Source of the DNA: Astropecten irregularis
Taxonomy: Eukaryota > Echinodermata > Asteroidea > Paxillosida > Astropectinidae
Direction of reading: 5' to 3'
Assembly: GCA_963971285.1 (NCBI GenBank)
Contig: OZ020244.1
Coordinates: forward strand, 33,914,001-33,978,000
Length of the DNA stretch: 64,000 nucleotides
The position numbers were made by a program, and so were the translations under genes. Under the pieces are notes generated by a model. The model was not told the DNA's origin, did no database searches, and saw only the letters and a list, made by a program, of their open reading frames with translations. Shown piece by piece: positions 1 through 64,000 of this stretch. Position 1 is the first letter of the stretch, and every line of letters starts with the position of its first letter.

Positions 1-427
1 ATAATTTCTGCTTAGTGGAATGTTATTGTTGCCTTCCGGGGATTCCTTCGTGAGGGATTTTTTTGTCGAGACTTCTTGAGTGAAGTGGTGAGTAAGAATT
101 TATAATTATTTTGAAGGATATGGTTTATAACAATGATTTGCTTCTATAAGCTTTTTCCATATTCCAGCAAGAATGACCGGTACTGGGCTAGCTGGTGAAA
201 CTCCAAAGTCGTGTGCTTTGATAACAAGTTGAATTATGAGATATTCAACTAAAATACGTGTATGGCATGTCAGTGTAGGGACTCATCATTGGTAACTTTA
301 ATTTGTAAAATAGTGATAATTGAAAAGACTTTTAGAAAAGTGAAAGTGTGACCTGTGTTGCACATCACGATGGCCTACATTACAATATTAGCATAGAGCT
401 AAAATCTCAATGAGAAAACTGGCCTGA

Positions 428-574
428 GGCCGATTTCACGAAGCACTAAGATTGATCTTAAGTGTAAACTCATCTTAATTGCTAAGCAACATGTGATGTC
501 ACAATACAAATCACTATGGTGATACTGAACAACTCATCTTAAGATTAAACTTAGTGCTGTGTGAAATCCAGCCC
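428..574. mobile_element. Short inverted-repeat element (family E-like)
   Basis: Arms CCGATTTCACGAAGCACTAA and TTAGTGCTGTGTGAAATCC are inverted complements with a CTTAAG-rich interior. Confidence 0.7.
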
Positions 575-2121
575 TGATAAGAATTTCTGTATTTGCCTTT
601 TTAATGTAGTATTGGACGTATATTCGTTAATACATATTTTTATACATAATGGATAAGCATATGGCATCTTCGCGTCAGAATACGGTAAACAATTTCAAAG
701 TTCCGATTACTGTGCGTTGAACCATGGTTGAACCATAGAGCTTGAACGCTGCACGCCTAGCCTGTGTGCGGTGCTTTAATGTTGTGGCGGCTGTAATGCC
801 ATACTGTAATAAATCAAGGTTTAGTATGTCTAAGCCGCGCCGACATAGGATAAGGCTAATTCATTGAACAATGCGCTACCGATGGTTGAGTCACTTAATG
901 TAAACTTCCTATAATAGACTACTTAATGGTTGAATGTTGTACAGGTATCATTGTGAATGATGGTCCAATTATATAGGAATAAATCTGCCCTTGTAATAAT
1001 GATCCTAGCTCTGTCGTCAATGAATGCCTATAAACATAAACACGCACGTGAACAACGTGTTGTGACTTGTGATGTTATTTTTATCACCGCATTCAATTCA
1101 AGTAAACGTTATTTACACAAGATATCTCACCGTGAGCCCCTAGATCGTCCGCCTGGGGCTTCCCGCTACGCGCCCAAGCGCCTTGCGCGCCAGATCGGTC
1201 TCTCGGCGTGAAATGTTATTTTTTTGTTTTAAGCGATACAAAACCTTGGCCGAGCCTGTTTTGTTGTCCGCGGGCTGCCATAATACTCCAAAATATAGAT
1301 TTAATGGTGTCCCGTTGAACCTGCTTAAAACACAGGGTGTTAAGTTACGCTCTAGTGACCGAAGGGTCACTGTGCCACTCTCATGACAAAGCACTATGGC
1401 GGCACTTCAAAAGCCTATTCAAGGTTTAATTATATGGATACCTGCTACTTACACTAGTTTATTACCCATTGGTTGTACCAGCGGATTAAAACTTGTGTAG
1501 ACTGATAAACAACTCCCATTAATTAGTAAATACAAATATCACTTGGGCAAGTAAACATTAGTTTACTTAAATGGAAACTTGGTTTACTTGAATTGAATGT
1601 CTTGAATTATTTCTAATCATTATACTGTACCTACTTCAGATCATTGACATTTAAAAGGAAATACCAAAGACTTGGACTGTGGATTTTTTAAATAAAAAGA
1701 AGCCATTATGCCCAGTTTATCTTGCAATACAAAATGCTTATAAATCAATAGAATATACTTTCGTGCGGTCCTTTGTTGGTTAAATGAACCAAAAACATCA
1801 AAATGGATTTTCCCAACTGCTTATGGGCAGCGAAACCCTACTTCAAAGATATTCTTATTTTTTACTAAAATGTAATAATTTACGTAGTGAACAGGCCAAT
1901 AGGTGGTCCTCATTGTAATTAACGTCCCCACCTGATATCAAAATGATGATCAAAAAGCTGTGTCTTAAATAATACATTTTTTCCCGCATTTAAAAAAAAT
2001 CACTATGCACGATCTCATTTGTTCGTAATCTTTATCAATGGATGCCAACTGAAGTAGTACATGTATACGGAAGCTAAATCCTTGGAAAAAAAACCTAATT
2101 GTAGTGAAAGATATATCCTAC
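575..2121. other. No gene seen
   Basis: Unique-looking A+T-rich sequence. A locally GC-rich patch at 1130-1400 holds short frames on both strands, without splice sites or a recognisable domain. Confidence 0.4.
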
Positions 2122-2508
2122 TTAAAGATGATATCATACTTTGTCTTTTTTGTCAAAGTGATGCAGATCCATGAGCTATCATATCAAGGAAGATACAGTA
2201 ACAGTCATTTGTGAAATTCCCAGTCCCATATACGGTGCCCACTTTTTGAGAAAACAGTGGAATGCGCCCATGGTATTTAAAAAAAATATATTTCTACTGT
2301 TTATTTTTGATGTTTTAAAGATCCAAATTGTTTTTGGTCATTGGTTTTATATCTTTTCTGGAGAAATACAGTATTTCAGTCAGAAAACTAATAACGGTAT
2401 GTTTCTGCCATCACCATATTTATAAACCCTGTAAGTTATAGGTACATTTTTGGATATTTCTGTTTCGTTATGCTACCAAAGTATGATACAGTACAGTAGT
2501 ACCTTTAA
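2122..2508 (-). mobile_element. MITE family A, copy 1
   Basis: Degenerate copy of a ~360-bp inverted-repeat element whose ends read TTAAAGGTAGTATCATAC and its complement. The internal landmark (CCCATA-ACGGTGCCCACTTT) is present. I define + as the orientation in which the left end continues into GGTAAGAAACCAAAACAG. Confidence 0.7.
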
Positions 2509-2858
2509 GTGCACATGGAGTACAGGCAGGTTTGATGCTTGGGTGCAAGTTGTGGGCGAACTGTGCCATATTTATCAATGGGCCGCACCCTATACTGCAC
2601 GGGATTGGCGATGAGCCAAGAATCTGTTGCCAAAGTCAATCACAAGAGTAGGGAAGTTAAAGATAAACTCCGTGGGATGATCCACGCACCCGAATTTCAT
2701 AAAGCAGGTCATCCTCTTCCTCGACCGACTACGCCACTTAGTGCACAAAACATGATTGGTAAATGTCACAGAACAAGGACTCACACTTTGTCTAATCAAA
2801 AGTTGGGCCAAATATGTGCATAGAGTAATAAACCTGTGAACATTTGAGTTCAAAACTT

Positions 2859-3094
2859 AGTCTGGTTCCCTGCCTAAAGATTCCCTGACGACTCTTAGGC
2901 CGTGTCCCAATTCTCTGGCTGCGGCTGCAAATTACACATGCCCGTATGGAAGCCACTAGCCACTGACTGCAGCCGTTTTCATATAGACGTTTGTGTTATT
3001 TGCGGTCGCAGCCAGAGAATTGGGACTCGGCTTTATTAGAAATCCTAGTTTGAAAGACAATAGTCGGGAGATTCTTGGGTCTGGGAACCAGACT
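2859..3094. mobile_element. Nested inverted-repeat element (outer)
   Basis: Ends AGTCTGGTTCCC and GGAACCAGACT, with further imperfect inverted similarity inward. It lies within the A-prime element and itself contains the element at 2899-3031. Confidence 0.65.
2899..3031. mobile_element. Nested inverted-repeat element (inner)
   Basis: Terminal inverted repeats of 25 bp with one mismatch, beginning GCCGTGTCCCAATTCTCTGG at the left and ending CCAATTCTC-complement ... CTCGGC at the right. Confidence 0.8.
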
Positions 3095-3960
3095 ACTCAA
3101 TACTGTGTCACGAGAAAACAGCGAAAACCCGAATCAATTTTCTTATCTTACACCAAGATCAAAACTGTTTCCGCGGTCTTTGTTTTCAATTTCAGAAAGA
3201 AAATAAACACAATTTCAGACGGAACTATTTTTACAGTTTGTTTCTACCAGCACCATCTTCATACCCTGTAAGTTATACGTAAATCTGTGAAAATTTCTGT
3301 TTGGGTATGTTATCAATCCTGTACTGTATACCCTTAACAGTATTGGTGCCACGTGTTTGGCGTAAAGATGTAGGCCTACCTGGGTCACTGGCTGAAGTTA
3401 TGAACCGTGTGATATCCAGTTGAAACAAAAACTGTGAAATTCAAAACAGTGTTTTCGGATAAAAATAAAATGAAAACTGACAAATATTTTCATGTTCGCA
3501 GCAGGAAAAGTAAATTCGTTCGCATCCGCTGTTTCGACCCGAGTATTATACTAACTATAGGTTTTTAGTCACAATCTGCTGAAAGAACATGACGGTACTT
3601 CCCTTTTGATCTTTATCGTGATACTTTTTATAAATCATCAGCAAATTGCGCGGGCCATATTTGGATTCTGCGTGCCTCGGGCAAAACTAACTGAGGAAGT
3701 CATCATGTTGTTTGTATGTTATCGCGAGTTTTGGCACATTACAGCTGAGGAAACGTTTAATTATAATGTCATAACCACTCTGAAACAAAAATAAATCATA
3801 TAACTAAACAGTTCTTGTTTTTCAAAACGTAACTGTCCATCTGAGAGCTTATTGGCCATGTTATAACGGCATGAATTTTCGAAGAGCTCAATACAAGTTA
3901 TGATGCGAGGACGGTCTTGGACTATAAAAGCAGGCGGATGTTTGAAATATTATTATTTTA

Positions 3961-4125
3961 AATAACTCAATATTATACATTCTCCCTAAGGGAAGCCATT
4001 TTTGTTCTTTATTCAGAACATCTTCAGGAATGAACTTTCCTTAAGATGTTCTTAATAAAGAACGAAATATAGAATCAAAAATGGCTTCCCTTAGTCTTTT
4101 TGGAGTTTGGATAATATTGAGTTAT
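3961..4125. mobile_element. Palindromic MITE
   Basis: Long inverted arms: ATAACTCAATATTAT ... CTAAGGGAAGCCATTTTTG ... and their complements near 4080-4125. Confidence 0.78.
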
Positions 4126-4434
4126 CTTTATTGGATCACCATCTGGTAACCATTTTAAGTTAAGAAAAATTTCTTCTGATAATTTTGATATACATATGTA
4201 AAGCTGTATTACACTGTTGCCAATGCATATTTTTAGTTTGAAATGTTATTTATTTATTTTATATTATCGGGTCTGTGGCTACAACTGACCATGTAAAGGT
4301 CAATTTGAGCCAGTCAGACCGTACCCTGGTCAAAGGATTTTGAACTCTACTGGCAATCTTTCAACTATCCCCTCAATTCAACCCTGCAACCCCCCATAAG
4401 ACCAGTAAGCGGAAACTCTGTTACGTGAGGGCGC

Positions 4435-5332
4435 GCATGCAGCTAGCCTTGACCAAGGCTATGAAGCTGTTCCCGGCGAGCGATCAGTACGGGGCGCCGG
4501 TACGGTACGTACCGAGCTAGCTGAGCTGTACGGATGTACCGTGCATACACCCACACGACGGGCCACGCACACACCCATACGTACAGTAACCGCCGGCCCC
4601 GGTGCAGCCAGGATCATAGCCTTGACGCAAGCGCGATTTGATTATTATGATAATTATAGCCGCTATGGTAAACAGTCTTCACTCATTGGTTAACGGCTGT
4701 CGAGAAAAATGAATATTTATAAGTACTGCACAATCTTACGGCGCTGAGATTTCCGGAATCTGGTCGGCAAATTTACCAAATCGTCGTGTCCTTCAAAAAG
4801 TACTGAAGGGCAGTCCGCTACTCAGGTGGAAAATCCTCAATTTGTAACTTATGAACGCCAGAGTAGAGACTTACATTTACTTCTCGGATAACGAACGAGT
4901 CGAGTCCGCGACACCGCCATTGTTTTGTTTACGCTACAATATGGGCCTACATGTACTGACATGCCCTACCATCGTCATGTGTTACACGCGTAGGCCTACA
5001 CACAGTGAAAAGCTCATGAATATGCATATCCGGTCAAAGATCACGGGGTTTGATTGGATACCGTTTTATATAATATGCACATAAAAAATCTTCGGCCAAT
5101 ATTGGCCGAAAATGTAAAGAAACACATAAGAAAAGACTGACGGTTGCGTCAAGGCTATGATCCAGCCTCAACTGGGTGCGGATACTGTACGTATGCGTGT
5201 ACGTATGCACGGTACGTATCCGTGCAGCTAGCTGGCTCGGTACGCGGTACGTACGGTACGGGGACAGTACGGCCGGGTGCCCCTGATCGCTCGCTGGGAA
5301 CAGCTTCATAGCCTTGATCAAGGCTAGCATGC
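4435..5332. mobile_element. ~900-bp element with ~200-bp terminal inverted repeats
   Basis: Left arm 4435-4635 and right arm 5138-5332 are inverted complements with scattered differences; shared landmarks include TAGCCTTGACCAAGGCTATG at the outside and GGATCATAGCCTTGACGCAA at the inside. The 500-bp interior has no transposase-like frame. Confidence 0.78.
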
Positions 5333-5339
5333 AGCTTGC

Positions 5340-6735
5340 ATCATAGCATCCTGTGCAACATTATAAAAAGATTCCTGAAGCAGTCAATGCTGTGCCTTAT
5401 GGTAGCAGCTGCATCCGTTTACTGTAATCGTATACCAAATCATACAGTCGGCAACAGATAGTGTGTAATATTGCATGATGAGGGCCCACTAGGCCACTAC
5501 ACCAAACCAGTGTCAATCAATATGATTGGTCGAGGTTTATGGTTACAGATATTACCATTCCAGCAGTTATATGCATCTTATTGCATAAAACGGTGGGCAA
5601 ATTAAGATTATGACGGTTTTGATATAATTCATTTTGTAGATTTTTCCCTGAACTAGTTTAACAAAATCAAAATGTCTTCATGATAGCAGAAGTAATACTA
5701 ATATTTTGTACAAAATAAACGAATTCGAAGATATTATGCCTATGCTATACCCATGGGGGAAGGAACCCTTGGTTAGTCATTTTCTTGCCTCATTCAACGT
5801 ATTCAGGAGCCCGTGAAATGAAAAGGAGAAATTCAATTTGTCTGATAACCTGGGAACCTGAAGTTTGGCCAGAGTTACTTCCAAGTTTAATCCTAAACGA
5901 AATAAATACATTTGCGTTACGATTTGTGTAGGCCCTATTGATAACGCCTCTAGGCCTCTAGATATCTAGATGTCAGATGCAGAAGCATTACAAGGAATTA
6001 CATTACAGAGTTACAGACGTCTAAATGGTATATGATTTCCCGAATAGTTTACATTGATTCATGATTGATACGTTTGCAATTATTGAGTTTGCCCCAGGGG
6101 CAAGCACCAAGGAAGGGGTCCACCACTCCACCGTCTTCGGTCCCCTATTTCTGGACACGAAATCGCCAAACGGTATACCCGTTACGTGCCCCCTGCATAT
6201 CCTAAATGCACCGACATCGTGGGCGTGTTGGCTAAACACGGCAAATGCCCAGGAGGCGATAAAAAATAGTCGACGTATCTGGGCCAATAGAAATAAATGG
6301 CGGCGACAGATGCGGTCGAGACATTAATTGTATATAGATTCATCCATTAACATCAGAAACAATTGAGATACCATTTAGGTATATGCCTGTGATAAGTATA
6401 GGCCCCTTACTGTCCTTATATAGATATTAAGCTCGGTGCGCTTTGATCCGTTGTATAGCTGCTTCTACGTATTTTTCTACATCTGTTAGGGGACTGGCTT
6501 CTCTGCGAGGTCTGACGAGAGTTTCGGCAACAACTTCTAAAATGACGCAGCCAAAGTGGCCACTGTTTTTTTTATACACGCGTTAATCTATACGTTAATT
6601 TGAAGAGCCTTGTCGCAAGATTTATGAGTTGTGTTACCATCCCAATAGTGAACTTCATTATATATAGGCTATATCTTTTTATTTTATAATAATCAAATAA
6701 CCACAAGGGAAACTGACTGAAATATAAGTAATTGA
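5340..6735. other. No gene seen
   Basis: No repeat or domain recognised. Overlapping frames of 88 codons on both strands at 6021-6327 are not recognisable. Confidence 0.4.
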
Positions 6736-6856
6736 AAGGTGAACAAAGAAACATTTACTGGAGCGGGATTCGAACCGGCGACCTCCTGAATACATGTACG
6801 GTATTCAGGAGGTCGCCAGTTTGAATCCAGCTCCAGTCAATTTTTTTCTTTGTTCA
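6736..6856. repeat. Inverted pair of tRNA-like SINE tails (hairpin)
   Basis: Two copies of a tRNA T-arm-like segment (GGTTCGAATCCCGCTCC type, followed by AGTCAATTTTTCTTTGTTCA) face each other around ATGTAC at about 6795, giving a ~55-bp-arm hairpin. Half of the same sequence is the tail of the repeat at 21503-21665. Confidence 0.75.
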
Positions 6857-7342
6857 CCGTTCAGTGACTTATATTCTGTTATGAAGATTGCCCCCAAATT
6901 GTCTCAAGATATGGCCATTTTACTATATTAAGGTTCCCATGCGTTACGCCATAAGGCACTTTTATCTCACAACCATTTTAATAGAGAGACAAACCAACTT
7001 GCCAATTTCCTTCTGCAAGATCTATCCCTATCAAGGAATGTCCTGTGATTATGTGTGTGGTATGCAAACCGTTTCATGCGGGCAGCTGGCTGGGGTGTTC
7101 GTAGATATGACGCGGTGACATTATTTCGATATCACTGTGTTCTCTTTTCTATACCGAATTAGAGTGGGCGACTTCTAACGCCTATTATAGAGTTATACCA
7201 TATGGAGGAGTATAGTAGGCCTATACGGACAACATATTTTGAATGAAATAGGCTTACACCTAGTTGGGAAGATCGGAATTCCACTGGATGACTTAGGCCC
7301 ATTTCCCGCACATTTTCGTCTGGGAAATTGGAAACGATGCAA

Positions 7343-7655
7343 TTTAAAGGTTGTATCATACTTTGGTAAACAGAAATGTCCTCAGATTTACGTATAACTT
7401 TCAGGGTATGAAGATGATGCTAGTAGAAACCTACTGTTAATTTTTTTTCCGCCTGAAATGGTGTATTTATCCAGAAATGAGTAAAACAACGACCGAAAAT
7501 CTTGTTGATCTTTTAAAAGAGAAAAAAATAAAAGAGAAAAGACCGTATGGAATTGAAATTTTCACAGATGACTGTGACTGTATCTTCCTTGATATTTTTG
7601 CCCATGAATCTGTACGTCTTTGAAAAACAAAAAAAAGTATGATATTACCTTTAAA
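7343..7655 (+). mobile_element. MITE family A, copy 2
   Basis: Both ends are present (TTAAAGGTTGTATCATAC ... GTATGATATTACCTTTAA), with an internal shortening relative to full copies. Confidence 0.8.
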
Positions 7656-7936
7656 ATGATGTCACTGTAATAATGCTGCATTTAGTTTCTTCGTCTCTAA
7701 GTTTGGGCGTAATTATAATGAATGAAACAGATGGGAAATCTCCGTGGATGGACCATGTTGTGGCGTGATGTTAACCCCCATACATATTTTCCTACCTCCA
7801 TGCTCATTACTCGTATACACAATACCCATTGCAGCATTGGGGGTTGAATATCCATGACACAGGAGCCAGAACAGAACGGTAACTTTACAACTGGAATATA
7901 AAGACAGAAAGAAATACCGTATAGGTTTCATGACTT

Positions 7937-8364
7937 CTACGGAGCTCCATGAGTGCCATTCCAATTATCCAGATAACCACATGATGTAACTTGCCACGTC
8001 GACTTTTGGAGTGGTAAAAGTCGTCTTATCTCAATAATTATCTCAACAAGATGAATATTAGGGAAAACGAAAAGTCGACTTTTATTCATCTGTCCAAGTC
8101 ATCGAAGTGCATCTAAAAAGTCCTGATAAATAACCTCAGCCTATTTAAGACGTCTTTGCGAGGTGTTACTATCAGGACAAGTTGGCTTCCTTCTTTTAGT
8201 AAGTCGTCTTGGCGAGATGAATTGTCAGGATATGTCGACTTCTCATTTTTCACTAAATCATCTGGTACGAATAATTTTATCTCGATAAGTCGATTTTTAA
8301 GGTTTCACAGGTCGACTTGGTAGGATAACTTTTGTGGTTATCGGGATAAGTGGAGCTCCGTACA
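7937..8364. mobile_element. Inverted-repeat element with internal GTCGACTT repeats
   Basis: Outer ends CTACGGAGCTCCA and TGGAGCTCCGTAC, then ATCCAGATAACCACA and TGTGGTTATCGGGAT. The interior repeats AAGTCGAC/AAGTCGTC motifs several times at irregular spacing. Confidence 0.7.
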
Positions 8365-8634
8365 TGTCCAGCCAACCCACGACTTACCTTTGTTTAAATG
8401 GCTAATAGATCGTCGGCTGGGGAATTCATTTCTTTAATCTAATTACAGGCACTTCCGTCAATTCATCAACACATACACACAGATTGCCCGTACCAAATTG
8501 CACAGAATTCACCCCGTGTGATCTAAACGGTCTGGCCTGGAAGTGGAATGCTCCCGCTCATTTTCAATGCAGATGTGGTACGTCGTGGAATGATGTGACA
8601 TGATTTCTTTCCCATCTCACGAAGTTGCTCTTGT

Positions 8635-9000
8635 TTTAAAGGTAATATCAAACTTTGGTTTTTGTCAAAGAAATACAGATTCGTGGGCAAAAATATCAAG
8701 ACGGATACAGTAACAGTCATCTGTGAAAATTTCAGTCCCATACGGTGCCCACTTTTTGAGAAAACAGTGAAAAACAGTCAAAGAAAGTCTTTTCTCTTTT
8801 ATTTTTGATCTCTTAAAAGATCAAAAAGATTTGCGGTATTTGTTTTTACTAATTTCTGAATAAATACATGTACACCTTTCCAGGCGCAAAAATGTTAACG
8901 GTATGTTTCTACCACCCCTATCTTCATTCCCTGTACGTTATACGTAAATCTGTGAACATTTCTGTTTTGGTTTCTTGCCAAAGTATGATACTCCCTTTAA
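8635..9000 (-). mobile_element. MITE family A, copy 3
   Basis: Full-length copy with both inverted ends and all internal landmarks. Confidence 0.85.
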
Positions 9001-9059
9001 TGAAAACCAATATGCTGTACTGGGAAAAAAGTTGACCTCAGGGCCAATTTCACCATTAA

Positions 9060-9172
9060 TTGCGATCATTTAGGCCCAAATCCATCGCTGAACGGATATC
9101 GCTACGCAAAGTAGCGATTGGGTTTCCGTTTAGTGATGGATTTGGGCTTTATAGCGACGATCGCAAAACGTT
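9060..9172. mobile_element. MITE family F, copy 1
   Basis: Palindrome with arms TTTAGGCCCAAATCCATCGC and complement; same core as 20230-20380. Confidence 0.75.
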
Positions 9173-10280
9173 TTCGTGTTTGTGGAAAAAAGGGAATAGG
9201 TCAAAAAGAAACATTTTTGTAAAGGCTATATGCTATAATAGGGACGCAAAATAGCGGCAAGGAGAACAAAAGGTTTATGACGTCAGAAACTGAAGATGCA
9301 TAACCTCTCATCATTGGCTGACTAATATTTTTGGGGACGAGTGATTTGTAAGTGCACGGTAGAGGGCGCACTCTTCCAGTCATGATCTTTTATTCAAACG
9401 GACTCTGATTGTTTTGATTGGCGCAATAAAAGACTTGATCGTCGGCGTTTTAATGAATTTGTCTGTTCTAGATAAACTTGAATGAGGCAAGGAACCTGAT
9501 CAAAGCTTAGACATATTAACCTTGTTGTCTCTTAAAACCATGGAAGGGTCTGTGGTAAAACAAACCGTTATACTTCATTGTGAAGCTGTTGTGTTCACTG
9601 TCAATGTGTCAGGTCGGTTTTTAATTTAGACGGATCAGACAATCCATCGGAAGTGCAATATAAAAAGGGATTACCTTTTAATACCGCTCTGTGTAATATG
9701 ATACCACGTATATAAAGTCAGCATTATTCACTGTTATAAACCTTGGCCATGGTCGTGATGAATAATGGCTGGCGTGAATGACAGGAGACATCAAGTTGAG
9801 TGAGTTTACTCTGGCATGTTCCGATGGAGGAAGAAATGTATTAGTGAAAATAGGTCACTGAGGAAAGGGTTCCTCACATCCATGGTAGGCTACTGCTTGG
9901 CGCTCATGTGGCTGTTGCATGCACTATATATACCCTTTCAATTCGCCAGATTTCCTTACAACGACAGATCATGCACCCAGACGCAATTTGTCATAAACAC
10001 TTTGTCGCCACTTATCGGCTTGGAAGATTGACCCTGGAAAATTGCGGTCGCCTTCGTGACCTCGTATATGCCGACATGCGTGGCCCTCGATTTGTAAAGG
10101 TTAACCCGTTAGAAGTCGGGTTACCAATCTTCTGATTGTATTTGGCGGTATTTACAAAAAGTGCACGTGTTAGTTTAAGAAATTTATTTTGGAGAGGACG
10201 CGTTTGTGTAATTGAGTGGTGTCCAGTTCAATGTGTGGTATCATGTTAACTGGTATCATGTTCATTCTTAGGTATTTATC

Positions 10281-10646
10281 TTAAAGGTACGATGCATGAT
10301 TGGTAAAGCTCACAGAACAGCACTCACACTTTGTCTGATCCAACATGTACATATTGTAACACACCTGTAATAATTTGAGCTCAATCGAAAATCTGAGTCG
10401 AGAACAAATAGCAAAAAAAAAAACGACTCAATTTTTCATTTTAAAAATACAAAAATTATTTTCATCTCACCCCGAGATCAAAACTGTTTTCGGTATTCGT
10501 TTGACTTATTTCTGGATAAATACAGTATTTCAGGCAGAACTATTTTAACGGTATGTTTCTACCAGCGCCATCTTCATACCCTAAATGTTTTACATAAATC
10601 TGTGAACATTTCTGTCCGGGTATGTTACCAATAATTGTACCTTTAA
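10281..10646 (-). mobile_element. MITE family A-prime (relative of family A)
   Basis: Ends TTAAAGGTAC and GTACCTTTAA. The right third matches family A (CATCTTCATACCCT, AAATCTGTGAACATTTCTGT), while the left part is different. A second copy, split by insertions, lies at 2738-3336. Confidence 0.75.
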
Positions 10647-10977
10647 TTCTATAGTTGTCTGTATATCTGTTTTCGTGAACAACAAAACCCTTAAAATCCT
10701 CACGAAGTCTAAAACGTCTTTTGAAAAGTACGAGGGAACAGTAACTTTAATACACCATATACGAATTATAAAAAGAACAACACCGTAGACGTATTTTCGT
10801 GTAGCCTAATCACTCTGGATTCGCTTATGATTGTTTTTCACAGGTCACCAAGGAGCTACCTTCAAGTTGAAAGAATCCAGGGCCACGTATACTGAAGACT
10901 TCATACCGTCTGATTGAGTAGTGATATGATCCCTACGATACGAAACAGGTAAGTTGTTGATATGACGTACATCCATA

Positions 10978-11460
10978 AGGGGAATCCCCGAGGAATATCC
11001 CAAGGGGAATCCCCGAGGAATATCCTAAAGGGAATCCTATCAGAGGGATATTCCACGGGGAATCCTATCAGAGGGATATTCCAAGGGGAATCCCATCAGA
11101 GGGATATTTCAAGGGGAATCCTATCAGAGGGATATTCCAAGGGGAATCATATCAGAGGGATATTTCATGGGGAATCCTATCAGAGGGATATTCCAAAGGG
11201 GATCATATCAGATGGATATTCCAAGGGAATCCTATCAGATGGATATTCCAAGGGGAATCCCATTAGAGGGATATTCCAAGGGGAATCCCATCAGAGGGAT
11301 ATTCCAAGAGGAATACTATCAGATGGATATTCCAAGGGGAATCCTATCAGATGGATATTCCAAGGAGAATCCTATCAGAGGGATATTCCAAGGGGAATCC
11401 TATCAGAGGAATATTCCAATGCAGGGTCCTATCAGAGGGATATATCCAATCAGACGGATA
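10978..11460. repeat. 28-bp minisatellite, about 17 copies
   Basis: Consensus GGGGAATCCTATCAGAGG followed by GATATTCCAA. Because 28 is not a multiple of three and no frame carries a stop, the array is open in several frames (for example 10962-11672), giving a 28-residue protein repeat that is most likely fortuitous. Confidence 0.9.
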
Positions 11461-11699
11461 AAAGGGACACTCCCCAAGTCTCCGAACATCTTTTTTCACC
11501 ACGAAGGGGAATATTCGAGAAACATCCCCTATTCCCCTATAACAACTTTCAAGGACACATCCAAGAGATACCAACAAGGGACATGCCCCAGGGGCACAGG
11601 ACATCCCCAGCGGACATCCGCACGGGATTCATCCAATTAAAGGGAAATCTTCCCTTTGACATCCCTGCTTGACATACATGAGTAATGTATACTCACAAA

Positions 11700-13245
11700 G
11701 GATATCATCTAAGATGGAACCAAGGACATCTACAATTGATGTCTCCATGAAACATCAGCAAACACGTCCCAAAGAAAATCTCACGCTGAGGCATCAGCAC
11801 ATAATATTATCCACACATTTTTTTTATGATTTTGAATGACCTCCAGGAAGAACATCCCATCCCCGATGATCAAGGTCATTCGATATCAAATTCATCCTTT
11901 AAAAAATATGTCACCAAAGTACATTGTTACATCGATTTATTGATAAGTTATGATTCGCTAGTCAACTCATCACACGAGATGAAATGACGGCACAAATGGT
12001 GGTTACAACTTACAAAGATTATTACAAAAGTGCAATGTTAACTCAGGGACATGGCTGTTTGTTCTTTTCTTAAGATATTAATGCTTCATTTTATTTGTTT
12101 AGTCAAAAGGGTATATGTGATTGCACCTGTTACGGTGTCACGCAAACATACATGTGTCGCATTTCGTGGTGAATCATGAGGGTTTTTTTTGCAGAGAAAA
12201 AAAAATCAATCACGTGAAACCATGAGTGGTTGTCACGTCCAGTGCGTGACGATTGAACACATTGCAACGAGTCAGCTAGCCTAGACTAACATACATGTAT
12301 TAAACTCCGCAAGGACACTTAAACTTTTATCATTTTCATAGCTTCGTGATCAAATTCTCGCGTGATGATGTGATCTGATTTATACATTAGTTTTGTTTCC
12401 ACAATGGGTAAGCGTGTCAGGCTTCAAGACACAAGCCAGTAGGCAGTTACTACGCCAGAATGTGCCCCGAACGACCACGTGACATATGGGTATACTGTAT
12501 AGTACACCGGGAAATTTAAATTATTAATGTACACGTGCAGTGAAATCGAGTAAGTGTGTCAGACATTACCCGTACTTCAAATTGGATCGAAGTGTACATC
12601 TGCGTGGTCTATCTGCAATTAAACATTACATTTACACTATTATTGGTAATTAATAATGGGTAGCCGTGTGCGTGTCAGTCAGATAACAATGTACAATACA
12701 AAAAATACAAGTAGCACTTAATTGACTAACTAGAGTTTAAAATGTACAAGAGCTTTCGTAGCAACAACTACTTCATCAGAATCCATATTGGTAATTGTCG
12801 TTTGAAAATCAATTTCTTCAATAATTAAGCATGCCATCAACACTCCTTAACCAAATTCCTTCTTTTTAAAATTATCGAATAGCATCATCCGTTGCCATGA
12901 TGTCATCGCATTATCTCATTTGTAAACCGCCTGTTCGTCAGTAATTCAACTGACCTAGATTTCATAGCCGGGAAAACAAAACGTTAGGGCCTTCAACGGA
13001 ATAATTTGCCTCTTACTGCATAGGGCGACTGGGTGACCTCACATTAATTAGCATGCTAATTAATGTGCCAAGTGAGCAACTCTTGTCTGAACTTTGAAGT
13101 GATAAATAAGACACTATACCTGTTGTGCAATCAGCAACCAATCAATCAATCGATGACTCAATCTGTCAATCCATCAATCAATAGATTAATAGATTAGTTC
13201 TGAAACTAATTAGCAACAGAAGCATGAGGATCGTTTAATTATTGC
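11700..13245. other. No gene seen
   Basis: A+T-rich sequence with short simple repeats only (for example an ATCAATCA run near 13138-13180). Confidence 0.45.
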
Positions 13246-13261
13246 CAACAATATGCGTTAT

Positions 13262-13535
13262 GAGAAAGATTTGAGGCTTTGCAATTCTCGCAATTTTGCA
13301 CTTCTCGCAATTAGGTCTCTCGCAATGAGACCTAATTGCGAGAAGTGCGAACGATATAGAAGTGCGAACGATATAGAAGTGCGAACGATATAGAAGTGCG
13401 AACGATATAGAAGTGCGAACGATATAGAAGTGCGAACGATATAGAAGTGCGAACGATATAGAAGTGCGAACGATATAGAAGTGCGAAAGTACGAACGATT
13501 ATTACATGGTGTTTCCGCAAACCGATCCACATAAT
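13262..13535. mobile_element. Inverted-repeat element with an internal minisatellite
   Basis: Flanks AAGATTTGAGGCTTTGCA and TTACATGGTGTTTCCGCAAA match the element at 58123-58385. Inside lie a palindrome (TTGCACTTCTCGCAATTAGG and complement) and the 17-bp tandem array. Confidence 0.72.
13342..13487. repeat. 17-bp minisatellite, 8 full copies plus a partial
   Basis: Unit GAAGTGCGAACGATATA repeats perfectly at 13342, 13359, 13376, 13393, 13410, 13427, 13444 and 13461. Open frames across it on the - strand are a by-product of the repeat. Confidence 0.93.
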
Positions 13536-13809
13536 GTGCGGTTATCATGTCCTACCATGTACCTCGAAGTAGCTGGATTAGATTGACTACTCCTATACAC
13601 GGATACCACCAACCCCCTTCTGCGAGTTTTCATGAATAATTGGTTTGAAATAAGTGCTTGAAACACACCCTCCCGCCCGCGTAGTGCCTGGCTACAAAAC
13701 TTCACTCCGGGTCAACCCCCCCCCCCCTTACAAAAAAGCTAGATCCGCCACTGTTATGTTGCCATCATTAACAAAAATCAACAATGGAGAGTTATACGTG
13801 ACTGGCGGT

Positions 13810-14174
13810 TTAAAGGTAGTATCATACATTGGTTTTTGTCAAAGAAGTACAGATTCATGGGCAAAGATATCAAGGACAATACAGTAACAGTCATCTGTGA
13901 AAACTTCAATCCCATACGGAGCCCACTTTTTGAGAAAACAGTGAAAAACAACCACAGTATTTCTTAAGTCTTTTCTCTTTTATTTTTGATCTTTTAAAAG
14001 TTCAAACAGATTTTCGGTCGTTGTTTAACTAATTTCTTGATAAATACACCATTTCAGGTGGAAATATTTTAACTGTATGTTTCTACCAGCACCGTCTTCA
14101 TACCCTGTAAGTTATATGTAAATCTGTGAACATTTCTGTTTTGGTCTCTTGCCAAAGTATGATACTACCATTAA
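13810..14174 (-). mobile_element. MITE family A, copy 4
   Basis: Full-length, ends TTAAAGGTAGTATCATAC and GTATGATACTACCATTAA. Confidence 0.87.
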
Positions 14175-14179
14175 GCACC

Positions 14180-16430
14180 GACCCTGTGCGGATGACCTCC
14201 CTGGGTGACTCCCAGCCTCTTGTACAACATCTCACAATGCTTCATTACTATTATCCACAGAGGAAATTATTCGGCAATTTCAAAAGGAGCGATAAGATTT
14301 AAGGAGCAAAATTGAAATAACCACGGACGGACCACCTCTTGAGAATGTAACGTGAACGGTTTCCACAGGCGCTGAGCGAACATAGCCTCGGGTAGACTCA
14401 CAGCGGCCAAGCGGGCAAGGTTCGTGAACCTAAAGACGGTCGAGTCCGGATCGACCTGTCCGCGGTGTTTTCGCGTCCAAATATTATCATATTTTCTTTT
14501 ATTACAAGGTGCATGCATGGCCACCTGTGGTGAAAATGACTGCTGGCATTGTCGTCTGGGCCAGCTGGGCGCTGCGGTTTGGCAGGAACTATTAATTTGC
14601 TACAATGTCAAGAGTGGGTGCGAAATCAGGCAGGAAAACGCTATGAGCAATCTGCAAGTTTGATCATGATGGAGTCGTGAACTATAGCTCCATGGTCAAG
14701 TCAAGCATCGGCGTTTATATGACCGACAAGCCTGATAGGGACTTTAAGTCCCATGAGATAGAGCACTGGCAAAATGTTCCCCTGGCGGAGGCCAGGCCAG
14801 TCATTATTTGGTCACCTGAAACCAATACAAGGTCTACTTGAACTTCATATAGGACACGGAGGTAATGACTAGCCGTTTGAATAATTTCGATAAAATCCAT
14901 TCTCTACCGAGACGTAATAGTCTTCATTGGGATTGGTATTTCGAACCTGGTATTTGTTATTGGTGCAAGTGGCAACGTTTGGTCGAAATTCGAAGAATTG
15001 CTGGCTCGATTTTCCCGCAGTTCATTCTGATACGCTCTCTCGGTGCCCAACTTACAAAACAATTAAAGGGATGGTACAGAACTGGTTTTTGCGACAAAAC
15101 CGTTGCTGACAGTGACAGCACATTATGCAATCCATCATATTATATATACACTGTACCTATAGAAGTTTGAGGTCAATCAGCCATCTGGGTCACGAGAAAA
15201 TAGTGAAAACCCGTTTACACATTTCAACGATATTATGCGTTCATAATAAAACGCTTCGAAGCGATTTATTCCAATCGGAAAATAGTTTCATTTATTTCTC
15301 AACGAATGTGGCATTTCAAACAAAAAACATTTCATGGGATGTTTTCTCCTATCATCACCATTATACTGTGGATAAGTTTGATGTGAATCTGTGATCTTGA
15401 AGTGTATTTTGTCTTACCAATTCATACCATACCTTTAAGTTACCGTATAATTATGTAAACCACTGAAACGAGACACATAACGACATCCTTATAACATCCA
15501 CTCTGGCTCTGACTTTGGAAATAAAAAGCAATTCATAGGGGAAGAACGTTTCGATCCCATAGCAAGGTTTTATTAATTTCCCCGAGAATGTGAACAACCG
15601 GTAATCTCGATTCGGCGGCCCTGGAGCTTTATTTTTACCGTCGGCATCACGAGAACCGCCAAGTAGAAAACCCCATCAACCACGCAATGTGAGATAGCAT
15701 AGTGACTCACTGTTACTTCCAGTCCAATTTGAATAAATACTACCAGAACTCCTAGCTTGCAGACCGAAGCAGAACCTGCAATTGCTTATAATGCCTAACC
15801 ACAGATGAGACATCGTAACATGCACTTTTTGGTAGGCTTTAGGAAGCAACAGGTGAAGAAGAAGAGTCAAGTGACTTGATGGCTGATGTGGTCCAACCTT
15901 CGTCGGCGGGTTGGGTGACTGGGTGGACTTGAAGTTCGCTTAAAGTAATGGCTGAATCACGCTTGGCGAGGAATCCTAGAATATACATATTTAAATAAAG
16001 ACAATCATCCGATTTTCGTGGGCGAATGGCTGTGTAGATTGGACAAGGAATTGATTAAAGGGCATGTACAACATTGGTAACTCTAACCAAAACGCTTTAC
16101 AGATTTACGTATAATTTACATGGTACAGTATAGGCCTAAAGACGGTAATGGTAGAAACAAACTGAAAATCTTTTTGCTTGAAATGCTGTATTTATTCAGA
16201 ACTGAGGAGTAAAACCAAGCACCAACACATTTTTGATCTTGGCAATGTTAAAACACGAGACAGCTATTCCCACACAATTTGACGTAATACGTAACAGTTG
16301 CTACGGTTTTGCGCCGTTTTATACCGTTTCCAATGATCAACTGAGGTGAAAATTTCACAGGTTTGTAAATTTCACAACGCCACCAGTAATAACGGATACC
16401 AGTTGTTGGATGTTTGGGATGATTGATTAC
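14180..16430. other. No gene outside MITE B
   Basis: Apart from MITE B copy 1, only short unrelated frames. No Kazal or other domain motif found on either strand. Confidence 0.45.
15063..15437 (+). mobile_element. MITE family B, copy 1
   Basis: About 375 bp with ends TTAAAGGGATGGTACAGAA and a degenerate complement. Strongly similar along its length to the copy at 23866-24215 (shared AAAACGCTTCGAAG and ATTTCATGGGATGTTTTCTC). Confidence 0.83.
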
Positions 16431-16444
16431 CTGATTGGTCGATT

Positions 16445-16779
16445 TTTAAGGTAGTATCATACTTTGGTAAGAAACCAAAATAGAAATGTTCACAGATTTA
16501 CGTATAACTTACAGTGTATGAAGATGGTGATGGTAGAAACATACCGTTCAAATCGTTCTGCCTGAAATGGTGTATTTATCCAGAATTTAGTAAAACAACG
16601 ACCACAAATATTTTTGATCTTTTAAAAGATGAAGAGAAAATACTACAGGAAACTGTTTTCTCAAAAAGTGGGCACCGCATGGGACTGAAATTTTCAGAGA
16701 TGACTGTCGCTGTATCTGTCTTGATATTATTGCCCATGAATCTGTATTTCTTTGACAAAAACGTATGGTATTACCTTTA
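16445..16779 (+). mobile_element. MITE family A, copy 5, 100 bp before mucin exon 1
   Basis: Full-length copy flanked by a 13-bp direct repeat ATTGGTCGATTTT (16434-16446 and 16784-16796). It ends about 100 bp before the signal-peptide exon, so it lies in or near the 5' regulatory or last 5' UTR intron sequence. Confidence 0.85.
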
Positions 16780-16885
16780 CCTTATTGGTCGATTTTAATA
16801 ATACGTGTACATTATACATATTTTTGAAAAAATTACCCCAAGCCGTATTGTTTTTGTTTGTTTGTTGTTTTTATGCTCAGGTAAT

Positions 16886-16976
16886 ATGAGGCCTACATGG
16901 GGACTAGCTGCCTTGGCTTGGCTGCAGCTGATATTTGTAAGATGCGCTGAGGCATTCGATCCGTTTGATTATGATC
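16886..16976 (+). CDS. Exon 1: start codon and signal peptide
   Basis: Encodes 30 residues plus one base: a short basic start (MRPTWG), a hydrophobic core (LAALAWLQLIFV) and a likely cleavage site after AEA, then FDPFDYD. The donor is C|GTAAGT at 16977, phase 1. A pyrimidine-rich tract ending in CTCAG at 16880 sits just five bases before the ATG, so this is probably the second exon of the transcript, with a non-coding exon upstream. An in-frame ATG at 16805 would add a T-rich-coded hydrophobic leader; I prefer 16886 because that upstream stretch looks like an intron end. Confidence 0.75.
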
Positions 16977-19900
16977 GTAAGTTGATTTCTCTCATTTATT
17001 TACTACATCAAATGTCTTGAAATTTGTAATAAGAAATTATTATTTGTGCACCATAATGTAATGAATGTATTTTTTTTATTTCATAAACATTACGACGCGT
17101 CGCAGAGTTAAGACGCATCCTTTCTCTACGGACTCACCGCATAGATGCGACGCGTCGCAGCTAGGACGCGTCGCAAATCGAGTTGCGATTCGTCGCAGAG
17201 CTTTATGAAATCGGCCCTAGGGGCCGGCCTAGCAAGTACATGTATAGAAGTTGCTGAAAGTGAGCTAAAGTGTTTGTTACAGGCGCGGTTCTACGGGGGG
17301 TGGGGGGTGGGGGCTAGGGGGCTGTAGCCCCTTGAAATTTTGTCTAGCCCCCCCCCCCCCCCAAAAAAAAAATATATATATGCAATTGAAAAAAACAACA
17401 AATTCATGAAAATAGTTGATTTTGTTCAGTTATTAAGCACCGATTACATAAAAAAAAAACGCGTTGTGTAGGCCATATGTGCATGTTTTGCGATCCCTAA
17501 TAAGAAATAGTAGAAGCGAGTGTCAGAAGAACCCAAAATATTGGGTCTTCTAGCCCCCGAAAAAAATAATGGCTCTTCATCTAGCTCTCCAAATATTTTG
17601 GCTCCATACAGAACCGCGCATGGTTTGTTAATACCCGAGGTAACCCGATGCAAGAAATTGGACCGTCCCAAATGAAGTTTAGTTAAACAACCATCACCAA
17701 ACTTTTGCGTTGAGTTTTTGATTTAATCATATATTTTTGTATTCCAATCAGGGGCCATTCGACTACATAATGCCATTAATTCACAGAGAGCGTATACATT
17801 TTTCTCAGTGAAATCTTTGTTGACATTATTTTTGTAAATTGATTTTTTCACCTGTCGTCTCTTATTGTCTTTATATTACCATAGCTTCAGACCCATGCAA
17901 CTTCCGCTGTGAGCGGTACTACGCACCGGTATGTGGGACTGATGGGCAGACGTATTATAGCACCTGTGTTCTACTGTCTTTCCGCTGTAAAAAGAAGGAT
18001 AACTCCCTAAGCGTCAGCTACGAAGGAAAATGTAGATTTATTCTTAAAAGTAAGTTGAAAGCTGGTTGAATCGAAATATTATGTCCACCTTCACTGACTA
18101 AAAGGTAGTATCATACTTTGGTAAGAAGCCAAAACAGAAATGTCCTCTGATTTACGTATAACTTACAGGATATGAAGATGGTGGTTGTAGAAACAAACCG
18201 TTAAAATTGTTCCGCCTGAAATGGTGTATTTATCCATTAATAAATTAGTAAAACAATGACCGAAAATCTTTTTGATCTTTTAAAAGATAAAAAATAAAAG
18301 AGAAAAGACTTAAAAAATACTGTGGATGTTTTTCACTGTTTTCTCAAAAAGTGGGCACCGTATGGGACTGATATTTTCACAGATGACTGTTACTGTATCT
18401 GTCTTGATATTTTTACCCATGAATTTGTATTTCTTTCATAAAAACCAAAGTATGATATTACCTTTGAAAGCAAATCTGTGAACATTTCTGTTATGTTACC
18501 AATCAAGTACTGACCTTTAAAATTTATGGTAAGTCAGTGAATGTAAATGTGCACCGCAAGAGGGCGCACTACACTGCTTGCATGACTGCTTGTGACTGTA
18601 AACATAACACTCACAGCTACAGTGGCCTTATTAAAAGTAAAAATGTTGTCCTGGATTCTTTTACTTGAGACTGGTGTTGTGGCCAGTTTTTCACAGCTTC
18701 GACCTTGGCCATGGCCTCAATCTGGGTAAGGTCTTCTTAGAGTCTTGACCTTTAATGTCCAAAGCTTGTTCACTGACTCATTTCCGGCCTGGCATTGATT
18801 GTTTGGGGGATCAATTGATTTTATAATATAATGAATGGATGACCTCTTGAAATTTTTAATTGTTATTTTTCTCTTGGGGGGGGGGGGGGAGCTATATATT
18901 GGGGTTAGTGTCTTTTACTGGTAAGAGTTCACAAGTTGGTATGATACCTTTAAAGGGAATAAAACAACTTGGTAGTTTCTACTGTTCCCAAATGATATTT
19001 TTTATTCAGCAAATGTTTCAGAGTCCTTAAAACCCCAGAGAGAAGAATTTTGTTCAACATTTCAGTTTTAAAATACAATTTTTTACGCACTCATTGCGAA
19101 CTTGAAAACTGCCTGTTGGCCATTTTGTCTTTTCTGGCTAGTCACGTTTAGTCTGGTACCTATACAGCCAATTTACTATTCTAATTTTCCTATGCGCTCT
19201 GTAATATTTATCTTATTACAACTTTGCTGGCCTTGGCCTTGGCCTTGGCTCTGGCCTTGGCCATGAACTTGACTTCTCTTCTGTTTATTACGATGACTAA
19301 AGAAAAGTTTAGGAAACAATCCTTTAAACCCACATGCACATACCCCTTGACAGGCCTTGAATTTAGTTCTGAAAGGGGCAAGGCCACTCTTCCATTGCAA
19401 GGGGCACTTCCATTGGAAAATCATAATGTCTATGGAAACATTTGAAGGGGCACCAAGGCCAAGAACAAGGGCAACTAAGGCCATGGCCTCTGTGGCCTCT
19501 GTGGCCTCTGTGGCCTCCGTTAAATTCAAGCCTTGCCATGATATATCGTATGAAAAAAATCCCATCTGTCTGTACTTAAATCGTTATCTAATATGTCATC
19601 TGTTGGGGATGTATAAACTTGTCAAATTGAAGGAAAAAGTTGCAAGGGTGAGAAGATGAGGCGTTTGGGACTCGTGGGCTGGGTGATGAAACTTGGAAAG
19701 GGTACACCGGATAATTTGATTATATTTATCCCTCATTGATCTTGTCTGCTTACTGCTTGTTGTCTGGTGAAGCCAACCTTGACCCATTGTGCAACTTATA
19801 AACACCTGCTCCAAAGAATTTGTGTGCGTGTATAGAAATGAAAAAGGACCCTAACCCTAACCCTAACCCTAACCCTAACCCATTGGCGCCCAGGAAGTAA

Positions 19901-22900
19901 GATTCCCTCATCCTCTGAAGTGCAGACAGATGAGTTTATTCATCAAATTTTTTTTTTTTCATTTCTATTTCCTCCACCAGTGGAAGTTGTTTGCCCCAGG
20001 AATTGCCCGGAGTTAGTCATCCCAGTCTGTGGAACGGACGGCGTCACCTACATGAACAAGTGCTACCTCGAAGCAGCCGCATGTCAAGGAGATAATTCCC
20101 TGACGGTTCAAAGCGAAGGCCACTGCTTACACTCAGGTTGGTATGGGTGACTGATTTCTGCTCCATTGTATAGAACTTTATAGTATTAGCTTTGACCTAG
20201 AGGTCTACTGTGTGGTGGCCTAGTGGTCAGGGGCCGAGATCACTTCAGCTTTTTGATCATCGCTAAAGCCCAAATCTATGGCTAAACGGAAATCGATTGC
20301 TACTTTGTGTAGCAATTTTCCGTTTAGCGATGGATTTGGGCTTTAGTGAAGATCGCAAAGCGTTAGTGAAAGCGGCCCCTGGTGTGTCTTACCAGAGTTA
20401 GCCTCAGCTAGGAAGAGAGGCCGGTCTTTATCAAGATCTTGTGGTCGAACTACAGAGTGTGGGTTCGAATCCAGCCATAGGCTAGTGGTGCTTGCATCCT
20501 TGGACAAGACGCTTTATCACATATTGCTTCTCTTCACCCGGTAGTAAATTGGTATCTGCGAAGGTAGAGATGGCTTTGTGCTTGATTAGCCTTTTTGTAC
20601 CTTACAACAGCCGGGGCTGTATACAGCCTAGGGAGTTGACATTGCTTCAGGAATGTAAGTGAAGCCCAATGACCAGGGATAATAGAGAGACATCACATTT
20701 TGATTGTGATATGCGCTGTATAAAAGCAATTTACAATGTATAATAGGCCTATAGCTAATGGGAGACTTTGGTGAATCGGTCTTGGGTCTTCAAGTCAACA
20801 GCGCACGCGCACGCACAACAGCGCATGCGCATGCACGCGCAAAACAACGCGCGCATGCTCACAATTGCGTGCGCATGCGCTGTTGACTTGAAGACCGATT
20901 CTCAAAAGTCTCCCATTGTGGGTTAGAAGCTCTAATGGTCCATAATAGTGCTCAACTCATTCCTTTAAAGGTAGTATCATACATGGGCAAAAATACTGAG
21001 ACAGATACAGTCATCTGTGAAAATTTCAGTCCCATATGTTGCCCACTTTTTGAGAAAACAGTAACAAGTATTTTCTCTTTTATTTTTGATCTTTTAAAAG
21101 ATCAAAAAGATTTTCGGTCGTTGTTTTACTATTTTCTGGATAAATACACAATTTCAGGCGGAAAAATGTTAACAGTATGTTTCTATATCTTCATACCCTG
21201 AAAGTTATACGTAAATCTGTGAAAATTTCTGTTTTGGTTCCTTATGATACTACCTTTAAGAGTTGTAGAATCTGTAGACTTAAATTAGAAGACAGAATAA
21301 TAGAGCAGTCAAACATTTGTGCCAGTTGTGAAGTACAGGACACTGTCCCAGTACAGTCCCAGGATTATATGAACAGCTGTTGCACGAACTTGAAAAGGCA
21401 CAAATGCATAGCACTGATACATCATAATTACCACTTGCTGCGTTGACAGACAAAACAAGACTCAGTATAATGACTAAGTATAGTTTAACTTACAGAAAAA
21501 AGCAGTATGTGCGCAGTTTCACGGCTTCTGACTGCCAAACGAACAAAGATAATTGATTTTTTGGGACACCACCAACGTAGGGCTGGATAGCTCAGTTGGT
21601 AGAGCACCTGCACAGGAGGTCGCCGGTTCGAATCCCGCTTCAGTCAATTTTTCTTTGTTCACCTTTTTAAGTGCAGAAAGAAAATCACAATCTTAACCAC
21701 TTTCGCATTGATTTATTTGTATTTTGCTCCACAAACTTTTCTATAGTTATTGTGAGTCTTTTTAGTGTCAAATTCTGAAAACATAATTTTCCCTCCGAAT
21801 TCCTTGAAAACTCCGCCGACATTCACAAAACTTTGCTTGTTGATGTTAAGCACAATCACAGTAAAAGTGTGTTTGGTAAGAGTAATTCTTAAAATTTAAT
21901 TCCACTGTCTTATAGGATAGAGTACAGCTGCGAACCAATGATATAGCTCCTTTGGAAAATACAACCAGTTGGCTCTTTAGTTGATTTACAATGAAACCAG
22001 GAGATGCTATTCATTTACTGTGTAGAAACCAGAAATACAAAGTTACAAACCTTTTTCTAATGTCCTCTTGTGGCTAGAGCTGATAGATACAAACAAATTT
22101 GCTTAGCGCCCAAAGTCTTGCTTGTGCGTATTCGGTTGCATGTCAATTGCTGCATACTAAGGTGGTTCTTGCTTAGCGTGCAAATGACATGTAATTTGGG
22201 CCTGTGGGCATGCATGTCTTGCAATACAACATATTTTTGTGCCATTTAGTTGATTATTCATGCTATAAAGCAGTTTAATGAAAATAATGAAATTTGAACC
22301 TGTTTGGGATAAGTAGGTCACATTTGCATTTGGTTGCCCCCACTATATGTATGAGTGGTGATCTTGATGTTCTGTCTTTTCTTAAGTATCATCCGGCGAC
22401 ACACACGCACACACAAAAAGACGACAAAAAGTACATGGTGTGACTTGAATGACGAAATCCCCTCTCATGATCCGGAGTCATCACACTTGGCCCACTTCTG
22501 CTATGACCTTGAATTAACTTCCCCCTTAGGATTCTATAATCCCACATGATACCAGGCTGTTGTGGCTTGTTGTATTCAAGGACCAACAGCTTCACATTGC
22601 CGATTTGTGGGATCCTCCCTCGTCAGTCAGCAGAAGCACTGACGTTATCTCCTCAAAGAATACGACCTTGAACGTGCATCTGTCACTACATCAATCATGC
22701 TTGTGGTTCCGAGGATGTTTCATATATGATTTGACATTGGCGACCCACCTACTGCTGGGAATAGGAAATCATTATTGCTGACTGGTAGGCAGGCTGAGGA
22801 AGCACTTCAGACTATTTTAAGCCAATTCAGGCTGAATGTTCTCGGAGACGTTCTCAGTTAAAAGTAATCCAGTCAGCTTCCCTTCTGGTGTACTTGATCA

Positions 22901-25900
22901 TTTCACGATTAAAATCCGGCATCCGCTTTGCGTGGTCCGGCCCTGATATACCGTTTCACTTGTCTGCAGCATTGCTAATGTTGCGTGCATCTTAAATAAT
23001 CCTTGGGATATAGTTGGTATGTGAGTGGTTTTGTTGCTTCTAATTGGCAAATGCACAAAGATGATCGAGAGTTTGTGACACTGCCAAACACAGGGCTGGA
23101 TAGCTCAGTTGATAGCACCAGTATTACATTATCCAGGTCTTATGTTCAAATCCCACTTGAGTCATTTCCATTTGTTTACCTTGCAATGACTTTTAAAATT
23201 AGTTAATTCAGTTTCCCTTTTTTTTTTTTTTGTTCAAGTAAAAGCTGGCATCCAAAAAATGGCATCAATTGCAATTTGCAAGCCTTGTGTTAACAGGGCT
23301 TTGAGGGAAATATGTAGAGAATCCTTCTGCAAAATTGAACTAGACAAATTACTAGATCATATAGCAGGTTGATCTTGAGGACGCTTGGGGATAAAGAAAA
23401 ACAATAGTTAGATTGCTGAATTGAGCATCAAATTGAAAATGAATTATTGTACGCCGGATATGCTTTACGAAACTTAACAAATTTACAACTGCTATAGGTA
23501 AAAGGAATGGAATTAACAACAGAAATTCACACGAAACACTAAACAATCTTTAAGTTATATTGAACACTAAGACTACCAGCTCAGAACTAAACAAATGAAA
23601 AATATAATGAATGCAAGTAATAAAGTGATGCAAATTGCTCATCAGCCAATATAATGATCTGAAATTGATAAAATGCTTGGAGTTAGGAGGGCTTCATGCT
23701 TTTTGATCAGACTAGCAGGATCTTTATCGAAGGCTAAAAAAAGCCTTCGTTAAAGATCCTGCTAGGATCAAAATGCACGAGGCCCTCTTACATGTAACTC
23801 CAAGCATTTCGAAAAATTTAATTATTTGAAGTTTAAAGGGAAAAAAATATGCCCAAGTTCATTGCTTAAAGGGATGGTACAGAACTGGTTTTTGTGACAA
23901 AACCGTTGCCGACAGTGTAAGCACATTATGTAATCTATCATATACCTTAACTGACAAACCTGTAGAAGTTTGAGGTCAATCTGGGTCACAAGAAAATAGT
24001 GTAAACCCGTTTACACATTTCAACGATATTATGCGTTCATAATAAAACGCTTCGAAGTGATTTATTCCAATCGGAAAATAGTGTCATTTATTTCTCAACG
24101 AATATGGCATTTCAGACAAAAACATTTCATGGGATGTTTTCTCCTATCATCACCATTATACTGTGTAAGTTTTATGTGAATCTGTGATCTCGAATGATTC
24201 TGTACCATCCCTTAAACTATTGTTCACCTCAGACTTTTCAAACCGATTTTGAATCTCTTGTTTGTGTGTGTCTTTAGAAGCTGCAAGGAGGTGTAGCACT
24301 GACTATCCGCTGAAGTTCAGGCCAGTGTGCGGTCGAGATGGGAAGACTTACCTCAATAGGGAAGTTCTACAAGGAGCTGCCTGCGTGAACAACAACCCTA
24401 CCCTCGCTATACACGTACACAGGGGCATATGTGAATTTGGAAGTAAGTTAAACAGAGCATATATGATTTGCAAAGATGTGCGTTTTGGCTGAATTTGGTA
24501 CTTTAACAGAAATGAAGGTCTAAAAGGTAGTATCATACTTTGGTTTTTGTCAAAGAAGTACAGATTCATGGGCAAAAATATCAAGACAGATACAGTAACA
24601 GTCATCTGTGAAAATTTCAGTCCCATATGGTGCCCACTTTTTGAGAAAACAATGAAAAACTGCCACAGTATTGCTTAAGCCTTTTCTCTTTTATTTTTGA
24701 TCTTCTAAAAGACCAAAAAGATTTTCGGTTGTTGTTTTTCAAATTTCTGGATAAATATACCATTTCAGGCGGAAACAATTTAACGGTATATTTCTACAAC
24801 CACCATCTTTATACCCTGTAAGTTATACGTAAATCTGTGAACATTTCTGTTTTGGTTTCTTACCAAAGTATGATACTACCTTTAAACTTCCTTACAGACG
24901 TTGTTTCATGTACCTTTTTTACGCTTTGTTCATCTGGATAGCAGAAATACGACCGATCTGGATAGCAGAAATACGGCCGAAATAATCTTGCTCCCCATTG
25001 AATCCTTCACGGTTATACCACGCATTCGAAATGCTAAAAGATTCGTTTGGACGAATGATCTTTTTAAAAGACACTAAATCTTGTTTTCCTTGAATAACCC
25101 AGCATCTGATGAACCAAGATTTCCCATGGTGACTGTTTGCACTGTTTATGAACTGTTGAGTCCATTTTCTGTCTCAAACTCAATAATTTTTTTTGTGAGG
25201 CCTTGCAAATCCTCGAAATATCCACTAGATCGTGGACCGAGTCTAGTGATTTCATGTCAGTCTAGTAAAGTGTGTATTGCACTAGTCCGGCTGTCTAGTG
25301 ATTTTATGTTTCTTGCACAATTAAAATGCTGCCTAAATTGATGATTTTTGACACAATATTGCATACAATTACTGTTCTCCTATGTACATGAATGCCACAG
25401 GTCTATTGAAAAAGGTCCAGGTCCAGTAAAATGCTTTGGTTATTCTATCTGCTGTCCAGTGCTTTTTTTCATGAAATTCAAGTCCTGCATAGCAATGGTG
25501 AACTTGTGTTTTTAGTGTAGTGTCCATGTGATAACTTACCTTCAAAGGTAGTATCATACTTTGGTTTATGTCAAAGAAGTGCAGATTCATGGGTAAAAAT
25601 ATTAAGGAAAATACAGTAACAGTCATGTGGGAAATGTTCAGTTCCATACAGTGCCCTTTTTTGAGAAAACGGTGAAAAACGCCCACAGTACTCTTTCTGG
25701 ATAAATATGGCATTTCAGGCAGAAGAATTTTAATGGTTTGTTTCTACCATCACCATCTTTATACCCTGTAAGTCATTGTAGGTAAATCTAAGAAAATTTC
25801 TGTTATGGTATGCTACCAAAGCATGATTGTAACTTTAACGAAGAGTGAGGTCTGCTGAAAAGCTGCACAGTATCATAGACCGAATGTATTAATGGATCCA

Positions 25901-28900
25901 AAAAAGTCTTCAAACAAAGTTAACTAAAAGATAATGATCCTTTCACTACTTTCACAAGAACACATTTATCATTTTAAGTTCTATTAATTTGATTCGTCAT
26001 TATACTTCATCACCGTTGATGGATATGAATGAAAGATTCCATTGTTATTTGATTAGATCTATCCATCAGTGTTCCTGTTATTCACCCTTCAAAGTTAATT
26101 TGTTCCAGTCCCTACATTTCCTTACAGCTGATTGTATTATTGTTCCTTCTAGTTCATCCGCTCATCATGCATTGTAACCATCAATATATTTTGACAGCTA
26201 GGCCCTTTTCCAAACTCCGGCACCGGCTTCTGCTCCGGCTCCATTTCATTAATCCATCCTAAAATAACGGGTATCAAAATAGAGGCTTCTGGCTATAGTT
26301 TGGAAGTAGATGTACTCTATTTTGAACAAGAAAACAGAAATTCAACTTCAATGAAAAACCACAACCTATATTTCAGCATATGGATTACAGTGTCGGATCC
26401 GGAGCCTGGGCCAGAGCCAAGGTTTGGAAAAGGGCCGATTTGTGTCTGAGGGGCACAAGCTCAGTGCTGTATTTGTTGAATGTTGAAACTTAATCAGCTG
26501 TCAAGTAGGCCTATTTCACCACCAATTCAGTCCCAAGTCAACTCTAACCGAAGCCAACTCAAATCTGTGCCAACTCCGTCCATGCCAAATCTGCAACCCA
26601 AGTCTGAGCTTGGCCTACATTACAACAGTCGGAACGTGCACAAAGTTCTCCCCAAAACACAAACACTGAATTATTTTCTTGAAAGCGTAAACATCGATTT
26701 TGATAAAATTTTAGCAGTTGTTAGTTATGCATGATATGCATTTTGAAAAAATTGTATGATTGTAATGAATGCTTTCTTCCCAGTGATGTACTTAATAATC
26801 AGAAAATGAAAGTTCTGTGAGTTGTTCTGAGATGGAAATCTGAGACTGAGTTGACTAAAGAAGGCATTAACCTGGAACTGACTTTAAGTCGGCCTAAGTT
26901 GACTTGGGACCAAGTTGGCTATTAAAGGACCGATTTGACCTGAAAGCATATATCATAAGTCAATGCCTCCTGGAAGATTTCTTCAATGTGAAGTTACCAT
27001 TCCTGACATGTGATACTAATTATCATTGTAAAATTGTTATTTCTTTTTTTCCCCCAGGAAGGAGAGTGCCAAGAGACTGCAGAAGGTACCGCTGTGATGG
27101 AAACTATGAGGCAGTCTGCGGTACCGATGGCAGAACCTACATCAATGTCTGCATGATGTCTTACATAGCCTGTTTACAACGCGACCCGTACATGAGACTG
27201 GTGCACCCTGGAGAGTGTCGTGATGAAGGTATGTAGAGCAAATCCATTCTGCCAGGTTTGGGATGTTGACAAGGCAAGCAGTACTAGGCACGCCCTGGAA
27301 TTTCAGTCGTTTTTTGGTCCATTTTGCCAAGCAGAAACAAACTTTTTGCAAACTTGATTTAAAAAATTTTGCGAACAGCCTTCCGAAAGCGACGATCGCT
27401 CGAAAGAAGACGTAAACATATCACGTACGATGCATTGTGCACACCGCATGCACACCGCATGGCCCGGCCCATGCAGCAGCAGCATTGCATCCAGGAAATT
27501 TCTCACTATTAAAAGAATGATCCTGAAAATTCTGTAGCATTTGTGTTTGTACAGGAATAGTAGAGTCACTGATTTATGCATTTCATCTTTATGCTTGTTT
27601 TTATAAAATAACAACAATTTCTTTTTATCCTGGTTGTTCTCTGCAGTTGTTGTTACACAGACATCGGTGAGGCCAACCAAGCCAACTACAATCACAAGAG
27701 CCCTGACAACCCAAGCGCCAACAATTGGACCTGACGTTGATGCTCAAACTCCACAGCCAGTACCACCAGTACAAGAACCAACCACAATGATAGTAGTTAT
27801 TCCTCCAGAACCGACGACAGCTGCTGCACCAACAGAGCCCATCACGACAGTTAAACCCACAACAGCGAAGGAGGTTACAACAACTGCACAACCTACAACA
27901 ACTGCACAACCTACAACAACTCCACCCACAACTGTACAGCCTATTGAAACGAAGGAGCCTACAAGAACTCAAAAAGTTACCACAAGTAGTCCTTCAACCA
28001 CTTTTAAGAAACCCACATCTTCACAACCAACATCAGGACAGCCTTCGATAACATCTCGAGAAGTGCCTACAACTGTAATGCCCTCTGAAACAGAAGGGCC
28101 TACTAGAACTCAAAGAGTTCCAACCACAACTATGACTCCCACAACTTTGGAGGAAACAATGCCCCCAGAAACAACAACAATGTCACCGCCCTCACCGACA
28201 TCTCCAGAAGCACCCACAACTATGGCAACCACTGAGAGAGTGGAACCTACCAGAACTCCTGAAGTTACTGAATCTGTAGAGTCTACAGTCAAAGTTGCAA
28301 TCACAACAGTGTCTTCCACAACAGAATCATCAACACCACAGCCTACGACATTATCTCCAGAGTCAGCTTCAACTCTTCAACCTGAGAAAATAACTGATCC
28401 TGGCAGAACTACACAAATGACTGCATCTGTTGAGCCTACAGCAGAAGAAGAAAAAGCAACCACAATGGTGTCTTCCACAGCTTTTGACAAAACCACCACT
28501 CTCACACCAACTACAAGGCCACAGCTCTCAACAACACCTTCATCAGAACCCACAACTGTTATGACCACCGAAAGAGTGGAGCCTTCAAAAACTCCAGAGG
28601 TAACCGAATCTGTGGAACCTACAGCTGAAGTATCAACCACAACAATATCTTCCACAACATCGAAGAAAACAACACCTTCAAAAAGGGTAACACTACAGCC
28701 CTCAGATGAAGATCCAGCATCACTTTCTACAACAGCACAGGCTACGACATTATCTCCAGAGTCAGCTACAACTCTTCAACCCGAGAAAATAACTGATCCT
28801 GGCAGAACTACACAAATGACTGCATCTGTTGAGCCTACGGCAGAAGAAGAAAAAGCAACCACAATGGTGTCTTCCACAGCTTTTGAGAAAACCACCACTC

Positions 28901-31900
28901 TCACCCCAACTACAACGCCACAGCCCTCAACAACACCTTCATCAGAACCCACAACTGTCATGACAACTGAAAGAGTGGAGCCTTCAAAAACCTCAAAGGT
29001 AACTGAATCTGTGGAACCTACAGCTGACAGCGCAACAATATCTTCCACAACATTGGAGAAAATAACACCTTCAGAAAGGGTGACACTACAGCCCTCAACT
29101 GAAGCTCCAGCATCACCTTCAACTGTAAAACCCAGGAACATTTCTGAATCCAGGACAACTACACAAATGACTGCATCTGTTGAGCCTACAACAGAAGAAG
29201 AAAAAGCTACCACAGTGGTGTCTTCCACTGATTTTGAGAAAACCTCCACAATGCCACACCCTTCAACTACATCTCAAGAGGTGCCCACAACTATGGCAGC
29301 CACTGAGAGAGTTGAACCTACCATAACTCCTGAAATAACTGAATCTGTCGAGTCAACAGCTGAAGTTTCAATCACAACAGTGTCTTCCACAACATTGGAG
29401 AAAACCATGCCTTCAGAATCATCAACACCACAGCCTACGACATTATCTCCAGAGTCAGCTACAACTCTTCAACCCGAGAAAATAACTGATCCTGGCAGAA
29501 CTATACAAATGACTGCATCTGTTGAGCCTACAGCAGAAGAAGAAAAAGCAACCACAATGGTGTCTTCCACAGCTTTTGAGAAAACCACCACTCTCACACC
29601 AACTACAAGGCCACAGCTCTCAACAACACCTTCATCAGAACCCACAACTGTTATGACCACCGAAAGAGTGGAGCCTTCAAAAACTCCAGAGGTAACCGAA
29701 TCTGTGGAACCTACAGCTGAAGTATCAACCACAACAATATCTTCCACAACATCGAAGAAAACAACACCTTCAAAAAGGGTAACACTACAGCCCTCAGATG
29801 AAGATCCAGCATCACTTTCTACAACAGCACAGGCTACGACATTATCTCCAGAGTCAGCTACAACTCTTCAACCCGAGAAAATAACTGATCCTGGCAGAAC
29901 TACACAAATGACTGCATCTGTTGAGCCTACAGCAGAAGAAGAAAAAGCAACCACAATGGTGTCTTCCACAGCTTTTGAGAAAACCACCACTCTCACACCA
30001 ACTACAAGGCCACAGCTCTCAACAACACCTTCATCAGAACCCACAACTGTCATGACAACTGAAAGAGTGGAGCTTTCAAAAACCTCAAAGGTAACTGAAT
30101 CTGTGGAACCTACAGCTGACAGCGCAACAATATCTTCCACAACATTGGAGAAAATAACACCTTCAGGAAGGGTGACACTACAGCCCTCAACTGAAGCTCC
30201 AGCATCACCTTCAACTGTAAAACCCAGGAACATTTCTGAATCCAGGACAACTACACAAATGACTGCATCTGTTGAGCCTACAACAGAAGAAGAAAAAGCT
30301 ACCACAGTGGTGTCTTCCACTGATTTTGAGAAAACCTCCACAATGCCACACCCTTCAACTACATCTCAAGAGGTGCCCACAACTATGGCAGCCACTGAGA
30401 GAGTTGAACCTACCATAACTCCTGAAATAACTGAATCTGTCGAGTCAACAGCTGAAGTTTCAATCACAACAGTGTCTTCCACAATATTGGAGAAAACCAT
30501 GCCTTCAGAATCATCAACACCACAGCCTACGACATTATCTCCAGAGTCAGCTACAACTCTTCAACCCGAGAAATTTACTGATCCTGGCAGAACTACCCAA
30601 ATGACTGAATCTGTTGAGCCTTCAACAGAAGAAGAAAAAGCAACCACAATTGTGTCTTCTACTGCTTTTGAGAAAACCACCACTCTCACACCAACTACAA
30701 TGCCACAGCTCTCAACAACGATTTCATCAGAACCCACAACTGTTATGACCACCGAAAGAGTGGAGCCTTCAAAAACTCCAGAGGTAACCGAATCTGTGGA
30801 ACCTACAGCTGAAGTATCAACCACAACAATATCTTCCACAACATCGAAGAAAACAACACCTTCAAAAAGGGTAACACTACAGCCCTCAGATGAAGATCCA
30901 GCATCACCTTCTACAACAGCACAGGCTACGACATTATCTCCAGAGTCAGCTACAGCTCTTCAACCCGAGAAAATAACTGATCCTGGCAGAACTACACAAA
31001 TGACTTCATCTGTTGAGCCTACGGCAGAAGAAGAAAAAGCAACCACAATGGTGTCTTCCACAGCTTTTGAGAAAACCACCACTCTCACACCAACTACAAT
31101 GCCACAGCTCTCAACAACACCTTCATCAGAACCCACAACTGTAATGACAACTAAAAGAGTGGAACCTTCTAAAACCTCAGAGATAACCGAATCTGTGGAA
31201 CCTACAGCTACAACAACAATGCCACCACCCTCACCAACATCTCCAGAGGCACCCACAACTATGGCAACCACTGAGAGAGTGGAACCTACCAGAACTCCTG
31301 AAGTTACTGAATCTGTAGAGTCTACAGCCAAAGTTACAATCACAACAGTGTCTTCCACAACAGAATCATCAACACCGCAGCCTACAACATTATCTCCAGA
31401 GTCAGCTTCAACTCTTCAACCTGAGAAAATAACTGATCCTGGCAGAACTACACAAATGACTGCATCTGTTGAGCCTACAGCAGAAGAAGAAAAAGCAACC
31501 ACAATGGTGTCTTCCACAGCTTTTGAGAAAACCACCACTCTCACACCAACTACAATGCCACAGCTCTCAACAACACCTTCATCAGAACCCACAACTGTAA
31601 TGACAACTAAAAGAGTGGAACCTTCTAAAACCTTAGAGGTAACAATGGCAGAGCTTTCAACAGCATCTCCAGATGTGGCCACAACTGTAAAACCAACTGA
31701 ACGAGTAGAACATACCATAACCCCCGAATTAACAGGATTTGTAGAGTCTACAGCTGTAGTGTCAACTATAAAACCTGAGAAAGTTTCTGAACCTATCACA
31801 ACTACACAGGTTACTTCATCTGTTGAGCCTTCGACAGAAGCAGCAACTGTTGTGTCTCCCTCAGCTTTTGAGAAAACAATGGCCCCAGAATCAACGACAC

Positions 31901-34900
31901 TGCAGCCCTCAACAGCACCTTCAGACATAGCCACTACCATAAAACATACTGACAGAGTGGAACCCACCACCACCCTAGAAGTAACAAAATCTGAAGTGTC
32001 TGAAGCTGGAGTGCCAACAACAATGCCATCCATAACTTTGGAGGCAACCACAGAGTTTGAATCTACCAGTCAGCCTTCAACTGCATTGCCAGAGTCAACT
32101 GCAACTTCTGAACCAGAAACAACCACACAGATAACCACACCAACCGAGCCCTTGACAGAAGAAGAAGAAGCAGCAACAACAATTCCACCATCTGAGAAAG
32201 TCATGCCTTCACAACCAACAACAATGCCACAGCCACCAGCAGCATCCACAGAATCAGTTACAACTGGTCGACCCACCAAAAGAGTGGAACCAACCAAGGT
32301 AACAACAGAGAGAACCACACTGCCACCTGAGCCCTCAACAGCATCTGGAGAGTCACCTTCAACTTTACAACCTGAGAAAATATCTGAACCTGCTACAACT
32401 TCAGAAATGACCATAACTGTTTCATCAACACCTTTGGAGGTAACTACACCTCCACAAGAAACAACATCACAGCCCTCAGAAAGTCCTGAGTCGCCCACAA
32501 CAATACAACCCACTGAGACGGAGGAGCCTACCACAGCTCCAAAGCTTACACAGTCTGTAGAGTCAACAGCTTCAATGTCAACTACCATCACATTATCTTC
32601 AGAAGCCACAATGCCACATCCCACAACTGTAGTTGCAACACCTGTCTCACACGCCGTGCCAAGTAATCAGGTCAAAACAACTGCATATACAACAGATGTT
32701 GTGGTTTCAGAAACGACTGTTGCGGAAGCTTTTGAAACCTCGTCAGGATTTGGTGAGACTACCTCATACATCGATGAAGATCTGACAGTAACTCACCAGA
32801 CTACACCTGTAACACAAGACAGTAGTCAAGGAAGACTGTTTACCACAAGAATGACTAGTTCACCGCTTAATGTATCATCAGTCACATCTTTCCTTTCCAC
32901 TGGAGAAATTGGCAGTTCACCAGGTGCAACCAGCCATATTAAGACAACTGAATCCACTCCAAAGGTGACAAAGCTTGTTGAAATTTTGACAGAAAGTGTG
33001 ACACCCTCCATTCCCATGCAAACCGAAGGACCACTTTTTTCAACAACAATGCAGCAACCAATCCCTTGGAGAAGTACCGCATTCCCAACCTACGAAACGG
33101 AAATATCCACAACTGGAGCAGAGACCACATTCCAGGACCTGTCAGGTTCATCTCCAATCATTACCGAGTCACCTTCAGAAAGACCTTTCCAAACAACTAG
33201 TGCTAGCATGTTTCCCACGTCTGAAGACCTGAAATTTACAAGTATTCCAGAAAATATTTCTACTGATGGTCAAGAAACTACCAAAGTGGTGGAAGTGTCT
33301 ACATTTAGTGTACCCAGTACTGTTTATGTTGGACCCCCCAGTGAATTTACATCAGTCACTATGCCCACAGGGTTTGTGTCACCACAAACCTCTTCTATGG
33401 AGCCCAAAGCTACGGATCAACCCATTGTTGATGAAACAGGTGAAATGTCAACTCAGATGCAAACCACCACTCCGTCCGCTGACTCGTCGCAGACATCAAG
33501 TACGAGTGACGCATCAGACTCAAAAGCAACCAGTGAACCATTAAGCAAAACACAGAAGGAAGAATTGACTCCAAGTGAACAGTTTTCCCAAACCACCCAG
33601 GTTGCTGAGATGGTGACAGAAGTTGTGACGATATCTGTTGCGCTGGAAACTGAAGTAAGCAAAACCACAGCATATACTACCCCAATTGAAGAAACATTTG
33701 TTACAAAGGAGGGGGCCACAACAGAAGAACCTTCAGGCTTCTCTTCTTCACCAGTATCCATGAAGCAGACATCTCCAGTAACACTATTTGAGCAAACCAC
33801 TGACGTGGATTCCATGACAACTAGAGAGCCAGCCTTTATGGGAGAGAAAACTTCTGCCATCCCATCGAGCACAGACTCTGCTGCACTTTCTGATGCGACT
33901 ACAGAGAGCCCCAAGCCCACTGATGAAATATCCCCAAGTAAGTCCCCTGCAACCACACTTGCATCATCCTCAACAGAAAGAGCAATGACTGATATTCCTA
34001 GCTCCACCATGGACACAGAAACACCTCTTGTTGATGGTGCAACAGACCAGCCAGAAACAGACACTCAGTTCTCTGGTACATCAAAACCTGTAACAACTGT
34101 GATGGAATTAGAAACAACGATGTTTGATGACAAAAGTAAAGTGTCAACCACTACAGAATCATCAGGTTTAGAAAGTACCCAGGCTATGGGAACAATGCCT
34201 GCAGATGTAACAGGATTGATAGATGAGACATCTCCTGCAACAGTTGAAGTGGAAACACCAACGGAAGGAGTTACAGCAAAGACCACACTTCCTGCTTTGC
34301 CTCGAACAGAAAAGGCCACTACATCATCTAATTTACCAGAAGTGTCTGGGGACACTACAACAGCATCTTTATCTCCCGTTCAACAAAGCACTACTGCTAG
34401 TCCAATTGAATTGATGTCTTCTGAAGCCACAGACAAGCCAGAAACTGTCACTGAGTTCTCTGGTACATCCAAACCTGTAACAGTTGTGATGGAATTAGAA
34501 ACAACGATGTTTGATGACAAAAGTAAAGTGTCAACAACTACAGAATCATCAGGTTTAGAAAGTATGCAGGCTATGGGAACAATGCCTGCAGATGTAACAG
34601 GATTGATAGATGAGACATCTCCTGCAACAGTTGAAGTGGAAACGCCAACAGATGAAGTTACAGTCATGACCACCCTTCCTGCTTTGCCTCAAACAGAAAA
34701 GGTAACTACGTCGTCTGATTTACCAGAAGAGTCTGGGGACACTGCAACAGCATCTTTATCTCCCGTTCAAAGAGGGACTACTGCTAGTCCAATTGATTTG
34801 ATGTCTCCTGAAGCCACTGCTGCTACAACTGCAGGTCTCACACCAGATTTAGAATCAACAACAAGGGAACAGTTTTCCAAGACCACTCGGGTTGTTGAGA

Positions 34901-37900
34901 TTTTGACAGAAGGTTTGACAACTTCTGTCCCTCTGCAAAGTGATGGAAGGTTACCAAAGAGTACCACAGTGTATACTACACCAGTTCAAGGACCGGAAAC
35001 ATTCGTTACCGAAGCAGATTTCAGAACTGAAGAGTTTTCAGGCATCTACAGTTCACCAGAATTGAAGACGACATCGTCAATGAAATCCACTGATGTAGAT
35101 TCCATGACAACTGAAACATTGAAATTTACAACAATCTCTGTTAGTCGGCCAGTCAAGTCATCTCACTTACCACAAGAGCTAAGTATTACTACAAAAGCAT
35201 CAACATCTATTCAGAGTAGTACTACTGTCAGTCCAGCAGAAGTTGTATCATCTGAAGCCCCTGCTGCTACAACTTCAGGTCTCAAACCAGATATGGAGTC
35301 AGCAACATCACCATCGGAATTTATTACCTCTGATGAAACAACTGAACAGTTAATAACGACCACACAGATGGTCAAAGAAGTTGTGAAAACCTCTGTTTCA
35401 ATGGAGACTGATGTAAGCTTAATCGCAGAGAAAACCACACCCCACACAACTCCAGTTCAAGAAATAGTTGTTACCATGGATGAGACCACAACAGAAGAAC
35501 CTTCAGGCTTCTCTTCTTCACCAGTATCCATGAAGCAGACATCTTCAGCAACACCATTTGAGCAAACCACTGACATGGATTCCATGATAACTAGAGAGCC
35601 AGCCTTTATGGGAGAGAAAACATCTGCCATCCCATCGAGCACAGATTCTGCTGCACTTTCTGATGCGACGACAGAGAGCCCCAAGCCCAATGATGAAACA
35701 TCGTCAAGTAAGTCCCCTGCAACCACACCGGCATCATCCTCAACAGAAAGAGCAATGACTGATATTCCAAGCTCCACCATGGACACAGAAACACCTCTTG
35801 TTGATGGTGCAACAGACCAGCCAGAAACAGACACTCAGTTCTCTGGTACATCAAAACCTGTAACAACTGTGATGGAATTAGAAACAACGATGTTTGATGA
35901 CAAAAGTAAAGTGTCAACCACTACAGAATCATCAGGTTTAGGAAGTACACATGCTATGGGAACAATGCCTGCAGATGTAACAGGATTGATTGATGAGACA
36001 TCACCTGCAACAGTTGAAGTGGAAACACCAACGGAAGGAGTTACAGTCATGACCACCCTTCCTGCTTTGCCTCAAACAGAAAAGCTCGCTACATCATCTG
36101 TTTCACAGGAAGAGTTTGGAGACACTACAACAGCATCTTTATCTCCCGTTCAACGAAGCACTACTGCTAGTCCAATCAAATTGATGTCTTCTGAAGCCAC
36201 AGACAAGCCAGAAACTGTCTCTGAGTTCTCTGGTACATCAAGACCTGTAACGGTTGTGATGGAATTAGAAACAACGATGTTTGATGACAAAAGTAAAGTG
36301 TCAACCACTACAGAATCATCAGGTTTAGAAAGTATGCAGGCTATGGGAACAATGCCTGCAGATGTGACAGGATTGATAGATGAGACATCTCCTGCAACAG
36401 TTGAAGTGGAAACACCAACAGATGAAGTTATTGTCATGACCACCCTTCCTGCTTTGCCTCAAACAGAAAAGGCCACTACATCATCTGATTTACCAGAAGA
36501 GACTGGGGACACTACAACTTCATCTTTATCTCCCGTTCAAAGGACTACTGCTAGTCCAATTGATTTGATGTCTCCTGAAGCCACTGCTGCTACAACTGCA
36601 GGTCTCACACCAGATTTGGAATCAACTACAAGGGAACAGTTTTCCAAGACCACTCGGGTTGTTGAGATTTTGACAGAAGGTTTGACAACTTCTGTCCCAC
36701 TGCAAACCGATGGAAGGTTACCAAAGAGTACCACAGTGTATACTACACCAGTTCAAGAACCGGAAACATTCGTTACTGAAGCAGATTCCATAACTGAAGA
36801 GTTTTCAAGGTTCTACAGTTCACCAGAATTGAAGACGACATCGTCAATGAAATCCACTGATGTAGATTCCATGACAACTGAAACATTGAAATTTACAACA
36901 ATCTCTGTTAGTCGGCCAGTCAAGTCATCTCACTTACCACAAGAGCTAAGTGTTACTACAAAAGCGTCAACATCTATTCAGAGTAGCACTACTGTCAGTC
37001 CCGCAGAAGTTGTATCATCTGAAGCCCCTGCTGCTACAACTTCAGGTCTCAAACCAGATATGGAGTCAGCAACAACACCATCGGAATTTACTCCTGATAA
37101 AACAACTGAACAGTTAATAACGACCACACAGATGGTCAAAGAAGTTGTGAAAACCTCTATTTCAATGGAGACTGATGCAAGCTTAACAGCAGACAAAACC
37201 ACACCCCACACAACTCCAATTCAAGAAATAGTTGTTACCAAGGATGAGACCACAACAGAAGAACCTTCAGGCTTCTCTTCTTCACCATTATCCATGAAGC
37301 AGACATCTTCAGCAACACCATTTGAACAAACCACCGACATGGATTCCATGACAACTAGAGAGCCAGCCTTTATGGGAGAGAAAACATCTGCCATCCCATC
37401 GAGCACAGATTCTGCTGCACTTTCTGATGCGGCTACAGAGAGCCCCAAGCCCACTGATGAAACATCGCCAAGTAAGTCCCCTGCAACCACACTTGCTTCA
37501 TCCTCAACAGAAAGAGCAATGACTGATATTCCTAGCTCCACCATGGAAACAGAAACACCTCTTGTTGATGTTGCAACAGACCAGCCAGAAACAGACACTC
37601 AGTTCTCTGGTACATCAAAACCTGTAACGGTTGTGATGGAATTAGAAACAACGATGTTTGATGACAAAAGTAAAGTGTCAACCACTACAGAATCATCAGG
37701 TTTAGAAAGTACGCAGGCTATGGGAACAATGCCTGCAGATGTAACAGGATTGATAGATGAGACATCTCCTGCAACAGTTGAAGTGGAAACACCAACAGAT
37801 GAAGTTATTACAATGACCACCCTTCCTGCTTTGCCTCAAACAGAAAAGGCCACTACATCATCTCATTTACCAGAAGAGACTGGGGACACTACAACAGCAT

Positions 37901-40900
37901 CTTTATCTCCCGTTCAACAAAGCACTTCTGCTAGTCCAATTGAATTGATGTCTTCTGAAGCCACAGACAAGCCAGAAACTGTCACTGAGTTCTCTGGTAC
38001 ATCCAAACCTGTAACAGTTGTGATGGAATTAGAAACAACGATGTTTGATGACAAAAGTAAAGTGTCAACAACTACAGAATCATCAGGTTTAGAAAGTACA
38101 CAGGCTATGAGAACAATGCCTGCAGATGTAACAGGATTGATAGATGAGACATCTCCTGCAACAGTTGAAGTGGAAACGCCAACAGATGAAGTTACAGTCA
38201 TGACCACCCTTCCTGCTTTGCCTCAAACAGAAAAGGTAACTACGTCGTCTGATTTACCAGAAGAGTCTGGGGACACTGCAACAGCATCTTTATCTCCCGT
38301 TCAAAGAGGGACTACTGCTAGTCCAATTGATTTGATGTCTCCTGAAGCCACTGCTGCTACAACTGCAGGTCTCACACCAGATTTAGAATCAACAACAAGG
38401 GAACAGTTTTCCAAGACCACTCGGGTTGTTGAGATTTTGACAGAAGGTTTGACAACTTCTGTCCCTCTGCAAACCGATGGAAGGTTACCAAAGAGTACCA
38501 CAGTGTATACTACACCAGTTCAAGGACCGGAAACATTCGTTACCGAAGCAGATTTCAGAACTGAAGAGTTTTCAGGCATCTACAGTTCACCAGAATTGAA
38601 GACGACATCGTCAATGAAATCCACTGATGTAGATTCCATGACAACTGAAACATTGAAATTTACAACAATCTCTGTTAGTCGGCCAGTCAAGTCATCTCAC
38701 TTACCACAAGAGCTAAGTATTACTACAAAAGCATCAACATCTATTCAGAGTAGTACTACTGTCAGTCCAGCAGAAGTTGTATCATCTGAAGCCCCTGCTG
38801 CTACAACTTCAGGTCTCAAACCAGATATGGAGTCAGCAACATCACCATCGGAATTTATTACCTCTGATGAAACAACTGAACAGTTAATAACGACCACACA
38901 GATGGTCAAAGAAGTTGTGAAAACCTCTGTTTCAATGGAGACTGATGTAAGCTTAATCGCAGAGAAAACCACACCCCACACAACTCCAGTTCAAGAAATA
39001 GTTGTTACCATGGATGAGACCACAACAGAAGAACCTTCAGGCTTCTCTTCTTCACCAGTATCCATGAAGCAGACATCTTCAGCAACACCATTTGAGCAAA
39101 CCACTGACATGGATTCCATGATAACTAGAGAGCCAGCCTTTATGGGAGAGAAAACATCTGCCATCCCATCGAGCACAGATTCTGCTGCACTTTCTGATGC
39201 GACGACAGAGAGCCCCAAGCCCACTGATGAAACATCGCCAAGTAAGTCCCCTGCAACCACACTTGCATCATCCTCAACAGAAAGAGCAATGACTGATATT
39301 CCAAGCTCCACCATGGACACAGAAACACCTCTTGTTGATGGTGCAACAGACCAGCCAGAAACAGACACTCAGTTCTCTGGTACATCAAAACCTGTAACGG
39401 TTGTGATGGAATTAGAAACAACGATGTTTGATGACAAAAGTAAAGTGTCAACCACTACAGAATCATCAGGTTTAGGAAGTACACATGCTATGGGAACAAT
39501 GCCTGCAGATGTAACAGGATTGATAGATGAGACATCTCCTGCAGAAGTTGAAGTGGAAACACCAACAGATGAAGTTATTGTAATGACCACCCTTCCTGCT
39601 TTGCCTCAAACAGAAAAGGCCACTACATCATCTGACTTACCAGAAGAGACTGGGGACACTACAACAGCATCTTTATCTCCCATTCAACGAAGCACTACTG
39701 CTAGTCCAATTGAATTGATGTCTTCTGAAGCCACAGACAAGCCAGAAACTGTCTCTGAGTTCTCTGGAACATCAAAACCTGTAACAGTTGTGATGGAATT
39801 AGAAACAACGATGTTTGATGACAAAAGTAAAGTGTCAACCACTACAGAATCATCAGGTTTAGAAAGTACACAGGCTATGGGAACAATGCCTGCAGATGTA
39901 ACAGGATTGATAGATGAGACATCTCCTGCAACAGTTGAAGTGGAAACACCAACAGATGAAGTTATTGTCATGACCACCCTTCCTGCTTTGCCTCAAACAG
40001 AAAAGGCCACTACATCATCTGATTTACCAGAAGAGTCTGGGGACACTACAACAGCATCTTTATCTCCCGTTCAACGAAGCACTACTGCTAGTCCAATCGA
40101 ATTGATGTCTTCTGAAGCCCCTGCTGCTACAACTGCAGGTTTCACACCAGATTTGGATTTGACTAAAACAACTGAAGAATCTTCAAAGACGACACGGATT
40201 GTTGAAATTTTGACAGAAGGTTTGACAACTTCTGCTCCAATGGAAATTCGTACAAGACTACCACAGGGTACTGCCAAGTACATCTCTGAAGTTCCAGAAA
40301 TAGAAGCACTTGTTACCGAAAAGGATTCTACAACAGACGAGCTGTCAGGCCTCTCCGACTCACCTGAATTCAAGACAACACCATTCAAGAAAGCCTCTGT
40401 GACAACTGAAAGAATGAGCTCTACAACTATGTCGTTTAGTTCAACTCCTGTTAAAGCATCAGATTCACCAGACGAGCCCAGTGCAACTACAGAGTCATCC
40501 AAACCTACTATTCATAAGAGCACGACTGCTAGTCCTGTAGAAATAAAGTCATCTGCAGCCCCTGCTGCCTCAACTCCAAGTCTCAAACCAGATGTTGAGT
40601 CAACTACAAGTCAAGCAGAAAGCAAAACACAAGGTATGGAACTCACTCCATCTGGAACGATAGAGCAGTTTTCGAAAAGTACACCGATTGTCATCACTGA
40701 GATGATTACAGAACATTCTGCAACGTCTGTTCCCCTGGTAACTGATGCAGACATACAAGAGGACAAAACCATGTTGTATACAACTCCAATTCAAGAAACG
40801 TTTGTTACCAAGGAAGACATTGCAACTGAAGAATTTTCAGGCTCCTCTACTTCACCAGAATCCAAAATGCAAACATCTCAGACAACATCATTCAAGGAAA

Positions 40901-43900
40901 GCACTGACATGGATTCCATGATAACCGAACAGTCGTCTGTTATGGGAAAGGAAACGACCATTGCTTCACTGAGCACAGGGTCTGCTGAACTTCATGGTGT
41001 AACTACAGGAAGCAGCAAATTGATCGATGAAGCTTTACCCACTGAATCCGCTGAAACCATGCTTACATCCACAGAGCAAACAGTGCCTGTTGGAACAAGC
41101 ACCGCTAGGGTTACACAGACACCAGATGCTGATCCTGCAACTGATGTAGTCTCAACAGATATGATCGACAGCAGTAAAGGAATCATTTCTACCGTCCCTG
41201 CTTCATCTCAAACAGAGAGGCATGTTACACCATCAGATTTACCAGAGGAGTCTGTTGAAGCTACAAAAGCATCTCTATCTACCATTCGAGGAAGCACGAC
41301 TGCTAGTCTTGACGAAATGTCCTCTGCTGCTACAACTCCAGGTATTACACCGGATCTAGAGTTTACAACAACTCAACTGGAATTTACCACAGCTAAAACA
41401 ACTGAACAGTCTTCGAAGACCACACATATTGAAAGTATAACAACTTCTGTTCCTTTGCAAACAGACGCTGGATTACAAAAGGGTACCACTGTGTATACTG
41501 CTCCAGTTGAAGAAACAGAAACATCTGCTATGAAGGAGGTTACCTCAACAGATGATTTGTCAGGCCTCTCTAGTTCACCAGATTCCAAGACGACACCATT
41601 CAAGAAAGCTACTGATATAGATACAATGACGACTGAAAGGTTGGGCTTCACAACTATGGCAGTTATTCCACCAGATGCTAAATCATCTGACTTACCAGAG
41701 GAGATCAGTCCAACTACAAAAGTATCAATATCTGTCACGCAGAAACGCACTACAGCGTATCCAGCAGAAATCAAGTCATCTGAAGCCACCGGTTCTACAT
41801 CTCAACGTCCCACACAAGAAGTAGAGTCTGCAACAAGTCAACCAGAAAGTGAAACACTGCAGAAAGAATTGACTCCTGCTGAAGCAACTGAAGAGCTTTC
41901 AAGGACAACGCAAATGGTTAAAGATGTTGTGACAACTTCTGTCCCATTGGAAACTGATGAAAGCTTGCCAGTGGACAAAACAGAAGTTTTCACTACTCCA
42001 ATTCAAGATACATTTGTTACACAGGAGGTGACCACAACAGAAGAACTTGCAAGCTTCCCTACTTCACTACCAGTATCCGAGATGGAGACATCACCATTCA
42101 GGGAAAGTACGGATACGGACTCCATAACGACCAAAGAGCCATTCGCTACAGGAGAGAAAACATCTAGCTCGGTTTCTCCGGGTCTTCCTGATGCAGCTAC
42201 AGAGAGCAGCAAACCAACCGATGAAATGTCACCCAGTAAACCCATGGAATCCATGCGTACCTCCACAGAAAAAGCAATGACCGATTCCAGAGGCACCACA
42301 AAGGTTACAGACGCACCAACTGTTTATGATGCAACGGATGGAGGCTCAACGGATAAGCCAGAAACCGTCACTGAGGTCTCTGATGCATCAAAACCAGTAA
42401 CAACTTTGACAGAATTTGAAACTATGACTATGTTTGATGAAAAAGAAAAGGTATCCACAGAATCATCAGGTATTGGTAGCAGTGAGGCCCCAATAACAGT
42501 GCCCTCAGATACTACTGGACCATCCATAGAGACGTCACCTGCAACAGAGGAAATGACAAGCCCAACAGAAGGGGATGTAGAAATGACAGGCATAACCACC
42601 CTTCCAGATTCACCTCAAACTGAGAGGCTCCCTACATCATCTGATTTACCAGAGGAGCCCAGTACAGCTACTAAAGAACCTACATCTGTTGGTGAAAGAG
42701 ACACTACAGCTAGTCCAGCTGGGATGATGTCTTCTGAAACCCCAAGTGATACAACTCAAAGTAGCACGCAGTATTCAGAAACATCATCAAGTAAACCAGA
42801 CAGCAAAATGCAAAGAGAGGAGTTGACTTCAGCTAAAACAACTGAACAAAGTCCAAAGACCACTCAGGTTGCTGAAGTGTTGACAGAAAGTTTAACAACT
42901 TCCATTCCACTGGAAACCGATGTAAGCCTATTGGAGGGTGCTACAACATCTATGACTCCAATTCAAGAAACAGAGACATCTGTTATGAAGGAGTTTTCCA
43001 CAACAGATGATTTCTCAGGCCTCTCTAGTTCCCCAGAATCCAAGACGACACCATTCAAGAAAGCCACCGATATAGATACCATGACGACTGAAAGGTTGGT
43101 CTTTACAACTATGTCAGTAAGTCCATCAGATGCTAAATCACCCGACCTCATACCACAGGAGCTCAGTGCTACTACAGAGTCATCCAAATCTACTATTCAA
43201 AAGAGCACGACTGCTAGTCCAGCAGAAGTCATATCATCTGAAGCCCCTGCTTCTACAGCTCCAAGTCTCTCAACTGATTTGGAATCAACAACGGGTCAAC
43301 CAGAAAGCAAAACACAGCAAGAAGAATTTACTCCCTCTGGAACAACTGATCAGTTTTTGAAAACCACAGAGGTTCTTGAGATGCTGACAGAAGGTTCTAA
43401 GACTTCAGTTTCCCAGGAAGCTAATGTAAGCAAAACATCATCATATACTACTCCGATCGAAGAAACATTAGTTACAGAGAAGGAGACCACAATAGCTGAA
43501 TTTTCGGGGTTCTCTACTTCACCGGAATCCAAAATGGAGACATCTCAGATGACGCCATTAAAGGAGAGCACTGATATGCTTGGGGAGACAACCGAACAGC
43601 CAGTCGTTACAGAAGGGAAAACATCCATTGCTCCACTGACCACAGTTTCGTCTGGAGATGCTGGGGAAGTTACAGGGAGTATGAAGCCCACTGATTCGAC
43701 GTCACCTGAAATTATGCTCACTTCAACAGAAAAAGAAATGCCTGATGTTACAAGCACGACCAAGGTCGCAGTTGAGGTTGTAACAGATGGAGGCTCAACA
43801 GACAACACAGCTGCCACTCAGGTCTCTGTTACGTCAAAACCTTTAACAACTTCGACAGAATTTGAATCAACAATGTTTGATGACAAAAGTAAGGTGTTAG

Positions 43901-46900
43901 CCACTACAGAATCATCAGGTCTAGACAGTACCCACGCCATGACAACCATGACCTTGGATGACAAAGAGGTGATTGTTGAGACAACAACAGCAGAAGTTGA
44001 AGTGAGAAGTCCAACAGGCTCTGTAACCCTTGCAGCTTCACTGGAAACAGAAAAGCTCACTGCATCAACTGGCATGGCAGAAGGCCCCAGTGCAACTACA
44101 GAGGCATCTGTTTCCATCCTAGAAAGAACCACTGCAGGTACTCCCACAGATTTTGTTTCTTCCAAAGTCCATACTGTCGACACACCAACCGTCAAACCAG
44201 ATCCGACGACAGTGGAATCAGAAAGAACCCAAAGGAAAGAATTAACCCCAGCTAGGACAGCTGAGGAGGTTGCGAAAACCACACAAGTTGTTGAAAGGTT
44301 GACAGAAAGTATGGATAAAACCAAAGCCATGACGACAATGGCCTCTGAAGTCAAAAAAGAGATAGCTGTGACGTCATCAGGAAAAGATAAGAGTCCAACA
44401 GATGAAAGTTCAGGAACAAAGGCTGTAACTTCCTCTCCATCTTCACTTGAAACAGAGAGCTATGTCACATCAACTGACTTGGCAGAGAAGCCAAGTTCAA
44501 CTACTAAATCATCTGTGTCTGAACTGCAAAAAACAACTGCTGGTCCAGTAACGTCTAAAGCCCCTGATGCCACTACTTCACATCTCGCACCAGATTTGTT
44601 GTCGTCAAAAACTAGTGCATCAGAGAGCAAAATGCAACAAAGAGAAACTACTCCATCTGGAACAACCGACCATATTTCAAAAACCACAAGTGTTGTTGAA
44701 ATAATGACCGAAGGTTCTACGACAGGAGATGCGAAGACCACAATGCATTACACCCCAGTTGAAGATACCAGAACATTTGTTACAAAGAGAGTTACTACAA
44801 CGGAAGAATTGTCAGGCTTTTCTCCTTCACCAGAATCCAAAGAAATTGTGCAGACGACACCATTCGTGAAAACCACTGATTTGGATTTCATGACCACTGA
44901 AAGGTTGAGTTTTACTACTGAAAGACAACCAGTGGAATTAGTTGAATCCACTTCTGCTGCTCCATCAGATGCAGTCTCTACTGATCTTCCAGATATGAGT
45001 AGAGAGACTAGCAAACCCATTGAGGATGAAGTTTCACCTTCCACAGCACCTTCAGATGCTGCTCCCTCAACATCAGAAGTTGATTCTGTGAAAACAACAA
45101 AAGCAATTGAAACATCTGATGCTGTTGATGTAACCACCACAGACAAGACTACTATTCAGAGTGAGACCATCACTCCATCTTCTTCTATGACAGCTGGTGT
45201 TGAGATGATGACCGAGGATACCAGATCAAAGACTAATAAGCTCACTGATGATAGGCTGTCACCTTCCATAGCCTCTTCAGCTAGTGTTCCCTCAACATCA
45301 GAAGCTATTGTTGATTCCGTCAAAACAACAAAAACTATTGAAACATCTGATGCCATTGATGTGACAGACAGGACCTTCACAGACAAGGCTACTGCACACA
45401 GTGAGATAATTACTTCATCTTCTTCTATGACAACTGATGCTGAGATGATGTCTGACAGTTCCATGGCTACTGCTCATATGGTAGTTGATGCTGGATCACC
45501 TTCCCCAGTGCCACAATCTACGGTGCCATCATCTATGACTACAGCACAAAATCTTCAAAGAACATCAGTGGGGAGATCGACTGATGAAGGCAGCCCTACA
45601 GTTGCAACTGCTGCAGGGACAACCAAAACACCGGGTGAAATGAGAGGCAAAACATCATCTCCTCTTCCTAGCACAGTTTCAACTGACATGTCCGGTGTAC
45701 CCACTGTGAACATCAAACCCATAGATGATGTATCTGTGACCATGCTTCCATCAACAGGCGAGGCAATGACTGATACTGCAAGCTCCATCAGAGTTATTGC
45801 AGAAACAACAGAGAAGTCAGAAACTGTCACCCAGGTCTCTGATATGTCGAAACCACCAACAACTTTGACAGCACTCAAAAGAACAACTATGATTGTTGAC
45901 AAAAGTGAAGCATCAGGCGTTACAGAAGCTTCAGGTTTAGACAGTACCCAGGCCATGACAACCATGGCTTTGGATGACGGAGAAGTGATTAGTGAGACAA
46001 CAACAGCAGGAGTTGAAATGAGAAGCCCAACTGATGGCATGCAAGGAACAAAAGGCGTAGCCACGCCTGCAGCTTCAGTGGAAACAGAGAAGCTCACTAC
46101 ATCATTTGGCATGCCAGAGGGCACCATTGCAACTACGAAGGCATCTGTTTCCATTCTTCAAAGCATTACTCCTAGTCCCGGAGATCTGATGTCTTCTGAT
46201 GTCTCTGATGCTGCAACTCCACCATATGTGAAGGCAACAAGTCAACCAGACAGCAGAACACAACAGAAAGAATTTACTCCAGCTGCAACAACTAAACAAT
46301 TGTCAAAAACCTCACAAATTGTTGAAGTTTTGACAGAAGGCTCAGTGACATCTGTTCCACTGACAACAGAAGGCTCGATCGAAGACAAAACCACATCCTA
46401 TGCCACTCCAGCTGAAGAAGCAAAAACATCTGATTCAAAGAGAGTTTCTTCAACAGAAGAATTTTCAGGCTTCTCCAGCTCACCCGAATCCCAAAAGCAG
46501 ACATCTATTACAACACCATTCAAGAAAACCACCGATGCTTCTTCTTCTGTAGATACTCCAATTAAAGAGAGCACAGTGACTACAATGGAAGCAGGTACAT
46601 CAACAAGAGGCACAGTGGATAGACCTACTACAGAAGCACATATGAAAGACTTCAATCAGGCGACATCTGAGGAAGCCACCTCCACTCCTAGTTCTCTGAC
46701 ATCAAAACCGAGCACTGAGGTCACCGAAAAACATTCTGTCGTGGATGACAGAACTACTCCGCCCCAGTCCTCAGGTATGAGTTCACCTTCACCAGTGGCA
46801 GTGGAGCTAATTGATGCTAATGAGCCATCAACACCATCACCACCTCAAAGATCAAGCACTTCTTCTTCCGACGCCCCTTCAGTCGTCACCCAGACTGCAA

Positions 46901-49900
46901 GTATACCAGAAACTCGGGCACCAGTTTCTGAGCCCTCTACAAAGGAAGAACCAGGGCTGACGATGCCTGCTACTGGCGGAACAATGAAATCTGAAATCAC
47001 CAAAGAAGGAGGTAAATTTCTCATTCCACCACCACCTCCAACCAGCCCTCCTGTGATGCCAGCCTCAGTGAAGACAAAAACCCTACCAAGTTCTTCACCC
47101 TCAGCTGCAACTACCTCACCGGATGTTGGAATGGACGGAACAGATGCTGGAGTTGAACCAAGCACAGTGACAAGCATGGGTCCAAATACAGGAGCAACAG
47201 ATAAACCTATTTCTGATGTACAATTTACCAAAATTAGTGCGGGCTCCCCAATCGTGATGGCCAAGGAGAAGGCTACCACAATGAGGCCAATTGTGGACAG
47301 CACAGCTCATGACAAATCAGAGACTTTGGCTAAGTTCATCCAAACAACCTCCGCTGGGCCCACTGATGCTCCTTTGACAGTCGATCCAAAAGTTACTGTC
47401 GAACCAGTTGACAAAACTCCAGCTGCATCAACTGAGACATCAGTAAGACCAACAACGCTGCAGCTTATATTGATGACATCATCCAGCAAAGAACAACCAA
47501 CAACAGCTAAACCAGCAAGTGTGCTTACGACTCTGAAGGACATTATATCCCGCTCAAGCAAGACTGAGCCAATGACCACTGGTGACACAAGAAAAACACC
47601 GGTAGCTGAAATCATCTCCTCAAAATCTACCACTGTGAAATCAACCTCTACAGAAGCTACTACACCTGCACCGTCTGATGAACGTGCAGCATCCACAACC
47701 TCTGGTGTGATGCAGACAACAACTTTAGGTGCATCAGAGAGTACAGACTCGGTTGCAACCACAGGGAGCTACTGGATCACAGATCTAGTAACATCAACAA
47801 TCAAGGCTGTCACAGATGCTGTGACCGGACGAGGGAGCACTCAAGCTGCTACCGATCCTGTGAACAAGGCTACTATAGCTACCAAGACAACTCAGACAGG
47901 TAGGAAACTTTAAACAAATAAAACTATGTTGGAAAGATACAGTCTTGAAATTTTAGCAGAAGAGTCATCTTAAGCTTTTCTAAAAGAATACTAAAAGTGT
48001 TGTTCCACTTGCAAGGCTGTTTTAGAGCATCTTGTAAGGAGTAAAACCCTGCTCTTTTCGGAATCAATTGACTTGTGATTTGATGCCTCTAATAATCTAC
48101 TGCTTACTGAATCTGTTCCTAGTGCATTGCTTGGTTAGCTATTGGTGCTTGATTATTTTCTGGTTGAAATAATATTCAATAAATCACATGTAAGGACAAA
48201 AATACTGAAAGTCAAGCTGTTTGGGCATATTGGTGGAAAGTATCATTTATAAAGACCAGACAAGTCGAAGAAAAAAACAGAAAAAATTCTTCATGGTAAA
48301 ATCTGTTAAATTAGAAATAACATTGACCAAGGCTAGGCACCAGATGTAGCAATTTACATGAATGTACAAAGTGTACAATACATGTATGTTTATACCCTTT
48401 TCGTCTGTGACTCTGTTAAACTTGCGCACACAAAACCTGTTTGATTTGTTCCATTTAGAAATTTTGACGAAGCATAATTTGTACATTTTTGCATTCTTCA
48501 ATATTTCTTCCTTCTTTGCAGGCACTGATGGTACTCCTCACGGCTCACCTCTTGCTCTCCAAGTCTCAACATCCAAATCAGGAGAAGAGACCACATCTCC
48601 ATCTGCTACCAAGATGAGTGCCTCCTCTTCCTCCACCTCTGCACTCTTCACAGCATCCCAGCAGGAAGGGGCAACCTCCGGCATGGGTGAACTAACCCAG
48701 GAACAAGGCTCTGGCTTCAGTCTGGAGATCTTACCTGAACCGACACAGGACATAAGGGTGTTTCAGCTGGTGAATCTGGCCGATAGAGTCACCAAACCGG
48801 TAGCAGGGAAGGCGACACCAAATGAGGCTGCAACCGCAGCAACAACAGCAGGCGATGGTCTTGCAACGACCCAGATGACCACAAGGCTACAGCCATCTAC
48901 ACATCCAGGTACTGAACAGTCTGTCATGTCTGCTTGAATAACAATCAGAAATCATGCTTTTCTTGAACCTATATGACCATGAGACTTAGCGGTATGCCAA
49001 TTTTCCCCAATGAAATGTCGCTCTGTTTACATTCATTTATAATGGATAAAGATCCAGCTAGGATCGAAACGAGTCAGGCCATCTTTACTCTAAGCACATT
49101 CATTAATGGGAGACTTTGAAGAACCGGTCTTCAAGTCAACAGCACATGCAATAAATTTTGAGCATGCACGCATTGTTTTGCGCGCGCATGCGTGTGCGTG
49201 TGCTGTTGACTAGAAAACTGGTTCTCCAAAATTTCCCATTGAATGTTCTTGGGTCTGACCACATTTAGCAACAAAAATTAATTTGTAGTAATTTGTGTAA
49301 ATATTGTAATTTTGTTCGCAAACAAACAAAAGTGACAAACCAAGATTTACGGGGAAAAAAACCAAATCCCAAAATGCAATACAGTTTCAACCTGAGACCC
49401 TTTATGTCCAATTTCTAATCACTTATCTAAATTTGTTCAACTTTTTTTTGAGGGGCTGTTATTTTCCAATCAGCCATATACTAACAGCAAAACATTTACC
49501 AATCCCAAATGCATGTAATTTCTGCTTTCCAATGAAAGCCAAAGAAATCAGTGTACTTGAAATTAACAATATTAAAAAAATGTTTGCTATCCCGTTCCAC
49601 CTTTAGAATAACTGTAGATGCATGCTGTTCTATGCATGCAGATGCTTTATATTGATAACATAACTAAATAATCTGGAAAAAATTGACATGTAGCAAATAA
49701 TTTGTATGTTATCTTTAAAGGTAGTATCATACTTTGGTAAGAGACCAAAACAGAAATGTTCACAGATTTACGTGTAATTTCAGGTTATGAAGATGATGCT
49801 AATAGAAACCTAAAAATGTATCGCCTGAAGTGGTGTTTTTCTCCAGAAAATAGTCAAACAACGACCGAAAATCTTTTTGATCTTTTAAAAGATCAAAAAT

Positions 49901-50541
49901 AAAAGAGAAAAGACTTAAGAAATACTGAAGTCGTTTTTCATGATTTTCTCAAAAAGTGGGCACCGTATGGGACTGTAATTTTCACAGATGACTGTTACTG
50001 TATCTTCCTTGATATTTTTGCCCATGAATCTGTATTTCTCTGACGGAAACCAAAGTATGATACTACCTTTAAGAAGCAGAAATGTTTTAATTTCTAATAA
50101 AAACCAAGTCTCTGGTAAAATCAGCCTATTAGCACTTGAGGCAAAGAAAACAAGAAACACTCTGTCCCCTTTAATGTACGCAGCTAAGAAAGTTTGACTG
50201 AGATTCTATTTTCGTATTGAAACATCTTGCAAAAAAAAAAACCCGAAATCTTTACTTCAAATATTCCCAAATGCATCATTATTCATCATATACATTGTTG
50301 AATTTGAAACTCGTCCTTACAAGAAATTTCATTTTCCACTGCTGAAATCTGAAATCCTGCAATTTTTGCATTTGTATACCTGTATGAATTATATCGGCTG
50401 AGTTTCACAAGTTGAAATTGGGATATTTGTATATGTTTTGTTTTTCATTTTGCAGTTGGTCTAAATGTGATGTTCATCCTCCTTACCGCAGTGTTTATCA
50501 TCATCATCATAGCTTTACTTGTGTACAAGTTCTGGCTTTAA
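16886..50541 (+). CDS. Giant Kazal-headed transmembrane mucin (whole gene, 8 coding exons)
   Basis: Join of 16886-16976, 17885-18049, 19981-20136, 24278-24442, 27058-27228, 27647-47899, 48522-48908 and 50456-50541. All seven introns are GT-AG and phase 1, and the joined frame stays open for about 7,157 residues. Order: signal peptide (about 1-23), four Kazal domains (about 31-249), a Thr/Ser/Pro repeat region (about 250-7000), a Ser/Thr linker (about 7001-7129), and a transmembrane helix with a five-residue tail. Kazal domains are serine-protease-inhibitor folds with three disulfides; PTS repeats are normally O-glycosylated mucin stalks. The protein is inferred to be a type I surface mucin holding Kazal modules at its outer end. 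I see no SEA, EGF or von Willebrand D module. No orthologue is recognised, so no symbol is given. A transcript could confirm the joins; introns might hide small exons I missed. Confidence 0.82.
17079..17210. repeat. GACGCGTCGCA-rich inverted element in intron 1
   Basis: Motif GACGCGTCGCA or close variants occurs four to five times between TTTCATAAA and its complement TTTATGAAA. Confidence 0.65.
17282..17620. mobile_element. Inverted-repeat element with poly-G/poly-C segments in intron 1
   Basis: Ends GCGCGGTTCT and AGAACCGCGC. Contains a G-run block near 17300 and a C-run at 17348-17362, which could pair. Confidence 0.6.
17885..18049 (+). CDS. Exon 2: Kazal domain 1
   Basis: A 55-codon exon, phase 1 on both sides. 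All six cysteines are present in Kazal spacing: C-NFR-C-(7)-C-GTDGQTYYST-C-(6)-C-...-GKC. The residue two after the second cysteine, the usual P1 reactive site, is Arg, as in trypsin-type inhibitors. The acceptor is ambiguous: AG occurs at 17883-17884 and again at 17889-17890, six bases apart and both in frame, so two residues may be optionally included. Donor A|GTAAGT. A MITE begins about 50 bp after the donor. Confidence 0.88.
18101..18465 (+). mobile_element. MITE family A, copy 6, intron 2
   Basis: Full-length copy starting about 50 bp after the donor of Kazal exon 2. Confidence 0.87.
19205..19530. repeat. GGCCTTG / GGCCTCTGT simple repeats in intron 2
   Basis: Short tandem arrays of CTTGGC (19222-19262) and GGCCTCTGT (19481-19520), giving spurious Leu-Ala and Ala-Ser-Val frames. 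Confidence 0.75.
19849..19880. repeat. Interstitial telomere-type repeat (CCCTAA)5
   Basis: Five perfect CCCTAA units plus a partial, the animal telomere motif, in intron 2 about 100 bp before Kazal exon 3. Confidence 0.93.
19981..20136 (+). CDS. Exon 3: Kazal domain 2
   Basis: A 52-codon exon, phase 1 on both sides, after a strong pyrimidine tract ending in CACCAG. It carries six cysteines in Kazal order: C-PRN-C-(7)-C-GTDGVTYMNK-C-YLEAAA-C-...-GHC. The P1-equivalent residue is Glu, which in known Kazal inhibitors suits glutamyl-specific proteases or marks a domain kept for binding rather than inhibition. The donor is G|GTTGGT, weaker than the neighbouring donors but in the right phase. Confidence 0.86.
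20212..20740 (+). mobile_element. tRNA-derived SINE (family G), interrupted
   Basis: Head GTGGCCTAGTGGTCAG and T-arm GGGTTCGAATCCAGCCAT, then a body shared with 63671-64000 (GCATCCTTGGACAAGACGCT, ATGACCAGGGATAAT). MITE F copy 2 lies between head and body. Confidence 0.82.
20230..20380. mobile_element. MITE family F, copy 2, inserted in a SINE
   Basis: Palindrome with outer ends GGGGCCG / CGGCCCC and arms TAAAGCCCAAATCTATGGCT and complement. It splits the SINE at 20212-20740. Confidence 0.78.
20757..20917. mobile_element. MITE family C, copy 1 (GCGCATGC-rich palindrome)
   Basis: Inverted arms AATGGGAGACTTT ... TCTTCAAGTCAACAGCGCA around a centre of alternating purine-pyrimidine GCGCATGCGCATGC. 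Other copies at 49105-49240 and 61564-61640. Confidence 0.82.
20964..21259 (-). mobile_element. MITE family A, copy 7
   Basis: Copy with both ends intact and an internal deletion near the left end. Confidence 0.85.
21503..21665 (+). mobile_element. tRNA-like SINE (family D), copy 1
   Basis: Contains GGATAGCTCAGTTGGTAGAG (A-box-like), GGTTCGAATCCCGCT (B-box-like) and tail CAATTTTTCTTTGTTCACC. The anticodon arm is shortened, so this is a tRNA-derived repeat, not a working tRNA gene. Confidence 0.78.
21670..23635. other. Intron 3 sequence
   Basis: Part of the 4.1-kb intron between Kazal exons 3 and 4. Apart from SINE D copy 2 I see no exon-like frame with flanking splice sites. Confidence 0.5.
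22960..23185 (+). mobile_element. tRNA-like SINE (family D), copy 2
   Basis: Longer 5' body (ATCCTTGGGATATAGTTGG, TATGTGAGTGGTTT), then GGATAGCTCAGTTGATAGCA and a degraded B-box. Confidence 0.7.
23639..23820. mobile_element. Palindromic repeat (family I)
   Basis: Arms of about 80 bp: AAATGCTTGGAGTTA ... AGCAGGATCTTTATCGAAGG and complement. Partial related copies at 53849-53946 and 49042-49101. Confidence 0.75.
23866..24215 (+). mobile_element. MITE family B, copy 2
   Basis: Ends TTAAAGGGATGGTACAGAA and TTCTGTACCATCCCTTAA. It ends about 60 bp before Kazal exon 4. Confidence 0.86.
24278..24442 (+). CDS. Exon 4: Kazal domain 3, lacking the C2-C4 disulfide
   Basis: A 55-codon exon, phase 1 on both sides; acceptor TCTTTAG, donor A|GTAAGT. 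Aligned to exon 3, spacing is kept exactly, but the second Kazal cysteine is Tyr (C-STD-Y-PLKFRPV-C) and the fourth is Glu (GRDGKTYLNR-E). The other four cysteines remain. In the Kazal fold C2 pairs with C4, so a whole disulfide has been lost rather than one unpaired cysteine being left behind. The exon sits between two MITEs, ending about 60 bp before it and starting about 80 bp after it. The reading frame is intact, so this looks like a functional variant, not a pseudo-exon. Confidence 0.8.
24521..24885 (-). mobile_element. MITE family A, copy 8
   Basis: Full-length copy starting about 80 bp after the donor of Kazal exon 4. Confidence 0.87.
25542..25839 (-). mobile_element. MITE family A, copy 9
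   Basis: Copy with a central deletion; left end clear, right end degenerate. Confidence 0.78.
26201..26436. mobile_element. MITE in intron 4
   Basis: Ends GGCCCTTTTCCAAACT and GGTTTGGAAAAGGGCC, with inner CCGGAGCC-type complementarity. Confidence 0.75.
27058..27228 (+). CDS. Exon 5: Kazal domain 4
   Basis: A 57-codon exon, phase 1 on both sides; acceptor CCCCCAG after a T/C tract, donor G|GTATGT. Six cysteines in Kazal order: C-RRYR-C-(7)-C-GTDGRTYINV-C-MMSYIA-C-...-GEC. It begins with a basic stretch (RRRVPRD). The P1-equivalent residue is Gly, so tight inhibition of trypsin- or chymotrypsin-like enzymes is not expected. It is joined by a short 418-bp intron to the giant repeat exon. Confidence 0.87.
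27647..47899 (+). CDS. Exon 6: 20.25-kb single exon encoding the Thr/Ser/Pro-rich mucin domain
   Basis: One uninterrupted exon of 20,253 bp (6,751 codons), phase 1 on both sides; acceptor CTCTGCAG at 27646, donor ACAG|GTAGGA. The product is dominated by Thr, Ser, Pro, Glu and Val, with no cysteine that I can find and only two tryptophans (near 33068 and 47773). Five zones: irregular Thr/Pro repeats (to about 28.2 kb); a 364-residue repeat (28.3-31.6 kb); a short diverged stretch (31.6-33.5 kb); a highly conserved ~589-residue repeat (33.6-40.2 kb); older diverged repeats (40.2-46.6 kb), then a unique tail with a proline run (IPPPPPTSPP). N-glycosylation sequons are few (for example NIS near 29140 and 30230). 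Dense Ser/Thr predicts heavy O-glycosylation; this is inference. Confidence 0.9.
28324..31640 (+). repeat. 1,092-bp (364-residue) in-frame tandem repeats of the mucin exon
   Basis: The same motif (ESSTPQPTTLSPES) recurs at 28324, 29416, 30508 and 31363, giving periods of 1092, 1092 and 855 bp. Each full period holds two versions of a sub-block beginning TLSPESATTLQPEK, about 399 bp apart, so the unit is itself an old duplication (399+693). All periods are multiples of three, so the frame is never broken. Copies are nearly identical over long stretches, indicating recent expansion or homogenisation. Confidence 0.88.
33575..40200 (+). repeat. ~1,767-bp (588-590-residue) in-frame tandem repeats, 3.7 copies, with higher-order structure
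   Basis: The marker encoding PSGFSSSP occurs at 33731, 35501, 37265 and 39035, so periods are 1770, 1764 and 1770 bp. Each period contains two 129-residue sub-blocks (TD[KQ]PET...FSGTS[KR]PV), 387 bp apart at 34042/34429, 35812/36199 and 39346/39733. Copy 1 matches copy 3 better than either matches copy 2: around 34.75-35.7 kb and 38.3-39.2 kb (offset 3534 bp) the protein is almost identical, while copy 2 has its own changes, for example EPETFV and TPDKTTEQ. Confidence 0.87.
40200..46660 (+). repeat. Old, diverged mucin repeats
   Basis: The same building blocks recur in weakened form: FSG-S-SPES/LSGLSSSP near 40360, 40830, 41560, 43020, 43510, 44815 and 46465; TTEQ-SKTTQ-V-E-LTE segments; and acidic FDDKSKV-like segments. 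Spacing is irregular and substitutions are many, so these are older copies that are no longer homogenised with the 33.6-40.2 kb array. The frame remains open throughout. Confidence 0.7.
48522..48908 (+). CDS. Exon 7: membrane-proximal Ser/Thr linker
   Basis: A 129-codon exon, phase 1 on both sides; acceptor TTCTTTGCAG, donor CCAG|GTACTG. It is rich in Ser, Thr, Ala and Gln but less repetitive than exon 6. A central stretch (EILPEPTQDIRVFQLVNLAD) is hydrophobic/acidic and could be a short folded or binding segment. No cysteine. It does not look like a SEA autoproteolysis domain: I see no GSVVV-like cleavage motif. Its phase-1 donor is compatible both with the transmembrane exon at 50456 and with the Kazal exon at 53547. 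Confidence 0.82.
49105..49240. mobile_element. MITE family C, copy 2
   Basis: Same inverted arms (AATGGGAGACTTTGAAGAAC and complement) and GCGCGCATGCGTGTGCG centre. Confidence 0.8.
49714..50072 (+). mobile_element. MITE family A, copy 10, intron 7
   Basis: Full-length copy with both inverted ends, between the linker exon and the transmembrane exon. Confidence 0.87.
50456..50541 (+). CDS. Exon 8: transmembrane helix, five-residue tail, stop
   Basis: Acceptor TTCATTTTGCAG, phase 1. It encodes 28 residues: VGLNVMF, a long run of aliphatic residues including five consecutive Ile (FIIIIIALLV), then YKFWL and TAA at 50539-50541. The hydrophobic run is about 22 residues, right for one membrane-spanning helix. 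A Lys just after it fits a type I orientation (positive inside). The tail is too short for a signalling motif. This exon would end the membrane-bound form. Confidence 0.8.
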
Positions 50542-50837
50542 TTCCTATGCCCTCTCCTCCTCCTTGAAAACAATGATTTCATTTTCATTTTCTCTTCACT
50601 ATCTGCCTTCATTTGCTTTCTTTTGTTCAATTCTCCACCTGATGAGAGCAAAGCCCACATTAATACCGCAATTTGATTGCTGTATTGTTTCATCTCTTCT
50701 CTTTTGTTTTTGCTAACTTAATAATTATTGAAATCTGTATTATCAGTTTTTGTTTTAGTTATTTTGATTGTATCTGGAATTACAACTGAATACCGGCCTA
50801 AGCAAAGGAGAGGACAAGATGTAATAATAATGCAAAC

Positions 50838-50996
50838 AATTTATTGCCCTTCATCCACGTAGATGAGCACTTCACTAAGTGCCTTTTGAGCACACATGAA
50901 AAAATCATGTGCTGGCTCAGGTGGGATTCAAACCCATGACCTCCTGCTTACTAGTGTAGATGCCATACCTGCTAGGCCACCAAGCTAGCTGGTGTC
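50838..50996 (-). mobile_element. tRNA-derived SINE (family H), copy 1
   Basis: On the - strand: CTTGGTGGCCTAGCAGGTAT head, GGGTTTGAATCCCACCTGAG, then CCAGCACATGATTTTTTCAT. It lies 300 bp after the transmembrane stop, in the possible membrane-form 3' UTR. Confidence 0.72.
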
Positions 50997-51359
50997 AGCA
51001 GAGTGAATCAAATCCCTTATCGAAATAATGTTTTCAAAATGAAATGATGCAAATACAACAGAAAGACTAGATAACTTTTTCTGACATCCATGTAATCCAC
51101 TGACATCCACTGGCTCATTAAATATCTGTACACGAAAATCCATTTCACACTGTTATCAAACGACATTACAGTAATCGGGAAGAACTGATGGCAAGAAAGG
51201 CAGATGAATTATACCATTACCACAGACATCTCACAATTGAAATCAAGATATCTTTAATTCGATTTCAAGGTCTCTGGTATCATTGTAAATATTTTTGTTT
51301 GTAATGCTGTATAGTTCATCTGCCTTTCTTTGCCACCAGTTATTCTCGCAGACTAAACT

Positions 51360-52215
51360 GACATTTCTTTTCTTAGCTGTTGGTATCAGGACGTCTTAGC
51401 CATGGATGACTTTGACTTGATCTTACTGTCCAGTTCTTGTTGATGAGGGTTGTGATTTCCTTGTCCTTGCTGTCAAACCAGTCTTGATGTTTGTTTTTGT
51501 AGAAGATGATGGTCTCTTTGCAAAGTAGCTGGGTCATTCATGGCTCCTCTAAAGATGGTCCTTTCTTCCTCCATCGATCTTTTGGTATCGCTGCACTGTA
51601 TGACAAAAGATTTCTGTAGTAGCTGGGTCTTTCAATTTGCCAACGTCTTCTAAATGACCCAGTGACTACTTCCTTGGCTGGTTACAATGGAGGCTCATCT
51701 TCAATTTGGGCATCATCAGTCCATCAGCGCCTCCAGGTAGTCTTTAAATGGTTGGGAAGTTGAAAATGAGTGGTGATGATGTAGAGATCTTGTTCGGTAT
51801 GCCAGCTCAGGAGAAGAAGACCATTTGTGTTGCAGTTCCTGAGACTTTGTTTTCCCAGGATGGTAGGCCAGTGAAAGGTGGTCTCTTCCTTCTCTTGTGA
51901 TAAGGTCCCCTAAGATGGTCTCCAGTTGGAATATTGGAGATGATGTAAATAGAATATTTTGTTGATTGGATATGTCCTTGATGTCTACTGCTGCATCCAG
52001 GGTAAGGGAGTAGGCTGACATGAGAGTGGCAAAGCTCACTTTTGGAAGCGGAAGTTGGAGAGTCAATTGTTAGGCCTTGAGGGGCCAGATTGTGCGTCTT
52101 TACCAGTTGGCTGACAGACGGCCCAAATAAGAGAAACCCCACCCAACGGGGAGGCAGCCTGACAGACAGACTAAAGCCCAATCCGCAATTGACTTTTTCC
52201 AGGGGTTTCACCGAG
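51360..52215 (-). pseudogene. Decayed LINE endonuclease/reverse-transcriptase fragment
   Basis: On the - strand, fragments of a non-LTR retrotransposon endonuclease can be read in shifting frames: MTLQLPLPKVSFATLMSAYS, then LGD---REGRD, then THFQLPNHLKTTWRR and further on KHQDWF-like and TLIN-NWT segments. These resemble the 'craniofacial development protein 2-like' LINE endonuclease family. Several frameshifts and stops break the frame, so it is dead. It lies in the region between the transmembrane exon and the next Kazal exon. Confidence 0.7.
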
Positions 52216-52249
52216 CCGATGGATAAATGAAAAATAGGCAAATGTTACC

Positions 52250-52551
52250 GATGTCCACACTTGGACTTTCAACTCGGGTAATTTAACCGTGCATGCATGG
52301 AAGAATTACCGAGCTGACAATACTAGGCCCATGAGAGTACCCGACTCACATTGTCTATTCTGGACTTTTCGTCTCAGGAAGAGTCTCTCGCGAATTCTTC
52401 CTGGGCAGAAGTTGGCCGGTAGAAATACCCACGCGGCTCGGGCAAAGTAACTGAGAGGAAGACTTCCTGAGAAGTCCGCACTGGAGTTAAAATATGTAAA
52501 GTACCCAGCGTCTTGGTAACTTTACCAAAAAAAATGTCCAGTGTGGACAGG
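52250..52551. mobile_element. Inverted-repeat element
   Basis: Ends TGTCCACACTTGGAC and GTCCAGTGTGGACA, about 300 bp, no coding frame. Confidence 0.6.
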
Positions 52552-53271
52552 GCTTAACAAACAATCAAACAATCAGTCAACAGGAATGATCAAACATAAG
52601 ACCACACAATACTACAGTTAGTGAATTTCTTTTTCAAACGCTCTGTGTAGACCATAAGTACATCTTGCCCTTTCCCATTTATGTCTAAGTGGTCATGGGA
52701 CGTCACATGCAGCAATGTGACCCCCCTTCTAACTCTCAAGAAGAGACATCAGTATATTCTGACAGCCACCTCGGCTGTGTATGATTTTCAGCAGTCTATG
52801 CCACATTTGCTTTGCCACAATTTGTTTTCGCTACTCATTTTCATATATTATTTGAATACCATCATCATTTTGGAGACAACCAATGCCAATGTGATGGATT
52901 CATGGCAAGGTTTCTTCTGTGAGCTAAAAACAAACCCAAAAATATCCCGTGAGTATTAATATGCACGAGCTACTGAAACATATTTGCATGGTAAACCAAA
53001 CTAATATTGATATGACAGAATTCTAGAGATTGGTGTATGAGCAGTTTCGAAGCTGTTAAATTATTAACAGAACAAGTCAATTATGACTTTTGAATCACTG
53101 CAGAGTAATATGATTTTGCATATTATCTCATGATTTGTTGAACAACGTTGTCACATCAATAATTCTCTTATATCTGTGCCTGATTTGTTTTATTGTTAAT
53201 CTGAAATGTATTGGGAAATGCTAACAATTTTTCTTTGATAAAATTACTGCATTATTCTCAGACAACACCCA

Positions 53272-53277
53272 AATAAA
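53272..53277 (+). terminator. Candidate polyadenylation signal for the membrane form
   Basis: AATAAA lies between the transmembrane stop (50541) and the next Kazal exon (53547). It could end a membrane-form transcript with a 2.7-kb 3' UTR. An ATTAAA near 51117 is a closer alternative. Neither is proven. Confidence 0.25.
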
Positions 53278-53546
53278 AATGAATCAAAACAGTTGATTGA
53301 CTTTTGGCACAGCCTGTTGATCCCCGTATTATTATGCATGGCAAGCAGATAAAACACTCTTAGAGAGGAACATTTCCCCCATGGAATTCACTGCCGCGGC
53401 AGGCATAAAACTGGTAGCCGCTGCCACTGTCACCCAAAGCTCTGTATCTAATGCATATTGTTGTACATTATTTTACAGGAATGTCTACTGCTTTTATTTA
53501 CTGTGCAACAATGAAATCTCAATTCTGATTCCTCTTTTTCCCGCAG

Positions 53547-53714
53547 ATCCAAGTAGCTGTCCCCAATGTGAGCCTGACCTGTGTCCAGTGTGTGGTTCCG
53601 ACGGGCAAACTTACCAATCGGCATGTGACTTGAAACGTGTTGCCTGTCTACGTGGCTCAACGACACTAGTGATCAAGTACGAGGGAGACTGTATACCTGG
53701 GCTACTAGAGCTAG
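53547..53714 (+). CDS. Kazal domain exon with a seventh cysteine (alternative 3' exon or separate gene)
   Basis: A 56-codon exon, phase 1 on both sides; acceptor TTCCCGCAG, donor CTAG|GTAAGA. The Kazal pattern is clear (VCGSDGQTYQSAC...VAC...GDC), but there are seven cysteines: C-PQ-C-EPDL-C-PV-C-. The extra one lies between canonical C2 and C3. The P1-equivalent residue is Pro, which argues against standard inhibition. It lies 3 kb after the transmembrane exon on the same strand, and its phase fits the donor of exon 7 at 48908. I found no signal-peptide exon between 50541 and 53547 that would start a separate gene. Confidence 0.8.
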
Positions 53715-53848
53715 GTAAGAAGACCTCCAAAATACTGTTATGATTGATTTTCCATCAGGGAGATTGAATTATGCAGTTTAGTTCTCACTGACATAGATAA
53801 GCACTGAATACCCAGTCTCCCTGACTAACAAATCATTGATAACAATGA

Positions 53849-53946
53849 TGCCTTCGATAAAGATCCTGCTAGGATCGAAACGCATCATCAGGCCCCCCTA
53901 ACTCTAAGCATTTTATAAATTTCAGGTCATTATTTTGGCTGATGAG
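53849..53946 (+). mobile_element. Family I repeat, half copy
   Basis: CTTCGATAAAGATCCTGCTA, then CTAACTCTAAGCATTT and TTTCAGGTCATTATTTTGGC, matching one arm of 23639-23820. Confidence 0.65.
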
Positions 53947-54027
53947 CAGTTTGCAGCAGTTTATTACTTGTACATGTATTAACAATGATTAATTGCGGTA
54001 TCCACTGGAATATTGAATTTGACATCT

Positions 54028-54176
54028 GGGTTCGATTTCACCAAACTCTTTGTAGCTTACTATCAATCGTAGGACTTTTGATGCATCGAAGCCCTACGTG
54101 GGACAGGCCCACTACAATGGGTTATAAATTTGTAACTTGAGTTACGATTGATTACAGGGCTTCGTGAAATTGACTC
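54028..54176. mobile_element. MITE family E, copy 2
   Basis: Inverted ends GGTTCGATTTCACCAA and TTCGTGAAATTGACTCC; interior resembles the copy at 59838-59977 (ATCAATCGTAGGACTTTTGA against TCCTACGATTGATAG). Immediately followed by a tRNA-like SINE fragment. Confidence 0.75.
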
Positions 54177-54178
54177 CT

Positions 54179-54305
54179 GCACTAGTAAGTAGAAGGTTCG
54201 TAGGTTCGAATCCCACCTGAGCCAGTGCATGATTTTTTTTCAAGTGCATTAAAAAAAAACACCGAGTATGCAGTGCTTATCTACATCGGTGAAAGGCAAG
54301 CCTAA
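54179..54305 (+). mobile_element. tRNA-derived SINE (family H), 3' part
   Basis: GGTTCGAATCCCACCTGAGC, CCAGTGCATGATTTTTTTTC and GTGCTTATCTACATCGGTGA match the 3' half of the copy at 50838-50996. Confidence 0.7.
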
Positions 54306-54541
54306 TTTGCTTGCTTATCTATCTGACATGAGGAAGAGAAATCATTTGAAGTAAAACAAAAGGAGTGTTTATGGCCCAAGTACATGTTCACCTAACACCA
54401 CATTTTCTGGTTCTATGTAATCCATTCATCTTGTGTCGCCACATTTGGCCCTCCATTCGTTGTTCTAATGGTACAGTACATTGTGGCAAACAACCAACCG
54501 GAATCAAAAGGCGCTGACATTTCAATTCTAGCAGACTCTGT

Positions 54542-54724
54542 GGCTGCGTTTGAGCGAGCTACTCGCGTTAACACGAGTATACCCCTGAGTGCTCGAACGG
54601 CTGAAGTACGACACTCGGGTCAGCGAGAGTATACTCTCTAGATATGGGGAGTATACTCCTGCACCGGAGAGTATTGTGCGCGCATCATACTCATGTTACC
54701 GGGAGTAACCGCTCAAACGCAGCC
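54542..54724. mobile_element. MITE just before the terminal Kazal exon
   Basis: Ends GGCTGCGTTTGAGCG and CGCTCAAACGCAGCC are perfect 15-bp inverted repeats; inner ACTCG and GAGTATAC motifs repeat. Confidence 0.85.
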
Positions 54725-54780
54725 TAAAATGTCAACTTCGTAACTTATTCAATAATTGTCTCTGTATTATTTTCCCTCAG

Positions 54781-54974
54781 TGAACGGAGTGAAGTCATGT
54801 GATCAGTTTGTCTGCCCTTTTGTCTACAATCCTGTCTGTGGGAGTGGACATCAGACCTTTGACAATGAGTGTAGCCTCATCAAGGCCAAGCTGTGCATCA
54901 GGGGTATGCAGGACCTGACCAAGGAACATCACGGTGCGTGTGAGGAGTCCCCGGATGCGACGCCCAAACCTTAG
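54781..54974 (+). CDS. Terminal Kazal domain exon with stop codon
   Basis: Acceptor TTTTCCCTCAG, phase 1; stop TAG at 54972-54974. Encodes about 64 residues with six cysteines in Kazal order: C-DQFV-C-PFVYNPV-C-GSGHQTFDNE-C-SLIKAKL-C-...-GAC, then a short tail ending TPKP. P1-equivalent residue is Phe, as in chymotrypsin-type inhibitors. There is no membrane segment or GPI-like tail, so a product ending here would be secreted. Joined to exon 7 through 53547-53714 it would give a secreted form of about 7,249 residues. A MITE ends 56 bp before the exon. Confidence 0.8.
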
Positions 54975-55191
54975 CAACAAACGATGGTAACATCACCTAT
55001 TTTTTAGTTAACGTGGCAAAATGCCATCGCATATGAAAACACAGCCCCCCCACAAAATTAACAGGGGATGGCGAGCTTCACATCGATTAATATCGAATTC
55101 TGGATTGGAATTCCACAGCCTGAATTCTCCGTGCATTCTTAATGCAAATATTGATGTCAAACTTGCTTAGATAGATATACACCGATTCAAC

Positions 55192-55429
55192 GGCGCGAAC
55201 ATGGAGGTAAAAAACACCCGCCATTATGGTGTTCCCGCCCGTATTTAGTCCGGCAACAATAATTTATCCTCCGTCGCACTCTACACTGCAGGGTGTACAT
55301 CCTATGATTAGGGCACTTTACACCCTGCAGTATAGAGTGCGGTGGAGGGTAATTCCTTTTGTTGCCGGACAAAATTCGGGCGGGGACACACCAGTAATGG
55401 CGGGTGTCTTTTACCTCTATGTTCGCGCC
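55192..55429. mobile_element. MITE with ~105-bp arms in the probable 3' UTR
   Basis: Nearly complementary arms: GGCGCGAACATGGAGGTAAA ... TGCAGGGTGTA and its complement, leaving only a short loop. If transcribed it would form one long hairpin. Confidence 0.83.
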
Positions 55430-56747
55430 ATCAGATCGGGTTTCAATGGATGCTCATTTATCACTGGATTTTCAGGGTTTCTGAGAAGCTATTAACTAAA
55501 GGCTAACTATGATAGTTTACAGGAGAAATATCCCTTTATTGGTTTTTCCATTATGAATCAGAGGACCAATGCTACATTTTTTTGAATATTTGCATGCCTG
55601 TTGCTTTGATTTTTTATAAATTATTTAAACATTTTTCCGGTTGATTTTGAAACTTCTCCATGATCTACTGCTAATTACACTCAAAGGAAACCGCAATGAT
55701 AAGGTAGGATGCAGATGTCTAACCAAACTCTTTTTCTTTACCCAAGTTATTGGGAGTACTTGAAAACGAAATGCTGCAATTTCTAAAAAAAATTGTTTTT
55801 GTGGTTTAATTTTCCGTCGAATAACCAAGACAGACTGTGTTCAAATTAATGCATGAAATTACAATAGAGCCTAGTAATTTGAACACGGTCTAAGTTTGAC
55901 AATGCGTTATTTATTTCAATGCGTTATTTATTCAGTTTGTCTCTGCTTTAACAGCATTATGAATCAAAAGACTTTTTGTATAATTTACATGTACTTCCGG
56001 GGCCCAGAACTTAAGGGGGGAATGAAGAACTTGCAAGATTAGTGATCTTTATTACTACAAGTGAAGCGATTGTAAAGGGTTTTTGATTCATTATGCTAGC
56101 AATTGAAAAATAATAGCAAAATACATGTATTTCTATGACATTTTGATACTACACAAGGATGTATTTGAAACAGTCACCCTCCTACCCCCAAAAAATACAA
56201 ACAAAACTGTGTGTGCCTTTGTAAATAGTGCCTTTGTAAACTAGAATTAGAGAAATAAGTTATTGCAAATAGTTTCATATTGGAATGGCAGTGAATCTTA
56301 CTTCATGATAACTTAAAACTTTAAATTAAAAAGGGACTGGAATTAGAGATATATATTTGATATGGAATGAAAGTCATAAGTATTTGTTTTTTTTTCTTTA
56401 ATTATTGTTACTTTCAATTCAATCAGCCGTTGCCAGTGTATTTTTTAGCAAACAAAAAAAGCTTATATGTGCAAATATAGATGTTGTGCATCATTATTTC
56501 TATCCTTTAAAATATCTTTTCATTATTTTTTAATGATGGAACTTAATATGATCCTAATATTATTTTATTAAACATTGTTTAAATTGCCAGAATATTTAAC
56601 TGCCTGAAGTATTTAGGCTTAATACTACCAATTGTAGAGTAGATATTAGAGATAATTATAGTCTTTCTAGATTATTTGTAGTTGTTAACGGAGCTAAAAG
56701 TAATCAATATTTTGTACCTAAGACCATTGTAAGTTAAAAGTGATTGC

Positions 56748-56753
56748 AATAAA
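56748..56753 (+). terminator. Candidate polyadenylation signal AATAAA
   Basis: Canonical hexamer about 1.77 kb after the TAG at 54974, in an A+T-rich stretch. A second AATAAA lies at 56833-56838. Either could end the transcript with the terminal Kazal exon. Confidence 0.45.
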
Positions 56754-57181
56754 TATATCTTTCAAATGTAAATTGGTGTTGATACAAGTTTATAAACCGG
56801 TGTGAATTCTTTAACATAGCAAGATGTATTTGAATAAATGGCATTTTTATCATTGTGCATTTTACATATTAGTGATACAAAGAAGGACTTAATGAATTTA
56901 CAGGAGCCATTGCAATGATCATATCACTGTTTTCCTGCTGTTTTTGTGTCCCCAAGTATCAACTGATGTCCATCTTGGCCAGGACTGCTATAATTTCAGC
57001 GTCCTGGCTTCGCTCCGAGTTTGTGAAGGAAACAGATGGTATAAGTTGAAATAAAAGAGGTTCTAGTCAAATATTTGTTCCAGAAGTAAAATAATAAGCA
57101 AATACAACTAAAATCTCAGCATAAATCTCACAGGAAATAACACAGGAATGCATCATAGTTCACAGTGGACAGAAAAGGTGT

Positions 57182-57187
57182 TTTATT
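57182..57187 (-). terminator. Candidate polyadenylation signal of the dynein gene
   Basis: TTTATT on the + strand reads AATAAA on the - strand, about 4 kb after the dynein stop. If used, the dynein and Kazal transcripts would end about 350-430 bp apart, tail to tail. A nearer unrecognised signal is just as possible. Confidence 0.2.
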
Positions 57188-57256
57188 GCTGCTTATTACA
57201 ACGCAAACCAAAGTAAAAGTGACATGAAATCATTATTGCATCCGTTTAAATTCAAT

Positions 57257-57381
57257 CTGGTGTGTGTGTGTGATTGATGGTAGCTATACATATGAAGCCT
57301 GTGTGTGACTGACGGTAGCTATACGTATGAAGCCTGTGTGTGATTGATGGTAGCTATACGTAAGAAGCCTGTGTGTGATTG

Positions 57382-57412
<31 letters not shown>

Positions 57413-57470
57413 TGGTAGCTATATGTATGAAGCCTGTGTGTGATTGATGCCTGTGATTGATGCCTGGTAG
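57257..57470. repeat. ~43-bp tandem repeat with an internal ATA microsatellite
   Basis: Unit GTGTGTGATTGATGGTAGCT followed by ATACGTATGAAGCCT repeats about four times; (ATA)n at 57381-57411 lies within one unit. Confidence 0.85.
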
Positions 57471-58122
57471 CTATATGTAACTGTACGTATATCTACATCA
57501 AACACACAAAGTTCCCAGTTGCTGCTAGTGCTAGTGGAAGCAATCATACCTTCTATTTCCCATTACAACAAGCACCATGTTTGATTGTTGCTCGGCTAAA
57601 AACACAATCTGTAGGACTATACTGTAGTCCCTAGCACTGGACCATAGTTGACAAAGTGGTACCCCATGGGCCAAGGCAAGATGTATACCTTCCTTAACTG
57701 CAATTAGAAGAGCTGAAATGCCGACCAGGAGACTATAATGCCTTGCACAAGGACCAAACTGACTGCAATTGCACATCAAATTCCCCCAAACTAAGAAACT
57801 TCAGCTAAATCGGGATTCACAGCAAGCCATTTCATTGCTACACACAACAAGGCCCCAGTCCATAGTGGTATATAAAGACAAATCTACTCAAAGCTGGAGG
57901 TTACTGACCAGCAATGTCAAATTTTGACTGCAGATATGATAACATAAATAGTTATGTGTACTGGAAGGTTTTTCCAATCAAATGTTCAGGAAGCTTGTTG
58001 CTATATACTGACGTCTTTGCAAAGTTCAAGCTTCATGGTAACTGTATGCAGATCAGATACATGTACTTGGATAGCACCTACAATAATCGGTATATCTGAA
58101 ATACTTACTATAATATTATTAA

Positions 58123-58385
58123 GAAAGATTTGAGGCTTTGCATGGTGACACTTTGTATATGGATCGGATTGCGGAAACACCATGTAATGTTCAAATTTGT
58201 ACTTCTTATTTCCGCATTGCAATTCTGTTTAAGTCTCAGCGTTTCAACTAGCCTGCTCTAGTCATCCTGATCAATGACGAGAGTAGGCTAGTCGAAACAT
58301 TGAGACCAAACCAGAATTGTGACAAAATGAAGTGTGAAAATACGAACGAATATTACATGGTGCTTCCGCAAACCAATCCATGTAA
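58123..58385. mobile_element. Inverted-repeat element related to 13262-13535
   Basis: Arms GGATTGCGGAAACACCATGT and complement TTACATGGTGCTTCCGCAAA, with a second inner inverted pair (CAACTAGCCTGCTCTAGTCA and complement). Confidence 0.78.
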
Positions 58386-59164
58386 TTATGATATCATTTT
58401 GTCCTCTCACAAAGCAACAATGTTCATGTACAGAAATCAATAATTAATAATTAATAATTAATAAGGCACATATTCATATTCTCTCCAAAAATAGACTTTA
58501 CAAAATATGCAAACAAACCAAGACAAGTCGTCTTCAATATAAAAGTTCAGTACGTTCACCTTATAGTTTAAAACAAATTAATCCAATCAAGTTATACATG
58601 ATTTGAAAACTTAGAAGTCATAATACAATTATATACATGTACATATCAATAAATAGATTGATTTTAATTATTGAAAACATTTTGGAGGGATGCATTCAAA
58701 TTGTAGTCAGATTTTCATGTTCCTTATTTTGATAATAAATTATCTTGACTCGGTTTTTTTTATTTTACAACAGATTACTGAAACATACAAAATAGATTTT
58801 TTTACAAAATTACAAATGAATAGATTTGATTAAAAAAAATAACTAGCTCAGTTTATAGAGAGAGAATAATTTCATACTTTCATTGCTGATATTTTCTTGA
58901 GTTGCAAAATGATATCATGAGTTTTATGATCATCACTAGAAACTATGAGTTTAAGTTAAAACAACTTTAGAAATGGGTACACACAAATGGCTATGTACCG
59001 CCATCTACATAAATGTACATGTAATTGCACACGAGACTACACTAAATTACAGATTGCTTTGATAATGGTGTTACCTGAGTTGACCCGATGCCCATTTTGC
59101 ACAGGTCCTTTTTTTTATAACCAAAGATTCCTGTCCTACAGATTCTAAAACAGACCAATCCAGT

Positions 59165-59517
59165 ATTAAAGGTAGTATCATACTTTGGTAAGAAACCAAA
59201 ACAGACATGTTCGCAGTTTTACCTGTAACTTACAGGGTATGAAGATGGTGGTGGTAGAAACATACCATTAAAGTTTTTTGCCTGAAATGGTGTATTTATC
59301 CAGACATTGGTAAAACAACGACCGAAATCTTTTTGATCTTTTAAAAGATAAAAAATAAAAGAGAAAAGACTTAAGAGATACTGTAGCCGTTTTTCACTGT
59401 TTTCTCAAAAAGTGGGCACCGTATGGGACTGAAATTTTCACAGATGACTGTTACCGTATCTGTCTTGATGAATCTGTATTTCTTTGATAAAAACCAAAGT
59501 GTGATACTACCTTTAAA
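59165..59517 (+). mobile_element. MITE family A, copy 11
   Basis: Full-length copy, both inverted ends present, in the region between the two convergent genes. Confidence 0.87.
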
Positions 59518-59837
59518 GCCTCATCCACCGCATACTGTGGGCTGAGTGTGGGCAATGAACAGTCTTAATTTCATGTCCATTGTATGCTTTACAAATGAGA
59601 GCCAGGACAGTGGACTTGAGTCCTCAATACCTTGCTCATGAATCATGACTGCGATTAGTCTGAAACAAATAGTCTGGCATTCAAGGGATTGATCAAATGA
59701 ATTAGGTACATAAGCCAGGATTAAGATCACTCTAAATTGCTGTGTACACCAGACAATCTGGCCTCTCAGTATTAGTTATCTGTGTCATTGAACCACTGTT
59801 GGCCTCTAAGAAAGATCCTGCCAGGATTGAAACATCA

Positions 59838-59977
59838 GGGGTCGATTTCACCAAGCCTTACAACTGATCGTAACTCGAGTTACAAAGGATAACCAATCGT
59901 ATCCTACATAGGGCTGCAATACGTCATAAGTCCTACGATTGATAGTAATTTACGATTAGTTTGGTGAAATCGACCCC
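59838..59977. mobile_element. MITE family E, copy 3
   Basis: Near-perfect inverted ends GGGGTCGATTTCACCAA and TTGGTGAAATCGACCCC. Confidence 0.82.
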
Positions 59978-60465
59978 AGGCCCATAACTCAGTGCACAAT
60001 TGAAAACTCTTGATAACTAGTTCATAAACTTTCTACATCCCCAAAACAACAAACCATATCTGAGTGAATCTCCATTAACTATGTACAAATTGCCAACACG
60101 TGGCAAGGAAGTGCTCAGATTGCCATATTATTTTCAAAATTCATTCCAAACGTCTTTGCATGTACAAAAATACAATCCAACCTACAGTCTCTATACAATA
60201 CCCTGTTTTGCACGACAACCTTTTTAAGTACATGTACTTGCTATTTTATGCTGAAAGATGATGCACATCAGTCTTCACAGTGTCTCTCAACTCCTTTAAG
60301 TATGTCTTCAGCTACACGCATTGAAGAGCAGATGATATGTATGCCATTCCTAGTACAAGACAATGCAGAACAAATTAAAAAATCAGTTTGGAGGCAAAGG
60401 TAGATACCCACTACATTGACCAGCAAGGAAATAGAGCTCTATAAATTTAGCAAATATGGGAAGAA

Positions 60466-60900
60466 AAAGGAAGATGCAGCAACAGCTTTAGCAGTAGCAA
60501 CAGCAGCAGCAACCCTGTAGCCTAATATTATCATCAGTGGTATCAGCAATAGCAACAACAGAGGCATAACAGCCCCAGCATCAACAGCAGCAGCAGCAGC
60601 AGCATCAGCAGTCAAAGTAGCCACAGCAACATCAGCACCAGCATCAACAATGGCAACAGCACTTGCAGGTGCACAAACAACAGCAATATCAACCATTGCG
60701 GCAGAAGGCCCAGCATCAACAGTGGCAATAGCATCAGCAACAACAGCTTCACACCAGGAACAAAGCAGCCACAGCAACAATACCATCAGCACAGACATCA
60801 ACAATGCCTGCGAAAAAGCAGCAGAGAATGGCTACACAGCAGCCGCAGCAGCAACAACAACAGCGGCCCAACAGCTCAACAGCAGCAGCAGTTGCTAACT
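60466..60900. repeat. CAG/CAA-rich low-complexity tract
   Basis: Irregular run of CAGCAA, CAGCAG and ATCAGC. It yields Ala-rich frames on both strands (60439-60804 - and 60650-60898 +) that look like repeat artefacts. It lies 300 bp after the dynein stop and may be in its 3' UTR. Confidence 0.75.
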
Positions 60901-61200
60901 GTAGCAGTAAACAGACCAACAGCAAAACAGCAAAAAATGTATCAATAGTGGCAAAAATCAGCCGTGACATAAAGTAACATCAGAAGTGGGCACAAAAGCA
61001 AAGCTCATTATTCATGGCCCAAAAGAATGCTTTTAAATTCATGTAACAGAGAGATCTTTGTGTACAAACAGTTGCAATCAAGGACAACTGCTGAAATATT
61101 TCCAGCAAATATATCAGTACAAAGGAGTTGAGCTATGCTTCTTTAAAGGGCTGTTCTCTATTGCCTGAACAAAGCAAAGCTACAAGACAATGTACCTCAT

Positions 61201-61346
61201 TCAGTCGTCTAGTTGACACAACATGGCCACTCCTCGATTGACCCAGTGATTGGCTGGTCGGTCAGACATTAGCTCCACAAAGAAGACAAAGTTGGTGGAG
61301 TGACCAGTGGTGGATAGTGTCCCTCTCCGGGCGCTGGTCTTGTAAA
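61201..61346 (-). CDS. Axonemal dynein heavy chain, last exon (C-terminus)
   Basis: Read on the - strand after acceptor [29 protein letters not shown]..., then ...[16 protein letters not shown] and TGA (complement of 61201-61203). The [17 protein letters not shown] and HW--RGVA-LCQL blocks are hallmarks of the C-terminal domain of axonemal dynein heavy chains, closest in feel to the single-headed inner-arm group (DNAH1/3/6/7/12 type). The first base of the opening Val codon comes from the previous exon (phase 1). Dynein heavy chains are microtubule motors of cilia and flagella. The gene converges on the mucin gene. Confidence 0.9.
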
Positions 61347-61448
61347 CTGGAGAAGAGAAGAGATACAAGTACAGGAGAGGGGATCTTGCAGTGTAATCAT
61401 TGAAAAATCAGACGGTGCAGAGAGGGAAACTGACTGAATCAATTTTGG

Positions 61449-61735
61449 TGAACAAAGAAAAATTGACTGGAGCAAGATTCGAACCTGCCACCCCCAGAAT
61501 TCTGTACTGGTGCTCTTACCAACTGAGCAATCCAGCATTATAATTAGCAGTGTCCCTAATAGTCAATGGGAGACTTTTGAGAACCAGTCTTCATGTCAAC
61601 AGCGCACGCGCATACAATTGTGAGCATGCGCGCCCATTATTTTTTGTTCCTTTGCCAGTCAGAAGCCGTGAAACCACTCACATACCACTATATCCCAAGG
61701 ATCATTTAAGATAAATGCAGCATTCACAATGCCGC
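61449..61735 (-). mobile_element. tRNA-like SINE (family D), copy 3, interrupted by MITE C
   Basis: Read on the - strand: body with GGGATATAGTGGTATGTGAG, then MITE C copy 3, then TGCTGGATTGCTCAGTTGG and the AATTTTTCTTTGTTCACC tail. It lies in the last dynein intron. Confidence 0.75.
61564..61640. mobile_element. MITE family C, copy 3, truncated, inside a SINE-like repeat
   Basis: Left arm and part of the centre only (CAATGGGAGACTTTTGAGAA ... GAGCATGCGCGC). It interrupts the repeat at 61449-61735. Confidence 0.7.
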
Positions 61736-62220
61736 AACCTGAGATAATATAATCCTACAGCTCAAAAGAGGCTTGTTACATGATGCCCCCACAAACCAAA
61801 ACTGTGCAAGATTTCTCTTTAATATGCAAGATTGACCGACTTGGGTTTCCTGGTTTTGTTTTTATCTCAAAGACCATCTGAAACAGACAGTAATAAGCCT
61901 TTTAATAGTGCACAAAACAAGACATGCCATCTGTTAGAGATACTGGCTGGAAGGTGTGAGGTATTCTTAGAACCACATACATTCATCAGAGCAGCATAAA
62001 TATTTTACATTGCGAGAATGCAAACCTGCTTTAATACCTTATTCATCTACCCACCATTTATACCTTAGATCTTAAGTTAGCCATTTGGTACATATTAATC
62101 AGTTTAATCACTGAGAAGTAAAATGCTTCTACACCATGGATCTAAGACCTTGCCCTCTTGCTTCTATCTATACAATGCCAGCTTCTCTGCTTCTAGTCAA
62201 GCTCCGGATATTTTACTGAC

Positions 62221-62281
62221 CTGGGCAGGAGTAGGTTCTCTTCTCCTCAAAGGCTGATCTCTCTCCTGGCTTGATCCAGAT
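62221..62281 (-). CDS. Axonemal dynein heavy chain, penultimate exon
   Basis: A short 61-bp exon on the - strand; acceptor GATTGTTAAG, donor G|GTCAGT. It encodes IWIKPGERSAFEEKRTYSCP plus one base, matching the IW-KP ... Y-CP segment that joins the C-terminal dynein blocks. Phase 0 entry and phase 1 exit agree with the flanking exons. It is too short to show up as an open reading frame and is recognised only by family motif and splice sites. Confidence 0.87.
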
Positions 62282-62451
62282 CTTAACAATCAAAGTTAAG
62301 GAACTAGATGAATCCATAACAATTAATTAATGGTTGGTTATCCCCTACCTCTTGCAAACTGTGTGGCTATGGGAAGAAAATATGATGTCATAATTGGCAA
62401 ACAATGAGCGCAAGCTGAAATATGCTCTCTGAGAATATTTGTTGTCTATAT

Positions 62452-62860
62452 CAGTGTTGTATGACTCGAAGCCGGACTCGAGGCTCGTGGGTCCATGACT
62501 CAGCCTTGGCCTCGAAGAATTTTGAATGATATGACTCGGCTTGAGGCCGGGAAACTAAAACGTGTTTCCCAACATTTTAGGGGGGGGGGGACAATTTTGA
62601 ATTGTTCATTGAATACACTTACATTACAAAAAGACAGTTAGCGTGTTAGTCCTCGAATGTAATGAATTGAGAGCATGGTGAACTGCGTTGTGGTTATAAA
62701 TCACATTGGAAAGTTCGGGTACCGAGTCTAGACTAGCAAACAGTTGCTCTCGGAGTGAAATGATATGCTTGTGTGTGACTCGGCCTTGGCCTCAGCCTCG
62801 GAGACACATGACTCGGACTCTGTCTTGGCCTAAGAGGTTGTGGACTCGGATACAACACTG
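62452..62860. mobile_element. Inverted-repeat element in a dynein intron
   Basis: Ends CAGTGTTGTATGACTCG and CGGATACAACACTG (imperfect), interior rich in GACTCGG and GGCCTCG motifs. Confidence 0.7.
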
Positions 62861-63482
62861 GTCTATATCCATAATGTGATGTCATATTTCACTTTTCACT
62901 CTATTGCAATTCTAGGAAAGATGAACCTGTCTCAGCACGGCACGATGTACTGAAAGGGAAGACCCCATACCAGTTCCCATATCCCCTCATTCCAAAATTG
63001 CTATGATTTATACTGGTCAAACCACAAAGTTTGAGTGAGATCTGTATGGTGTCATGCCACCAACAACAAACATGTCCCATTATATTTTTCCATTATTCCT
63101 TCTCTTAGGAGTGGCATAGAATGCTTCCAGGCTTTTCCAAAAGGGAGGGGGGGGGGGGTTGGGGGGGCGTGGAAATAAAATGCGCAAATTCAGTAGCGAC
63201 GGATACATTTCGGGGTGATCCAAGCTAGCTTATTTTGCCTCCCCCTTCTTTTTTCTTCTCTTTTTGAGTCTTTCTCCCTCCCATACATGAATAATGTTTT
63301 ATTGTTTCTCTCTTCTTTTTCAATTGTTTTTTTTATTTGCTAGAAGAAAAGGGGGGTGACCCGCCCCCACGCCCCCTGGATCTGCCCCTGGTACAAGTTT
63401 GATGATGGTATGCAAGCACCATAAAAATATTACACCACCTTGGTTGAATGACCCCTTATTTGACCAGGTATTTCAAGGATAC

Positions 63483-63593
63483 AACGGGCAGCATATCATA
63501 GAGGAGTTTGGGTAGAGACTCTCCCAGGACCTTCTTACTCCGATCCCATCTGGCTCCCTCGATGTACAGACCCTTGACATAGATCCCGTCCAC
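63483..63593 (-). CDS. Axonemal dynein heavy chain, third-last exon
   Basis: A 111-bp exon on the - strand (37 codons, phase 0 both sides); acceptor TTTCTGTTAG, donor GTT|GTATCC. Encodes [18 protein letters not shown]..., then [10 protein letters not shown]. The G-YV-GL--EGARWDR ... P--LYD--PV pattern is diagnostic of the dynein heavy chain C-terminal region, and reads straight into IWIKP of the next exon. The remaining exons (the motor and tail) must lie beyond 64,000. Confidence 0.88.
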
Positions 63594-63670
63594 CTAACAG
63601 AAACACACATAAACCTTGTCCATAATCAAAGATTATACCTTGTCTATGCTGTACGCTGTGACGTGGGGAG

Positions 63671-64000
63671 TGCTGTGGCCTAGTGGTCAGACGTGTTGAA
63701 CTCAAAGTATTGAGGTCAATCTACGGATTGTGGGTTCGAATCCAGCCATGGGTTAATGGTGCTTGCGTCCTTGGGCAAGACGCTCTGTCACATATTGCTC
63801 CTCTTCACCCAGGTGTAAATGGGGACAAGCGAGGGTAGAGATGGCTGTGTGGTTTGATTAGCCTCTGTGCACTGAATACGGTAGCCGGGACTGTATACTC
63901 CCCAGGGAGTTGAGATGGTTTCAGGAATGTTAATTATGGCCCGATGACCAGGGATAATAATAAATTTGTAAAGCGCAGTAGAGTATATTGATATAGTAGC
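63671..64000 (+). mobile_element. tRNA-derived SINE (family G), runs to the window edge
   Basis: Intact head (TGTGGCCTAGTGGTCAGA), T-arm GGGTTCGAATCCAGCC and body ending GATGACCAGGGATAATAATA. It sits in a dynein-gene intron, antisense to the gene. Confidence 0.85.

Follow-up and report, generated by a model that had tools for sequence, protein, structure and literature searches.

Gel-forming mucins of the MUC2 and MUC5 type are secreted proteins with VWD and cystine-knot modules, and transmembrane mucins of the MUC3/MUC17 type combine a giant PTS exon with a SEA or EGF module. A gene related in design to both types is found in the sea star Astropecten irregularis, in a window of 64,000 nucleotides (contig OZ020244.1 of assembly GCA_963971285.1, positions 33,914,001 to 33,978,000; coordinates below are those of the window). 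Like gel-forming mucins, the protein is probably secreted, carries cysteine modules at either end of a giant PTS stalk and possibly forms a C-terminal disulphide dimer; its modules, however, are of the Kazal kind, and Pfam detected neither VWD nor cystine-knot modules in the window protein. With transmembrane mucins the gene shares the giant PTS exon and a possible transmembrane exon, but the conserved form here is without a membrane anchor; a Pfam search found no SEA or EGF module in the pieces of exons 6 and 7, and only Kazal families in exons 2–5. Among solved structures, agrin matches best in sequence; it and other multi-Kazal matrix proteins are similar in their Kazal runs and possible glycosaminoglycan sites. 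Unlike agrin, this protein has a mucin stalk flanked on either side by Kazal modules, and Pfam found no laminin-G or EGF domain in the window protein. As the first-pass annotation pointed out, Kazal modules at the outer end of a giant mucin-like stalk are an unusual architecture.

The gene is real, and extends beyond the model of that annotation. The eight exons originally proposed do exist and share one reading frame across their seven GT-AG introns, each of phase 1, and they give 7,157 residues with a stop codon at 50539–50541. Exon 1 (16886–16976, on the forward strand like all features below) encodes a signal-peptide-like N-terminus and the first mature residues, ends with a phase-1 donor and aligns with sea urchin N-termini; the signal peptide is called from hydropathy and this alignment, not from a dedicated predictor. 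Exons 2 (17885–18049), 3 (19981–20136), 4 (24278–24442) and 5 (27058–27228) encode the Kazal modules K1 to K4, respectively, and a basic cluster lies ahead of the K4 module. The 20-kb single exon also holds: exon 6 (27647–47899) is PTS-rich, lacks cysteine codons, and runs for 20,253 nt with no stop, against about 353 stops expected from base composition. Exon 7 (48522–48908), 387 nt and PTS-rich, aligns with the Acanthaster planci protein P0017 and is the last exon common to two possible endings. One ending is a candidate alternative last exon at 50456–50541, encoding a transmembrane helix, a five-residue tail and the stop. The other was overlooked in the original exon set: two more phase-1 Kazal exons downstream of exon 7, namely exon 8B (53547–53714) for K5, which has an extra seventh cysteine, and exon 9B (54781–54974) for K6 and the conserved protein end, with the stop at 54972–54974. 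The secreted form through exon 7, K5 and K6 has 7,249 residues.

The gene and its orthology to sea urchin and sea star mucins are established. Five orthologue models were found, four from three sea urchin species and one from the crown-of-thorns star: P0009 and P0069 of Lytechinus pictus and P0070 of L. variegatus, predicted as “mucin-17-like,” P0071 of Strongylocentrotus purpuratus (“mucin-17”), and P0017 of A. planci (“mucin-2-like”). These are predicted proteins, and P0017, P0070, and P0071 stand for clusters of 2 to 5 member sequences, which possibly hide isoforms. The order of four plus two Kazal modules is found in all four sea urchin models, and the K5-K6 pair is the C-terminal end of all five, while P0017 is N-terminally truncated and retains only the last head module. 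The urchin and A. planci orthologues share with the window protein the same head, the cysteine pattern, the C-terminal Kazal pair and a cysteine-free PTS stalk, although this stalk measures 3,432 to 6,112 residues in four measured orthologues against 6,887 in the window. Identity of the head to P0009, P0070, and P0071 is 53–55% (P0069 was left out of the comparison); that of the C-terminal pair is 48–50% to the same three proteins and 72.8% (83/114) to A. planci. Furthermore, when the last 1,049 residues are compared, the A. planci protein aligns unbroken across exon 7, K5 and K6, with 43.7% identity over 430 columns. The domains precomputed for the orthologues belong to Kazal families; P0071 alone adds PF16552. 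Neither the head nor the C-terminal pair has a second copy: the runners-up by E-value show 45% and 54% identity. The protein searches covered proteins of 0.55–1.75 times the query length, from which shorter, fragmentary or divergent homologues in other phyla may escape; a short-length protein search gave five matches, none named as echinoderm.

Pfam (PF00050 and PF07648, above the curated cut-off) recognizes four Kazal stretches in exons 2–5, in agreement with the four modules annotated behind the signal peptide, and the overall layout is four N-terminal and two C-terminal modules; K3, K5, and K6 each pass the Kazal cut-offs when searched singly. K1 combines the six cysteines of a canonical inhibitor with a conserved P1: this position, aligned with ovomucoid, is Arg in every one of the four complete heads that were tabulated, one from the window and three from urchins. 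P1 is variable in K2, K4, K5, and K6 of the tabulated heads and C-terminal pairs, and K3 has lost two of the six cysteines, C2 and C4. Thus, the display of protease inhibitors proposed in the first-pass annotation is plausible, judged from sequence, for K1; because K1 is the only module with a conserved P1, the others may bind instead of inhibit. K5 has seven cysteines in all five orthologue models; their spacing is identical in the window and in each of four tabulated models, and the predicted structure of K5 is a Kazal fold. This odd number of cysteines suggests that the C-terminus containing K5 forms a disulphide dimer, although a small thiol could also cap the odd cysteine, or it could pair inside the same chain.

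The stalk has the long Pro/Thr/Ser-rich region that characterizes mucins: S, T, and P make up 45% of 6,887 cysteine-free residues, with repeats. A higher-order repeat at 34042–40119 within exon 6 is made of four units, each about 589 residues long and containing two copies of 129 residues. Exact words gave no repeat unit starts in exon 6, and the coordinates were therefore taken from the tandem-repeat analysis. Between repeat copies, pooled pS is 0.074 and pN 0.059 by simplified counting, which indicates little constraint on the repeat sequence. At E 0.01, Pfam matched none of the three PTS pieces spanning exons 6 and 7. Ser-Gly sites that follow an acidic residue are enriched in the window protein and the three tested urchin proteins, four of five proteins in all, when tested on unique contexts since repeats inflate raw counts; in A. 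planci the signal is weak (p = 0.19 when compared with other serines and 0.022 when compared with other x-Gly sites). The window protein has 36 acid-x-Ser-Gly sites, and acid-Gly-Ser-Gly occurs 29, 31, and 58 times in P0009, P0070, and P0071, respectively. These sites would fit a protein serving mainly as an extracellular-matrix proteoglycan core rather than a surface mucin, a reading compatible with the others. We nevertheless consider it improbable: unlike the urchin orthologues with their many acid-Gly-Ser-Gly sites, the window protein has none and A. planci one, and the raw counts are inflated by repeats.

The best explanation, with a probability of about 0.8, is that one echinoderm gene encodes a signal peptide, a head of four Kazal modules, a stalk of about 6,890 cysteine-free PTS-rich residues and a C-terminal Kazal pair, and that the conserved form is probably secreted. 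Since the sea star and the sea urchins share the second Kazal pair as the ending, the conserved form is without a membrane anchor. The earlier picture of a membrane mucin thus stands as to the giant mucin with outer Kazal modules and the presence of a hydrophobic exon, but not as to the membrane anchor as main product or the transmembrane helix as the protein's end; of the Kazal, PTS and transmembrane combination sought in other proteomes, Kazal and PTS recur in the five echinoderm models, while hydropathy finds a transmembrane helix in none of them. It is very improbable that the protein ending at 50541 is the only product and that K5 and K6 are part of another gene downstream. The exons do join in frame, and some weak frames resembling signal peptides, with poor donors in phase 1, precede K5, the best from the ATG at 52798. 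Against this, no strong phase-1 signal-peptide exon was found ahead of K5 in 50.3–53.5 kb, and the orthologue models fuse the pair to the mucin as their own C-terminus; K5-K6 as an independent gene was rejected on these grounds.

The choice then lies in whether the hydrophobic exon is used. We put even odds on a secreted mucin only, in which it is never used, as would fit its lack of any counterpart ending in all five orthologue models. Somewhat below even odds stands the pair of alternative last exons, by which exon 7 would be joined either to the transmembrane exon (7,157 residues, membrane) or to K5-K6 (7,249, secreted). The exon lies after exon 7 and before K5, in the position that an alternative last exon would take, with a pyrimidine-rich acceptor (13/15), the phase needed after exon 7 and a 19-residue hydropathy of 3.43. 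In a control of 352,502 stranded bases of the same genome in three phases, 835 acceptor-plus-frame trials gave one other match with hydropathy of at least 3, so that chance rarely produces such a segment in the examined stretches, although the chance test was made after the fact and the segment contains an ATC run. The single control match has the look of a coding exon. With the cut-off relaxed to 1.6, the control by itself yielded nine matches in 291 trials, one above 2.0. The exon is unlikely to be chance: an easy chance match was initially expected, and was rejected as the controls went against it. A repeat was likewise rejected, the sole match of the region in the genome being itself (the search skips very common words). 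Poly(A)-like signals lie 576 nt from the exon and, farther still, 1,351 nt after K6, so that their distance decides nothing.

For the secreted form, a mechanism can be proposed tentatively from sequence features. The stalk would bear dense O-glycans, and perhaps a few glycosaminoglycan chains, and make up a hydrated coat or matrix. Through its conserved odd cysteine, the C-terminal pair may join two chains tail to tail, at the position occupied by the C-terminal knot in gel-forming mucins, and the N-terminal head would project K1 with its P1 Arg, blocking trypsin-like proteases that otherwise degrade the layer. In this genome, the extra hydrophobic last exon may add a membrane-anchored form without K5 and K6. 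Dimerisation, inhibition and the membrane/secreted switch are all inferred. A more doubtful extension is that one gene makes two giant mucins with the same 6,900-residue stalk, depending on which last exon is used: a membrane-tethered brush, or a secreted form linked via the conserved unpaired cysteine of the C-terminal Kazal pair.

Sea urchins and sea stars thus have in common a mucin family built of Kazal modules instead of VWD, cystine-knot and SEA, and large echinoderm mucins appear to be assembled from a different module set. In vertebrates, tethered and gel-forming mucins belong to separate gene families; the switch, if true, would be an echinoderm invention of this split. Disulphide dimerisation can be tested directly through the conserved odd cysteine, and a tethered/secreted switch in one gene through the possible alternative last exon. 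Among the matches listed from the open-licence PMC literature, the parts available contain no description of the family. Sfp12, a threonine-rich and partly known footprint protein of Asterias rubens (PMC9382459), is possibly a fragment of such a mucin, and the skeletal proteome of Patiria includes a “mucin-like” protein, PMI_021107 (PMC5460417).

A reading-frame scan of the window (C1:33914001-33978000 in the 475.7-Mb assembly) finds 6,768 codons without a stop in one stretch at 27607-47913. Base composition predicts about 353 stops in this giant exon and none is present, so it is coding beyond reasonable doubt; it contains no cysteine. Splice sites and phases reproduce the eight exons of the first-pass annotation (16886..50541), with seven GT-AG introns, phase 1 throughout and 7,157 residues, and Pfam bears out the four Kazal modules of the head (K1-K4). 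Two further Kazal exons downstream, K5 at 53547-53714 and K6 at 54781-54974, had been overlooked: they keep the phase of the preceding exons, and K6 carries a stop codon at 54972-54974. With exon 7 spliced to K5, the frame stays open and encodes 7,249 residues in total. A search for a phase-1 signal-peptide exon from which a separate K5-K6 gene might start turned up no strong candidate; the best of the weak ones begins at 52798. Searches with the head and the C-terminal pair indicate that both are single-copy in this genome; ranked by E-value, the next matches are 45% and 54% identical.

Relatives were found among long proteins. The head gave five matches against short proteins only, those with names being arthropod, and 63 matches among 662 long candidates, including a “mucin-17-like” protein of Lytechinus pictus (P0009, 6,100 residues) and a “mucin-2-like” protein of Acanthaster planci (P0017, 3,607 residues), whose model begins within the K4 exon. 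The majority of the remaining matches are named agrin, and the others are other multi-Kazal proteins. The L. pictus head as query gave eight matches among 139 candidates and added L. variegatus P0070, Strongylocentrotus purpuratus P0071 and a second L. pictus model, P0069. We treat these five as orthologues; the remaining rows, of different architecture, were left out. Head identity is 54.5% (133/244) to P0009, 53.1% to L. variegatus and 53.3% to S. purpuratus, and the K4 piece is 69.0% identical to A. planci (40/58). For the C-terminal pair, identity is 72.8% (83/114) to A. planci and 47.7-49.5% to P0009, P0070 and P0071. The high similarity to A. planci points to a sea star as the probable source. 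When C-terminal ends are compared, the A. planci alignment runs from exon 7 through K5 to K6 in a single block of 430 columns. The giant gene is real and conserved. A sea cucumber protein, Apostichopus japonicus P0012 (5310 aa), combines 14 Kazal-motif matches with Pfam domains which we take, from their accessions, to be of the alpha-2-macroglobulin type, and is a further giant Kazal architecture among echinoderms.

The first-pass annotation had closed the protein with a hydrophobic transmembrane exon at 50456-50541. This end is probably mis-assigned: the five orthologue models all finish in a Kazal pair homologous to K5-K6. By hydropathy, none of the five has a hydrophobic helix other than the signal peptide; their top 19-residue value outside it is 1.19, against 3.43 in the transmembrane exon. 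We put the probability of the architecture and the secretion of the conserved form, taken together, at roughly 0.8. The exon was initially expected to be noise, but the controls contradict this. The search covered the window outside its exons and 14 further stretches of 10 kb each, 352,502 stranded bases in all. Among 835 acceptor-plus-frame combinations in three phases, one segment besides this exon reached a hydropathy of at least 3, and by eye that segment has the appearance of a coding exon. When the cut-off is relaxed to 1.6, the control stretches yield nine qualifying segments from 291 phase-1 combinations, and one of these exceeds 2.0. From the 835-trial rates, the 4.6-kb interval between exon 7 and K5, with about four trials, should hold fewer than about 0.01 chance segments of such strength. 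The sole genome match of the region is itself; since no other sequence backs the exon, the odds that it serves as an alternative last exon are about even.

In Pfam searches, the protein has neither the VWD and cystine-knot domains of gel-forming mucins nor the SEA and EGF modules of transmembrane mucins, and it lacks the laminin G domain of agrin. In its mode of action it most resembles a secreted mucin whose ends bear functional caps. As sequence the gene family is already known, since databases list orthologues with automatically assigned names. Among the open-licence PMC papers listed, titles and abstract openings contain no description of a Kazal-capped mucin; the literature covered includes PMC5460417, PMC10381214 and PMC9382459. 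The Kazal-capped stalk is a new architecture inside a known kind of molecule.

The stalk (exons 6 and 7) contains 40-53% Ser+Thr+Pro per 500-residue window and no Pfam domain at E 0.01, and it ranges from 3,432 to 6,887 residues in the five proteins examined. Ungapped repeats (at least 70% identity over 60 residues) cover 54% of it, among them four units, each about 589 residues long and with two 129-residue copies; non-synonymous and synonymous differences between copies are nearly equal (pooled pN 0.059, pS 0.074). In the window protein, an acidic residue precedes Ser-Gly in 25/41 unique contexts, compared with 188/714 at other serines (p = 7e-6). The three urchin proteins tested are likewise enriched over other serines (26/35, 22/32 and 34/52 unique contexts), and A. 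planci gives 10/32 (p = 0.19). Ser-Gly after an acidic residue is a type of site able to carry glycosaminoglycan, and for this reason a mucin-proteoglycan hybrid is possible. On the minus strand of the giant exon (27649-47899), one frame has 90 stops and the other two 432 and 478, probably a composition effect; the low-stop frame would account for long antisense open frames there.

The window and the four tabulated orthologue models share the same cysteine spacing in their Kazal modules, save for one residue in the window's K2. K3 (24278-24442) is missing C2 and C4 together, both in the window and in each of the three tabulated urchin models, a paired loss that marks it, as read from sequence, as an old four-cysteine Kazal variant. 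The window and each of the four tabulated models have one surplus K5 cysteine, three residues ahead of C3; K5 of the fifth model contains just as many cysteines. Past the signal peptide, the window protein and the three tabulated urchin models each have 35 cysteines, an odd number, and the A. planci model, which lacks the N-terminus, has 19. An AlphaFold model of K5 (pLDDT 89.5) matches the Kazal domains of Fstl1 and ovomucoid. The P1 position, the second residue past C2 in Kazal modules, is Arg in K1 of the window and three urchins; it aligns with Leu of ovomucoid domain 3, whose Leu18 site is called P1 in structure titles. Modules other than K1 have no conserved P1 residue. The favoured mechanism, rated as a whole at somewhat below even odds, would have K1 inhibit proteases at the end of an O-glycosylated stalk, with the odd K5 cysteine joining two chains tail to tail. 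The heads compared share a basic cluster between K3 and K4, which may serve as a convertase site or as a binding site for sulphated glycans.

Other elements were seen in the window. A short inverted-repeat element with ends GTAGTATCATACTTTG lies at 17 places across 7350-59510 (17 matches at no more than two mismatches, 0.01 expected), with seven pairs in opposite orientation 283-341 nt apart; it is MITE-like, and several copies lie within introns of the mucin gene. A minisatellite at 10990-11449 (28-bp unit, 16.5 copies, 88% matches) yields open frames 239 and 203 codons long, with no Pfam match above the cut-off. A 17-bp tandem repeat at 13341-13487 has 8.6 copies that are 100% identical, and is probably recent because of this perfection. 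At 60521-60945, a GCA/CAG-rich repeat produces an open frame rich in Ala, Ser and Thr.
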